From: Boothiomyces macroporosus | Lineage: Eukaryota > Chytridiomycota > Chytridiomycetes > Rhizophydiales > Terramycetaceae | DNA length: 64,000 nt | Reading direction: 5' to 3' | Assembly: GCA_027604185.1 (NCBI GenBank) | Contig: JADGKB010000075.1 | Coordinates: 1-64,000, forward strand | In this document: positions 1 to 64,000 of the stretch, one piece after another | How the letters are laid out: every line of letters starts with the position of its first letter | Position numbering within the stretch: position 1 is the first letter of the stretch | Program-made: the position numbers and the translations under genes | Notes under the pieces: generated by a model | Seen by the model: only the letters and a program-made list of their open reading frames with translations | Told to the model about the DNA's origin: nothing | The model's database searches: none

Positions 1-213
1 TGCTCGATACACTGAAGGTTTTTAGAACCCAGCAAGCGGCGCTTTTTACGAAATTGAGTTGATTATTTATATGGAGTGAAGCAACGAGCTTGTTTCACAA
101 CATCTACTAAATTAAACTTTCAACCAATCATAATATTTATTATATCGCTCCACAGGTATAAAGCAACTCAGTCACTCTTAACTTGCGAGAAATTGCCAGT
201 CCACGATCTAGGA
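1..213. other. window edge, no gene assigned
   Basis: This stretch lies beyond the stop codon of the TTC12-like gene. The only open frame on the plus strand has no recognisable similarity and antisenses the last exon of that gene. It may hold the 3' flank of a gene outside the window. Confidence 0.5.
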
Positions 214-2428
214 TTAATTTCGGTTACCGTTCTTGCAGAGTCGCGCACACAAGATTGCCAAATTCTTTTTGATTTCTTTGGATTGGCAAGTACGCAAGCA
301 TTCCACAACTAATTCAAACAGCCCAATGTCTATCAACTCATCCAAATTCGATTCTTTGTTATTTTAAGCTTACCATTTTGCGCACAAACTGACAGGGATA
401 AAGCCAAGTTTCCTATAATTCGAGAATAAAGAGCTTGGTCTTTTGTGCATTGAGCAAGCAGGGTGGTTAATACGCCAAGCCCTCCGCTTTTGACAAAATA
501 TTGTACGTTTGCTGGGGATGATTTCAAGAAAACTGCTAGGATTTGAGACCAATCTCCAACAAGATCCTTTGACCCTTCATCGACTCCTGCTTCAAGTACA
601 TTTCGGCAGCGTTGCCAATCTAGTTGAATCAAGTATGGATTAATTTCATTCAAATTGTAGTGGGACAATCTGTTGAATATTTTCAAACATAAATCATGGT
701 GATCATTGCGGCCAAGCAATCTGCATAGTAGAGCCATAAACTTTGTAGTTTTAAAGATCTTGTCATGTTTTCTTTTAGTTTGGAACAAGATGTTATGGAT
801 ACTAGCTAATCCGATGGCGATATTACCAGGAGTTTGTCGATCTTTGTCCACCCTTGATACGATCAACAGGATAATTTCATCGGCAAGATTATAAATCACC
901 GACTTTAATTTGATATTTTCTAGTTTTGATAACAAGAATATCAATTCAAGAACAATACCGTCTGGATTTGATTTTGAGCGATCGAGAATGTGTTTCAATA
1001 GCCATTCAGCAGAAATCTGGTATCTTTCTTCCAATTCAAAACTGTTTTTGCAAACTGAAAGTAAAAACTTCAAGTAGCTATCAGAGTATGTTCCACTCAG
1101 TCCTGCTTTTACGAGCTCTCCTAGTTGTTTTGTGAAATCTTTTAATCTGGATATTTCATTTACCAGTATTTGATGTTGACTAATGAACGTAAACAATTTG
1201 GAAGCTACAGCTTGTTTAGATTGGTTTGCCAGCATCAATAGGGTAATTCGTTTCAAATTCTCTCCAAATTCCCGTATATTCTCATTGCAATCTACACATG
1301 CTTCTAGGAGAATATCAATCCACCTCTCGTCGATATTTGAATTATAGTTGATTAGACTTTGAAATCCTCCAAGTAAACGGAAGGCGTGCTTCATACTGGT
1401 GTGTGATTTCAGCATAACTATAATATTTGAAGTAATTTTATCAAGTTCTTTGCCATTCTTGTGGGTATTTTCTGTATAGGTCTTTAGTAATTGTCCTAGC
1501 AACTCGGAAGATGGATCCTTGAGCAATTCTCCAGCCTCTTGCATTTCAATTTCTTGATCTACCTTTAAAAGCTGGACTTCTCTCGCCTGTTCTTTACACA
1601 CCCTTAAGGAAACCTGTTTCTGCAATTCAGGCTTTTCTTCCAAAATGCGAATACACTCCTTTAGAGAAAGTAAGCAATCAGGGAATAGCTTTAGCGATCT
1701 TTGACATTGAGATTGTCTATATAGGGACTTTACATTGTACGGGTCATGGGCGATACAATCAGCACAATCCTGTAACGATTTTTCAAAGTCGCCCAGTTTG
1801 AAATATACCAAAGCGCGGTTGCTGTACAAAACTGGATCCACAGGTATAGGAGATGGAGCTAGAAGGCTGTCCAAGAACTTGAAAGGATCATTGGGGTTTT
1901 GTTTTGGAACAAGCTCAATTGAAGGTGACTTTGAGGTTTCTATTGCTTCTGTAAAATACTTTAATGAAGATTCAAAGTTGTGTTTCGCGAATTCTTCCTT
2001 GCCAAGCAGTCTTGCTTTATTTACTGCAGCCTGAACGATTTTTTGGTGCGCTCCTTTAGATTCAACTTTTGCTGGTGCTTTTGTTTCTTTTGGTTTTGCA
2101 GGTTCAATTTTTGGAGATGGTGGAGGACTGTCTTCCTTGATCTCGCTCCACTTCGCGTAGTCTAGCTTTCCATTTGATACAGATTTGATTTTTTCGACTG
2201 GTTTTGCTTCAGATTTGATTTCTTCTGCTGGGCTTGGAATTAAAGGCGGCTGATCAATCGACAGTGACTTGCTTTCTACTGGCTTTGGTTTTGGAAGGTC
2301 AGCTTCCTTGTGCTTTCCAGACAAGATATCATTCATTTTAGACGCTAAGTTAAATACATAGTACTGAAATCATCGACAAACTCTTCAAATTCTCCAATCT
2401 CTTGATTTAGACTCTCCAGAGGATCCAT
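214..2428 (-). CDS. TPR-armadillo co-chaperone, TTC12-like (dynein assembly factor)
   Basis: Predicted 716 aa, close to human TTC12 (about 705 aa), with the same order: acidic/proline-rich N-terminus, three TPR helices pairs (about residues 125-270) and a helical armadillo-like C-terminal half. TTC12 and its relatives act with HSP90/HSP70 in cytoplasmic pre-assembly of axonemal dyneins. Two introns are needed: 2345-2364 (20 nt), which joins the upstream start MDPLESL to the main frame, and 330-373 (44 nt), which replaces a premature stop by a leucine-rich last exon ending ARLCKNGNRN. A start at 2336 is possible if the first intron is wrong. UNC45, SPAG1 or RPAP3 relatives are alternatives, since the TPR block is shared. 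A TTC12-type protein implies a motile flagellum in the life cycle (inference). Confidence 0.68.
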
Positions 2429-3141
2429 CTTTGTTTGGAAAACAAATAAGCGTGATTTTTGAAACAAGAATCTTTCGAACGTTTGGAGTGAATATCTTTG
2501 ATTTGTTGACCATAATTTTGAGTAGATGTGGATAACTAGTAATTATAGAGACTCGCTGACTCGAGTATGGCCAGGTCGATATCATCTGTACCAAATAAAA
2601 ACTTGAACACACTCATTTATGCCCTTGGAAATAATTCTGCGTTCGTCTGTGTTCAAAATATCTAGCTTTGTGATCAGTGGTGTAAATTAAAGATAAATCA
2701 AGAAAGGTACTCGTGATCGAGATAGGAAGAGTTGGATAGCTCTACATTCACTCTGGGTATTCTCAATCAGTAATCAAAGATACCCTTGTTCTTGTTTTTT
2801 TCACTGGCATTTCCATTTACCTTTCCAAAGAAAAAGTCTGTGTCGTTGCCTTTTTGGGCATGATTGGTGGGGTCACCAAAAACGTGATGAGTTTGACCAA
2901 GCAACGAGTTCAAACGAAATTGAGAGAATCGCTAACGCAAGTACTATTGCCAATCTCAGAATTAGTCGCTCCATCTTTTTCTTTTTGAAGCGTGCACTCT
3001 AAACCTGAATCTATGGCTGTGGTTGGATTTTAATAAAGAGGTCCCCTAACTTTTCGACACTCAGACACCTCTGGGCGGAAAAGGAAATCAAAAAGTAAAC
3101 ACAAGCTCTTTATAACCAGGTATCAATCCGCTTTTCAAAGC
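2429..3141. other. intergenic, divergent promoter region with weak short ORFs
   Basis: About 0.7 kb separates the TTC12-like gene and the sulfotransferase, which point away from each other. A minus-strand ATG at 2974 opens a short hydrophobic peptide and a 55-codon open frame ends at 2767, but joining them would need a 13-nt intron. I cannot support a gene here. The remainder looks like ordinary AT-rich intergenic DNA. Confidence 0.45.
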
Positions 3142-3888
3142 ATGTCCAATATCAACGTTATATGTGTCGGATTTGGAAGGACAGGAACCTCATCGCTCTC
3201 ACTTGCAATTAAAGAGTTGGGATTCGACTGTCACCATATGTTTGATGCTATTCAGTTCAGGTATTCGTATATTAACAACAGAAACTTTGACTTATGGCTA
3301 AAGGCATGGAAAGAGAAACAGGAAGGAAAGACAGAGACTTTACAAAAGATATTGGCTAATTATCAAGCCGTTTCCGGTTGGCCCGCAAGTGCCTTTTACA
3401 AGGAATTGCTAATGCTAAATCCAAAAGCTAAAGTGATCCTAACAATCCGAGATCCAGACTCCTGGTATACTTCTTGCTCAGACACCATCGCTTCAAGTGA
3501 GCTAAGGATCCCGTGGATGGCTGAAATGTTTATCTTTCCTAGAATGAATCAATGCTTGGATTCAATTGTCTGGAATGGAACTTTTAATGGGAAATTCAAC
3601 GACAAGGAATACGCCATCAATGTCTATAAACAGCATATTGAAGAAGTGAAAGCGTGCGTCCCTGCCGATAGGCTGTTGGTCGTTCACATAAAAGAAGGTT
3701 ACAAGCCTATCTGTGATTTCCTCTCCGTGCCGATACCATATACTCCCTTCCCACATTCGAATGATAAAGAGCAGTTCCAGAAATATCTTGGTGGCTGTAA
3801 GAATATTGCCTTTATCACTTATTCCATCATCCTTGTATTAACACTGTTAATACTGGCCTACGTTACGAGCCTCATATATCTCAAATAA
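3142..3888 (+). CDS. sulfotransferase-family P-loop protein with C-terminal membrane anchor
   Basis: Single exon, 248 aa. The N-terminus has the sulfotransferase-like PAPS-binding loop GFGRTGTSSLSLAIKELG (about residues 9-26), followed by a second conserved segment around VILTIRDPDSWYTSCSDT (about 98-115), typical of the Sulfotransfer_4 family found in fungi. The last 25 residues form a hydrophobic helix (ITYSIILVLTLLILAYV), so the protein is probably tail-anchored with the enzyme domain facing the cytosol. The substrate is unknown. Its stop is 44 bp from the stop of the convergent PET191/COA5 gene. The family call rests on motifs and is fairly secure; the reaction is inferred. Confidence 0.78.
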   Translation: MSNINVICVGFGRTGTSSLSLAIKELGFDCHHMFDAIQFRYSYINNRNFDLWLKAWKEKQEGKTETLQKILANYQAVSGWPASAFYKELLMLNPKAKVILTIRDPDSWYTSCSDTIASSELRIPWMAEMFIFPRMNQCLDSIVWNGTFNGKFNDKEYAINVYKQHIEEVKACVPADRLLVVHIKEGYKPICDFLSVPIPYTPFPHSNDKEQFQKYLGGCKNIAFITYSIILVLTLLILAYVTSLIYLK

Positions 3889-3932
3889 AACTGTCGTGAA
3901 AATGTAATAATGTATTGTAACTATCAGTGAAT

Positions 3933-4251
3933 TTAGTCGTCCTTGTTTGTCCTGAACGAGTCTCCGTAGCCTCCACGCATTCTGCTCTTGGGATTCATCT
4001 ATGTCAGCAACACTTACTAGATACATTTTACACTCCAAATATGCCTGATGCGCTTTCTTGCACTCTACTGGTGCCTGGTCCAACTTCCTCTGTACCTCTG
4101 GCTCCTGCGAAATTATAACATCCCTGCTCCTTGTCTTTTCCATAATTAAATATTCCAAGCATTCTGAAGCCTTGTTTTTGTGGGTCTTGTAGCACTCTGA
4201 GGCTTTAATGCAATCAGCCATATCCTGAAAGTATCTCTCACACGAAGGCAT
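3933..4251 (-). CDS. PET191: cytochrome c oxidase assembly factor PET191/COA5
   Basis: Predicted 99 aa with the twin Cx9C arrangement of Pet191/COA5 (CERYFQDMADC near the start and CKKAHQAYLEC near residue 64) plus two further cysteines. This family resides in the mitochondrial intermembrane space and is needed for complex IV assembly. Removing a 19-nt intron (3999-4017, GTAAGTGTTGCTGACATAG) replaces a long unrelated read-through by the family's conserved tail, here MNPKSRMRGGYGDSF, equivalent to the RFRG-containing end of human COA5. The splice makes the protein the expected length, which is good evidence that the 19-nt intron is real. Confidence 0.88.
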
Positions 4252-4329
4252 TTGTTTTTTTCAAATTGAAAAAGTTTACATTCCAAAATGGAGGAAAGCA
4301 CACCAAGAATTTAAAAAAATCTTTTGCAT

Positions 4330-5175
4330 TTAATCAATCAAATCCAAGGTGTGTTGGTACACTTTATCTCGCAATTCGTCTGTGTGAACTTTGAGCTTTT
4401 CGACGACTTCTCCTTTTGGGCCAAGCAAATAGTATCCTGAGGATCTTTCTGGTGCAAGAAATCCGCTGCACATGTATGCTCCACAGTCCTCAATAGTGGT
4501 GGCAAACGGAGTCATTAATTTTGTAGGGATTCGCAAATACCATGGCAGTCCTTCAATAAGATTGGTTTTAACCATTCCTGGCAAAGCATGAAAGAATACC
4601 ACATCAGGATACAGAGTTGACAGTTTATCCACGAGTAAATCATTGTACAGTGGGCAGGCTTGCGAAGCATTGTAGACAGAATATGAATTTTTGAGATCAA
4701 AGTCAGTTTCCGTAACTAGACTACCCTGAGCAGCTGCTAGTACTGACAATACTCTGGAGCCTTTCTTCATTGCGGGAATCAAGTCCAGAATCAATCTAGC
4801 ACGAGAATAATAATGAACGGCCATCTTGTCATCTATTCCTTCTTCGGTTTCTTGCCGCCCAGTCATTCTCATTATCCCTGCTGTAATCACTAAATAATCG
4901 ACATGCTTGTACTTTTGCTTTACTTCATTCGCGAATCTACGTGTATCTTTCAGAAGTGAAAAATCAACTTTTTCAAAAGAATGGCTATTGCTGTTAGGAA
5001 AGCCTTTGATTATATCTTGAGCAGCTTTGGCGTTTCTTCCAGCAAGGACAACATTAGCGTTTAACTGTGCCAACTGAATAGCTATTCCCTGGCCTATTCC
5101 GGCAGTTCCTCCCACAACTAGTGCGGTCTTTCCAGTAAGGTCGACTTTGGATAATACCGACTTTGCAGCATTCAT
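4330..5175 (-). CDS. short-chain dehydrogenase/reductase
   Basis: About 281 aa from the ATG at 5175, which directly precedes the Rossmann fold; the frame stays open further upstream, but that extension would overlap the neighbouring protease gene and has no similarity. The nucleotide-binding motif is GGTAGIGQG (family TGxxxGIG), followed by AGRN and the NAG-like ITAGIM. The usual YxxxK active site is not clear: the region reads YNASQACPLYNDLLVDKL, giving YNASQ rather than YxxxK, so catalysis may be altered or the protein may belong to the retinol-dehydrogenase-like fungal group with diverged residues. It lies head-to-tail 100 bp downstream of the M13 peptidase. Substrate unknown. Confidence 0.75.
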   Translation of the reverse strand: MNAAKSVLSKVDLTGKTALVVGGTAGIGQGIAIQLAQLNANVVLAGRNAKAAQDIIKGFPNSNSHSFEKVDFSLLKDTRRFANEVKQKYKHVDYLVITAGIMRMTGRQETEEGIDDKMAVHYYSRARLILDLIPAMKKGSRVLSVLAAAQGSLVTETDFDLKNSYSVYNASQACPLYNDLLVDKLSTLYPDVVFFHALPGMVKTNLIEGLPWYLRIPTKLMTPFATTIEDCGAYMCSGFLAPERSSGYYLLGPKGEVVEKLKVHTDELRDKVYQHTLDLID

Positions 5176-5278
5176 TAAACTCGAAAAGATTTCTGAACTG
5201 AACTTAAGGGCTAAGCCACCGGGTATGTAAAAGACAATAGAATCCAAGTCAAGGGATTTTGAGCATGTTAAAATATAT

Positions 5279-7385
5279 TCAAAGTATGCGACATGTATCT
5301 TTAGATGGATGCATTGGGGAACCAACTGGACAGCTAAACGCTTTAGCAAAATCTTCAGAGTTAATCAGAGCACCAAACACTCTGGCAGTCTTTGGGGAGT
5401 GCACATCTGATACCAACTGCTTACGTAGTCTCCCATCGTTAGTTGCTTCGCAATTGGTTTGAGCATAGGAAAGCCAAAATATCTCTGCAGGAGAAAAGTC
5501 CCCTTGTTTGGCAAAAATATCTTCAGTTTCCAATAAGCTCCAGGCTTTGTAAGCATTATGCATCCCACCATTATCGGCAATATTTTCAGTAATAGTCAGT
5601 TCACCATCTACATGTGCTACTTGGCCATCTGAAAATACAATTGGAATCTGTGAATATTCTTCAACAAAACACTTTTGCCTCTTGTTGTATTCTTCCCTAG
5701 TGTGCTGAGTCATCCAGGGTTTTCGAACACCATCTTTATCAAACTGAGACCCATAAGAATCAAACGCGTGTGTTATTTCATGGCCAATAACTGCCCCAAG
5801 AGATGCATAATTCATTGCTCTGGAATTTAGTGTTGAAAAGAGAGGCCGCTGAATAAAGCCAGGGTTGATTTGAATCTGTACCAAATTTATCAGATGTGCG
5901 GCATTTAATTGCCACATATGATCTTTAAACAATGTGTCTCGCTCAACAGAGTTCCTTCTCGAGTGTCTGATGGAAGGCATAAACTCTGTTAATATCTGCG
6001 ATTGAACTGCGTTTTCAAAATACGTGTCGGCACTGAATTTCAATGGCTGGTAATACTCCAGTATCTTATGGGCATCTTTGACCCAGTCAGGATACCCAAC
6101 AATCTTGACAATATTGTCCAGTTTAGCAACAGCCGCCTGTTTTGAAGTTTCATCCATCCAGTCTAGTTCTAATAATCGGCTCCTTAAAGCTGAAAAAAGA
6201 TTGTCGACCATTTCTGTGGCTGCCATCTTTTGGGTTTCATTAAATGCATATTTTATGTAAATATGTCCAGACAGGTAACGAAGGTTATCTCCGGTTTCGT
6301 CAATACAGCTAGCACCCAAGAATGAAGAAGCAGTTTCAAAGCTGTGATATTGCATTTTCAGCTGACGTTCAGCAATTTCAGATTTCCAAATGTTATAGTA
6401 CTCGTCAGACAGTTTGTTGAAGTGTGCAAGCGCCAACCTCCACAGCACATAGTACCTTAAATTCTCTGGATCTACATTTCGCAAATATTCTACCTCGGGT
6501 ATCCAAGAATCGTATTCAGCCCATAGATGAATGTTGGTAATTTTCTCCAACTTTAGTGGAGTGAGATACTCCTTCCAATTCAAATGAGTTTCTGCGCTGA
6601 ATTCATCCGCCGTCATGTATTGGTCAGTACCATTATTATTTCTCGAATAAACATGACTACATATTAGAAATATTGTACTTGAGATGCTTTGCAAAATACA
6701 GATGGCGTCTTTCGTATCCCCATATCCACTTTGAGATGAATTCCAAGCGATTCTGGTCTAGAAACCCAGACTTTACATAAATCTGCATAATTTTCTCGAC
6801 AGTTTCTAGAGTAACATTGTATGCTGGTGCAGGAACAAGCTGCAAACGAAGATCGTGCATCGTTTGCTGTGGCACTTGATCATACTTTGATAAAAAGATG
6901 ATCCCAACACCACTGGTAGCTTGAATATCCCCCAGAAGTTGTGGAAGTGTTTCGGCTTCATCAAACTTTTTCATGACATACTGTGCCAGGTTTGCAAAGG
7001 GTTCAAATCCCCTTTTCGCAATCAAATCAGTATTCAGACACGAAGAGTAATAATCCTTTGTAAGCGCAAATATTTGAGTTTCTTCAGGAGTTTTAGCCAA
7101 ACTGTCTTGCTGTTGATTCATGATTTGCTTCATTAAAAGCGAGTTTGACTCTGCCATTAAACTCATTACATTGGTTGTATCTCTATATCCGGTATACTTT
7201 TTAATAAACCCTCCACAAGCATATTTGTAAAAGTCGTTGCAAGGATCCTGGGTAGTATCCATCCAAGACTTGATTCGATCAATTCCCAACAGGTGAGGAA
7301 ACTCGGGTGTGAGTTCCGGTTGATATGCTTCGTCTCTTTTTGAAATGGTACAGATAACGGAAGCGAAGAATAAGAACTGGATCAT
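5279..7385 (-). CDS. secreted M13 (neprilysin-type) zinc metallopeptidase
   Basis: Predicted 694 aa after removing a 22-nt intron at 6657-6678. The N-terminus is a hydrophobic signal peptide (MIQFLFFASVICTIS) without the long cytosolic anchor of mammalian neprilysin, so it is probably secreted. The zinc site HEITH and the downstream ENIAD glutamate motif are intact, and the protein ends with the M13 signature CPVGSPMHPSKDTCRIL, a short form of the CxxxSxMNPxxxCRxW tail. The substrate-binding NAYY motif is replaced by NAAH. The family cleaves peptides on the amino side of hydrophobic residues. An alternative 19-nt intron in the same place keeps the frame, but the 22-nt version has a better CTAAT branch site. 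Confidence 0.87.
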
Positions 7386-7621
7386 TGGGGTATGTGGTGG
7401 TTGTTCAACTTTTTTATTTTCAAAGGGCTAAGCTCCTGCTTCGCCCCAAAGTCCAACCATCAAAAATGTACCACACAAAGATTTGGTTCTATACAATCTG
7501 GCGGATTTTGCATTGCAGTTAAAGCGGGTGCAAAGATTGTAATTTAGATAGGTAGAATATCAGACCTTGGTATTCACGCATAATATTCCTGAAATTCGCT
7601 AAACGTGGAAAATACATTATA

Positions 7622-8844
7622 TTAAACAAAAATCTTTCTTAGAAATGAATTGACAGGAGGTTGCGACGCTTTGCTGTACTTTTTCAGCAATTCAACTGGA
7701 TTGCGCTTCCCATTGATGAACCTCCAAACAGCTTTGGTAGCCCCAAACTTTTTGCTGAATTGCTTCTGTGTATCAGGTGCCAATAACAACTTTCCGTTAT
7801 TCTGTGCAAACATCAATAAATCTCTGGTAAACGAGTAAACATCTCCTCGATACTGGTTCTTTAAAGGTTCAGGAGTACCACAAGGCTTTAATAATTCAAG
7901 CAGCGCATTATTAAATCCTAACGAACTGACAGCTTGATCTTTAGTATTGATTTCTTCAGTCAAATTAACAAGATATTCTACAAATTCCACCTGTGTGACT
8001 CTGTTTCGATTTTGAACGAGCTTCAGCAATTTGTGATCCAAGGGATATCCATTTGGCTTTTTGTATGTAAAAGACGTTTGTGTAGCTACGGATATCATTT
8101 CGACAAAGTAGTCGTCGGAGCAAGAGTCCTCTTCTACCTCTGCAATTGTTTCAATTTGGGGCTTCTCCGTTGATCCGTCGTCATCTATAACAGTTGGTGA
8201 TAACGATATATCCGATATACTTTTTTTGTGCATATTTGTAACCACAGATGGCACCACAGATGCTTCTGCTCGCAAGTTTGGGCTGCTCTTTTGTTTGATT
8301 AATTCCACGATTGAAGGATCCAAATTGGTAACAGTTGTGCTGGACCCTTGGGAATGGGTTCTGGAAGCTTGCAATAGCAAATCAGCTACTTCATAATGGT
8401 CATGTAACAGCGCAGCTTCAATTGGCAGCAGCCCGTCGCTTATGGAATAAATATTAACCCTTCCATCTTGCACCAGCAGCTTTACTATATTCAAATGGCC
8501 ATTGTATGCCGCCATCCATAGAGCTATTCCATTTTCATCCTGTGGGTCTGCTCTTCCATCAGCCAACAACAATTGTACTATCCCTAAATATCCCTTAGTA
8601 CATGCTGTTTGTAGGCAAAAGTTTCTGTTAATTGTAGGATCAACTCTTTTATCCTTAAGCAAGACCTGAAGTACTTTAAAATGGTTGTTTGTGGATGCCC
8701 ACTGAACTATTGCGTTATCATCTTTTGCTGGATCATAACTTCCATCCAACAATAACCTTTCCGCACGTTCAATGTAGCCATTCTTGGCCGCATATAAAAA
8801 CTGGGCTTCAAAATCACTGAGTTAGCTTAATAGTACCTTTGCAT
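7622..8844 (-). CDS. ankyrin-repeat protein with unknown C-terminal domain
   Basis: Predicted 400 aa. The first coding exon is only 8 nt (ATG CAA AG) and is joined through a 20-nt intron (8817-8836, GTACTATTAAGCTAACTCAG) to the main frame, which continues as SDFEAQFLYAAKNGYIERA, a proper ankyrin helix. Four to five ankyrin units follow (about residues 5-160), each with the G-H-x-x-I/V-V-x-L-L pattern and the spacing of amoeba- and fungus-type ankyrins. A low-complexity acidic linker leads to a conserved-looking 130-residue C-terminal region I do not recognise. Function unknown; probably a protein-binding scaffold. Confidence 0.72.
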
Positions 8845-9319
8845 ATCAAAGTAAAACTGTTTCTGTCTTCCATTTGAAGCACTGCGCCACAAGAAGGATG
8901 GTTTGAAACTGGGTGTTTGAAACAAGTAAAGTAAAAGATATTAATGAAAAGTAGTTGGTTTGGCCTTCTTTATTGGTCTAATCTAGTTAATCTCGATGAT
9001 TTTTTTGATTTTGTTGCTCATGTGATGGAGTGAAAGGTTGCGCCACCATCATATAGAAACTTTAAACCAAGACCAGTCGAAATACTTTAAATGGATTGAA
9101 TAATCCATGTCTGCTGATGTAGGAGCAATTGTCCCGCAAGATAAATCAGCGCAAATAGAGATTTTAACTATCCAACGCGTGACGGTTCCTTTGAACCGAT
9201 TCTTGAAATAATCTTTTTGAATGGCCATTCTACTAGTATTGGAATCAATTTTAAATTAGCCATCTTGGATTTTAGCCTCCTCGATCTTGTGACGCATTTT
9301 TAACTTTCCAAAGTTAAAA
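8845..9319. other. intergenic region between ankyrin gene and UIM cluster
   Basis: About 475 bp holding the divergent upstream regions of the ankyrin gene and the first UIM-like gene. No RNA gene, repeat or coding frame is recognisable. A small inverted pair, AACTTTCCAAAGTT, sits immediately before the ATG at 9320. Confidence 0.5.
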
Positions 9320-9661
9320 ATGGCGAGGACAAGTGCCAAGCATCTTCGTGGAATAAACCCCCTAGTCAAAGATGGTTCAGGAGGATGGGGTACATATAAT
9401 GATGATTTACAAACTCTTCCAAGTTACAAAGCCGAACCAAGCCATAAAGTCCGCATAGCAGATGATTTGGAGTTTGCAATGATGAAGAGCCAGGATGCCG
9501 ACAAAGTTATTGTTGATAAGCAAAAGGCGATTATGGATCAAGAGGAAAGAGATCTAAAGTTGGCGATGCAGCTATCACTGATGGAACAGAAGGACGAAAT
9601 CAACCTTGAGGAGTGGGTAGTGGTTGATGAGAATAATTGGGTTATGGTCGATAAAGAATAA
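9320..9661 (+). CDS. small UIM-containing protein 1
   Basis: Single exon, 113 aa. Near the C-terminus (about residues 74-90) it has the ubiquitin-interacting-motif pattern EERDLKLAMQLSLMEQ, that is acidic residues, Leu, x-x-Ala-x-x-x-Ser, then acidic/polar. The rest is low in hydrophobics and probably disordered, with a tryptophan-valine-rich acidic tail. It heads a run of four small plus-strand genes with the same kind of helix. UIMs bind ubiquitin on endocytic or proteasomal cargo; what this protein does is not known. Confidence 0.6.
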   Translation: MARTSAKHLRGINPLVKDGSGGWGTYNDDLQTLPSYKAEPSHKVRIADDLEFAMMKSQDADKVIVDKQKAIMDQEERDLKLAMQLSLMEQKDEINLEEWVVVDENNWVMVDKE

Positions 9662-9891
9662 AGCTAATCTAATTGTACTGTTGCCTTAACGGCTGATAGA
9701 GCATCTACAAAGGTACTCGTATCTCAATCTTGTAATTATCACATCAATCACCTCGGCCATTTTGTCATTTGTAATCACCCAATGACTCGTCAAACAAAAG
9801 GGCGGGTGAAACATTCAGCTTCAAGCCACAGTGACTCAGAGAACAAATAAAAAGAGAGAAAAATTTTTCATGGGAAACACGAGGATTACTT

Positions 9892-10362
9892 ATGCGACCA
9901 GCGAAATCCCACAAAAGAATCGCAAGTTTTAAAAACACTATGAAACGTAATGCTCGGTCGGCAAAGTATAGTGTTTCTCGGGATATTGACAATGATACCT
10001 GGGGGGAAATCGAGCCTCTCCATCCATCTCCATCAGGAAAGATTCAGGTTGTAGATGCACAGGAATTTTACAAGAGAAAAATCTCTGAAAATGACCTGCA
10101 AAGTGCGCTCCAAAACTATCACAACAATGAAAGTTTTTACCCTGATGATATCTGCGGTGATTTATATGACTATCCCTCCCAAATACCAACTGATGAAGAG
10201 ATGGATGAAGACTTGGAATTGGCATTAGACCTTTCTTATTTGGAACAAAAAGAAAGAGAACTAGAATTTGCCCTACAAGTTTCTCTAGTAAAGCAGCAAT
10301 TGATTTGCATGCAATTTGCCCAGCAAAGGAACACTATAGAACCAGTAGACGTAGCCTTATGA
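9892..10362 (+). CDS. small UIM-containing protein 2 (tandem UIMs)
   Basis: Single exon, 156 aa from the ATG at 9892. It has two adjacent UIM-like helices at about residues 104-136: DEDLELALDLSYLEQ and ERELEFALQVSLVKQ, each with the central Ala and the Ser/Tyr-containing end. The basic N-terminus (KSHKRIASFKNTMKRNARS) could be a nuclear signal or an amphipathic membrane helix. It is the second member of the tandem cluster, 230 bp after member 1. No enzymatic domain is present. Confidence 0.6.
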   Translation: MRPAKSHKRIASFKNTMKRNARSAKYSVSRDIDNDTWGEIEPLHPSPSGKIQVVDAQEFYKRKISENDLQSALQNYHNNESFYPDDICGDLYDYPSQIPTDEEMDEDLELALDLSYLEQKERELEFALQVSLVKQQLICMQFAQQRNTIEPVDVAL

Positions 10363-10505
10363 ATAATTATATAATAATTATCATAATTTTTAATAAACTT
10401 GATTTTAATACTGTATGAAGAGTGTTGTAAGATTGTGGCTGTGGGTGAGTCACTAGGGAGTCAGAACGTCATGGAGTATAAATCAAAAGAAAAAAAATAT
10501 TGCTT

Positions 10506-10760
10506 ATGCCTTGCAAAATCAATAATGAAATAGCTATGGACCTTGAAGAATTCCAGACCAGTGCAAAGATGCAGCAGCAGGACACTCATTTAAAGATATT
10601 GAAAATTGACGAATTCTACTCTGCAAAAGGACTTGAAATTCGTGATCCTCAATTCGAAAAGGAATTAAAGGAAACCATCCAAGCGTCATTGATTGACCAA
10701 CGAATTAACGATTTAATTTTTGATTTGGAATTGGACTTTTTTGAAACCGATTCGTTTTAA
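10506..10760 (+). CDS. small UIM-like protein 3
   Basis: Single exon, 84 aa from the first in-frame ATG (10506). A single UIM-like helix, FEKELKETIQASLIDQR, lies at about residues 54-70; the central alanine is displaced by Thr-Ile, so ubiquitin binding is less certain. It also shares a D-E-F-Y-x-x-K-x-x-x-I segment (DEFYSAKGLEIRD) with member 2 (AQEFYKRKISENDLQS), which supports common descent. An AATAAA follows the stop by about 10 bp. Confidence 0.5.
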   Translation: MPCKINNEIAMDLEEFQTSAKMQQQDTHLKILKIDEFYSAKGLEIRDPQFEKELKETIQASLIDQRINDLIFDLELDFFETDSF

Positions 10761-10994
10761 CATTGTAAAATAAAGCATCTATTTAACTTTTTGATTCTGC
10801 TTTTCTGTATGTACACAATTTGGCAATTAATAAAGCGCCGATCCGGTTAATCGGCTATAATAGGCTTACGAATCCTGCAAGGCGATTATAGGCCACTGAA
10901 TTCAACTTATTGTTTGGATTGACTTTTGGGTGACATCTCTTCTTCATCTGACTCATCACTCATGTCAAAAAGACTAACGAATTAAAAATTTCAA

Positions 10995-11192
10995 ATGAAA
11001 ACTGTAAAAACAGAAATTGTAAAGAGAAGGGGGCTAGGAAGAGAAACCCCTGATCATGAAAACGAATTCAAAGATTCGTTTGATGAACCGGATTACTTTG
11101 CCCCCGACAGCCTCAATGAAGAATACCAGCAAGTGTCCTATTTATTACTATCCCTATCAAAAAAAGGATTGTTAAAGAATTGTAAAATTTAA
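10995..11192 (+). CDS. small UIM-cluster protein 4, degenerate
   Basis: Single exon, 65 aa. The C-terminal segment NEEYQQVSYLLLSLSKK resembles the UIM helices of the neighbours, but the conserved alanine is lost. The N-terminus is basic, as in member 2. The gene may be a decaying member of the cluster. Its stop is closely followed by AATAAA and it converges on UBC9, whose stop is 10 bp away. Confidence 0.42.
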   Translation: MKTVKTEIVKRRGLGRETPDHENEFKDSFDEPDYFAPDSLNEEYQQVSYLLLSLSKKGLLKNCKI

Positions 11193-11201
11193 ATAAAGTA
11201 T

Positions 11202-11763
11202 CTATTCAATAGGCCGGTTCATTCTTGCTTGCTCTCTTATTCTTCTGTCATATGCTGCCCTGTCCTTCTTGAATAGTGTGTACGCATCGCTGTGAGCTGG
11301 CGAAAGAGCTACAGTTAGCATCTCTTACGATTAGGATCATTTAGCAAATCTTGAATTCCAAGTAAAATCTGTTTAACAGTAATTGCTGGCTTCCAATCCT
11401 GCTCTTCATTTACAATTGATAAACAAACAGTTCCTGACGGATAAACATTTGGACTGGTTAGTAAAAAGAATACTGGAATAGCGGTGGAGTAAATACACAT
11501 TTAGGAGGTTTTTGCTGCTATTAGAATTTCAATTACTGGATATTCATCAGGAAACAAAAGCTTCAATTTGAAAACTCCTCCTTCCCAGTCTGTTCCTTGT
11601 TTCCCTGGGATGCCTACCAACCATGTTTTGAGATTAATCGTATTATTTTCCTTTTCTGGTCTTGCCCAAAAGCCAAAGGCTAATTTAGTATTTATTTACG
11701 GTGATCTTTTCTCCACTGTTTTCTTTCTTCAGTAAGTCGTTGTGTGCAAATCGAGATTGACAT
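11202..11763 (-). CDS. UBC9: SUMO-conjugating enzyme E2 UBC9
   Basis: Predicted 159 aa, the family length, assembled from five exons. Conserved blocks appear in order: [61 protein letters not shown], then the active-site cysteine in [34 protein letters not shown] and the C-terminal helix [20 protein letters not shown]9 transfers SUMO to lysines in the nucleus. The four introns are 11680-11699 (20 nt), 11515-11536 (22 nt), 11454-11473 (20 nt) and 11309-11328 (20 nt). Every junction falls exactly inside conserved sequence, such as TTC CA|T CCA for Phe-His-Pro. This is one of the best proofs of the 20-nt introns. Confidence 0.95.
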
Positions 11764-12006
11764 TATCAAAAAGGGGAAAATTATGTTGCCTCTGCTCCCT
11801 TTGATCACGAGAGTCTTACTTGGACCAGCAGTTACCTGCTGCAATTACCTCAAAGCGATCTTTTTGATTAGGCATACAGCTTGTAAAAATGCCACCTATG
11901 AATGAGACTGCAAAGTAGTTCGTGGGTATCCATCAATGCGGGAAAGATTAAAGAATAATAATTTAATTGGATGCTCGCATGACCAGCTTTTCAAAAAAGT
12001 TTTCGA
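11764..12006. promoter_or_regulatory. divergent promoter region UBC9 / enoyl-CoA hydratase
   Basis: The 243 bp between the two start codons hold no gene. Immediately before the ATG at 12007 is the recurrent AT-rich element CTTTTCAAAAAAGTTTTCGA (11987-12006), also seen in related form near other starts in the window. Confidence 0.45.
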
Positions 12007-12857
12007 ATGTGGAGAATCAAGTTCAATAGAATTCATTTCAGATCAATCTCAAGCCATGAATGTATCCTTGAGCGTTTGAAGGGAGACGAAGCCGGAATTG
12101 TCAAGCTCACTTTTTACCGACCAAAAGCAAAGAATGCCTTGGGATCCAATCTATTGAACGAATTCAGAGCACATTTGCAAACGCTCAGAACTGATTCATC
12201 CGCTAGGGTTGTCATTGTTAACAGTGCGGTTGAAGGAGTATTTTGTGCTGGAGCTGATTTGAAAGAAAGAGCTACAATGACACCAGAACAGGTATCTGCC
12301 TTTGTGCATTCATTAAGAGCTTCATTCACGGAATTTGAAGTAAATGAAACCTAATCTAGGAATTGCCTATGCCAACTATTGCTGCAATCGATGGATTCGC
12401 CCTTGGAGGTGGAGGGGAGTTAGCATTAGCCGCTGATATTCGTATTGCTGGTGAAAAAGCAAAGATTGGATTCCCAGAAACTAATCTTGCAATTATTCCC
12501 GGAGCTGGGGGTACTCAGCGATTGCCTAGACTAATCGGTGTCCCAAAAGCGAAAGAGCTGATCTTTACTGGTGCCATTCTAGACTCAAAACAAGCTTTGC
12601 AAGTTGGCTTAGTAAACAAGGCAGTTGATGCCTCTGCTTTACCAGCAAGTATTGAATTTGCAAAGGGATTGTTGAACAAAGGACCTATCGCCTTACAGAT
12701 GGCAAAGCTTGCAATCAATCATGGATCTCAGCTTGATTTGGCTAATGGAATGGTGTTTGAAAAAGCTTGTTATGCCCAAGTTATCCCTACTCAAGATCGT
12801 TTGGAAGGATTACAAGCATTCAAAGAAAAAAGGGCTCCTGTCTACAAGGGCAAATAA
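12007..12857 (+). CDS. mitochondrial enoyl-CoA hydratase (AUH / methylglutaconyl-CoA hydratase type)
   Basis: Predicted 276 aa with a basic, serine-rich N-terminus ([16 protein letters not shown]) fitting a mitochondrial presequence. Crotonase motifs are present: [10 protein letters not shown] (oxyanion hole), [20 protein letters not shown] and [13 protein letters not shown], with the AUH-like tail [20 protein letters not shown] hydrates 3-methylglutaconyl-CoA in leucine degradation. One 20-nt intron, 12340-12359 (GTAAATGAAACCTAATCTAG), joins FTEFE to [12 protein letters not shown], restoring the uninterrupted [11 protein letters not shown] block of the family. Confidence 0.9.
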
Positions 12858-12892
12858 ACACGCATATCATCAATGTTTAAATGTTCCACTAT

Positions 12893-13473
12893 TTATTTCC
12901 ATATATCTTCATATTGCCTAAACAGCGGTCTCAAAGACTCGGCTTCCTTGCCCATTTCTTCAAAAGTGCGGGCAACTCTTAATGAATCCGGCACAATCTT
13001 TTTCAATGGTTTATGTTCTGAATCTTTGGAAATAACGGTTCCCAGCTCTGCTTCTTTGAGATCAATTTCTTGGTAAATGTCATCATTGTTCATCCAATCC
13101 CCCCTGTGCCTTGGAATCAAGTGAATATGGACATGCGGTACAGATTGGCCTGCAGCTTCACCATCCTTGGTTAATATCGCTGTACTTGGATTGTAATTGT
13201 CATTGAATCAGCATTGTGCACCTTTTCTAATTGCTTGGCAATGATCTGTGCGGATTGAAACATATCAGATACTTCATCCATAGTCAATTGGTTGAATCTG
13301 GCGACTACTCTCCTGCTGATAATCAGTACATCTACATTAAAACATATATACGGCCAGGAACGACTGGCTTCAGATTGACTAATCCAAGCGATAATTTGGA
13401 GTTGAAAAATCTGTTTTAATTCCAGTTACATTTCACTTGAGCTGATTTGCCAAGGTCCAAAAAGAAATTTCAT
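12893..13473 (-). CDS. bis(5'-adenosyl)-triphosphatase FHIT
   Basis: Predicted 173 aa. The histidine triad is HVHIHLIPR (HxHxHxx), preceded by QDGEAAGQSVP, and the start MKFLFGPWQIS matches FHIT's N-terminus. FHIT hydrolyses Ap3A. Three introns, 13411-13429 (19 nt), 13332-13351 (20 nt) and 13166-13185 (20 nt), rebuild the family blocks VNLKPVVPGHVLI and MTITIQDGEAAGQ; in the second, C|AT recreates the conserved His of PGH. No part of this gene except its last exon is visible as a single open frame. Confidence 0.92.
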
Positions 13474-13620
13474 ATTTTTTTGCAAACTTGACTCAGAATT
13501 AGAAAATCATTAAAGCAGCATATTCAGCCCTTAAGATCAAATGTATTCGCCTCCTCGTGGCGGCTAAGGATATATAAACCAATGAATTATGATATTGTAT
13601 ATTTGGAATCAAGGTATAGT

Positions 13621-15820
13621 CTATTTCTTTTTCATATGGTCAACAGTATTTCTTTTGTAAGAATCCCATTTCAGCTTTTCCAAGAATCCTTCCTGAACTT
13701 GCCGCACAGATATTTCATATAGATTCTTTTGCTGCACAGTTTCTACAAGCATGTCTGGGGATGCATATTTAATATAATCTGACCTAGCAATGCTTGCCAC
13801 TTCAATTCTGGAGGTCGCTGTGACCGAAAATTCCAAGATTGTCGCGTCAAAATCAGTTTCACTGGTTAGAGCAGCTCGTTCAAGGTCAATCTGATTCAGC
13901 TTTTTCGTTTCAGGATTAATTCCTGGGAAATGATCAGAGGTTTCCAATTCTTGTATGGTAAATGTGTGTTCTATTATTTCATCGTTTGGGCCCATTGGCA
14001 CACTCGGTTCATATATCGCGATATCTTTACCACCACTGCCCTTCTTTTGGATAAAGGGAACTTTCTTTGTACACTTGCAATGCCCTTCTAAAATAAAGTA
14101 TATTTTTGTTTCCGCCTGTCCTTCAGTTAAAATGGCATCTCCTGTTGAGTAAACTAGTATTTCAAATAATGGATTTGTTTTTGCCAAAAAGTCTTTGTAT
14201 TTGGTAAAGTGTGGTAACCTTGATAGTGAATCCATTTGATCCTGCAATTCTTCTTTTGTTAGGAGCTGAGTCATCTATGTCAAAAATAGACTACATTTGC
14301 AAATTCACCTAAAATCAGGAATATACTTACGTTTATCTATTACCAACAATTCTGTGGGGGCTAGTGTTGCTTTAGATGCCATTCTGATGTCACTTATGAG
14401 TTGGATTCGTCCAAAACTTTCTCCCGCATTCAATACATTCACCCATGTTAATAAATATTACCCTATCTCTTTCGCCGTGTTTTAATGTGAATATTTCAAT
14501 CTTGCCACTTAGTATGAAATAATAATTTTGAGCCCTTTGTCCTTCCTTGCAGATCAGTCTTCCTTCTGGAAAAGATTCATACTTTGAGTTAGTCTGTATT
14601 TACTTGCATTACTTTACAAAGTTTCATCCTCCTGTCCAAGCTAAACTGCGAGTAGCTCTTTACCCTGAACTTTAACAGTTGGTCAATGGTATTGATGATT
14701 TCTCGAGTTCGATTCACATTTGGATCTAGCAGTTGAGTGAGCTTGGTTAGAGTTAATATGCCTTTTTTGAAAATACTGGGTCCGCAGTGGTTTTAAACAT
14801 TTGCATCATAAATGCCATTTGTCCCCCAGCACTTAGCGGTAAATCAAGTACCTTTTGCATTGCTTTATAGTGTAGCGAATAGCTTTTGATGAGATTGACC
14901 CCCAGCTTTGCATAGCACAGCATTATTCTCCAATTTGGATACATTTTTCCCTCCCAGGTACGTCCAGTCTGTTTTGCTTTATTTTTGTTTTTTACAACAG
15001 CTCTCATAGGGTTTTCAGTAACTTGCGGTTTAACTGGAGTTGCTCTAACGGTTTTTCTAGATAATAGCCCTCCTTCCAGTGAAGTTGAATTTTCGTCAAA
15101 GTTCTCGAGTACTTTTAGTGTTTTTGCAGTCATCCTGCCGATTCCTGTAATAGTTTTTCTGGTTCCTCCTAGATTAATCGGCTCCTCTGAAATAACTTCT
15201 TCGTCTTTCTTTGGTGGAATAGCAGAGAACCTTCTTGGTGTATCCAGCAACGGTTCTGCCAATTTTTCATTTCTTCTGCTTCGCAAACTTGTACCATCTG
15301 CAGTTCCAGGTTTGGGAATAATATCCACCAACCCTCTTTTCTTTTTCGATACATCTTCATCCTCATCTTCATCCGTTAACACTATTCTTGCAGGTATTTT
15401 CGTCCTAAAAGACATTTCCGGATCTTTTCGCAATATAGATTCTCCTTCTTTATTTGGATTGGCAATTCTTGGTTTCTCTCTCTTGGAAATTACTGATTCA
15501 GAGTCTGCTGCTCTCCTAGATATTTGTGGTAAAGAGTCCGCCTGGAAGTCGTCGTTTTCCATCATATCTGTGATTTTTTGAGCCCTCATTTTTTGCTTCT
15601 GAGCTAAGATTAGCCTTTGGTTACATGATAATGAATCATTTCCTTCCTTATTTCTTGATTTCGAATCCAATTCCAAGCTAGTTGTCGCATTGTCGATAAT
15701 CGGTAATTCCGTTCGAGGTTTCTCCTTCCCAGGCGGGCCCCGCCGCAATGATTGTTCTTTATCTGTCCCTCTTGCTCCAGCTCTTCGTAGTGATGGACCG
15801 TCTGGGTCTATTTGGCTCAT
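13621..15820 (-). CDS. cyclic-nucleotide-binding domain protein, CNBD2-like
   Basis: Six exons, about 461 aa after... the spliced frame totals 693 codons: a long disordered basic/acidic N-terminal region (348 codons) followed by helices and a cyclic-nucleotide-binding fold (YYFILSGKIEIFTL, ESFGRIQLIS, LLVIDKREF) and a second, diverged CNB-like region (IYFILEGHCKCTKK). Introns: 14742-14776 (35 nt), 14582-14603 (22), 14421-14442 (22), 14309-14330 (22) and 14275-14294 (20). Between the last two lies a 14-nt exon (14295-14308) coding the EFAN of DKREFANM. CNBD2 is a sperm/flagellum protein in animals, so a flagellar role is possible here (inference). The total of the exon lengths is a multiple of three and no stops remain. 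Confidence 0.66.
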
Positions 15821-15963
15821 TTGAAATCTGTCAAATTTCGGGGTGACGTTTTTTGACAGTCAATGGTGAGGGAAAATAGGCAAATAGATAACGTGTGATT
15901 ATTTAAAAATATTCAAACATGGTAAATTAACACACAATAATATTTTAGTAACATACTAACATT

Positions 15964-17454
15964 TTATTTTTTAATTTGATTGGAGGATTCGCTGATAAAA
16001 CCTTGAAGCGCTCTGTTCATTCCAACAAACCCAGCCTTCAATTGTCCTGCAAGCTGCTCTGCCGTTTGCGTAATTGGAAGCTTTACTATATTTGAATCAC
16101 TTTTTTTCAGCGTTGGGTCCAAAAACAGTTCAAATCTCTGTAGCACGTCCTGCATTTCAGTTTGAATAGATTTGGCCTTGATAGTTAGTGCAGGACCGGA
16201 ATATGATGAATTTTCAATTGATTCTATCTTTGAAATTATGTTGAAAAGCGATTCTTTTATGTGGCCCAGAGTTTCAATGGTAACTTTATCTTCAACTTTT
16301 GGAAAGTTTTCGCCTTCAACTGAATTGATAATCGAATTCGTATACTGCTCTCTTAGTTCTTTAGCTTGTGAAATGAGTTCAGGGATGCTTTTTTGTGGAG
16401 GAGAGAACTTCATCAATTTCTGAAGTAGGTGATTGTAGTCTGAAGATAGAACTATATTAGCACGATTGTACGATCACTCCGGCTGTCAATTAGAATAGAT
16501 ACTGCAAACCACTCAGCTATCGAAAAGTTGCCGTCAGCAAGCAATCCATCCCATAGCAGTAGGACAGAAGAAATTTCAAACTCTCGACAAAACAGTAATC
16601 TAAACCAACGACTATGGTTAATTCAATTTACATTCCAAACAGTTGGGGTTCAATTTCCAAGAGATTCATATGGCGATACAATTCATAATCCACAATCTTC
16701 AAATATTCCATAACATTTCGACAGGTCTGCATTATTGGCATTATCGTGACTTCCTTACTTGGAGGAGATACTTCATACCAACCTTTTACGTTCCTCATTA
16801 GGTTAAAAAACAAAATAGATACATCTGCCTCAATGAATTTTTCATTGAAATATTCTCCTAGATTTGAATATAAATTCGAATCTTCTTCCACCACCAGAAA
16901 CACGATGGCGACCAACTCATGCATCCCTAAATTAACTTTTGTCAACCTTGTCGGTAAGAAATGTTAGAATTCATCTTGGACCACACAAATAGTACCGTTT
17001 CTAAAATATCACGGACTTTTGGATCATGAAAGCGGGGATTTTCTGGAAATCTATACTTAATACAAACAAACGTTCGACACACGTCCTGAGAGATTGTTTT
17101 TTTCAATTCGCTATCTTGAAATGATTGCTTCCAAACATTCTAAAATTAATCTTATCCATACATCATCTTCCTGCGATAGCGGGTTATTTAGTTCGAGATT
17201 ATCCTTTATTGATCGAGGATCAAATACAAACTTTTCCTTCAGTTCAAAGAAACATTGGCGCTCCTTATCCAGGAATTTCAAAAGGCAGTCCTCATCAGTT
17301 GTATTTGGAAGAATATCCAGAAAGAACTATGTCAATAAACAAAAACTTTCCAGTACATGCTCCGGAATGCTTTGATCTCTCCCGTCATTGCATCATTTTT
17401 CTTTTCTAAAGCGTTTTTTCTCAGGAATTGCTTGAATTGCTCTTCCACTGCCAT
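15964..17454 (-). CDS. TBC-domain Rab GTPase-activating protein, TBC1D5-like
   Basis: Seven exons, 364 aa or more (365 codons in the last five exons plus 91 upstream, about 455 aa in total). Conserved TBC elements: MYWKFFLDILP at the start of the domain, the arginine finger in QDVCRTFPENPRF, the glutamine finger in YRQGMHELVA, then EPQLFGIRWFRLLFCREFE. TBC1D5 acts on Rab7 with retromer. Introns: 17327-17346 (20), 17140-17161 (22), 17051-17071 (21), 16927-16946 (20), 16612-16631 (20) and 16452-16471 (20). The 21-nt intron has no stop in frame and is recognised because it interrupts the arginine finger motif. The retained version would add seven residues. Confidence 0.85.
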
Positions 17455-17628
17455 TTCCGATTCAGACTTTTTGTAAAAGAGAAATGAATGTACAGAGAAG
17501 TTTTCAGCCCTCGATACCGCTATTGATATTCAGACGCGAGGGCATCAACGGAATAGCAAATATCAAATTGATATCCGTCCTAAATAAAAAAGTATAGCCT
17601 TCTTTTTCTTTTTTCAAAATCTCTTGAA

Positions 17629-18005
17629 ATGGCAGATATAGTACCAGCGGATAAGGACAGGAGAAAGCTGAGAGCGTGTATGCTATGCTCGCTAGTGAAA
17701 TCGTTTGATCAATTTAGAAGAGACGGATGTGAAAACTGCGAGGATGTATTAAACATGAAGGACGACAGTGATAGAGTCATGGACTGCACTTCACCAACGT
17801 TTGAAGGAGTAATTGCTGTAATGAAGCCGGAAGGATCTTGGGTTGCTAAATGGTATACAACGTTAATATTAGGCAGAGAATAGACAAATTCCGAAAGGGT
17901 ATTTACGCCGTTCAGGTGGTGGGTAAACTCCCTATGGATATTCAAGAACAATTGCTTGATAAAGGAATCAAGTACTATCCAAGAGATGGAACTGCTCTAG
18001 ATTAA
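17629..18005 (+). CDS. SPT4: transcription elongation factor SPT4
   Basis: Predicted 118 aa, the normal length. The zinc finger is CMLCSL...GCENC (about residues 17-37), followed by the conserved [20 protein letters not shown]. Spt4 pairs with Spt5 to form DSIF, which keeps RNA polymerase II processive. The 20-nt intron 17853-17872 (GTATACAACGTTAATATTAG) lies in [18 protein letters not shown], matching the SKWQRV.NFKPGVYAV region of the human protein. Spt4 and RPB4 both sit in the window but in unrelated positions. Confidence 0.94.
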
Positions 18006-18327
18006 TAATATAATGAAGTTGTAATTGTCAGATTTTGAATATCTTTTCAAGAAAAGTGCATTCAACTCAGCAAGGCTTGAATCCTCCCAATCGCTTAACT
18101 TGTTCTAATGTTTCCCTTTCACACACTATAATCAGCCGCACCATGCTAATCCCATTGCAAGTTGGCGAACCATATTCGCGCAACTAAAGGAGCTCACACG
18201 TAATGGATTTCCAAGGAACTCATGCTGCGTCCCTTAATTGCTCACATGGTTTGCCCAGTTGCGGTTTCTGTGATAGATTGTGGCGTCAAAGCAGTTTGAA
18301 ATTTTTTCCATAGGTTTCTTTACAAAC
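18006..18327. other. intergenic, SPT4 3' flank and bZIP leader
   Basis: About 320 bp between the SPT4 stop and the first ATG of the bZIP gene. The frame of the bZIP remains open to 18280 but without an ATG, so part of this is probably 5' untranslated leader. Nothing else is recognisable. Confidence 0.45.
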
Positions 18328-19454
18328 ATGAATTTCAATCAGGCAAACGAATGGTGGACTTTGATTCAAAATACTCCTGTACCATATGCGGCGGCACCTA
18401 TAGCTCACTATCCGTTATCTCCAAATACAACCAACAGCTCTGATTCGGAAGAAGATAAAATTAAAGTAAAAATTGAAAACTTGCCAACACTTGCTAAAAA
18501 GCCTTCATCTGCGCAACCTGTACTTTCAGCAGCTGATAAAAGACAGCAGAGGTTGATTAAAAATCGTCAAGCGGCGGACGCTTCCAGAAAGAGGAAAAGG
18601 GAACAAATGGAAGCACTGGAAGCCAGGAATAAAAAGTTGGAAGAGGAAAACAAGCAACTCCTAGACTTGGTGTCCAAACTCCAAGAAGTAAATGGGAAAT
18701 TGCAAAAGGAAAATGAAGAGTTGAGGCAGGGTTCAGCTCTCAAGAACACAGATGAAACGCTATTTACGTTGAATCAATCGGATCCTTTCCTGGATAATTG
18801 CAAGGCAGAAAACGAAAATGATTTGTTTAACGATTTTGTAAATTTAGACCCTATTGAAAAGGAGTCGCCGCCTTATCCGCTGGATAGTAACTATAAATTT
18901 GGGACTGTATTTACTGTAAGCAACATTACTAACCATAGATATTTTTATTCTCCATTGCTTCATTTTTACTACCATCACCAACACCAACATCTCAAGAAGT
19001 AGCATTCCTTTCAACACCCAGCCCAAAGATTATGTCCACTACCGATTTATCAACTCAATTACTGCCCCAAACGGCTGTTGCCTTATGGGATACCAGTGCC
19101 AAAGCAATTACTCCCCTTTCACTTAACAGGGAGGATTTCATGTTATCTTTGAATACACTTGCGAATATTAATCCACCAAACGCTGTTATGTCCATTGAAT
19201 CAATTTTTGCAGGTCAGCACAATTCAATAGACGGAAAATTAGCTGTCGTTCCCAACTCAATGAATTCCGAACAGCCACTAATTATGCTGTCTCCATCTAT
19301 TCGTGTTATACCATATGAGCACCACTCATTACCAACAGATCCTTTAAGGCTATCGCTCTTGGCAAATATTCCGTCATCTGGTCTCGGTGTAAGTGGTGAA
19401 GGTGGAATTCTTCGCCTAGATATGGAAGTTTTTCAGGCTACTTGGTTAAATTAA
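18328..19454 (+). CDS. bZIP transcription factor with possible transmembrane segment (ATF6/CREB3-like layout)
   Basis: Predicted 367 aa in two exons (23-nt intron 18916-18938). The basic region RQQRLIKNRQAADASRKRKR (about residues 72-91) resembles ATF6, followed by a leucine zipper to about residue 133. The splice creates a hydrophobic stretch, FGTVFTIFLFSIASFLLP, at about residues 190-208, some 55 residues after the zipper, then a 160-residue C-terminal region. This is the layout of ER-tethered factors such as ATF6 or CREB3, which are released by proteolysis. If the intron were retained the segment would be lost, so splicing might switch localisation (inference). The bZIP is certain; the membrane anchor is not. 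Confidence 0.75.
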
Positions 19455-22400
19455 ATATATAGTTTTAATTTTATTCCATTTTGCGAATAATGAGTTAATA
19501 TTACACTAATGGGGATAGCTTAAATATATTACTTTAGAACACTCAACTTGTAAAAAATAGACAATTGAACACATCAAAAAACGAAAGAATATTTCTTTTG
19601 AGTGAAATATTATCAATAACTTTTCTGCCCTTCTATCAGATGTGGGTTATCAGAAGGAAATTACACACTGCAGACGTGCTTAGATTCCAGTAGACAAAAT
19701 TTGACCATTTCTTGGTTGCTGCTTTAATTTAGAGAACAATCTCTCTTGTATCTACTTACAAAGATTTGTAATATCTGGGAACTGAATTATTTGTAAATAA
19801 GATATTCCTTTCAAGAATCTCATCTCTCTGAAGATGAATGTGTGGTGTGTTTGTACTCAGCACTACGACCCAGTACATGGTGAAAATAGAATATAAACTG
19901 TAAAGAAAAATTGTAATTAAACTCTGATTTGCTACCTTCTAAGTCACCAATTGATTACTAAACAGAGTACAATGACTGAAAATCCTCAAAGTGTACAACA
20001 GTTTCGATTTATCTACGCTATAAATTAAAAGAGTGCAAACGATCGTGTAAATTAAATGTGTAGCCGATTTGGTGGAAACTTTACCATTTGAGTGCGACAC
20101 ACCATACCCTAAAAAACTCGTATATCCAATTTCAAGAACATCTTTCTTGTGAATTGAAGGACGTTGAAGTAATAACTCCATTTTAAATCGGTTGTTTATT
20201 AAATATTCTCCTTTTGCTTTATAGCAGAAAATTGTCATTTCTAAATTTCAAACTTGAACTTCAATTTACCACAATCTTTAATTGCCAAGATAACAAGTAA
20301 TTTTTTTCGGTATAAATGGAGGCGATATTGATAAATCTATTCGCATTAACTTTCTGGAAAAACAAAATGCATAAATGAAAATGAAGCTCAACACATCTTT
20401 CTTTGTGCAATTCCATCTTCTAACGATATTATGCATTCACTAAGCCAGAAGAGATTCAAAGATATTCATTACCTTGGATCTAATTTGTTAATATTACGTT
20501 TTTAGATGAGATATCGCTTTAATTGTTAAGGAAAGTATAACTAATATTGAATTAGTTGCTTCCAATTGACTTCAAGTATACATTTAGAATAACTATCCAA
20601 GAAAACTATAACAAATTTAACTTTCGTACTCAGATAGAATATTGTGAAAAACACGAATTGGCCAAAAATGGTATCGCACACTTTCCTGGTAACGAAAATG
20701 CAAAGAGTTATATAGTTGAATATCCTTTAAAAATCCTCAGACAGGTAGTACTTTAACTGAACAATAGGATAAAGACAATTTAATCATTCCAATTGATTGG
20801 GCTAAGAAAACGGCATATCTTAAATTTTTTAACCGTTGAATTTGGGTATAAATAGTTTTAAAGTGGATTAGCAGTGAAAAGGAGAGGAACATCTTAAACT
20901 AAAAAATTTAGTATAAGGGATATTCGTTTCGCACATATCCTATTAATTTCATTAGTTTAAAAAGACTTTGAAAATCTAGACACTAAATTGTGCCAAATGC
21001 AAAAGAATTTCGAAAAATGGATTGATCTTTTACCGTGAATACAAGTTTATCCCTGAAAAACAACAAAATGGGAATAAATTGGGTAATGAAATACAAGTTC
21101 ATAATAGAAATGACAATTATCAATATTGGTAGTTGTTTTGGAAGGTAGTCACAAGTAACCCTTGAAAAAGAGCATCCATAATGGATTGAACGCCATTTAA
21201 TTGGATTTGAAGATTGTTTGAAGGAATATTAAATAGTAGAAGGTTCTCTAATTGGAATTGTGAACATTTGCGTGATTTTACTCTGTCCATCAATGAAAGT
21301 AAAGTTATTTCTTGTTATTCTCATCCTATACATGAGATGATATAGCATTAGAAGGTCATGATTGTGAAGTCATTTTATCAATCTAATTCTAACTTTTCTT
21401 CACCGGGAGAAAATTTATATTTTCTGAATTGTGTACAACTGCTAATTAATTTTATTTAAACACATATCTTGATTTAATTGGAGGAACTTGCAAATATAAA
21501 GATAGAAAATTGTAAGTTAATGTTGCATCTGTTCACGCTCTGTTGTTAGAGTACTTATTTGCAGTGCCATTCCAAATTCATTCAATAGATATCTCGAGGG
21601 AATGAAATTGTGCTCTTATTACCTAGCATTAAAGTATCCTCTATTGCAACTATATCGATTACATGAATATAATTCCCAATGTGTGAGCCCAAAAGACAAT
21701 AGTTTTGTTTTACAATGTGTGATTCTGTGATTACGTTTATTTGTTAACAGTCGAATTTATCAGAATTGGACCTCTAAAATAGAAAACAATTAAACCCTTA
21801 TGCCAAATGTTTGATAATTGATTCCACTCACAATTGGAAAAAGAAATAATGGTAAGGAATATAAGTTCTAAAAGAATATATTTTTGGGATAAATTTTATT
21901 ATGAGTGATGATCTATTCGTTCTGAAGGATAGCTTAAATCGGGTGATATATCTATTTGATACTTACTGTCTGACAGTTATTAAGGAACAAGTGACTAACA
22001 ATAATTTGAATTCAACATGAATATATTGTGTCACGAATTAATCTCGTTCATTTAATTGAAGTTCAAGTAAAATTCTTCCCCAACAATCCCCTATCCAAAA
22101 TGTAAGACTAACAGTAGACTATTAACTTGAAGGAATAATCTTTTACGCAAAAGCAGTAATGTGTCAGTGCAAACTACGTTGGATTAACTTTATGCCTTCT
22201 GAATGCATTAACAGCAAACCATTTGAATTATTTGGTTGCAATGTAAGGGGTGAGCTCTATGATATGAATCAATGCAAGGTGGTTTCAAATTTACTCAAGC
22301 TCTTCTTAGCTCTAGAGGACTACATTCAAGTTGTTTCATCCAAAATGGGGGATTTAAATTGTTATGTCAGTTTCTTTGGCTCTTGGGCGATAGAGTAGAA

Positions 22401-22638
22401 TTCAATTGCGTATTTAATGTTTTAGATGAAAATTTTAGTTCAATCAATTTAGAATTAAATGTTTATTCCTTACTGAAACCGTTCGTTTGTGCTATTCCAA
22501 TAATCTCTGTGTTCTACATTCCTTGATGGAATTCTATAACATTTTCAAAGGTGGAAATTAGCAATAGAAGTGCTAATTAATTTTAAGGAATTATTTCTTA
22601 CCTAAATCCCCCAGATGTAGTGAAATAAGTAGTTTATT
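19455..22638. other. gene-free AT-rich island, about 3.2 kb
   Basis: No frame here has codon structure, conserved motifs or splice-compatible exons. The few 60-100 codon ORFs (for example around 19939-20238 and 22159-22526) are cysteine/phenylalanine-rich and look random. The stretch is visibly richer in A and T than its neighbours, with many AATTG/CAATT words and no tandem repeat I can see. It may be a decayed element, an origin or centromere-like region, or the site of non-coding RNA genes; I cannot tell which. Confidence 0.5.
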
Positions 22639-23985
22639 TTAAGAGGAAACATTCAATGATAGCCTTCTCACTACTTCGCCCAAATCGGCACAAGATGATC
22701 CTGCAGTTTCTATAACTAGATTGTCAAGTTCCATATCAGTTAGGTTTACGTTTTCTTCTTTAGTCAAGAGTGTTAAAATTTCTCTTCTTGAAGACTCATT
22801 AGGATAATCTACGTGTATGAGAAAGTCTATTCGACCTGGCCGCAGTAGTGCACTGTCAATAAGCTCTAAATGATTGGTAGCCGCAAGCACAGAGATTGAG
22901 TCGAATGAGTTTATCTCGTCAATTTCGGCGACAAGTTGTGAATACAGCTAGAGTTTAATTTCCTACTAACCTTGGCTGATAAATCGTCCCGAGTTCTATC
23001 TGTAAATAATGCATCAACTTCGTCAAAGAAAATTATAGTTGGAGCTTTTGTTCTAGCGTCCCTGAATAGTTTTTGAATGGCTTTTTCAGATTCCCCAACT
23101 TCGCCTTTAATAATATTGGATATTGAAACGGCGATAAAATGCACACCTGCTTCCCCTGCTAGGCATTTTGCAAAATGTGTTTTCCCATTTCCAGGGGGAC
23201 CGTAGAGAATCGCACCTTTTGGGGGTTCAATTCCAAGAGCTTTAAAAGTATCAATCTTTTTGAATTTCCATACTAGACTCTGCTCCAATTTCTGTTTTAC
23301 AGTTTTGTACCCACCAATATCCTTCCAGGTTTTGGTATCTAATTGTACATCCTTGTTACGGTTCAAAAACCGTTCAATTACATCCATGGTGGAGAATAGG
23401 GAGTTGTCTCTACATAAATCAAGCTCTATTTTCAACTGTATGAAATCCAAATGCCCATAAGTGTTATTTTTCTGGAAAACCTGGAGCTGCTCTTCAGAGA
23501 ATAAGTCCAAATGGTCGTTCATGTGAACTTTGAATGCATTAGTTGGGGAGGGGATGCTTATTGTACACTGGGTAAAGAAGCATTTACCTTGAACCAACTT
23601 CTAACTACCATTGGGAGTATTTCTGAATCAGCAACTTCAGCAAAGATAATCGCAGTTTCATTTCCCAAGTTGCCCAGAACCATTGCTGCAAAAATATGCT
23701 CTTTTACACTATCGTTTTCGAGTAACATATCCAAGTTTTCAAACTGCACTACAATTAGACAAACAGAAACCTATAGAATCTTTTGCATTGGCAATTATTG
23801 AAAATATTGCATTTTCTGGCTCGCTGTGGTGTAAGAATATATCTTTAAATTTTACTGTAATCAAATTCAACTTCTGCTCCCTAGAAATGTCGAGTATGAA
23901 TTTAGATTTCCCTCCCTATCAAGCTAGAATTACCATATCCTTCCTGGCCTTCAACTAAAATTGGTGATAATTTTTTTAAATGCAT
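22639..23985 (-). CDS. type II AAA ATPase with degenerate first domain (AFG2/PEX-like)
   Basis: At least 419 aa from the ATG at 23985; the 5' end is uncertain and may extend to about 24200. The second AAA domain is intact: WKDIGGYKTVKQKLEQ, Walker A GPPGNGKT, VGESEKAI, Walker B IIFFDEVDAL, sensor AATNH and LLRPGRID. Upstream, LVEGQEGYGKSKFILD is a P-loop of a first domain whose remaining motifs are diverged. Introns: 23912-23933 (22), 23749-23770 (22), 23568-23587 (20) and 22948-22970 (23). AFG2/SPATA5 (ribosome biogenesis) or PEX1/PEX6 relatives are the candidates; VGESE favours the AFG2/p97 side. Confidence 0.7.
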
Positions 23986-24270
23986 GGAATCTCAATTTGA
24001 AAGTTGGAAACCTTGAACGCTTCGCTTTTGAAGCTTAACCGGAACCACCACCGAAACTCAAATATGTCAATTTGGAGAGATTCTTTTACCTTTATCCAAA
24101 TGCGGGGCGGAATTAATCTTAGAGACTGAGTACTAGGTGGACGATAGATCTGGCATATTCCAAATTCAAGGGTAATAAAATCAACGTTTTCGCATTTTTG
24201 AATATCTACCCTAATGAGGGAATCAATTTTTCTAATTTTCCTTTTGAAAAAGTTTCTTGATTTTAATTCA

Positions 24271-25099
24271 ATGGAGGGAAGAGAAAGAATCCCAAAATCG
24301 CCTGCACGCTCTCGATCTTACTCCCCTAGCAGATCAAGGTCTCCAAGAAGAACTTATTCTCCAAGAGGAGGATACGACGGTTATTATCGTGAACAGTATC
24401 CTCGTGGACCTCCAAGGAGATATGGTTACGAAAGAGAAGGATATGAAAGAGATTTTGGAGGATACTCTAATTACGATAGAGGATATAGTGGAGGATATTC
24501 TGGATACAGAGGACCTCCAAGACCGAAAAGGGAGGTGATAAAGTAACTAGCCGATTAACATCACAGAGGCGACGAAAGTGAACGAAATACCTCAAAATGC
24601 CTGTACGTCGGAAACCTACCCTACCACTTTAAAGAAATTGATGGTTGATTGTAGTTAACATACAGTGAAGGAACTGTTTAGCAGCTTCGGAAGGATTGCT
24701 TCGATTTCAGTACCGATTGACAGATATACAGGGAGGAACAAAGGGTTATTAATTCTTTACTCTAGGTTTGCGTTCACAGCCTTCGAAGATCGTGCAGAGG
24801 CTCAAATTGTAAAAGATAAATTTGATGGTTACTCTATCGACGGAAGAAGGCTTCGAATTGACTGGGATATTGGAAGAGAAAAGAAGGAAAGTATTCGTCC
24901 ACGGTATGATCATCCACCAGTTGAAGACCGCAAAGAAGAATATAGGGATGCGAGACCACCGTACAAAGAAGAAAAAGATTTTAGAGAATCAAGATATTAC
25001 AATGATGAAGGGCGCGGTAGATATTCGAACGCACCACCAAGAGATTATTACCCTAAAGAGAGTAATGATATATTTAATGAAAGGGTACGGTGGAAATGA
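24271..25099 (+). CDS. SR-type RNA-binding protein, Tra2-like
   Basis: Predicted 253 aa in four exons. An N-terminal RS/RGG-rich region (SRSYSPSRSRSPRRTYSPRG) precedes one RRM: RNP2 CLYVGNLP and RNP1 NKGFAFTAF, followed by a second charged, Arg-rich tail. This matches transformer-2 and related splicing regulators. Introns: 24543-24566 (24), 24644-24665 (22) and 24745-24765 (21). The last is stop-free and lies inside RNP1 (NKG|FAF), so retention would insert seven residues into the RNA-binding surface. The AT-rich element TTTTGAAAAAGTTTCTT (24242-24258) lies just before the ATG. A splicing factor is of note in a genome with such small introns. Confidence 0.85.
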
Positions 25100-25341
25100 G
25101 CCTCCTCATCACTATTAATATATTTTAATCTAATAGGAGTGGATTTTAATAAAATGGATGGATTTCATTATAAATTTGATTGCGGTCAAATAATTTCCCG
25201 AGGTTTGATGATTGTGGAATAGCTTCCGGGGCGATCAAGGTGATCCACGTTGTCTCATAATAAAGATGGAGGTAAGGTTATTATCGTCTATGTTGACCTG
25301 CGTATTTTTTCCAAGCGAATCAAACATCCTACAATCGCGGA

Positions 25342-26499
25342 ATGAGTTGGAAAGGGTTCGTAAAATCGGTCAACCGACTACCAGCGAGATTAACTAAATT
25401 GGGAGATGCAACAGTCGATGAGGATTACAACATTTTGGAAGAGCAGTTTAAAAACCTGGAAATCTTTGCGGGGAAGCTGGCTGAAGACACAAAAACCTTC
25501 AAGGACTCTTTATCTCTAATGTTGGCACATCAGTCGTCTCTTGCAGACAAGTTTTGCGAGGTATACAATCCTATCACTGCGGTAATATTCTTGTAATTTT
25601 AGGATGGATCAACAAACTTGATTGAACATACTCCTACAAACGAGTTTGCAAACGCAATGAAAAATGCCAGGGATACCTTGCAGACTGAACTAGGGGAGTT
25701 GGAAAGGCAAGTTGTGCTTCCTACTGGGGAATACATCTCGTTGATAAAGCATATCAAGAAACTAATGGAGAAAAGACAGCGCAAGCTGTTGGATTATGAC
25801 CGCCACCAAGATTCGTTAAAGAAGCTTAGAGAAAAACAAAGTAGAACAGTTGCAGACGAAAAGAAACTATCTCAGCTGGAAACAACATTTGATCAAGCGT
25901 CACGAGATTTTAATTCCATCAATAATCAGCTGAAGCAAGATTTGGCAATATTCTTGTCCTTGCGAAAGGATTTCATTGACCCATGCTTGCTAATATTTTA
26001 CAACTATCAGATCCGAGTCTATCAAACCTTATATACTATCTTTTACCAAGTAGGCAACGCCCAGTTTGATTTATCAACTACTCCACTTTCTGGATACCAA
26101 GATGTTGCCGATGAAGTTGCAAGCATGCTTGGCCAATTAACTATTACAAAAGCGATTGCCCGCAGGGACTCTACATCGCTAGATATCGCTCCTCCACCTC
26201 CTTACAAAGACACTCCAGTAGTTAGAGCTTCATATGATGGGCCAGAAAGAACAAATACCACAAGTGTCGCACCAAGACTTTCATTGGACGCTCCTCGACC
26301 AGAATTGGGAATAATTGCCCCTAAAGACTATGTGATTGCTTTGTACGACTTTGAAGCCCAAGCTCCAGGCGATTTAAGTTTCAAAAAAGATGATAAGATT
26401 GAAGTAATAGATCGAAAGGAAGATGCGAATGATTGGTGGGTCGGTAAACTCAACAATCGAACCGGACAATTCCCTGGAAATTATGTCGCTGACCTATAA
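25342..26499 (+). CDS. BAR-SH3 protein, Rvs167/amphiphysin-like
   Basis: Predicted 378 aa. The N-terminus MSWKGFVKSVNRLPAR matches the amphipathic start of fungal Rvs167/Hob1 BAR domains, followed by about 240 residues of helical BAR sequence, a proline-rich linker (IAPPPPYKDTP) and a C-terminal SH3 domain (ALYDFEAQAPGDLSFKKDD ... DWWVGKL ... GQFPGNYV). Such proteins bend membranes at endocytic sites and bind actin regulators. One 21-nt intron at 25582-25602 joins NPITA to DGSTNLI. Confidence 0.9.
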
Positions 26500-26619
26500 T
26501 AAATTGCTACTTTGATTTGGTTCCAAAATGAATGTTTAGAACGATTAAGCATTTCCCATGTAATCGGCAGCAATTTCTACAATATTCAAAACACTATCTT
26601 GGAATTAAATTTATTATGG

Positions 26620-27491
26620 CTACGTTGATGGAGCAAGATATTTCATAAACTGGTTGAACTCAACCTTTATGAGCTCATTGCCCATTAAATCAGCCAAATC
26701 TTTTGCCACTTTGGCATATCCCTGTTGTTAGTCATTGTTACTTTTTCATTAAAGTGCTTCTGATCCTGGTGGTAGAGGAACTTTCCTTTATACTCAAAGT
26801 TGAACCCATCAATCGACAAGTGATTAGGGAGGCCCTTTATAAAGTCGTTTCTGGTGATATTGTCGCCATATAGATCGTACACCAAGTATTCGTGGATAGT
26901 GGGAATGGTACAAATGTATGGCTTGATATTCATGACTTCCAATTCCTTCAATATCGCCCGAATGTTTTCAATTGTCTCTTCAGGCTTAATATTATTTTGG
27001 TTTCTGATTAGTATTCGACTACCTTCCATCGTTATACCCTAGAAATACCAACGCAAATTTGGCGTCCTTGTGTTTTCTAACGTTCTTGAATGCCTTCCCT
27101 CCTGGAAGCCAGTCTCTGCTAGTACTACCATCAACCCCCAAGTTGTAGAACCTCCAAGTCTGTTTAATCGTAAAGTTTTTCTGTACAGCTGCAGAGATAT
27201 ATCTTGCGACTCCTGAGATTAATGAGAGATACCGTGTATCTGCCCCAAAGCAAACTTGTCTGTTGTTCCTGCAGCGGTATCATCCCCAATAATCAATAGC
27301 TTGTTGTTGAATCGTGGCCCTCTGTTTATACTGACGAAATTTGGAACTACTAAATTATGAATATTCAAGAAGAGCCAAGTGAGAAAGATTTTGTAACATT
27401 CCAACACCGCATCGATAAACGGATGAACTCGTACTTTCGAAGGGATTGTGATTTCTACTGGCTCTTTATTTTCCACAGTTTTCTCCACCAT
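26620..27491 (-). CDS. SGNH/GDSL-like hydrolase, catalytic serine replaced
   Basis: Predicted 270 aa with a hydrophobic helix near the N-terminus (IFLTWLFLNIHNLVV), then SGNH blocks: block I reads IGDDTAAG where the family has GDS(L/T), block III GYND, and block V DQKHFNEKGY (DxxH). The nucleophilic Ser is thus Asp in the genomic sequence (codons GGG GAT GAT ACC). Three introns give this order: 27213-27232 (20), 27004-27022 (19) and 26722-26741 (20); the second recreates FLGYNDGRNQNN. It may be a membrane-anchored pseudo-esterase or use another nucleophile. The fold call is good, the activity uncertain. Confidence 0.72.
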
Positions 27492-27541
27492 TTTGATTCA
27501 AAAAAAATTACAAGGCAAACTAGCGGAAATTACATTCTTAT

Positions 27542-27991
27542 TTATTTCTTTGATCCTCTGGCAGGAAGCGGTGAGCCAATATCTTTACCTCGCAACTTGA
27601 TCCCCAACACACGCTCCATCTTTGCTAACACTTGTTGGTTTGGAGTTGCTTTGCCGCTTTCGTATTCATTTACTACTTGGGGCTTCTCGTTAATTTTAGT
27701 GGCCAAGTCTTTTTGGGTTAGTTCCTTTGCCCTTCTTCCATCTGCAATTGCTTTGGAGACCGAAACGGAAACTTTAACAACTTCAAAAATGCCTTCATCA
27801 GTCTTGCGATCGACTGCAGCAATTTTTGAACCTTCAGCTCCTTTCTTTACATTTAATCCAGCTTTCTTTTCTGATATGATTGAGCCGCCGTTTCTTTGTG
27901 CAGAATTTAATGCAGAGGAAGTTTTCAATGATTTGGCGTTACCGTGATTGCGGTTTCCAATAATCGTTACACTTTCGTCATATCCACTCAT
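27542..27991 (-). CDS. MBF1: multiprotein-bridging factor 1
   Basis: Single exon, 149 aa. The C-terminal helix-turn-helix contains LTQKDLATKINEKPQVVNEYESGKA and ends GIKLRGKDIGSPL, diagnostic of MBF1. The N-terminal half has the usual IGNRN-like and A-L-N-S-A-Q-R-N-G sequence. MBF1 bridges activators and TBP and also protects stalled ribosomes from frameshifting. A TTTTTCAAAAGATATTTTT element lies shortly upstream of the start. Confidence 0.95.
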   Translation of the reverse strand: MSGYDESVTIIGNRNHGNAKSLKTSSALNSAQRNGGSIISEKKAGLNVKKGAEGSKIAAVDRKTDEGIFEVVKVSVSVSKAIADGRRAKELTQKDLATKINEKPQVVNEYESGKATPNQQVLAKMERVLGIKLRGKDIGSPLPARGSKK

Positions 27992-28133
27992 GTTTGCTTG
28001 AATTTTTCAAAAGATATTTTTCCTGCCTTTTTCTTAAAGAGTGGCGCAGAAAATTCTTGGATGATTCATTTCACCTGTCATTTTGTGTTTAGCATAGGAA
28101 AGATCAAACAAATTCTAAAAAAATAAAATGGGT

Positions 28134-29480
28134 TTATTTTGTGCGAACGTTTTCAATATCAAAAGGTATCGTGAGATCCAATTTTCCAATGTTGCTAGCC
28201 TGCAGGAGTTTCCCTCTGAGCTTTCTTGATGTATTAGGGGAAACAAATGAAATAGAGCATAAATAACGGAATATTTGAAGCTTCAACTCTTGTGGAAGAT
28301 CAAGAATCAGTATGGCTCTTGAAGATTCCAGCAACTTGGCATGGGATAGACTTTGGAGCTTTTTGTTCCTTCCTAAAACTTGAATTTGGTTTGCATTCAG
28401 AAACCCATCTCCAAATTGTGTAAGAAAATAATTGTCAGACAAGTCAATATCAACAAGATCTTCGCTAGAGAAAATCAACGATGAAAGGTGGGAGGTGGTC
28501 ACCAAATCTACAATACAATGAAGAGGTGGTGCGGTAGAGGATCGAAAATTTAGTGATTTCAAATTAATAGGTATTGAATTTGCAAATGCTTCGTGCTGAT
28601 AGGGTCGAAAGCTTGAACTGTCGATAATGAGATTAGTAAGGAAATTAGTCTTTTTTAACGCAGTGCAAAATGTATCGAACCCATTAATTGCAAAATTGGA
28701 ACAAATGCTTAGAATTTCTACCGTATTAGAATTTTCAAGAAGTTGAGCAAAGGAAACCCACGATGGAAACTGAGTTTTGCAACATAGAACCTCTAAATTC
28801 CTGATTTTGGACTTGGAAACCCCAAGCAGAATTGGTTTCAAGTAATCAACATCCGATTTGACTAGAAATAGAGAAAGAAATTTCAATTTGGATTCGCTAA
28901 TGGCATGTCCCAATCTTTCAGCACAAAGGTCATCTATTTCTATTTGCTCCATGCTAAGTGCTTGTAAATTAAAGTAAGGAAGAGAAGTACTAAAGTTACA
29001 TTGTAGATTGCTTTGCAATGGGTTTGAATACTTTAATGCAATTCGCTTTACCGAGTCTATAGTTCCCAAGTGAATTAATGGAGGGGTATCATAGTATGAT
29101 TTGGAGTCATCTAAAGTTTAAAGAAATTTACCTATGATATCAATTTGGTTAATTATTTTTACAGACTCTATTAGTTTCTTTATCCATAAAATGTTTTCTC
29201 TAGTGATTGTACTTTGGGTGATAATCAACAAATCAATCAATTCAACTCCCATAAACTTTAAACACGTAAAAGGTACTTTGAGAGTGTCTTTGAGCAACAG
29301 CACAGTTCCTTTTGGGTGAGGGTTTCCAATGTCCATCATATTTCCTCTGATAGCGTGAAATCTCTTCATATCCATAAAGAAACGTAGGAATTCATTTGAT
29401 TCAAATCCATATTTGGAGGAATTGGATTGAAGATATTCGTCGAATTCTAGATAAAAGTCACAGAATGCTTGTGCGTTCAT
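28134..29480 (-). CDS. leucine-rich-repeat protein, LRR family member 1
   Basis: Predicted 441 aa in two exons joined by a 21-nt intron (29111-29131). The N-terminal helical part (FCDFYLEFDEYLQSNSSKYG) is followed by irregular LRRs of the RNI/NLRC-like type and a C-terminal segment ILDLPQELKLQIFRYLCSIS that resembles an F-box helix. The same arrangement occurs in the gene at 59266-60685, so these are paralogs about 31 kb apart. Function unknown; substrate adaptors of ubiquitin ligases are one possibility (inference). Confidence 0.65.
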
Positions 29481-29530
29481 TTTTTCGTGAAAGATGTAAT
29501 GACACGCAGATTTGCCGTGAAAAGTTTATA

Positions 29531-30260
29531 TTAATGTGTTATCAAACTAGTCTCTGAGCTGAATGACGCTTTAGACAGTCGATTTGGGCGAGTAATTCTT
29601 TGATGCGAGACTCCCATCGTGGAATCCATATCATTCATTTCGAAAGAGTTATTGCTTTGTGTTTCAAATGCGTCTGACCCTGCTCTCTGTCTTCCATGGC
29701 CTTTAATGCTTTTCAAGTATTCATTTGCAAAGTATGACGAAACGGTAGAAATCCCCAGGTAATATGAATACATGAACACTACAAATACTGTCGCAATTGT
29801 TGTAGCAGTCGTACAATCGGGATTTATTGGAGCTCCTTGGTAATTCGCCACCCAATGTTCGCATAGTTTAATGGCGTTTTTGCGGTATATAATCAAAGAA
29901 AGAGATGCGATAACTAGTTGGCTAATTGATACAATCGTCATGGCATTCAGCGCAACATTGAACCTGGTTATCAGTAACGGGTTGTCCTTTGATTAGAGCT
30001 ATTTACTTTATATAGCGCAAATATCCCATAGATGGAAGCCAATGAGGCCAATATATAATAAACTACTGAAGCTGCTTTGCCAAGAAATCCTGTCATTGAA
30101 TAGCTTTCCCCTGCAATTAACAATGGTTACAATTTTTCACTAGGATCAGCAACCCCAATGCGGGAATGATATTACTGACAAGCAATAGTGAGATGACGGA
30201 AATCGTTCTCTTTTTCAGTGGTATCCTCAATATTTTCATCAAAATTGCTCTTGGGGTCAT
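29531..30260 (-). CDS. four-TM membrane protein of unknown function
   Basis: Predicted 229 aa from three exons (introns 30111-30130 and 29987-30006, both 20 nt). Four hydrophobic segments are visible: ISLLLVSNIIPALGLLIL, VVYYILASLASIYGIFAL, VSISQLVIASLSLIIY and TTIATVFVVFMYSYYLGI, followed by a polar cytoplasmic-looking tail with Ser/Asn-rich sequence. I recognise no family. Its start codon is only 18 bp from the start of the divergent Ind1-like gene. Confidence 0.62.
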
Positions 30261-30278
30261 TACAATACTTTACAAAAA

Positions 30279-31160
30279 ATGAAAAGTGTGAAACGACTGT
30301 TTTCGATTACCAGCACTCTCCTGCATGAAAACCCGCTGGGAATTCCAAATAAATTACCAGTAAGGAACACGGAGCGGATGCAGCGAGGATTACCAAAGAA
30401 ACAAAAGATCCCTGGAGTTAAGGATATCATTTTAATTTCATCTGCAAAGGGAGGGGTCGGCAAATCTACTACCGCAGTAAACGTTGCAGTTTCAATGTCT
30501 AACATTGGATTAAAAGTAGGTTTACTTGATGCGGATATCTTTGGACCATCAATTCCAAAAATGATGAAATTAGAAGGGCTGGAGCCATTATTGTCAGATA
30601 AACACAAATTGGTACCGCTAAATAATCATGGGATATCGTGCATGAGTATTGGGTTTTTAGTCAAAGAGGACGCACCAGTAGTTTGGAGAGGGATGATGGT
30701 AATGAAATCAATTCAGCAGTTATTGTGGGATGTTGATTGGAACGGCTTGGACTTGCTTGTCATTGATCTGCCTCCAGGAACAGGGGATGTGCAACTGACC
30801 ATTCAACAACAAGTAGAGATATCTGGTGCGGTGATTGTGTCTACCCCGCAAGATGTCGCCCTAATTGATACTGTTAAAGGCGTTAATATGTTCAAGAAAA
30901 TGGATACAAAGATTCTAGGGATTGTTGAAAATATGAGCTACTACCAATGTGAAAACTGCAACCACCAATCCCACATATTTGGAGACGGACTGACAAATAA
31001 AGCGAAAGAGATGGGAATCAGCGTACTGGGGAGTATACCCTTAAATGCCGTCATTTGCCAAAGTGGTGACAACGGCAAACCAATCTGTCTCACCGATAAA
31101 TTGCACAGCGAAGCATATCAAAAGATTTGCAGCAGTATTCTTGCACAATTAAAAGGATAA
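30279..31160 (+). CDS. mitochondrial Fe-S carrier Ind1/NUBPL (Mrp-type P-loop ATPase)
   Basis: Single exon, 293 aa. A mitochondrial-type N-terminus (MKSVKRLFSITSTLL) precedes the deviant Walker A SSAKGGVGKSTTAVN, LLDADIFGPSIP, the DLPPGTGDVQL block and the CENC metal site. NUBPL/Ind1 inserts Fe-S clusters into respiratory complex I, so complex I is expected in this organism. The cytosolic relatives Nbp35/Cfd1 lack the presequence. An AATAAAG follows the stop within 5 bp. Confidence 0.9.
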   Translation: MKSVKRLFSITSTLLHENPLGIPNKLPVRNTERMQRGLPKKQKIPGVKDIILISSAKGGVGKSTTAVNVAVSMSNIGLKVGLLDADIFGPSIPKMMKLEGLEPLLSDKHKLVPLNNHGISCMSIGFLVKEDAPVVWRGMMVMKSIQQLLWDVDWNGLDLLVIDLPPGTGDVQLTIQQQVEISGAVIVSTPQDVALIDTVKGVNMFKKMDTKILGIVENMSYYQCENCNHQSHIFGDGLTNKAKEMGISVLGSIPLNAVICQSGDNGKPICLTDKLHSEAYQKICSSILAQLKG

Positions 31161-31226
31161 TAAAGATGTTTCAATGACTCATTTACGGAATGTCGTGTGA
31201 GGGGACGCTGAAGAGCCTTTTACAAA

Positions 31227-31853
31227 ATGTCCTTTTTGACCACCAAAGATGCTGAATTTAAGGGAGCCTACAACTTGTTTCCGGTAAAAGAATTGATTGG
31301 AAAGCGGTTGCGACTTACTCCGCTGAATTTGGATGGTGATGCTAAACGATTGTTTGAAATCCAGAACAGCAACCCAAATCTGTTTGATTACATGCCATTT
31401 GGGCATTTCAATGATCTCATCGAATTCAAAGCCTTTTTGCAACATATTATGGACAAACCATCCAGCTTGCTGTATGTTATGCGGGAAATCGAAACTGATT
31501 TGATTGTAGGAATGGAAGGGTATTTGAATATCGTCCCTGAACACAAGGTAATGGAAGTTGGCTACATTTTTGTTGACCCTGCTTATCAGGGTAAGGGTTA
31601 CGGATTGGAAGCATCAATCCTACTAATTGAACATGCCTTTTCCCTTGGACAATTCCGGGTGGAATGGAAGACTCACCATCTAAATATCCCTAGTCAGCGC
31701 TTGGCCTTAAAGTTGGGTTACACTCACGAAGGTGTTTTCAGGAACCACATGTTTGTAAAAGGCCTGCATCGCAATTCCTACTATTACTCAATCATCTATC
31801 AAGAATATCCTCAGGTAAGAGAAGGGTATATCGCAATGATGAATAAAATGTAA
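31227..31853 (+). CDS. GNAT-family N-acetyltransferase, RimJ-like
   Basis: Single exon, 208 aa. The layout is that of RimJ/RimL-type GNATs: an N-terminal strand GKRLRLTPL, the acceptor loop FDYMPFG, and the acetyl-CoA loop VDPAYQGKGYGLEAS (family QGKGxG/A) followed by NIPSQRLALKLGYTHEGVFR. Such enzymes acetylate small molecules or N-termini; the fungal members are often of unknown substrate. It lies 66 bp after the Ind1 stop on the same strand. Confidence 0.85.
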   Translation: MSFLTTKDAEFKGAYNLFPVKELIGKRLRLTPLNLDGDAKRLFEIQNSNPNLFDYMPFGHFNDLIEFKAFLQHIMDKPSSLLYVMREIETDLIVGMEGYLNIVPEHKVMEVGYIFVDPAYQGKGYGLEASILLIEHAFSLGQFRVEWKTHHLNIPSQRLALKLGYTHEGVFRNHMFVKGLHRNSYYYSIIYQEYPQVREGYIAMMNKM

Positions 31854-31917
31854 TTCGATTGTGAGTTGTAAACAAATCTACCCTATTGTGCGAATATAAT
31901 GGGGAGTAAACAAATAA

Positions 31918-33363
31918 ATGTATAAATCGACAGACTTTCAGAAAGCGATAATGCTTGCCCTATTATTATTGGCATCGAATGTGCGTTCGCAAACTTGCAC
32001 TAATCCAACCCCTCACGTTGAATGGAGAGAACTGACTAGCCAACAGCAGACCAACTATGCCAATGCTGTGAAATGTCTCTTGGCAAAACCATCAAAAATG
32101 TCTAGACTATTGCGTATAAACAGCGCTCTGGAAGATTTGACTTATATACACAATACGGATTCTGCCAATATCCACAATACGGTATTCAAATGCTAACCTA
32201 GGCCCAATTTTTCGCTTGGCATAGGGCACTAGTAACAATATTGGCATATTCATTAAAAGATAGGTGTGGATACACTGACCCTGTGCCATACTGGGATTGG
32301 AGTGTAGATTCACAAGCTCCAGATGCGTCTTCCATCTGGAATACATTCGGAAAGGCATCCAACTATAATGGAAACTGCTTTGCAGATGGTGCATTCGCAG
32401 ATCTAACAGTCCAGTTTGGTGGCCAACATTGTGTCACTAGAGGGTTCACGAGTGCAGCAACTTCATCTGCAGATTTGGGAAGAACATCTGGAGCTATATT
32501 TGGGGCAATGTACTCTCCTGAACAAATTGCGCCTATAATGAACTATGCCAACTTTGGTGATTTCCATGGATGGATGGAAGGGCTGCCTCACAATAATATT
32601 CAGTAGTTATTATGTTAACAATAGTATGGGTATTGGTGGTGAAATGGGAAATCCTTCGATATCTCCAAACGACCCAATTTTCTATATGCATCATGGTAAC
32701 TTGGACAGACTGTATTATCAATGGCAAAACATGGATCCAGTAAACCGTATGTTCCAATATGCTGGAGGAAATGGACCTGCATATCCAAACAATCCGGTTG
32801 CTAGTTTGAATGATGTAATGTTCTTTTATGGCTTGATACCTGATTGCTACGTCCTTGATTTCATGGACTTGTCTTTAGGCGGAGCGAATGGATTAGCCTG
32901 TGCTACTTATTCAAATTCTATAACTGTAGCTCAGGCATCTTCTTCAAGCATAGCAAAGAGATCCAAATTCTACGAGAGCTCAGGAAAAGTAACTGATAAA
33001 GAAACCCCAGATGCATATGATCGACAGCATGCTTATAATCTTCGTTATCCAAATCCATCTTCCGATGAATTCCTGAAAAAATGGAAGTACACTGATGAAG
33101 ACATTGCAAAGATCCATAAAATGGAAGAATATATTCGAAACTACACGGATCATCTAAACAGTCTACCTATAGAGTATCCTAGCCGTTTAGGAAGAACAAA
33201 GAAGGTGGTCTCCCATGGTAAAAATGTCAAACTTGTAGATGTAAAATGGCAATCAAAGTCCAAGGCAGAGCTTATCAGCGAACAAGCATTGTTGAAATCG
33301 TTGGTAAAATCCTACAACAAACCTCCTCCAACTGCTCACACTTATGACAAAATTCCTCATTGA
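31918..33363 (+). CDS. secreted tyrosinase
   Basis: Predicted 467 aa in three exons. A signal peptide (MLALLLLASNVRSQ) precedes the binuclear copper domain. CuA histidines are in YIHNTDSANIHNTAQFFAWHR and CuB in HGWMEGLPHNNIHMGIGG and NDPIFYMHHGNLDRLYYQW. Tyrosinases oxidise phenols and can build melanin. Introns are 32182-32201 (20 nt, GTATTCAAATGCTAACCTAG) and 32603-32624 (22 nt); the second one restores the conserved His of NNIH. The C-terminal 150 residues are polar and may be a removable extension, as in other fungal tyrosinases. Confidence 0.9.
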
Positions 33364-33379
33364 TCAATAAAAATGTTTT

Positions 33380-33634
33380 AAAGGTAATTAAATGTGCATG
33401 GCGAATTATATTCTTGGCTTATTTAAATGTTCCATAGACAAATGAAAGCTAGAGCGATAGATGACACTGTCAATTGTGAACCACCATTCACTTTTGGAGT
33501 GCTTGCTTGTGTGGTTGTGGAGTGAATTGCTGCTGAGCTACACAGTACTGTACAGACATGGATTTGTAACCATTGATTCCAGGATCATTGGGCAAAAGGT
33601 TTGGTAACATCCTAATCCGCCTTGCACATAAATG
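33380..33634 (-). pseudogene. truncated copy of the CFEM-like gene at 35787-36341
   Basis: About 118 bp including the parent's 3' flank is identical to 35744-35861. A 129-bp in-frame deletion follows, bounded in the parent by two direct copies of ACTTTTGG (35854 and 35983). Further on there are single-base deletions (GTGGTTGTGG against GTGGTTTGTGG; CATTGGGC against CATTTGGGC) and a 10-bp deletion, after which similarity stops. The signal peptide and most cysteines are missing, so it cannot encode the protein. The near-identity of the rest suggests a recent duplication. Confidence 0.88.
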
Positions 33635-33983
33635 AGTAGTAAAGATAAGGCACAAGATGTTACCTGTTTTCTCAACAGATGCTTGACACTAGATAATAAG
33701 CAAGCTTGGAAAATAAACAAATTATCGTAGGCAACCGATAAAGTCAGAAAAGGGTGGTATAGCGGGCAGCATTTTAAATTGGCACTACTGGGTTGCAGTC
33801 TCGTTTTAATATTTTAATTGGAAAATCTTCTCAAGATTGCACATATCACTTGAGTTTAACATACTCTTAGAAAAGTAGCTTAGTAACAGATTTATTAAAC
33901 CGAGTAGTGAATAATTGGTTACAATGCCGTTGAGATATAATTTACCACTATCAAGAGAGATTATGCTGTACTGCAGTGGCTTG
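33635..33983. other. intergenic between CFEM pseudogene and kinase
   Basis: About 350 bp with no recognisable gene. An open frame on the minus strand from 34159 overlaps the kinase and is a frame shadow. Nothing else is seen. Confidence 0.4.
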
Positions 33984-35309
33984 TTAAACCATACTGAATA
34001 TGCTTTCTCTTTCATTAAATTCCGCATAGTCATCCTCGATTTCACCAGGAAATGACTGCGTTCCAGGTGAACAAACGTCGCTACAGTGCGCAACTCCACC
34101 AACGCGTTCCACCAACTCCTTCGATTTTGCCCAAACAGCAGAGGCCTTGGGACGTTCATCTGGATTATAAATCAACATTTCTCGAATTAGAGATCTATAA
34201 AGGTTACACCAAGATTCATAACCAGTAATGTCCGTAAAAAGAGATGCAACGGCATCCAAATGGATCGAAAGTTCACTATAACCAATTTTCACCATTTTCT
34301 TTAGGGTGGTTCGATCAAGCCCATATAAAAGCAGACCCAATTCGGCAAATATTATACCAAGGGAAAAGACATCTCCCTTTCTCCCAACAAGATCTCCTTT
34401 GATTTGTTCAGGGGAAAAATATTCGTAGGTTCCGTCTTGTTTGTAAGATGTGGATCGGAATTTGAATTCCTTAGATAACCCAAAGTCACATATAATAGGA
34501 TGAACTCCATCTGTTGTTTCGTGAATTAAAATATTTCTCGGTTTCAAGTCACGATGTTTGATTTTTGAGTGCAGTGCAGTCAGCCCAGAAGCAAGGCAAG
34601 ACATCCAGTTACTAATTAGTACAATTCTTTCTTTTTTTGTTTTCAAAGACGTCCAAAATTTGATATTGTGACTTTTGGTAAACATATCCTGTAAATCCAA
34701 ATCACACCAAGGAAATGTGATGATTGAAAATGTGTCGTCCTGTTCATAAGCACATCGTAATCGCAATAGATGATTGTTTTCTGTCTTTGTCGCAGCTTCC
34801 AGAATGTTGATTTCATTTATCGCATCATCGTAGGACTTTCGAGATTTACGAATTGTCTTTTTAGCATATGCTAGTTTGCCTTCGTATACTTTGATGACAT
34901 CACCAAAATCGCCACTCCTTGCTTGCGAATCGAAATCCTCTTTGAAAGGTACTGCTTGAAATTTTGACAGTTTCTTGAATTCCATTTGGTTGAACGAAAC
35001 GGCAAAGTGAATCGACTGTGCTTCCATAAAGTCATCAGCGAAGGCTTCGGTACATTGGAGGTATTTCACAATCTGAGTGCGGGCTATGGGCAAGTGAAAG
35101 TCTTTAAAGTCTGCTTTTACAAAGTCCATAATTTTGTTTGTTTTAATGTTTTGTGAGTTCTTTAAAATTTCCCAAGTTGTAGTCAAGTACTGAATAATAT
35201 AGTCGCCAACAGTGAATGATTTGTCATAGGGTTCTTTCGGAATGCTGAAATCCACTCCTGGACATTCCTCCTGCAATGACTGAATGTAACTGGTGGTTTG
35301 ATCTTTCAT
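33984..35309 (-). CDS. protein kinase with unknown N-terminal domain
   Basis: Single exon, 441 aa. The N-terminal 130 residues are unrecognised. The kinase domain runs from a glycine loop (SGDFGDVIKV) through the VAIK-like lysine in YAKKTI, catalytic KHRDLKPRNIL, magnesium-binding ICDFGLS and the SPEQ in place of APE, to a helical end. All key catalytic residues are present, so it is probably active. It lies between a CFEM-like gene and that gene's pseudogene and lacks introns, unlike most neighbours. Substrates are unknown. Confidence 0.78.
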   Translation of the reverse strand: MKDQTTSYIQSLQEECPGVDFSIPKEPYDKSFTVGDYIIQYLTTTWEILKNSQNIKTNKIMDFVKADFKDFHLPIARTQIVKYLQCTEAFADDFMEAQSIHFAVSFNQMEFKKLSKFQAVPFKEDFDSQARSGDFGDVIKVYEGKLAYAKKTIRKSRKSYDDAINEINILEAATKTENNHLLRLRCAYEQDDTFSIITFPWCDLDLQDMFTKSHNIKFWTSLKTKKERIVLISNWMSCLASGLTALHSKIKHRDLKPRNILIHETTDGVHPIICDFGLSKEFKFRSTSYKQDGTYEYFSPEQIKGDLVGRKGDVFSLGIIFAELGLLLYGLDRTTLKKMVKIGYSELSIHLDAVASLFTDITGYESWCNLYRSLIREMLIYNPDERPKASAVWAKSKELVERVGGVAHCSDVCSPGTQSFPGEIEDDYAEFNERESIFSMV

Positions 35310-35786
35310 GGAAAAAAAGTCAAAAATTAGAATGAAAATGTCAGCAATACATGCGCAAGTGGTAAACAGTATGAAAACCAGCCCTCAATATTCAGTTCTA
35401 GCCAATAAGAATTTTGAAATCAACAGATAAGCGTGCAAAACTGCTAATTTTCTAAATGTTCTTTGATCATTCACCTAAGCAGGATGATGCACTAAATTCC
35501 AGAGAGTAAAGTCTCCCTTAAGGTGAATCTGTGGAGCAACACACTTAGCATTCCAGTAATTTGAACAAACGACCAGTGCTATTACAACAGTAATTTTGAG
35601 GTGAACATTTTCTGTTAGATTTGTAACATAGAGGTATTGAGAGATTATTGTCGTTATTTGAATTGTGTTCTAAAAATATCCAACGACCAGGTTCAGAAGT
35701 GCAGCTCTTAATGGTATAGATTTAGATAAAGAGCTGGAAGACAAAAGGTAATTAAATGTGCATGGCGAATTATATTCTTGGCTTAT
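35310..35786. other. intergenic between kinase and CFEM-like gene
   Basis: About 475 bp without a recognisable gene. The last 40 bp, adjoining the CFEM-like stop codon, are part of the block duplicated at 33380. The rest is unremarkable AT-rich DNA. Confidence 0.45.
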
Positions 35787-36341
35787 TTAAATGTTCCATA
35801 GACAAATGAAAGCTAGAGCGATAGATGACACTGTCAATTGTGAACCACCATTCACTTTTGGATATGTGGCAGTTGTGACTCCATTCGATGCACTGTTTCC
35901 TCCAGTGGAACCAGAAGACCCAGAAGAACTAGAAGAGCTTGGTGAGCCAGAGGTTCCGCTTGGAGTACTTGCAGCAACAGTTACTTTTGGGGTGCTTGCT
36001 TGTGTGGTTTGTGGAGTGAATTGCTGCTGAGCTACACAGTACTGTACAGACATGGATTTGTAACCATTGATTCCAGGATCATTTGGGCAAAAGGTTTGGT
36101 AACATCCTAATCCGCCTTGCGCCATTTTACACATACAAGTATAGTATACCAATTGCGATTGGGTTGCTAATAGTGGTGCGCATGCTCCTGGTACATCTGC
36201 TATGCCTGAAAGAGGTTGCCCAGTAGGAGAAACCAGTGTATTTGTTAGGCAATTCTGCACTTGGGTTTGGGAAACCAAGTCATCACAGAGACCATTAGTT
36301 GCTGAAGCTGAAGCAAGGGAAATCAATGCAGAGAAAATCAT
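35787..36341 (-). CDS. CFEM-like cysteine-rich GPI-anchored surface protein, copy A
   Basis: Single exon, 184 aa. A signal peptide (MIFSALISLASASATNG) precedes an eight-cysteine domain (residues about 19-105) with a CMC pair and the GCYQTFCP segment, resembling CFEM-type domains though with different spacing. A serine/glycine-rich stalk and a hydrophobic C-terminal end (LTVSSIALAFICLW) suggest a GPI anchor. Its relative lies at 50586-51098, and a broken copy at 33380-33634. CFEM proteins act in haem capture or host contact in other fungi; here the role is unknown. Confidence 0.72.
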   Translation of the reverse strand: MIFSALISLASASATNGLCDDLVSQTQVQNCLTNTLVSPTGQPLSGIADVPGACAPLLATQSQLVYYTCMCKMAQGGLGCYQTFCPNDPGINGYKSMSVQYCVAQQQFTPQTTQASTPKVTVAASTPSGTSGSPSSSSSSGSSGSTGGNSASNGVTTATYPKVNGGSQLTVSSIALAFICLWNI

Positions 36342-36488
36342 TACTGATTATTCTTTTTTATTTTTCATTTATACCATGCCTTTTGTTTTTTGTTTACAAA
36401 CAAATATTTAAAACTTTTCAGAGTAATTTCTATTCATCGTCAAGGGGCAATGACTTTAATTTAACGCTCATTAATTTTTTCATTTTTC

Positions 36489-39700
<3,212 letters not shown>

Positions 39701-39750
39701 TTTTGAAGTTTGTGAAAAAAAATATTTTCAATAGCTTATCTTGGACATTT

Positions 39751-40867
39751 TTATTCCTCAATTAGTCTGGTTAATGCTTGTAACAGGGCAACCATGATAC
39801 TACCAACGACTCTTACTCTTAATCCTCTATACAGCTCTCTAATACCGCCTTCTTCACTGGAAATGCGGTAAAAAGCGTCCATGATTCCAGTGTACGGAAT
39901 TTTGCTCAATGATACACAACCAATGAACTCGCGGTCATCCTTTTCTGTCTTTGGCGCCTTTCGAATTACCTGGCATTGCAGCCTTCTTCGTATGGTCTCT
40001 ATCGGTAGCATGACCAACGCTTCCACAATGCTGACTCCCAATTCTAAAATAAGATGTAATTACCTGTTGCTGTGAATAAAAGTGACGATGTACTGCCAAA
40101 TATGCGATCTACAATAAATGGTGTGCAGTTTTGAAATACAGGGGATAGTGTGTGAAATAATAGTGTGGGAATAAATAAGTGCGGTGTGAAATAAATGCCA
40201 AAAAATGAATCTGGGTATTCTTCAGATATAATGGTACTCAGCGCATGCAGAGTCGTTCTATACTTTCTATAATGCCTTTTCGATGTCTGTACGATTTGTC
40301 TTGTTAATTCATCAATACCTACTTTGAATCAGTTCAAGAGGTGACAAAATTATCCCTGTTAGCGTGTGACTCGCTAGCAACGAACCAAATTGAAATCCTG
40401 GGTGAACAGAATGCGCTAGTGGAATATGGCTAGTGGTGAACATTCTCAGGATCGAGGGTTGAATGAATGATCCCAACCACCTTTTCCAAAAGTACGTTTT
40501 GTGCCCTCAAATTAACATTCAATCTACCCTTCCATAGTGACGCAAACCCTTCATCCTTTGAATAAATAATACTCCCAAATATGGTCCATGTAGTTGCAAG
40601 GCTTTGAATTTGGAATTGGTTCAGCTCGTCCGCTGGGACCAGATAGCCGTCCACATCCACAATTTGCTCCTGCTCCTCTGATTTTCCCCTGAATTGCATT
40701 TGTTTTAGCACCAGTGCATTCTCGAATGGAGTTGTCATCAACACTGAGGTATATTTGGCTCCCATGTAGATTAAATGATAGTATAGTGGAGATGGTCGCT
40801 TGGAAAACTGATTCCCAAGTTTTATTACCTGCGGCCAGTCGTCTGGATCTGTGATAAACTCTTCCAT
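39751..40867 (-). CDS. mitochondrial outer-membrane carrier, Ugo1/SLC25A46-like
   Basis: The first exon (from 40867, MEEFITDPDDWPQV) has a carrier-like motif TTPFENALVLKQMQFR, the centre has LTGIILSPLELIQSR and the end has EALVMLPIETIRRRLQ, with ELYRGLRVRVVGSIMV close to the stop. These are the diverged PxD/E-type carrier repeats of Ugo1/SLC25A46, which acts in mitochondrial fusion. Introns 40300-40318 (19 nt) and 40044-40063 (20 nt) fit well. Between about 40440 and 40380 the frame shifts by one base and no GT-AG intron of suitable length solves it, so the middle junction is unresolved. Confidence 0.7.
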
Positions 40868-40978
40868 TTTGTTTTCAGAGAAGATGAGAAGAATTGCAGC
40901 CACGATTTTTTTCACTAGCCACAATTTTGGTCTCAGCCATTACCCTTCAATTGTTTTTCTTTCGATCTTTGATCTGCA

Positions 40979-42824
40979 ATGACTCAAAATAACGCTTTAG
41001 CTATTGGAGGATCAAGAGTTTCCGGACAAGAAATTAGAAACCAAAATGGTACCTCGTGCTAACCCGCAGTGATGGCAGTTCAGTCTGTAGCTAATATTGT
41101 AAAAAGTTCTCTTGGACCAGTTGGCTTGGATAAGATGATCGTCGATGATATTGGGGTAAAATTGACTAATACTAGGATGTAACCATTTCAAACGATGGTG
41201 CGACTATTTTAAAATTGCTTGAAGTTGAACACCCTGCTGCCAAAGTGCTTGTAGAATTAGCTGAACAACAAGACAAGGAAGTAGGTGATGGTACCACATC
41301 AGTTGTTTTGATTGCCTCAGAATTGTTGAGAAGAGCAAACGAGTTGGTTAAAAACAAGATTCACCCAACTACTGTTATTTCTGGATATAGAATAGCTTCC
41401 AAGGAGGCTGTCAAGTTTATCGTAGATCAAATGACTACCAAGGTAGATAAACTTGGTAGAGAATGCTTAATTAACGTTGCCAAGACTTCCATGTCCTCAA
41501 AAATTATTGGAGCGTAAGTGTTTGATCACAAATAACTGCGTGAAAGCATTTTTACATAGTAAAATTGCTTGCAGTCTATAGATCATGATCAGATCTATTG
41601 CAATTATGGCGGATCTAATGATAGTGATGACGAATTCTTTTCAAATATGGTTGTTGACGCAATTACCGCTGTAAAATCCACCAACAGCAAAGGAGAAGTC
41701 AAATATCCAATCAAAGCAATTAATATTTTAAAGGCGCACGGAAAGAGTGTAAAGGAATCAATTTTGGTCAAAGGGTATGCCCTCAATTGCACTGTTGCTT
41801 CACAAGCAATGAAAACCAAAATCACTGGGGCAAAAATTGCCTGTCTTGATATTAACCTTCAAAAGGCTCGTATGCATTTAGGTGTAAACATTGTTATCGA
41901 CGATCCTGACAAGTTGGAAGCTATTAGAAGACGTGAAATTGAAATTACAACCGAGCGCATCCAAAAAATTTTGGCAACCGGAGCAAATGTTATTCTTACA
42001 ACCAAAGGTATTGATGATATGTGCTTGAAATTGTTTGTTGAAGCTGGCGCAATGGCAGTAAGAAGATGTAAAAAGGAGGACTTGAAACGTATTGCAAAGG
42101 CAACTGGAGGTACTTTATGTTTGATTTAGCTACTTTTGTTTCCACTTTGGCAGATATGGAAGGCGAAGAAACTTTTGAAGCATCCGCTCTTGGATATGCT
42201 GAAGAAGTAGTACAAGAAAGAATCTCTGATGATGAATGCATCTTGGTCAAAGGCACTAAAGTGCACTCTTCTGCCTCTTTGATTTTACGTGGTGCTAACG
42301 ACTTTATGTTGGAAGAAATGGAAAGATCTATCCACGATTGTCTCTGTGCTGTCAAGCGTACTCTTGAATCCAACGCCGTCGTACCTGGAGGTGGTTGTGT
42401 CGAAGCTGCTCTTTCAATTTACCTTGAAAACTATGCTACTACTGTTGCTTCCCGTGAGCAATTGGCAATCGCAGAGTACGCGCAATCACTTTTGACTATC
42501 CCTAAAATATTAGCTGTAAATGCAGCCAAAGATTCTACCGATTTGGTCGCAAAGTTGAGAGCATATCACAATGCTGCTCAAGAACCAGATGCTTCTGACG
42601 CCAAAAAGGCTCTAAAGTATACCGGCATGGATCTTGTCAACGGCGTTGTCCGTGATAACTTAACTGCTGGCGTACTTGAACCTGCAATGTCCAAACTCAA
42701 AAGTTTGAAAGCCGCAACTGAAGCTGCTATTGCCATGTTGCGTATTGAGTAAGTCCTTATTAACTTTAGTGATATGATTAAGATTGATCCTGAACCGGAA
42801 AGAGAAGATCCTCACGGTCATTAA
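40979..42824 (+). CDS. TCP1: T-complex protein 1 subunit alpha (CCT1)
   Basis: Predicted 550 aa, the family length. CCT-alpha builds the eight-subunit ring that folds actin and tubulin. Conserved blocks include [15 protein letters not shown], the ATP loop [25 protein letters not shown] and the C-terminal [12 protein letters not shown] shared with fungal CCT1. Introns: 41049-41069 (21), 41156-41175 (20), 41514-41624 (111), 42110-42129 (20) and 42749-42769 (21). All junctions restore family sequence, for example IGG... NQN|VMAVQS, DDIG|DVTIS, ATG|ATFVS and RID|DMI. The 111-nt intron is the only long one and keeps GTAAGT and CTAAT...AG. Confidence 0.96.
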
Positions 42825-42911
42825 GTAGCTTCAATAATAAATTTGATGTTTTAATGGAGTGCCAGTTTGTATTTGATTTCCAAATTTTTGCACTCTCAAA
42901 AAAATCTTGAA

Positions 42912-44310
42912 ATGGTCAACACAACACAATGGCCTCCTCCAATAGATTCTTACAAATCAAACATGTCGCACTCTAAAGAAAGGATCGCTTATTTACACTG
43001 CAATGAAGTTGGGACTTTTCACTATGGGGATGGCCATCCAATGAAACCTGCTCGTTTAGCTTTGACCCATAACCTTGTAGTGGGCTATGGGCTGCATAAA
43101 AAGATGAGTATGTATTCTCCAAGGAAGGCTACTGACGAAGAAATTGCAGAATTTCACAGTGAAGATTATGTAGAATTTATCAAAAGAGTCTCCCCTTCAA
43201 ACTATCCCAACTATCAGAAATTTCAGTCTAGATTTAATATCGGGGTTGATGATTGCCCAGTGTTTGATGGGCTATATGATTTCTGTGCAATATCGGCAGG
43301 AAGCTCTATTGAAGGTGCCAGAAAGATCAACAGCGGTGTTGCGGATATAGCTATAAACTGGTCTGGTGGACTGCATCATGCCAAGAAAGTTGAAGCGTCA
43401 GGCTTTTGTTATATAAATGACATTGTATTGGGGATTATGGAGCTTCTACGGTAAGCAATATTAATGTAGATTCCACCCAAGGGTTTTGTATATTGATATC
43501 GATGTTCACCACGGAGACGGAGTGCAGGAGGCCTTTTATATGTCTAATAGAGTAATGACGGCGTCCTTTCACAGGTATGATGGTCAATTCTTTCCAGGAA
43601 CGGGAGCTGTCGATGAGATTGGATCGCAGGATGGCAAATATTATTCAATCAATGTTCCTTTACATGAACACATTGATGATGCTTCATATGCCTACATCTT
43701 TCAAAAGACGATGCAGGGAATTATGGAGTCATTCAAACCCTCTGTAGTAGTTTTGCAGTGTGGAGCGGACTCTCTGGCTGGTGATCGATTAGGAAGTTTC
43801 AACTTATCGATAAAGGGTCATGGGGAATGTGTAAATTACATGAAGTCTTTCAAAGTTCCTCTGTTGGTATTGGGTGGTGGCGGTTATACTATCCGCAATG
43901 TAGCTAGGTGTTGGACATATGAAACTTCAGTTTTAACAGAATCCGAATTGTCGAATGAGTTACCTTATAATGAATACCTGTCGCACTACGGACCAGATTA
44001 CAAATTGCACCCGCCCATAGTTGATCCTACCTTGGACAATGCAAATTCAAAGAGCTACTTGAATAATATTCTGCAAAAGGTCTATGATTATTTGAAATAC
44101 CTTGACGGTGCCCCTTCAGTCCAGATGCAACAAATCCCTCCTTCGTTTTCTGCAGTCAACACTGAGAATGACGTAAATTCAAACTTACTGTAGGTCTATG
44201 ATGGGGAAGATCGCTACCCAGAGCGAAAGAAGCTGCTTAGTAGAAGGATCGATGAAGGTGAGTTTTATGAAGATGAGCAAGACCAAGACCAGGAAATGGA
44301 TAACGAATAA
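42912..44310 (+). CDS. class I histone deacetylase, HDAC3/Hos2-like
   Basis: Predicted 452 aa in three exons; the first in-frame ATG is at 42912 (another at 42963). Motifs: [21 protein letters not shown], the active-site HH in [10 protein letters not shown], the zinc-ligand [14 protein letters not shown], and [14 protein letters not shown]. Introns: 43451-43469 (19) and 44173-44193 (21); the first recreates [20 protein letters not shown] and the second an acidic tail [13 protein letters not shown] similar to HDAC3. HDAC3/Hos2 acts in SMRT- or Set3-type complexes. The Ser/acidic tail is typical of the family. Confidence 0.94.
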
Positions 44311-44355
44311 TTTAATAATAATGCCCGCTAAATACTTTTTTATATTTGTACATTA

Positions 44356-44525
44356 TCATTTCGTAGATACTTTTCTTAATGCCATCATTCCCACAGCGAT
44401 ACCGAGGAAAGCAAGGAACTTGAATACAGCCGCGTTGCTTATGTCCTTGGTCTCTTCAAATGACCTAAATTGGTTTCCAATTACCTGAAATCCTTGAATA
44501 TCTTTTTAAAATCCGGCACTGGCAT
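44356..44525 (-). CDS. tiny single-TM protein of unknown function
   Basis: Predicted 49 aa in two exons with a 20-nt intron (44465-44484, GTAATTGGAAACCAATTTAG). The first exon gives MPVPDFKKIFKDFR and the second a polar stretch followed by a hydrophobic helix FKFLAFLGIAVGMMALRKV. Small tail-anchored mitochondrial or ER proteins look like this, but I recognise no family. Support comes from the clean splice, the motif-bearing 30-bp divergent promoter shared with RPB4, and the position between well-defined genes. Confidence 0.55.
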
Positions 44526-44555
44526 TTCTTTTCAAACTTTTTTCAAACAAAATCT
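44526..44555. promoter_or_regulatory. 30-bp divergent promoter between small TM gene and RPB4
   Basis: The two start codons lie 30 bp apart. Between them is CTTTTCAAACTTTTTTCAAA, two copies of the TTCAAACTTTT-type element seen before many starts. Each gene's transcription start must lie in or very near this interval, unless transcripts are leaderless or begin inside the other gene. Confidence 0.5.
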
Positions 44556-45008
44556 ATGAGCTTCAGACACCGGCAAGTAGTGGAGGAAGAGAATGCCAAT
44601 ACCTGTGAATTCGGATCAGAGTTTCAAAACGTTCAATGTCTGCTGATTTCAGAAGTCAAAGTACTGTTGGAGATGAATAAGGAAAGGAAGAAACAGCAAT
44701 CTGGGGATGATTCGATTTCAGAGTAAATTATTCCTGATCAAGGATGATGCAAAAGACTATAGATTACTGTCAAAAGTTTTCAAGGTTCAAGAACAAGCAG
44801 ACAGTCAAACAGATTCGATCCTTGTTTCCAGATGATCAGTATCATGAATTTGAGATGGCACAGCTGGCAAATCTAGCTTGCGAAAGTGCGGAGGAAGCGG
44901 TAACGTTAATCCCAAGGTAAATATTCCTGACGTAGTCTTCAAAGAATTCCAGAGGATGAATTGCAAATGAAATTGAATGAGTTGTCAGATATGCGCAAAT
45001 ATCAATAA
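44556..45008 (+). CDS. RPB4: RNA polymerase II subunit RPB4
   Basis: Predicted 137 aa in three exons, close to human POLR2D (142 aa). No long ORF exists; the gene is seen only after splicing two introns, 44723-44742 (20 nt) and 44917-44935 (19 nt). The core TIDYCQKFSRFKNKQTVKQI and the following LANLACESAEEAVTLIPSL match the RPB4 helix-rich HRDC-like domain, and the tail PEDELQMKLNELSDMR fits the last helix. RPB4/RPB7 forms the polymerase stalk. Its stop is 13 bp from the stop of the convergent Utp16-like gene. Confidence 0.9.
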
Positions 45009-45021
45009 TAAAATAATAATT

Positions 45022-45692
45022 TTATTTCTTTTTAGAAAGTTGGAATGATACTGACGTTGGTACTGTTTTTGTATCCAAAATCTTGAAATTTTTCAGCACT
45101 GCAATTAGTTTAAATTTACCTGGAGCACGTTTTACTGAAGAGCGATACAAGTGCTTGTTTCTGAATTCCAGTAATTCGGGATCAATAGGATTCGATATCC
45201 TATTTTTAGCTATTGTGACAGTGATATTTCCATGCTGAGCGCTTTCAAGTTTCTTTTCCAGCCTCAAGTGAGTATTGTTAATCTTTGGTTCTTCTGGGAC
45301 ATTTTCTTCTTCTTCCTGTGCTGCTTCGATTATCTCTTGCGGTAGTAATCTGGCCCTTTTCTGCTGTTGTTGGAGAGAGTTCTTCAAATCTCTTTCTCTT
45401 CTCTTTTGTTTGAGTTCTTTTTGGGATCTGAATTAACACAGAATTACTCTAGTTTCTTTAGTTTTTCTTCTTTTTGTAAATGCAGAGCGGTTTCCTTTGC
45501 TTTTGCTGTGGATATTTCTTCTGGTTCTTCGTCGCTGTCGTCGTCGGTCTCTGCTCCAGAGTTTTCATCTTTGCTGGAATTCAACTCCTCCTGTGACTGA
45601 TCAGCTTCTTCTGAGGTCCATTCTTCAGCGTCGACCTCTACCTGTTCCTCCTCTGCCTTTCTTTTCATTAGTTTATGGTTCTGTTTGGCCAT
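45022..45692 (-). CDS. nucleolar protein Utp16/Bud21-like
   Basis: Predicted 216 aa in two exons (intron 45428-45447, 20 nt). The N-terminal half is acidic and Glu/Ser-rich; the second half is a coiled coil, then a conserved region ending APGKFKLIAVLKNFKILDT, comparable to the RGKFRVQLLS block of yeast Bud21/Utp16, an SSU-processome component. The match is short. A poly-A/T-rich GTAAAAAAGTTTCGAAAAAA element lies just before the start. Confidence 0.6.
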
Positions 45693-45734
45693 TGTAAAAA
45701 AGTTTCGAAAAAAAGAAAAAAAATAAACACAGGT

Positions 45735-48397
45735 TTATTTCGTATAGTCATATAGATCCAAGAATGAATCCGTCACAGAGTTCGCTGGCGGTTTCTCATT
45801 GACATTTATGGTGTCCAAAGCGTCTGCAAACCCAGATCCAAAATTGTCAAGGGAAATACTCAATTCCTTTTGTAGTTCACGCTGAGCATAGTTCTGTGAT
45901 TGTAACAGTGCTTGGATTTTGGAGTTTGAGGGTGGTGTTTGGGTATTTGGCATTTGAGGAATGTAAGGTGATAGCGAGACTGGCGTTCCTGACAACGGCG
46001 CTGGGGTCTTTGGTACTAGCTCAGTTTGAATCTTCAATGGTGTGTTTAAAGGATTCAATAATTTCTCTACTGCGGCACTGTCCAACAATTTCACCACTGT
46101 GATTTTAATGAATGGATTGACATAAGCATAACCAAGCTTGATTAATCGGAAAATACCTTTTGAATAAACAGCCGAAGGATTATTCTAGCTGCAGCCAGTC
46201 TGATTTCTCGTCTTTCGTGATACAATCCGTAGGCAAAGGGCAAGCATGAGCCATCAGATGAAGTCAAATATGAAAGAATTTCGACCAACTGGGCGTCAGA
46301 TGCTTCTTGGACAATTTGATCCAAAACCAAAAACGTTTTCATAAACTTGTCAGAGTTTGAGGAAGAAGGGAATTGCAAATCGTGAATTAGCGCTTGTACA
46401 TCAATATAGTAGAATAAGGATTTTCTAAATCTCATACCGCGCTAACGTTATACCCGATTACCTGTTTGAGATAATTGTAAGAGTTGGTGCGAATCCATCC
46501 TTCTGCCCTATTGGACCATATTGGTTGGAGTTCGTTCAATTTAGTATTAAGGGAGTATCTTCCAACCATTTCTACAAATCTTTCTACATATTGATACAGG
46601 ATTTGCCTGATGTGATTTTCTTCAACGTGTCTCTTGAGACCCTCAAACACCTAGCATTAATTGTAAATACCGATTGCACCAATTGCTCATCTTCCAAGCA
46701 AAATGGTGCTGTATCTGGAGAAACCTCTTTGGTGGAGTCTGTTTGCGCTTGTTTTATCAGCAGTGGGCTAATAGTCATCTTGCCAGTGTTCAAATTAATA
46801 CATAAATCCCACCATGCAGATTGTTCTTCAAACACAGGATTAGTCACTCCAGCAATAAAGCCAGGCTCTGATAAAAGAATTTCAATATTTGCCAAACTGG
46901 CGTATGGGTAGCACCTATTTACTACGCCAGGTAACAAGTCACCTCCAGAAGCCAATGCTATACAAGACAGAACGCAATTATTGACTTCTTTGCAAGGCTT
47001 TCCGTGACCGACAAATATAATTCTCTTTTCAGAAATCAAAGCAAATATCAGGATCAACAATGGGTGTGTGGTTGGCCCAACGTCCAAGTGGGGATGCCAG
47101 CAAAATGGCACGTTGTTTTTCGATCTGATACCCTGATTAACATTGCTAATCTGCATATTGCTGATTAAATTCATTAGGGAAACCATTGAAAACTAGTTTA
47201 AATTCAAATTACATCTCCAATTTCGCTTTCATACGCAACCATTGGCAATTTCAAAGGAAGAGTAACTCCGCTATACTTTATGGGAAGTTCAAATTCCAGC
47301 TGTGTATCTGTCAATTTCAGAGATGGATCTTTTGTTATTATCAAGTACCTTCTGGATCATAATAATCCAAGTTTGGCAAGATTTTACTAAAATCATTGTC
47401 TAAATGGGCAACTTTGTTTCTCAAAAATGATCTGATTGTTTTCCTTTCAGAAAATGTCAACATTGGTAGTTTCTGAAGCTCGAACGACTGTAGTGCTTCA
47501 TATACTTCTTTAAGAATCTCTAACGAGGGGTTGTTGAAGAATTTATCCAAAGCTAACAATATCACTGGCTGCGGTTAAATGTGGTTACTCTAAATACATG
47601 GACCCATGGTTTCCTAAATGCAATCGCAATAGACTTTAATCTAGCGCCTCTTCTTGCACCGGCTATTTGTCGCGTACCTACAATATTGAGGACATAGAGC
47701 AATGGAGGTGTTATACAGTAACTGTGGGCTAAGATTTCCAATTCTTGGTCAACCATAAGTACCTCGAGGAAATGTTTCATTTACTTTTTCAATTTTAGCA
47801 AACATTGTCAAGAATTCAGTGCAATAGACTCTGTCATCAACAGTCCCGAATCTTATGGCTAACATTCAATACCATAGTTACCAATCTGAGGGCTCAAAAG
47901 TGGAAATAACAGTAAATTAGTATCCGCATAGTGACAGACTTGATTCGATATTTGCCTTTTTAAAGATTAAATACCATGATTGAAGCAGCTCTCCTTTGGC
48001 ACACAATTTTAGCTGTGAACTAGTAAATTCGACAATTTGGTCCTCGTTATCCGAAACTGCACTCCATTCTGTGTGAGTTGAAGCCTACCTCCGTCATTGG
48101 TAAATACGGTTCCAGCGATTGATAACTTTAACTGTTTATTATCGATTAAGATTGAATTTGACCGCTTCATTGATCCCTTGTTAATAAGAAATACTTTTTT
48201 TCTGTTCAATAGGAAGAATGAATAATCCTCTTGGTGTAGGTGAGATCCTTCAGGAATCATTAGTTCCGCAAGTAACCTGATATTAGATTAGTTTGGAACC
48301 CGTAGTCCTCCGTTGGAATATTTTCCGGATACTGGAATGAAAAACTGGATCCTTTGTCGATATCAAACTCTGCTGCGAGTATGTACTCTATAGACAT
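45735..48397 (-). CDS. DENN-domain polarity protein, Afi1/MesA-like (SPA domain)
   Basis: Predicted 812 aa in twelve exons. The DENN/SPA core reads TTHPLLILIFALISEKRIIF, LSCIALASGGDLLPG and AGVTNPVFEEQSAWWDLCI, and upstream the docking region has GARRGARLKSIAIAFRKPW and KYSGVTLPLKLPMV. Afi1/MesA binds Arf3/Arf6 and marks polarity axes. Introns: 48277-48299 (23), 48069-48088 (20), 47956-47974 (19), 47859-47881 (23), 47744-47762 (19), 47569-47588, 47329-47348, 47193-47212, 46651-46670, 46442-46461 and 46137-46156 (all 20). Exon phases add up across all twelve exons. Read as raw DNA it looks like half a dozen unrelated ORFs. Confidence 0.86.
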
Positions 48398-48429
48398 TTT
48401 GAATTTGGAAAAAGTCTGTTTGCCACAAA

Positions 48430-50515
48430 ATGTCAATCTTGCAGTTTGAACCTTTCAGCTCCCAAATAGATGGAACTTTTTGGGAAAAGCTGGGAAAGCT
48501 AAAGATTGATTATTACAAGTTGGATGACAGTGAAAAGGAGATTTATGGATACTACCGCGGTGGTGAGAGGGCAAACGACTCAGTAACTGCTTTACCAGCA
48601 AGGCTATTCCTCTCATCAGGTTCGTTTGATAAGGAGCATGCTTCATTTTCAGTGGTTAGTCCTGGGATATTGAAAAACACAAACACGTTGAACGAATTCA
48701 AAGATCTGGACAAGAACGCATTTCTAAAGAACGCTTCTTCAAAGATTTGGGAAGCAATTAAAGATGGATCTGTGATTGATCAACCTCAACTACTAGTCCA
48801 ATTTGGATTGATCACATTTGCGGATCTGAAAAAGTACAAGTACTACTACTGGTTCAACTTTCCCTGTTTACTTCCAAAGAATCCATTCACGTACACCAAA
48901 TCTCAATACTTGCCGGAAATTTATTCTGAATCACAGTTGGATCAGCTCAAGCAGGCATTCCATGATTTTTATGACAAGGCGCCAAACTGCAATTTCTTTT
49001 TGTACAAATCAAATGGGCATGTATTTGGAAAGCTGAATGAATGGTCCACGTTTTGGTCAAATACAAAAGATGATCAAGTAAGTTGGATTAATCTAGATTA
49101 CAGTTGGTTTCGTTGACCCGTCAGCGTCTGACTTTCCTGGCTGGCCACTTCGAAATTTCTTGTTGGCACTCCAGCATATTTACAAGTTGAATCAAGTTAA
49201 AGTGTTATGTTACAGAGAATCGTTAAGATCACAATCGATCAATTCAAGTTTACTGATCCAAGTTAAAATGGCCCCAGGAATTATTGGTGCTTTATATTAA
49301 TTCTAGATTCATTTCCAGAGTTTATCGGATGGGAAAAGGGAGTCAAAGGACAACTCACTCCTAGAATGGCAAATTTAGCAGCATTAATGGATCCGAAACA
49401 GTACTTTTTGTTAATTCCAGGTTAGCTGACACTGCTGTTGATTTGAATTTAAAACTAATGAGATGGAGGATATTACCAGAATTACAATTAGAAAGCATTT
49501 CATCGAAAAAATGCCTATTATTGGGTGCTGGTACATTAGGTTGTTATGTAGCTAGGCTGTTAATGGTTTTTAAGTTTTAATACAGGCATGGGGCGTGAGA
49601 CACATCACATTTGTAGATAATGGAAAAGTATCTTACTCAAACCCAGTAAGACAGCCTTTGTTTACGTTTGAAGATTGCTTGGATGGTGGTTTACCAAAAG
49701 CAAAGGCAGCAGCAAAAAGACTGTCTGAAGTGTTTCCTGGTGTTAAAGCAGCAGGTTATGATGTTAGTATTCCAATGCCTGGCCATTTGGTCGATGCTGA
49801 AATCGTTACGAGAGCAAATGTCGAAAAATTGGAACAGATGGTTGAAGACCATGATGTTGTATTTTTGTTGACGGATTCACGAGAAAGCAGATGGCTGCCT
49901 ACTGTAATTGGGGCAAAGTATAAAAAGATTGTTATCAACACAGCTCTGGGATTTGATTCTTTTCTGGTGATGAGGCATGGAATGCGAGAAATTGGTGAAA
50001 ATGTTGATACACGGTTAGGGTGTTATTTCTGTAATGATGTTGTCGCACCAGTTGATGTAATTTGTGTTAATCATAGTCTCTCACCGATCGTACTTTGGAT
50101 CAGCAATGTACAGTAACTAGACCAGGGCTTTCAGCCGTAGCTGCTGGCTTGGCGGTAGAATTATTAGCATCTATATGCAATCATCCTGAAGGGTAATTTA
50201 TGCTAATATAGACCATGGGCACCTGCAGACCAGAATGTCAGTGTATCAGATAGTGCCAATTCAACAGTTCTAGGTGTCCTTCCGCATCAAATCAGAGGGT
50301 TCCTTTCACACTTTCAGAACCTTGTTCTGGTTGGAGCGGGCTATAATAAATGCTCCGCATGCTCAGACCCGGTGTTGCAGCAGTATGAACAAGATGGAAT
50401 AGACTTTTTGATAAAGGCAATGAAGGATTCAAACTACCTAGAAAAAGTAGCGGGCTTGGACCAAATGAAGATGGAAAGTGAAAATATCGATGTAGATTGG
50501 GATGAAGACATGTAA
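48430..50515 (+). CDS. ATG7: ubiquitin-like-activating enzyme ATG7
   Basis: Predicted 655 aa in seven exons. Motifs: [40 protein letters not shown], the nucleotide loop [57 protein letters not shown], the catalytic cysteine in [10 protein letters not shown] and [17 protein letters not shown]7 activates Atg8 and Atg12 for autophagy. Introns: 49078-49096 (19), 49287-49306 (20), 49401-49420 (20), 49566-49585 (20), 50057-50076 (20) and 50193-50211 (19). It starts 32 bp from the divergent Afi1-like gene. Confidence 0.95.
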
Positions 50516-50585
50516 TAAAGCCAATTTTTGACCTATTGTTCCCACCGGGTTTTTAAACTTTTTTCGTCTCAATTTTTTCCAACCT

Positions 50586-51098
50586 ATGAAATTCATTATA
50601 ATTGCAACGACAGTAACTGCTCAAATATGTGGGTCAGCAATCGCAGATCAAACGCTTGCCGAATGCCTCCGCAATTTCATCACTACTCCATCGGGGCAAG
50701 TCGGACCCGCAGATGTTCAAAATGCATGTTATTCGTTAACTCCCGGAAGTACACAATATTACAAATGTACTTGCCAGTTAGCCACTAAAGCAACGTATTG
50801 TTACAAATCATTCTGTCCCGGACCATTACTTGCAAATTCAGGTGTTGGATTGGCTGTACAACAGGATTGCCCAACATATTCATCTATGATTGCTGTTAAA
50901 CCTACCCAGGCTCCAGCAGTACCAACTACAGATGCACCAGCGCCATCTGCAACTGCAGGATCTAACAACCAAGTGATTGGGTCAGCCAACAACGGCACAA
51001 ATGCAAACGCTGGAGCTTATCCTACTATTCAGTCTTCGGCAATGCATTCCTCTGCTTCAGTAATACTTTTGGCAATTTTAGCTTTCGCTTTGAATTAA
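50586..51098 (+). CDS. CFEM-like cysteine-rich GPI-anchored surface protein, copy B
   Basis: Single exon, 170 aa. Signal peptide MKFIIIATTVTA, cysteine domain with CTCQLATKATYCYKSFCPG parallel to the CMC...GCYQTFCP of copy A, Ala/Pro/Thr-rich linker and a hydrophobic C-terminal end (ASVILLAILAFALN) for a GPI anchor. The two copies share the cysteine pattern but little else, so they diverged long before the pseudogene at 33380 arose. It lies just downstream of ATG7 with a stretch of T-rich DNA before the ATG. Confidence 0.7.
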   Translation: MKFIIIATTVTAQICGSAIADQTLAECLRNFITTPSGQVGPADVQNACYSLTPGSTQYYKCTCQLATKATYCYKSFCPGPLLANSGVGLAVQQDCPTYSSMIAVKPTQAPAVPTTDAPAPSATAGSNNQVIGSANNGTNANAGAYPTIQSSAMHSSASVILLAILAFALN

Positions 51099-51514
51099 TA
51101 CTTTAATAAACTGTTTCAATTTAGCTTTGGTGATCCGACTTTGGTATACAGTCTACCGTTATGGTATTTCGTCATGGTTCACATCAGTACAATAAACCAC
51201 AAGAACAACAGAGGGTAGAGAAACCCATCCACCACTCTTTAAGGAACAATCTGTTTAATGATAATGTGTTGGTTAAAAGTTTGCGAGTAGTGTATTTTAC
51301 TTGTGCAAATTACCATTTGCAGTGACCGCAATGCTTGAGCGAAAAGCAACTGAACCTGGCAATCGGTATATCGTAATCACAATATAAATACTGCCGAATT
51401 GATCATCATTTCATTCAAAACAAATTTGTGGTTGCATCGATACTAGTAGTTCTGTAGCAGGGTATGAAAGTTTAAAGGTCCGCGATTCTACCAATAAATT
51501 CAAGTTCTTTTTAT
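51099..51514. other. intergenic, CFEM-like copy B to Nup358-like gene
   Basis: About 415 bp between two convergent genes. No gene, repeat or RNA structure recognised. Confidence 0.45.
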
Positions 51515-53789
51515 TTATGCCTTCAGTTTTTCCAGGTTTTTCAGTAATCTTTGGCGTCGATCGACAGAGTCTAGATTGATGCCAATATCATTCCACCTTA
51601 CAGCACTGGGAGTTTGCATCACAAACATATTTGAGAGCAACGACTTGTTTGGAGTCGGGTGGTTTTTTAGAGAAATATCCTCCTCATCCTCAGTGTAATC
51701 AATTGTTGGGTATGGAGATGGTTTAGGAGAGGCCTTTTCCCCACTTGCAGACATACTACTGATCGCACTTTGCCCAAAAGAAAAGGATTCTGCTTCCACC
51801 ACACAGTGCGAAGCTTGAGGTGTAAACTTTACTGGTTCAATTCCTTTCTGCATTTGTTCCTTTAAGCGGGCTTTGGCGTCATCTATCTTTGGGGTACTTT
51901 GTTAGTTCAGTATTACTTTAATATTTCAGTCAAATTTCTCATAATTGGCGAAAATAGTTGGTATTTGGTGGTATTCTGGCCAAATTTACACAGCTCGAGA
52001 TACATTATAGCACTAGTGGAATATTTTTGCGAATAATACACATGCAAATCGTGGTAAAACATACCCAAGTATCCATACATTACATGCGGATTAGATCCCC
52101 TAATCTCATTCAACATTGGGGGGAATGTCTTGACACTAAACAATGTCTTGTACAATATGTTCCCCGGCACATCTGTTCCTTGAGTCGCAACGACATACTT
52201 CCAAAAGTTTGAAGCGTCCAAAGTTGGTTCCCAGTTTGATTTTAAGCAACACAGTAAAAATTCAGAAAAGGTTTTGGGTTCATGTACCTTTAGAATAGTT
52301 GCTTGTCTTTCAAGCAGTAATAGCGCAACAAATGATTCCAAATCTACCACTGAAACAGTTTTTTTCATATCAACTTGGTTTTTCCTCGGTGAATTGGGTT
52401 TGTATCGAAGAGGAATATTTGGAAACAATTTTTGTAACCATTTCCTAAGGTTTCCATTCAAGTAATTGAAAAATGCGAGGGAAACAATCGTTTTCAAGTT
52501 CCAAGGATTGCTTAGAATGAAAGCTTCGACAGTTTCATAGTAATTGTACTTTTGGAGTAGCTGCGATACATCTTTGGAAATCTTGGGATCCCATTTGCCA
52601 GTAACAATTCCAGATCTGATATCATAAGTCAGTTTTTCATTATAAACTAATTCATTCTTGAATATAGCATCGCAATCAACAGCAAGCAACAAATAGTAAA
52701 GGTTTTGAATGCACTCGACTACTCGATAGTCAGGAATAGTAGGAACATCTATTTTAATTTAAGATTACACTCTACACTGAATGAAAGAGATTCAATCACT
52801 TGCTTGATTTCAATGGGAGAATTCAATCCTGCCTGGATACCATGTAGCGCTTTAAATAGTTCCAATTTTGCTGTCATTTCCTGTCTAACATTCAATAGCA
52901 TGTGCAAATCGCCAGACATTTCAAGTGCGGCGATTTCACCTTCCAATTCTTTAATTGAATCTGCTACAAACCTAATTTAATCCCTCTAATACCATTTATC
53001 TCTAATTGACAACCGAGTTTGCTCGCCTTTAATTTTCAACGCAAGAACTTGGTTATCTTTGTCTGACTTGATCAACAAATGTGCCCGTTGTAACCAATCT
53101 TTATCGTCACGAAATATCTCGATATTTTTAGTGATATAAGTCACCAGCTGCCCGCCTTTTGCAAAATTGAGATAATTCAAATGCAATTCGGGGTGCTGGT
53201 AACTTTCTTTTTGATTGATTATTTGCGCGAATTCATCAACGATTCTATCATTGCTGAATTTTATTGCTGATAGTTGCATTAACCGGGTGAATATATGAAA
53301 TATTTGTGTAATTTTTCTACTCAGTTTGGTGATTTCTATAATTCCAACAGTCAATTCTGAAATATCTCTATATCCATTTGGAATATAACCTAATTCCGCA
53401 GCTTTACAGAGTATCTCGGCCCGTTGCAGCTCTAGCTGGACATCCTTGTTTACAGCAAACAGCCTACAATTAAAGCGAGATACTGCTTCTGTAACTCCAA
53501 CGCTTTTTCTATAGTTTCTCCAGTAATGTTTGATTGAGGATTAGAGTAAACATCCAGCAACAACGATTTCGCTTGATAATTATCCGGAAAGTGCTTTAAA
53601 TATTCTGTCAGGTGCTTTTCAGCTAACTGGTAATTCTTTTGGTTGAATTCCTTGATACCATGTGATAACAGTAAACCAGGAACCTGGATTAGTAGCAGTT
53701 ACTATTAATTGCTTTTTTCTTATTTGATCTGGGGTAAAAGGGATTTTTGTAGTTGGTTTTGGGGAAACGAGATTACTAAACAAAGACAT
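51515..53789 (-). CDS. RANBP2/Nup358 N-terminal-domain-like TPR nucleoporin
   Basis: Predicted 723 aa in six exons. The start MSLFSNLVSPKPTTKIPFTPDQIRK leads into helical TPR-like sequence (NYQLAEKHLTEYLKHFPDN). In the middle, NLRKWLQKLFPNIP ... SVVDLESFVALLLLERQ ... NFWKYVVATQGTDVPGNI matches in order the RANBP2 region GIRKWLKQLFHHLP ... CILDLEVFLLGVVYTS ... SWWDAVCTL...AVPGNV. The C-terminus is short (…TPSAVRWNDIG…NLEKLKA); Ran-binding, zinc-finger and E3 domains are absent. Introns: 53684-53702 (19), 53445-53467 (23), 52972-52992 (21), 52749-52768 (20) and 51897-51916 (20). The similarity is recalled, not computed. Confidence 0.55.
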
Positions 53790-53957
53790 GAAAAATTCAA
53801 AGTCACAATGTACGTTTATAGTTCCTCATTCCTACATGATACTCGTAAAGAAACTCACTGTAGATTGGGCACCGGGAATAAAAATAAAAAATCCATTCGC
53901 CTGTGCACTAGTATATTGAATCCTGTATTAATCAGTGCTTTATTCAGTACAAAACGC

Positions 53958-54381
53958 TTATTCATTTTCAGCAGTGCGGACACGTCCACCTGCATTGATG
54001 ACTTTAATATCAAGTTGTCTGGCACGTTCAATGATAGCAATACGGTTCTTTGAAGATACATTGTGAGCGATTTCAGCAGAGTAAACACGGTTGTGCATCA
54101 ACAATAATTCCAATTCATTCTTGTTTCTAATCAAGAATTTCTTGAATCCATCTGGCAAAACATGACGGGTCTTTGAATTAGATCCATAACCAATTTTTGG
54201 CATAGCGATTTGTCCCTTGAAACGACGACGAACTCTGTTATCAATACCCTTTGGTTTTCTCCATGAAGCCTAATTGTTATTTTGAATTTACATCAAGTTT
54301 AGCGTATCTGTCACTTTGATGGCGAGCAAACTTCTTGGTTCTCTTTTTGATAATGTCGACTTTCTTTAATGGAGCTGGCAT
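53958..54381 (-). CDS. RPL32: large-subunit ribosomal protein eL32
   Basis: Predicted 133 aa in two exons. The start [20 protein letters not shown], then [39 protein letters not shown] and [18 protein letters not shown], match eL32 throughout. The 22-nt intron 54270-54291 lies between KLDA and SWRKPKG. Upstream, at about 54395-54420, is a long T/A run (CTTTTTTTTTTCAAG) resembling the recurrent promoter element. The ORF that crosses the stop on this strand is read-through noise. Confidence 0.96.
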
Positions 54382-55235
54382 TTGAAATGTAAAGTTTTCA
54401 CTGTTGAACTTTTTTTTTTCAAGAAGCCACACTTTCGGAGAATAATAACCCTAACCCTAGAAACCAAGTCAGCAGAAAAAAAATGAAACTATGCCAGAGT
54501 GTGAAATGAGTTTCGGTTTGAAAAAGTTTGAACTTTCAAAGCGGATGCTCCCTTTACAATATTTTGAGTTTATTTAATTGTTCTATCAGTTGATGATAGT
54601 GATATTATTCCACTATTCTTGGTAATGAATAGCTGATTAGCTCTTGTGATAGTATTCAGCCGTCCTCTTGTGATAGTATTCAACCATCATCTTGTGATAG
54701 TATTCAGCCGTCCTCTTGTGATAGTATTCAACCATCATCTTGTGATAGTATTCAACCATCATCTTGTGATGGTATTCAACCGTCCTCTTGTGATAACTAA
54801 AATTTCACTATTTCTGAATGTGCTCAGAGATGAGACTTAAACATAGGTAACTCAGAGTTCTAAAAGTTGGATATGGCATGGAGTCTCTACAGTTTTTCCA
54901 GAGGTTAATTAATTCTTCCAGCAGATCGGGCCATCAACACACGAGATTTACAAAATATCAATCAAAATAGACGCAATTCAAAGCAAATTATTAAAGATGC
55001 TAACGAAATATTCCTTTTTAGCAACGAGACCATGTGGGTAGAGTATTAAAATCAAAGAGATTTAGTCTTGTGATGTCAACAGAGGTTGTGTAGGTCTCGA
55101 GCCTTCAATAATAAACTATTGATCTGTGGTCAATGGAAAAACTAGTTCCGATCCTCTTTCGGTGAAAATCGAGTTTCGGACGGGCATCATGACTTCCAAT
55201 TCAGGAAGATAGCACAATGGAAAAACTCAAACGAG
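54382..55235. other. intergenic region with minisatellite and telomere-like motif
   Basis: About 850 bp between eL32 and the fasciclin gene. It holds a two-copy CCCTAA-like telomeric word at about 54448 (AACCCTAACCCTAG), the 24-bp minisatellite at 54642-54795 and two copies of CAATGGAAAAACT near 55130 and 55215. No gene is recognised; the ORF over the minisatellite is repeat-derived. Confidence 0.5.
54642..54795. repeat. 24-bp minisatellite, about 6.4 copies
   Basis: Unit: TCTTGTGATAGTATTCAACC plus four bases, alternating between two variants (CAGCCGTCC and CAACCATCA ends) in the order A-B-A-B-B-A'-partial, where A' carries GATGG for GATAG. The 24-bp unit is a multiple of three, so an open frame (LVIVFNHH-type) runs through it, but nothing suggests it is translated. 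The alternating variants point to duplications of a 48-bp unit. Confidence 0.85.
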
Positions 55236-55244
55236 TATAAAAAG
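55236..55244 (+). promoter_or_regulatory. TATA box of the fasciclin gene
   Basis: TATAAAAAG lies 26 bp upstream of the chosen ATG (55270) in a position suited to a very short leader. Most housekeeping genes here show no TATA box but an AT-rich GAAAAAGTTT element instead, so this could mark regulated, strongly expressed genes. Confidence 0.5.
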
Positions 55245-55269
55245 ACCATAGATGTTTCTTCATTATCAA

Positions 55270-56295
55270 ATGAAATTCGCTCTCTTTGCCCTAGCTTCTT
55301 CAGTCTTCTCTCAAACTGCTCTCCAAGTTGTTCTATCCAGTGATGTGCACAAAACTTTGGCCAGTCTTGCTACGCCAAAGGTAGTTCAAGTACTGAACTC
55401 TACTGGCCCATTGACCTTGTTTGCGCCAACTGATGCTGCCTTTGCTAAACTCTCCCCGGATACTCTTGCTGCCGTGAAAGCAGACAGCAACCTTTTGGAA
55501 TCCATCTTGACTTATCACGTCATCCCTGGTGTAGCTTACGATCCTGCTCAAGTAAAAGATGCAGATACATTCGCTGCTACTGCCCAAGGCGAAACCATTG
55601 AAGCTGTCAAGGCCAACGGAGGAGTAACTCTTCAATACGGTATCAACACCAGCTCATCTGTTACTGCTTCAGGTAAATAATTCTTGACAATAGTCAAAGC
55701 ATCCAACGGCATTGTCCACGTTGTCGACACCGTCTTGATTCCTCCAACCACCACCAGTAAAACTGCCGTTGCAGCTAAATTGAATGATTTGGTTTCTGCA
55801 CTACAAAAAGTTGGATTGGTCAGCGCTGTTGACACCACTCCAGGAATTACGGTCTTTGCACCTCTTGATTCTGCATTCGATAAATTGAACGCCTTTGCCA
55901 AAGCTAATGGTCTCACCATCACCGACGATTTGCTAAAGACTGTTCTATTGACTCATGTCGTAAACAAAGTCATTTACTCCAAAGACATTGTTGCTGCTGG
56001 CCAGGCTACCGTCAAAGCCCTTTCTGGAGCACCAGTCACTGCTACGTACAAGAACAATGCTGTTACCGTCTCCGGAGAAGGAAGCATTGCTCCTGCAAAT
56101 GTTGTTGTAGCTGATGTTTTGATTGCCAATGGTGTTGTTCATGTCATTGACCAAGTCATCTTGCCATCTTTGAAATCATCCACCCCAGCAGCTACCACTC
56201 AAGCCCCAGCAGCAGCATCCAGTGTTTTGAGCTCTGCATCTACCTTACAAAAGTTTTTGTTCATTGCTGCTGGTGCATTCATGGTATTGGCTTGA
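55270..56295 (+). CDS. secreted/GPI-anchored fasciclin protein (two FAS1 domains)
   Basis: Predicted 334 aa in two exons (intron 55673-55693, 21 nt, joining TAS to VKASNGIVHVVD). Signal peptide MKFALFALASSVFSQ, then two FAS1 repeats, each with the H1 TLFAPTDAAF or TVFAPLDSAF and the H2 VHVVDTVL or VHVIDQVI boxes. An Ala/Ser/Thr-rich stalk and hydrophobic C-terminus (FLFIAAGAFMVLA) suggest GPI attachment. Start chosen at the ATG opening the signal peptide rather than 18 bp upstream. Codons are strongly C-ending, unlike the neighbours, which suggests high expression. Confidence 0.9.
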
Positions 56296-56547
56296 ATTTC
56301 CTCAATAAATAAACGTACATTTTAAAATTACTACATAATATAATCCCTTAGATATTCGTTCTTTTTTTTTCTTGCACTAGAACTTTGTGCACGCTATTAT
56401 CAAGCTTGACTTGCAATGATTCGATAATATATTGTACTTATATTGCCCTTGAGTAAATCCATTGAAACGGAAAAACATGAATCATGTGATTTCCCACTTT
56501 TGCTATCTTGTTACTTTAAAATCAATAAACCATTCATTCTTTTAGCT

Positions 56548-58948
56548 TTATTTTGCTAGTGAGGCCAAATATTCTTCGTGAAGCTTAACTTGCCTGTCAA
56601 ACTCTTTTTTCAATCCCTTTTTCTTTGACTTTGAAACTTCAACTCCATCTTTATCCTTGGTTGGAAGTCCTTGTTCGTCCCACTCAGAGTATTCCGCAGT
56701 TTTGAATAGTTCTGAAGGAGGTGTTTTCCCTTTCTCCAATCTTTCTGCCAGACGGGCAGCTTCGGCAGCAATTCTTTCTTGCTTTTCACGCAGCTTTTGA
56801 GCTTCTTTTTCAAGCTTTTCGTTCCTTTGCTGTTGAAGAATGTTCCTATCCACCAATTTGATCAAGGCTTTACCATCTATATTTAAAAAGTAGTTACCTT
56901 CACGATCTTCCAAAGAAATACCGTGCTCTATCAAATCTTCATCACGCAATTTATCACAGAGAGCCAAGATATTCTTTGGGTCTGCTTTTTCTTGAGCAAG
57001 CTTACGCACACTATCTCTGAAAGTAGACATTGTTTGCAAAACTGGCAACAGAATTTCATCTCGCTAATTATTAGTAATAAATTACGTTAGATGAGGATTT
57101 AGTGGAGCCGAATGAGCCAATAACAGGATTATTATCTTCAAACACACCAAAGGTGGTTAAAATCTTGGTGATATAAGTAGCAACTTTGTTCAAGACCATT
57201 GCATTTGGTTTGAGTTTGCTCTTTTGCTTTTCGTTGTAGTATGTGTTGCCTTGTGTTATAAGCGCTCTAATTTCTGCCATTGCTCCAGGGGTGTTGAAAG
57301 AATCAGCCAAAGCTGCTCGAACTCCGTGTTGTTTTTCAGCCAAGGCTTTCAACAACGCGGCTTCTGCAGGACCATAGTTATGTTTACCGGTTGATTCTCT
57401 AGATTCAAACTTTTGCTCTTGCACCACAGCTTTTACCGTTGCCAAAAAGTTTTGAATTGCATTTTCTACGGTTTTGGCTTCATTCAAAGAGCCACTGCTG
57501 TAGTCTAATACAGCATTCCATTGATGCAACAAAAACATGATACGAATTTGAGCTGCCGAATTTGATTTCAAAGCTTCTTTGATAGTAATGAAATTTTTCA
57601 AACTTTTGGACATCTTCAAGTTTTCAATGTGCAAATGCCCAGCGTGTAAAAAGTAATTCACCCATTGCTTGCAATTATAGTGAGCCTGAGAATCAATTCA
57701 TAATTACTTCAGCTTGCGCAAGTTCATTGTCATGGTGAGGGAAGGCCAAATCAATGCCTCCAGTATGGATATCCATCTTATCACCCAATATTTCACTTGC
57801 CATGACGGAACATTCAATATGCCACCCTGGGCGGCCCTGAAATTAGAAAAGAGTACTTTTCCCCAAGGTGAATCCCAAGCAGGCTCTCCAGGTTTGGAGT
57901 TTTTCCATAATGCAAAGTCGAATGGAGTGCGTTTTCCTGTACTATCGGCCAGCTCACCCTCTTCATCTTCGATAAGTTTTGCATTTCCAGCAGACCAAGG
58001 CTGTAGTTTTGCATAGGCGTGACCTTCTGCTTTGCTGAACTTTGAAGTGTCAAAGTATACTGACCCTTTTGCCTCGTAGGCATATCCATTAGCAATAATT
58101 TTTTCAACATAAGTTACAATTTCGGGAACATATTCACTTACTCTGACCAGCACGTCAGGTCTTTTGACATTCAATGTATCCATGTCATTGAAATAGTCTT
58201 CTTCCCAATATGCAGCAAAATCTCTGAAAATTTGAGGATCGGTAACTGTGTTTGAAAACTTGTCAGCAAGAATTTACCTGAGAATCCAACCACAACGATA
58301 AAACATCCTGAGTTCCGTTGTAAAACTTTTCAAGATCAATCTTTCCTTCCTTTCCACTAGTAATTGATTCCAACGCAGATTGCTTTGTTAATGAAAATGT
58401 ACTGCAGTCTTCAAATACAATCCAAACTTTGGATTTTCCGTTGCTTCCTTGGACCTCGGGGCTTCTGCAACAAACAAATCCCAGTTAGCCAATGGGTTTT
58501 GCCCGTCCTTTCCAAATCGCTTGTTGACGTAAAACTCAAATGCCTCATTGACTTTGCTCACTAGCTGTTCATTGAGAACTGGATTTTCCTTCTTGAATTT
58601 GTTGAACAAGTAGTGCTGGCGGGCGTTGACGATAATCTGGTTAATCACTGCCTTACTTTATCATCGATATCCGTAATGTTTAGGACATACAACACATCAA
58701 ATTTGAAGAAATCTTCCATAATCCTACGAATGATATCAAAAGTAATGTAATTTCTAGTTAGCGAAAGCGCACCTGGCATGCCCCAAATGGGAGTTGTTGT
58801 AAACTGTTGGCCCACAGCTGTACCATCCAACTTGGTTCCCTGTTTCCGGAATAAACTCTTCCTTCTTTCTGGTCATTGAATTGAAGACATGTAACTTTGG
58901 AACTGGAGTTCCTTGTGGTTTGAACCAGTGGGGTTGTTTGTTTGACAT
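56548..58948 (-). CDS. cysteinyl-tRNA synthetase
   Basis: Predicted 752 aa in eight exons. HIGH-type motif in [21 protein letters not shown], zinc ligands in [10 protein letters not shown] and [12 protein letters not shown], and KMSKSLKNF; the long insertion and the Lys/Glu-rich C-terminal extension are typical of eukaryotic cytosolic CysRS. Introns: 58754-58772 (19), 58637-58656 (20), 58383-58402 (20), 58259-58277 (19), 57837-57856 (20), 57686-57707 (22) and 57064-57085 (22). All junctions fall in conserved sequence, for example GHAR|NYITF and [14 protein letters not shown]. An upstream open frame lacks an ATG, so no mitochondrial form is predicted. Confidence 0.95.
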
Positions 58949-59265
58949 TAGTCTTTGGAATTGCTTTCGAATCAGGTTGATTTTTTTATACAGACTTTCA
59001 CAAGCCACATTGTGAAATGATTCACAAGAATGGTAAATTGTAACAAGAGAATTGCGGTTTTGAATGCAGCAGAAAGGGACGCATCCTTTCGTGGATATCA
59101 ATCACGAATTGCTATAGTTTTTGTCTATGCAAGTGTGTAGATTTACCCAGCTCAAAGTGACTTGAGGTTCCTCGCCATATTTGATTGGTATTCTAATGTT
59201 GGCAGATAAACCAGCTAATCAAATTCTCAAGATTGGTCTGGTTTGAAAGACCACCGTTATGCACT
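58949..59265. other. intergenic, CysRS upstream region
   Basis: About 315 bp between the CysRS start and the stop of LRR family member 2. No coding or RNA feature recognised. Confidence 0.45.
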
Positions 59266-60685
59266 TTAAGAAATGTTAGTCTTTATTTTCTTCAAACGCT
59301 CAACTGTTGCCAGAATGGTAAACTCTTTAATGGTAGTCATGTGCCCAATCGTCTGCTCATCAAGTATTTTCATCAAAGGGAATATAAACCTAGCAGGAAT
59401 CAGTAAATCTATGCAAAGCTGGTAGAATACCATTCGCTTTAGTTCCAATGGCATGTCTAGCAGATTAATATTTCTTGTGGTGTTGAATAACTGGGCCAAG
59501 TCTTTCTTTTGTTTCTGCAAATTTCTACGAACCAATTGCTCAATGTTTTTACCTGGTTGGAATACTCCAAGATTGGTGATTCGATAATTGTGCAATAGTG
59601 CTTGGTATATTTTGTTCATTTCCGAACTTTCTGAAGAAAATGAGCAGGAGGATAGCGAATGGTTGTTTGTAATCAAGTCGCTCATCAAGTCATAGAAGCC
59701 TTCGGTACTAGTGTGGTATATTTCTAGTTCTTGCAGATAGCAATTTAATTTCAGCGACTTGACAATGTGTTGTATTCCTTCAAGGCTGAACTGGCAATAC
59801 GAAACAGACAAGAACATTAGACTTTGATTTTTCTTTAGTCCAATCGCAAACTGAGTCAAACCTTCAATGTCAAGTGTCATGTAGTCCATGACTAATCTTT
59901 CTATTGACTTTGATGATTTGAGAAATATTCCCATCAACTCTAGACCTTTATCGCCAATCTGGTTTTTTGAAATATCTAGATTCTTGATATTTTGATTGGC
60001 TTTTATGCCATTCAAAATTAGCTCCAATGTCTTTGAATTTAACCGCGTTTTTATCAATGATAAGTCATATATTCGCAGATTACTTGCGAGGGTATTTGAT
60101 AGGTATTTAGCGCACTCTTGATCAATAATCAGGTTTTGTAGTTTGATTGTTGTGACAGACTGACTGTTTGCCAATGCATCACATAAATTTGCAAATGCAG
60201 AGTTTCCAAACAGACAGTTGGTAATAGAAAGGGTTCTAACGTGACAAGTAGGCTTGAGCAACCTGGTAAAGAAACTATAGTCTTCAATGATAATATCTCG
60301 TAAAAAATGAAATACCTGTCAAGTTTACTGATTCAATTAGTGTGTTTTCAATTAATGCTTCGGCAAATATTTCGATATTCGACTGGCGGATGCAATCGTT
60401 GTTTAAGGTCACGCTTTTGACTGAAGTCGCTTTCTTCAAGATCAAAGCGACAAATCCAAACGCATTTCCTTCGTTCCCATCATGCTCAATCGCATTTTCT
60501 TTTGTGATTAGCTTCTTTAATTCTTGCATATGCTTGTAAAATTCATTCAGATTTGGAATCCCAACATTTCGCTTGTGTGATTGTTCGGCAATGAATTGTT
60601 CCAGATCCTGGTAAAAATCAATCAGTTCAGTTTCTTTTTGGGAATACAAGGCAGCCATTTTTTCGCAGTGATCATAGTAGAGCAT
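59266..60685 (-). CDS. leucine-rich-repeat protein, LRR family member 2
   Basis: Predicted 466 aa in two exons (19-nt intron 60297-60315). It has an N-terminal helical region (ELIDFYQDLEQFIAEQSHK), then about ten LRRs of the RNI type (for example NIKNLDISKNQIGDKGLELM), and a C-terminal INLLDMPLELKRMVFYQLCI resembling the same F-box-like end as family member 1 at 28134-29480. The LRRs are more regular here. Function unknown. Two paralogs in 64 kb suggest a larger family. Confidence 0.72.
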
Positions 60686-60786
60686 TTTAAATATGGAAAG
60701 AATTTCTCACCTTGAATCATATCCACCCCAGCGAAATCAGTGTGTGAATTGGCGAAAATAATTTTATTGAGTTACAAGTAGTGATT

Positions 60787-63700
60787 TCATTCTTTGTTCT
60801 CTGAAGTAGGATCTTGCGCTTTGTTGGCTTCTGGCTTTATGTTTTCATTGATCGGTTCTTCAGGAAGTAGTTCGATTTGACTAAATCCAGGTGAAGGAAG
60901 ATGCAAGCTCAATTGTGGCACATTAGACAGGTGTGGCCGCAGATTTGCTTCCGCATTCGCTGCAATGCTTGGGTTTGAAACTGACTGTGATTGCATGCCA
61001 CTCTCTGCCTCCAACGATTGTGCACCAGATGATTGATCGTTACTTTGAACTTTTGTTTCTTCATTTATGTCTGGGACAGAGGTTACTTTAATCACAATTT
61101 CTGTATTTTCAGGTGATTCCGCTTCCTTCTTGCCCTTTTTGTGAATTGAAGTGTTGGAACCATGATGTTTCTTTACCCCAAGCCCATGGTGGGCATGCAG
61201 CCCCTTGGTTTCCAAGTTTCCATGCAGGTCACCGTGGCCCCTACTTGGTATTCTAAATACCTGCTTAAACCCAGATAAAAAGTTATCCGATCTTGAGTTA
61301 GGTATTGCCAAGGTCGAGTTTTCTTCAGGTGCTGAATCCGCTGGTATCTGATCATTGGAAGGTGGTACAGAGGATAGCTTTCGAGCCCCACCATCTAGAG
61401 CTTGCTCAACACTTTCCGGGTTTCCTAAAGCTGAATTCGCTGAATTGTTTGGTGTGCTGGTTGGTTTTACATTCGGTTGGATACCAAATACAGTCTGGAA
61501 TGATCTGGACAAGTTTCGAAGTTTTGGAACCAAAGAAGGCTGTCTCTTTTTCATTTTTGGAACAGCATTCTCTTCAATCACATCCAATATCGCCCTTCTT
61601 GGTGTAATAATATCTTGCATACCTTCATCTTGAGAGAAGGCGAATCCATTATTTGTCACTTCTTTGCAGTTGGCGCCCATATACACCAAACTACCAGCTC
61701 TATGTGGTTTATGTTTGGATTCTAAATGTGGCAAGTGCTTGTTGAAATATTGACTCGCCCTTTGGACCCTGTGTTTGAAGTCAGACGACTTGTGTATCGA
61801 TTTCTTTCGGCCAGCTGATAGAGTTTTATGCCGTGGGACTACATCACCTTTAGGAGAAACAAAGCCGTCCAGAGGATGGTCTTCCTTTTCAACTACGATG
61901 GCAGGCAAATTTTCATGCGATCTAGTGACATGCTCTCTATCCACACTATCTTGTACTGGAAGTTTCACTGCTTGCGGACTAAGTGCTTCGATTTCTTGTA
62001 TGGTTGACTTGATATACTGTGTTTCTTGAAGTAAATCTGTATCAGATGGATAAAGAAGTTGTTGAACGTACTTGATTACAGCTCTTGGGATCAAACTGGT
62101 GATAACCACCAGTAACATTGATGCCCAAAATCCCACTGTTGATATAAATATTTGAAAAATTCCATAAATTGGAGAGTCTACTGACAGCGAATACAAACCA
62201 AGATATAGCGTCCATGCCGCAATTGAAAAGTACAGCGAAAAGTGGGTCAGCCAAGACCAACTATACCAGTTCGCAGACCCGTATACATTGATAATAATAA
62301 TTGCTGAAAACGCCATCAATGTTCCAACGTTTGCAGCACCTTCCTCTAATCCTTGTGGTATTAGTGAGGTTTCGCTAACAATGTAAATTACTCCAAAATA
62401 ACATATGATGGACTGAAATATTGCATGAAAGCAATAAATCCAAAACCTTTCTGCAGTGTAAAGTTCCTGGCGAATTCCTTTGAGGTAAATTTCAGGTATT
62501 AACATAGATATCGTCGCGTTGATATCCTGGTCAAACATTCCTATGAAAATTGTTGGCAGAAAAGTGAATATCGTATTAAAGTACATTGAGTAAGTGACAT
62601 CCATAGCCAATCCAGAGGAAAACCTTCAATTAACGCGACTTACCCACAATAGAATTGGTCCCAGAACAGTATAAACAACCAAATGATGTTTTTGTAAAAG
62701 TAATTGAGAGCTAGCTCAGCACAGCGCATATAAGCCCACCTTCCATGCACCAATAACAGCTTTGTCAAAAATCGAAACTGAGATATAGCATAATCGCTCG
62801 CCATTACTGCTTGAAGACCTTCCTTCCCACTTATCCCAATCCCAATATTTGCTTCTTGAATCATAGACACATCATTTGCGCCATCGCCAATAGCTAAACA
62901 CATTGCTCCCTAAATAAATCGCAAAATACCAATCCCTCTCTTACTAATTTTACTACCATCGCTTTTTGAAGGGGGCTAACCCTACAGCACAACACAGCTT
63001 TGCATCGACAGCCCAACTCTAGAAATAAATCTTTGCATGGCGATGCAAGAGCGAATTTTAAGGAATTGCCATCAATCACAGTTGCCATCCCTGTTGAATT
63101 TTTATATTCACCAGTAAGCTTCGGATGTCCCTTTTCGTCCCAAAAGCGCATTAAGGCTTCTTTCAGTTGATCAAATGTATCTTGAGGGCTCGAAGATTGA
63201 ATGACAATCAACACCATTGATTTTTGCAATAAATTACAAGAAAATCCAATATTAATAGCAGTTTCGACCTTGTCTCCCTAATATTTAAAGAAAACTACTG
63301 TCAAGACCCATAGTTTAATTCCTGCCTTTGCCAGAGTTGCGATCGCGTCTGGAACTCCATCTTGAAGCTTATCTTCAATTGCAGTCGCTCCAATCAAAAT
63401 CAAATTCTGCTCCATTCGGTTTGCAATCAAGTCACATTCTATTTCTCTATTTTCAATCAAAGCTTGAGCAGTCCTATATTTTTCATTCCACTCTTGGTAG
63501 TCATCTTCCGAGATTACCCTATATGCAAGACACAATGTACGTAAGCCTTGTGTTAATAATACACTACCATTGTTTGCAAAGGCTGCCAAATGCTGACTGG
63601 TGGTGTCAATCAGTTCTTGAGAGTTGCTTTTGTCAAGTCTCTCGTATATCACACTGTCTGCACCCTTGCAAAACAGCAATATTTCTCCTTCTGGTCTTCT

Positions 63701-64000
63701 TATAATTACACTCATTCTCTTTCTGTCTGAATTAAACTCCATAATATTTAGTACTGTATATGTTCTTGAAGCTCCCAGCATATCCACTTCAATTTTGTTG
63801 TCTGTCCGGTTCAAACATGCAAATCCTGCATTTTTGGCTGCAGAAACAAGAGCCGCTTCATCAGGAGATTGGGCTCGATATAGAATTTTGTTAGAGTCGC
63901 TTTCGGGCTTTTCTACCAGCACTGTGTGGCAAACTGCCAAGCAAGTGAAGAATTCTCTTATTTTCCTCCCTTGCTCTTGCTTTTCGTCAAGGTGAAGTGG
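60787..64000 (-). CDS. P4-type phospholipid flippase ATPase (5' part missing)
   Basis: Partial at the window end: about 930 codons (234 + 116 + 701 - reading downstream from 64000). Motifs: [52 protein letters not shown] and the C-terminal multi-TM part. The DKTGT phosphorylation site and first TM helices lie beyond the window. Introns: 63278-63298 (21), 62910-62929 (20) and 62624-62643 (20), which restore [19 protein letters not shown]. The long charged C-terminal tail (about 380 residues) after the last TM helix is unusual in length. P4-ATPases move aminophospholipids to the cytosolic leaflet at the Golgi or plasma membrane. Confidence 0.9.

Follow-up and report, generated by a model that had tools for sequence, protein, structure and literature searches.

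The 64-kb window, the whole 64,000-nucleotide stretch of DNA analysed here, contains conserved coding frames interrupted by segments of approximately 20 nt, which raises the question of whether these segments are spliceosomal introns and, if so, how introns of this size are recognised and how widely they occur in the genome.

Intron lengths in the window and the sampled genome

Introns were called with a finder that learns its own motif and under-calls stopless introns of length divisible by three; because it accepts GT-AG ends alone, introns with other ends would be missed. The converged finder called 77 introns in the window, with 12, 40, 9, 5 and 2 at 19, 20, 21, 22 and 23 nt, respectively, and 9 longer. 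Readings by eye or at a relaxed threshold added 11 tiny introns (four in UBC9, two in RPB4, and one each in TCP1, CysRS, SPT4 and the genes at 3142 and 28134), giving 79 tiny introns, of which 45 are exactly 20 nt long. These counts, with 68 of the 77 finder calls tiny, bear out the original prediction that nearly all introns measure 19-24 nt and about half exactly 20 nt. Its statement that only three exceed 24 nt calls for correction, as the finder makes nine longer calls: three (28, 178 and 299 nt) are by eye probable false joins between adjacent unrelated genes, the 111-nt call in TCP1 is supported by homology, and the other five are candidates.

The sample comprised the window and 20 other 10-kb stretches, in total 264 kb of a 15.2-Mb genome. 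The intron-length histogram that had been proposed as a check was made for this sample, in which the fully learned finder placed 283 of 315 introns at 19-24 nt with a mode of 20 nt; as in known lineages with tiny introns throughout the genome, most introns are shorter than 25 nt and narrowly spread. Tiny introns were called in 19 of the 20 other stretches, the finder calling none in the 10 kb of stretch L009, and their density is about 1.1 per kb sampled (285 in 264 kb), with introns in 93 of 113 modelled genes. The claim that introns are almost without exception tiny thus appears to hold for the 264 kb sampled out of 15.2 Mb. Introns of exactly 20 nt made up 40 of the 68 tiny introns in the window, a larger share than the 89 of 217 in the other stretches (chi-square p 0.015).

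Counts against chance and decoys single out the same lengths. A motif-only count on both strands of the window (GT[AG]...CTAAY, 0-6 nt, AG, the motif having been picked after UBC9 was read by eye) gave 28 matches at 19-22 nt, where dinucleotide shuffles gave 8.7, and 13 at exactly 20 nt, where they gave 2.6; over the range of 12-80 nt, an excess of that order was confined to 19-22 nt. With no splice motif supplied and all lengths between 10 and 120 nt allowed, a finder returned 57 GT-AG introns of 19-24 nt from the 264 kb, compared with 4-12 for 11 decoy dinucleotide pairs. With learned splice-site matrices and all lengths of 12-300 nt equally likely a priori, 167 of 264 GT-AG introns were 19-24 nt long and none was shorter than 19 nt, compared with 3-16 of 19-24 nt for six decoy pairs; both results show the enrichment of GT-AG over other pairs that characterises U2-type introns. 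In a clean hold-out, with the window unseen and all parameters learned on the 20 other stretches only, 40 of 62 window introns were 19-24 nt under flat lengths (three decoy pairs, 1-3 of 48-52) and 61 of 69 under learned lengths (three decoy pairs, 0-3 of 37-46).

Conserved genes interrupted by tiny introns

Genes of the window with homology support are given below (intron lengths in nt in brackets).

UBC9, 11202..11763, minus strand: introns 11680-11699 (20), 11515-11536 (22), 11454-11473 (20), 11309-11328 (20), placed by eye, gene missed by the finder
TCP1 (CCT alpha), 40979..42824, plus strand: introns 41049-41069 (21), 41156-41175 (20), 41514-41624 (111), 42110-42129 (20), 42749-42769 (21)
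CysRS, 56548..58948, minus strand: introns 58754-58772 (19), 58637-58656 (20), 58383-58402 (20), 58259-58277 (19), 57837-57856 (20), 57686-57707 (22), 57064-57085 (22), 56877-56897 (21)
ATG7, 48430..50515, plus strand: introns 49078-49096 (19), 49287-49306 (20), 49401-49420 (20), 49566-49585 (20), 50057-50076 (20), 50193-50211 (19), gene finder
Class I histone deacetylase, 42912..44310, plus strand: introns 43451-43469 (19), 44173-44193 (21), gene finder
Afi1-like gene (Pfam SPA), 45735..47805, minus strand: introns 47744-47762 (19), 47569-47588, 47329-47348, 47193-47212, 46651-46670, 46442-46461, 46137-46156 (20 each); PF08616, E 2.5e-31
SPT4, 17629..18005, plus strand: intron 17853-17872 (20), by eye or relaxed threshold; PF06093, E 1.7e-33
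RPB4, 44673..45008, plus strand: introns 44723-44742 (20), 44917-44935 (19), relaxed threshold, score 3.4; PF03874, E 4e-19
HIT-domain gene (FHIT-like), 12893..13431, minus strand: introns 13411-13429 (19), 13332-13351 (20), 13166-13185 (20), exon 1 of the model incomplete; PF01230, E 1.4e-25
Thiolase, 36833..37807, plus strand: introns 37106-37125 (20), 37733-37754 (22); PF00108, PF02803
Enoyl-CoA hydratase, 12007..12857, plus strand: intron 12340-12359 (20); PF00378, E 5.4e-61

As originally predicted, removal of the segments restores frames and motifs in TCP1, CysRS, UBC9, ATG7, SPT4, RPB4, the thiolase, the HIT protein and the Afi1-like protein. When retained singly, each of the five TCP1 introns cuts the profile score by 10 to 1026 bits, and all eight CysRS introns lower it by 13 to 1079 bits, among them 58754-58772 in the HIGH-motif region; the profiles therefore favour removal in 13 of 13 cases, including the 111-nt segment, the one long intron with homology support. 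Homology places these introns only to within a few nucleotides, because moving the excised piece along by as much as 6 nt mostly gave ties, and 3 of the 13 scored 0.3-1.0 bit better when shifted. The spliced UBC9 coding sequence of 480 nt matches the solved ubc9 structure 3rcz_B (E 9.5e-75) with zero gaps at all four junctions; an alternative 19-nt reading of the second intron (11518-11536) would give one extra residue. Spliced ATG7 matches ATG7 chains 4gsl_A (E 6e-139) and 4gsk_A (residues 4-645 of 655), and the histone deacetylase matches 4a69_A (E 5.6e-165) unbroken across its first junction, the second lying outside the displayed alignment.

Further genes of the window were modelled by the finder, with names ending in "-like" given by eye.

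Gene, 51515..53789, minus strand: introns 53684-53702 (19), 53464-53483 (20), 52972-52992 (21), 52749-52768 (20), 51897-51916 (20), finder only
TBC-like gene, 15964..17454, minus strand: introns 17327-17346 (20), 17140-17161 (22), 16927-16946 (20), 16612-16631 (20), 16452-16471 (20), low model score (10)
Cyclic-nucleotide-binding-like gene, 13621..15820, minus strand: introns 15604-15624 (21), 14594-14612 (19); candidates 14742-14776 (35), 14275-14461 (187)
P-type ATPase-like gene, 60787..64000, minus strand: introns 63278-63298 (21), 62910-62929 (20), 62624-62643 (20)
Low-complexity protein, 37857..39700, minus strand: introns 39505-39524 (20), 38878-38896 (19), 37916-37935 (20)
TPR-like gene, 140..2428, minus strand: introns 2345-2364, 354-373, 208-227 (20 each)
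Hydrolase-like gene, 26620..27491, minus strand: introns 27213-27232 (20), 27004-27022 (19), 26722-26741 (20), model score 13
Basic protein, 45022..45692, minus strand: introns 45428-45447 (20), 45099-45119 (21)
Tyrosinase-like gene, 31227..33363, plus strand: introns 32182-32201 (20), 32603-32624 (22)
AAA ATPase-like gene, 22639..23985, minus strand: introns 23568-23587 (20), 22948-22970 (23); candidate call of 185 nt
Single tiny introns within 3261..60315, finder only: 6642-6660, 8817-8836, 18916-18938, 25582-25602, 40044-40063, 55673-55693, 60297-60315
Relaxed-threshold tiny introns, finder only: 3261-3281, 29111-29131

At the tyrosinase-like gene, the finder fused an upstream acetyltransferase-like gene through a doubtful 178-nt intron.

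Intron architecture and the splicing machinery

The donor is GTA with A, T and T favoured at +4 to +6 (GTAATT-like) and no preference for G at +5, and about 5 unconserved nt separate it from a branch site whose commonest form is TTAAY/CTAAY (175 of 285 tiny introns). The place of the branch A is fixed, 239 of the 285 having it at position 14 or 15, and in 239 likewise the tail from it to the AG end is 5 or 6 nt. The spread in length arises from two largely independent rulers, a loop of 14-16 nt and a tail of 4-7 nt, with a mild departure from independence (chi-square p 0.04) in values that depend on choosing the best branch 5-mer. Scored in-sample, the 20-nt class holds 13.9 bits of information; among 1607 GT-AG 20-mers on both strands, scored likewise in-sample, only 10 uncalled ones reach the class median, compared with 3.0 in shuffles, and 43 reach the 10th percentile of the class, compared with 15.6. 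To judge from these regularities, the tiny intron is a single module of 19-22 nt. U12-type introns, whose donor is RTATCCTT, were considered and rejected given the GTAATT-like donor; a U6atac search gave no match, but had no working control.

Genes for U1, U2, U4 and U6 snRNAs were found in the same genome, U1 at 68.8 bits being slightly below the 69.5 cut-off. The pairing sites are canonical (U1 ATACTTACCTG, U2 GTAGTA, U6 ACAGAGA), and the branch motif near the intron 3' end is complementary to the intact U2 GUAGUA. An Rfam search for U5 gave no match, and its controls gave no signal either. The protein factors SF1, Yju2, Isy1, Cwc25 and U2AF65 were also found, so that the U2AF, SF1 and U6 genes proposed as a further check are all present; U2AF65 scores 230.7 bits unspliced and 342.7 bits once its own tiny introns are spliced out, passing the curated cut-off of 310.3.

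Because of the GT-AG ends, the branch site at a fixed place, the restoration of conserved proteins and the canonical U1, U2 and U6 sites, we are highly confident, on sequence grounds, in the spliceosomal reading first proposed: these would be U2-type introns shrunk across the sampled genome of a Boothiomyces-like chytrid to a 19-22-nt module. On such an intron U1 and SF1/U2 would be bound side by side, only a few bases apart, U6 with U2 would afterwards leave little of the intron uncovered, and a 14-15-nt lariat with a 5-nt tail would be formed by a fungal spliceosome that is ordinary in other respects. Since a polypyrimidine tract has no room 3' of the branch site, recognition would rest on the 20-nt unit in its entirety (intron definition) and not on U2AF65 binding past the branch site.

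The spliceosome might instead be specialised for tiny introns, as proposed for Stentor, through altered Cwc25 and Isy1 active-site projections, which we consider possible but doubtful. Cwc25 begins MGGGDLNLKKSWHP with the Gly plug intact, its alignment to solved CWC25 chains starting at residue 1, and Yju2 matches its own family from position 1. The Isy1 model may point towards specialisation, as its alignments to solved ISY1 chains start at residues 32-41 (37 for the best match, 32 the earliest of 8), but its first exon adjoins a difficult double-intron stretch and could be wrongly modelled. It is unlikely that the tiny introns are one size class beside many conventional introns of 60-300 nt missed by the finder: despite the supported 111-nt TCP1 intron, a 46-nt call in the Isy1 model and good branch sites in some isolated longer calls, flat-length GT-AG calls above 60 nt number 75, fewer than for each of six decoys (109-158) and thus without visible excess, and the introns of TCP1, CysRS, UBC9, ATG7 and the histone deacetylase are tiny in 24 cases and long in 1. 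Removal from DNA, or bypassing by ribosomes, as IES-like elements is very improbable, for although the segments are close in length to short ciliate IESs, those end in TA repeats and these in GT-AG, with TTAAY/CTAAY at a fixed distance and canonical snRNA sites present. Their layout agrees instead with that described for Stentor introns (branch A at 10, tail 5 nt; PMC9505925). Assembly or sequencing indels breaking continuous frames, favoured by nothing beyond the fact that assemblies contain them, can scarcely explain inserts that agree in length, in their GT-AG ends and in a branch motif, recur in the window and 19 of 20 other stretches, and break the public models of other strains at several identical sites.

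Tiny introns in other lineages and in public gene models

The comparison originally drawn with Stentor and nucleomorphs was apt, and mikrocytids (16-17 nt; PMC10245619) belong with them. The heterotrich ciliate Stentor coeruleus has introns of 15-16 nt in 18% of its genes and has lost the Cwc25 Gly plug, with altered Cwc25 and Isy1 active-site projections proposed as an adaptation (PMC9505925). Boothiomyces shares with it a narrow tiny class, GT-AG ends, a fixed branch A, a 5-nt tail, canonical U1, U2 and U6 sites and the GTAATT-like start of its commonest intron. In contrast to Stentor, the introns here are 19-22 nt, with a loop of 14-15 rather than 10 nt and a clear TTAAY/CTAAY motif, and occur in 93 of 113 modelled genes of a fungal host that keeps the Cwc25 plug. 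Chlorarachniophyte nucleomorph introns (18-21 bp, quoted in PMC10245619) have an equal size range and narrow spread but belong to a relic nucleus, whereas the genome here is fungal and measures 15.2 Mb. In mikrocytids, too, introns are numerous and form a tiny class of very narrow spread, but these rhizarian parasites are reduced organisms whose spliceosomes are reduced as well. Encephalitozoon cuniculi, whose introns are also few, and Trichomonas, in its type B, have single introns almost as short. These measure 22-76 nt in E. cuniculi (PMC3629993) and about 25 nt, minimum 23, in type B, T. vaginalis having 63 active introns in total (PMC12316389). Neither approaches the roughly 1.1 tiny introns per kb sampled here.

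Other fungi have the same general plan of donor and branch site. A survey of 644 fungal genomes terms a mean of 63 bp "relatively short" and in its available part mentions nothing near 20 nt (PMC8476143), and our literature search found no fungal genome with comparable tiny introns. The host being a chytrid, this is a fungal case, and we call Boothiomyces an independent addition to the known tiny-intron lineages, which so far comprise ciliates, relic algal nuclei and mikrocytid parasites. It would carry the trait into the kingdom of yeasts, where splicing is well testable, and the genus itself, isolated from soil and water on pollen, is culturable (PMC11210171, PMC7537106).

We give even chances to the broader proposition that an ordinary fungal spliceosome, with Cwc25 plug and U1, U2 and U6 sites intact, has 19-22-nt introns as its main substrate, and that the trait is clade-wide (at least Boothiomyces and Globomyces) and silently corrupts public gene models. 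If so, loss of the Cwc25 plug would be unnecessary for such introns, arguing against it as a requirement. An intron size close to the smallest known, with apparently ordinary machinery, offers a route to learning the lower size limit, and a 14-15-nt lariat loop without a polypyrimidine tract would set a hard geometric limit for any account of the way in which U1, SF1, U2AF and U2 come together on an intron.

TCP1 is 99% identical to the models of Boothiomyces sp. JEL0866, with no gap of 3 or more, and JEL0838, and CysRS is 99% identical to JEL0838 and 91% to JEL0866, near-identity of housekeeping proteins that places this genome in the genus. Some public models of these fungi drop or garble conserved stretches at tiny introns, such as the HIGH-motif region of CysRS; of nine gaps in the relatives' models, three lie away from any intron site and six coincide with tiny-intron sites.

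Length and recurrence of the tiny introns

We assessed predicted GT–AG introns of about 19–24 nt (tiny introns) in 264 kb of one assembly (15.2 Mb, 216 contigs), consisting of the window, which is contig C75:1–64000, and twenty 10-kb stretches taken from contigs C1–C20 of Boothiomyces, a chytrid of the Rhizophydiales and Terramycetaceae. In a count independent of gene models, GT[AG] was paired with CTAAY plus AG, a motif picked by eye from UBC9, and 28 pairs were found at 19–22 nt against 8.7 expected, with an excess at those lengths only. A gene finder trained on long uninterrupted ORFs, run on both strands with end dinucleotides as its sole splice information and lengths of 10–120 nt allowed, returned 57 GT–AG introns in the 19–24-nt range across the 264 kb, compared with 4–12 for 11 decoys, that is, other pairs of end dinucleotides supplied in place of GT–AG. 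With learned splice-site matrices and a length prior kept flat over 12–300 nt, 167 of 264 introns measured 19–24 nt and none was shorter than 19 nt, while six decoy pairs gave 3–16 introns in that range; when lengths were also learned, GT–AG yielded 280 of 307 at 19–24 nt with a peak at 20, and four decoys lacked such a peak. Lastly, all parameters were learned on the 20 other stretches and then applied to the window, where 40 of 62 introns (flat lengths) and 61 of 69 (learned lengths) were 19–24 nt long; three decoy pairs gave 1, 1 and 3 introns of this size with flat lengths and 2, 0 and 3 with learned lengths. These four tests, which differ in their assumptions, agree that tiny introns are present.

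The final joint set, restricted to GT–AG ends across the 264 kb, comprises 315 introns, 77 from the window and 238 from the other stretches, 217 of the latter at 18–24 nt. The original prediction had held that nearly every intron is 19–24 nt long, and this extends to the larger sample insofar as the histogram peaks at 20 nt, with 30 of the 315 calls being longer. Tiny introns were called in 19 of the 20 other stretches, the sole exception being L009 (C4:20001–30000). The G+C content of this stretch, 0.358, is among the lowest. Relaxing the thresholds in the window raised the number of genes (43) and left the intron count about unchanged (73). Introns occur in 93 of 113 models at 1.7 per kb of modelled CDS, a density that is probably too low, as UBC9 and a number of first exons escaped the finder.

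Intron lengths in the joint set (n=315), and lengths predicted from independent loop and tail lengths versus those observed (261 introns with loop 14–16 and tail 4–7)
Length; joint set; predicted; observed
18 nt; 2; 5.7; 1
19 nt; 64; 59.0; 61
20 nt; 129; 107.6; 122
21 nt; 60; 70.3; 55
22 nt; 23; 17.1; 20
23 nt; 6; 1.3; 2
24 nt; 1
longer; 30

Two further candidates were rejected. Long introns do not form a second class with a GTAAGT donor, as +5G is found in just 3 of the 30 long calls and several resemble false joins; the case for selection of stop codons in the 21-nt class is weak and detection-biased, with 48 of 60 holding an in-frame stop against a mean of 42 of 60 in the other frames. A single 111-nt TCP1 intron (window 41514–41624) with a GTAAGT donor and homology support lies amid tiny introns.

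Restored proteins and the gene models of relatives

Removal of the introns restores conserved proteins, as the original prediction had claimed, including those of three window genes:
11202–11763, minus strand, UBC9
40979–42824, plus strand, TCP1
56548–58948, minus strand, CysRS
Against profiles built from listed homologues with Boothiomyces excluded, reinserting any single intron of TCP1 (5) or CysRS (8) always reduced the score (13 of 13). The loss was 10–22 bits for the four introns of length divisible by three, among them the 111-nt one, and 230–1079 bits for the remaining nine. Shifting the excised stretch by as much as 6 nt produced mostly ties, with gains of 0.3–1.0 bit in 3 of 13, and homology therefore locates these introns without proving every exact boundary. 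UBC9 freed of 20, 22, 20 and 20 nt aligned to the solved ubc9 chain 3rcz_B with gap-free junctions, and a query one residue short produced a gap at exactly that place; the 22-nt intron has an alternative reading of 19 nt that adds one residue. ATG7 and HDAC aligned to solved chains, and Pfam recognized all six spliced proteins given (SPT4, RPB4, HIT, thiolase, enoyl-CoA hydratase and an Afi1-like SPA protein). The U2AF65 family score rose from 230.7 bits unspliced to 342.7 bits spliced, the cut-off being 310.3.

The spliced TCP1 is 99% identical to those of Boothiomyces sp. JEL0866 and JEL0838 and 90% identical to that of Globomyces pollinis-pini; CysRS is 99% identical to that of JEL0838 and 91% to that of JEL0866. 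As its TCP1 matches neither Boothiomyces strain exactly, the source is probably a third Boothiomyces-like isolate. We aligned six third-party gene models of relatives with the spliced TCP1 and CysRS and counted gaps of at least three residues. The TCP1 models of JEL0866 and Globomyces pollinis-pini have none; the other four models have nine, six of them at a window intron. The JEL0838 TCP1 model starts at codon 53, right past an intron that falls at codon 52, and its five surplus residues at codon 164 coincide with the 111-nt intron (164.7); codons 59–68 are absent from the CysRS model of the same strain, a loss that opens at the HIGH-motif-region intron (58.7). The JEL0866 CysRS model gains three residues at codon 58, adjoining that intron, and its start resembles what the window would yield from an ATG immediately upstream if the intron were left in place. 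The CysRS model of Globomyces sp. JEL0801 lacks codons 92–99 and 382–417, both losses opening at an intron (codons 91 and 381). Three gaps lie away from introns: JEL0838 CysRS is short of its first 24 codons and JEL0866 CysRS of its first 54, and three residues are affected at the end of the JEL0801 protein. The simplest reading of these alignments is that predictors may have lengthened tiny introns to satisfy a minimum length, in which case Globomyces, seen here in protein models only, would carry tiny introns too. Tiny introns are probably already in the deposited annotation, since models such as JEL0866 TCP1 fit their removal. The HIGH-motif-region intron of CysRS (window 58754–58772) is 19 nt long with a GTG donor, and the region around it is missing or garbled in both public Boothiomyces CysRS models.

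Intron anatomy and splicing machinery

The 285 tiny introns of the joint set are 71% A/T and begin with GTA in about 90% of cases, the commonest donor hexamers being GTAATT (41) and GTAAAT (22), with GTAAGT in just 16 and +5G in 44. TTAAY or CTAAY serves as the branch motif in 175, and most of the rest carry a close variant; the branch A is at position 14 in 107 and 15 in 132, with 5 nt (130) or 6 nt (109) remaining past it. Loop length varies largely independently of tail length, with a mild departure (chi-square p 0.04). The 25-nt stretch around 20-nt introns holds 13.9 bits, and uncalled GT–AG 20-mers on both strands of the 264 kb, scored in-sample, numbered 10 at or above the median intron score (3.0 in shuffles) and 43 at or above the 10th percentile (15.6 in shuffles); with so few of intron-like score, the sequence module goes far toward marking introns.

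The original prediction had proposed a search for U2AF, SF1 and U6; U2AF65, SF1 and U6 were all found, as were Yju2, Isy1 and Cwc25. U6 contains ACAGAGA, and two U2 copies unlike each other both contain GTAGTA; U4 was found, as was U1, with ATACTTACCTG and a score 0.7 bit below the cut-off. Searches for U5 and U6atac, run with no working control, gave no match. In the U2AF65 family search, 2 of 14 control genomes also matched, below the cut-off. The U2 copies (stretches L002 and L003) have a common 5' half and a strongly different 3' part.

Intron lengths in genes for splicing factors
SF1: 24, 22, 21 nt
U2AF65: 19, 20, 19, 19 nt
Cwc25: 21 nt
Second Cir_N gene: 21, 19, 20 nt
Isy1: 20, 20, 20, 19, 20 nt, plus one 46-nt call
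Yju2: no tiny intron in the modelled part

On the observed sequence plan, snRNA pairing sites and factors present, U1 would occupy positions 1–6 and SF1/U2 about 10–16, adjacent to each other, with a predicted lariat loop of 14–15 nt. Because no polypyrimidine tract fits from the branch A to the AG, U2AF65 would have to bind elsewhere or count for less. A +5G pairs with both U1 and U6; its absence would cost one pair with each, for which the fixed geometry perhaps compensates.

Comparison with other tiny-intron systems

In the passages matched from each source, introns measure 15–16 nt in Stentor (PMC9505925), 16–17 nt in mikrocytids and 18–21 bp in chlorarachniophyte nucleomorphs (PMC10245619), about 25 nt with a minimum of 23 in Trichomonas type B (PMC12316389) and 22–76 nt in E. 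cuniculi (PMC3629993). Stentor Cwc25 is described there as lacking the Gly plug and its Isy1 N-terminus as not conserved, changes that the authors connected with space for a tight lariat (PMC9505925). In contrast, Cwc25 here, with the N-terminus MGGGDLNLKKSWHP, aligns from residue 1 onward with solved CWC25 chains. The N-terminus of Isy1 seems divergent, as in Stentor: alignment to solved ISY1 chains begins at residue 37 for the best of eight matches and no earlier than 32 for any of them. However, the first exon lies beside two tiny introns that almost touch (L037:1467–1506), or a single one of about 39–41 nt, and may be misread. The two Cwc25 loci, L039 (C49:2042–5152) and L040 (C100:3637–6747), are identical at 3111 of 3111 bases and represent a recent duplication or redundant contigs.

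Among the listed matches in the open-licence literature, excerpts describe no fungal genome with a narrow intron class near 20 nt, those pairing Boothiomyces with intron contain no treatment of the introns of this fungus, and those from chytrid genome papers give no intron lengths. We class the tiny introns as convergent with known tiny-intron systems, a new case of a kind already known.

Separately, the window contains a short ORF of tandem heptads of the type MVEYYHK (54637–54759).
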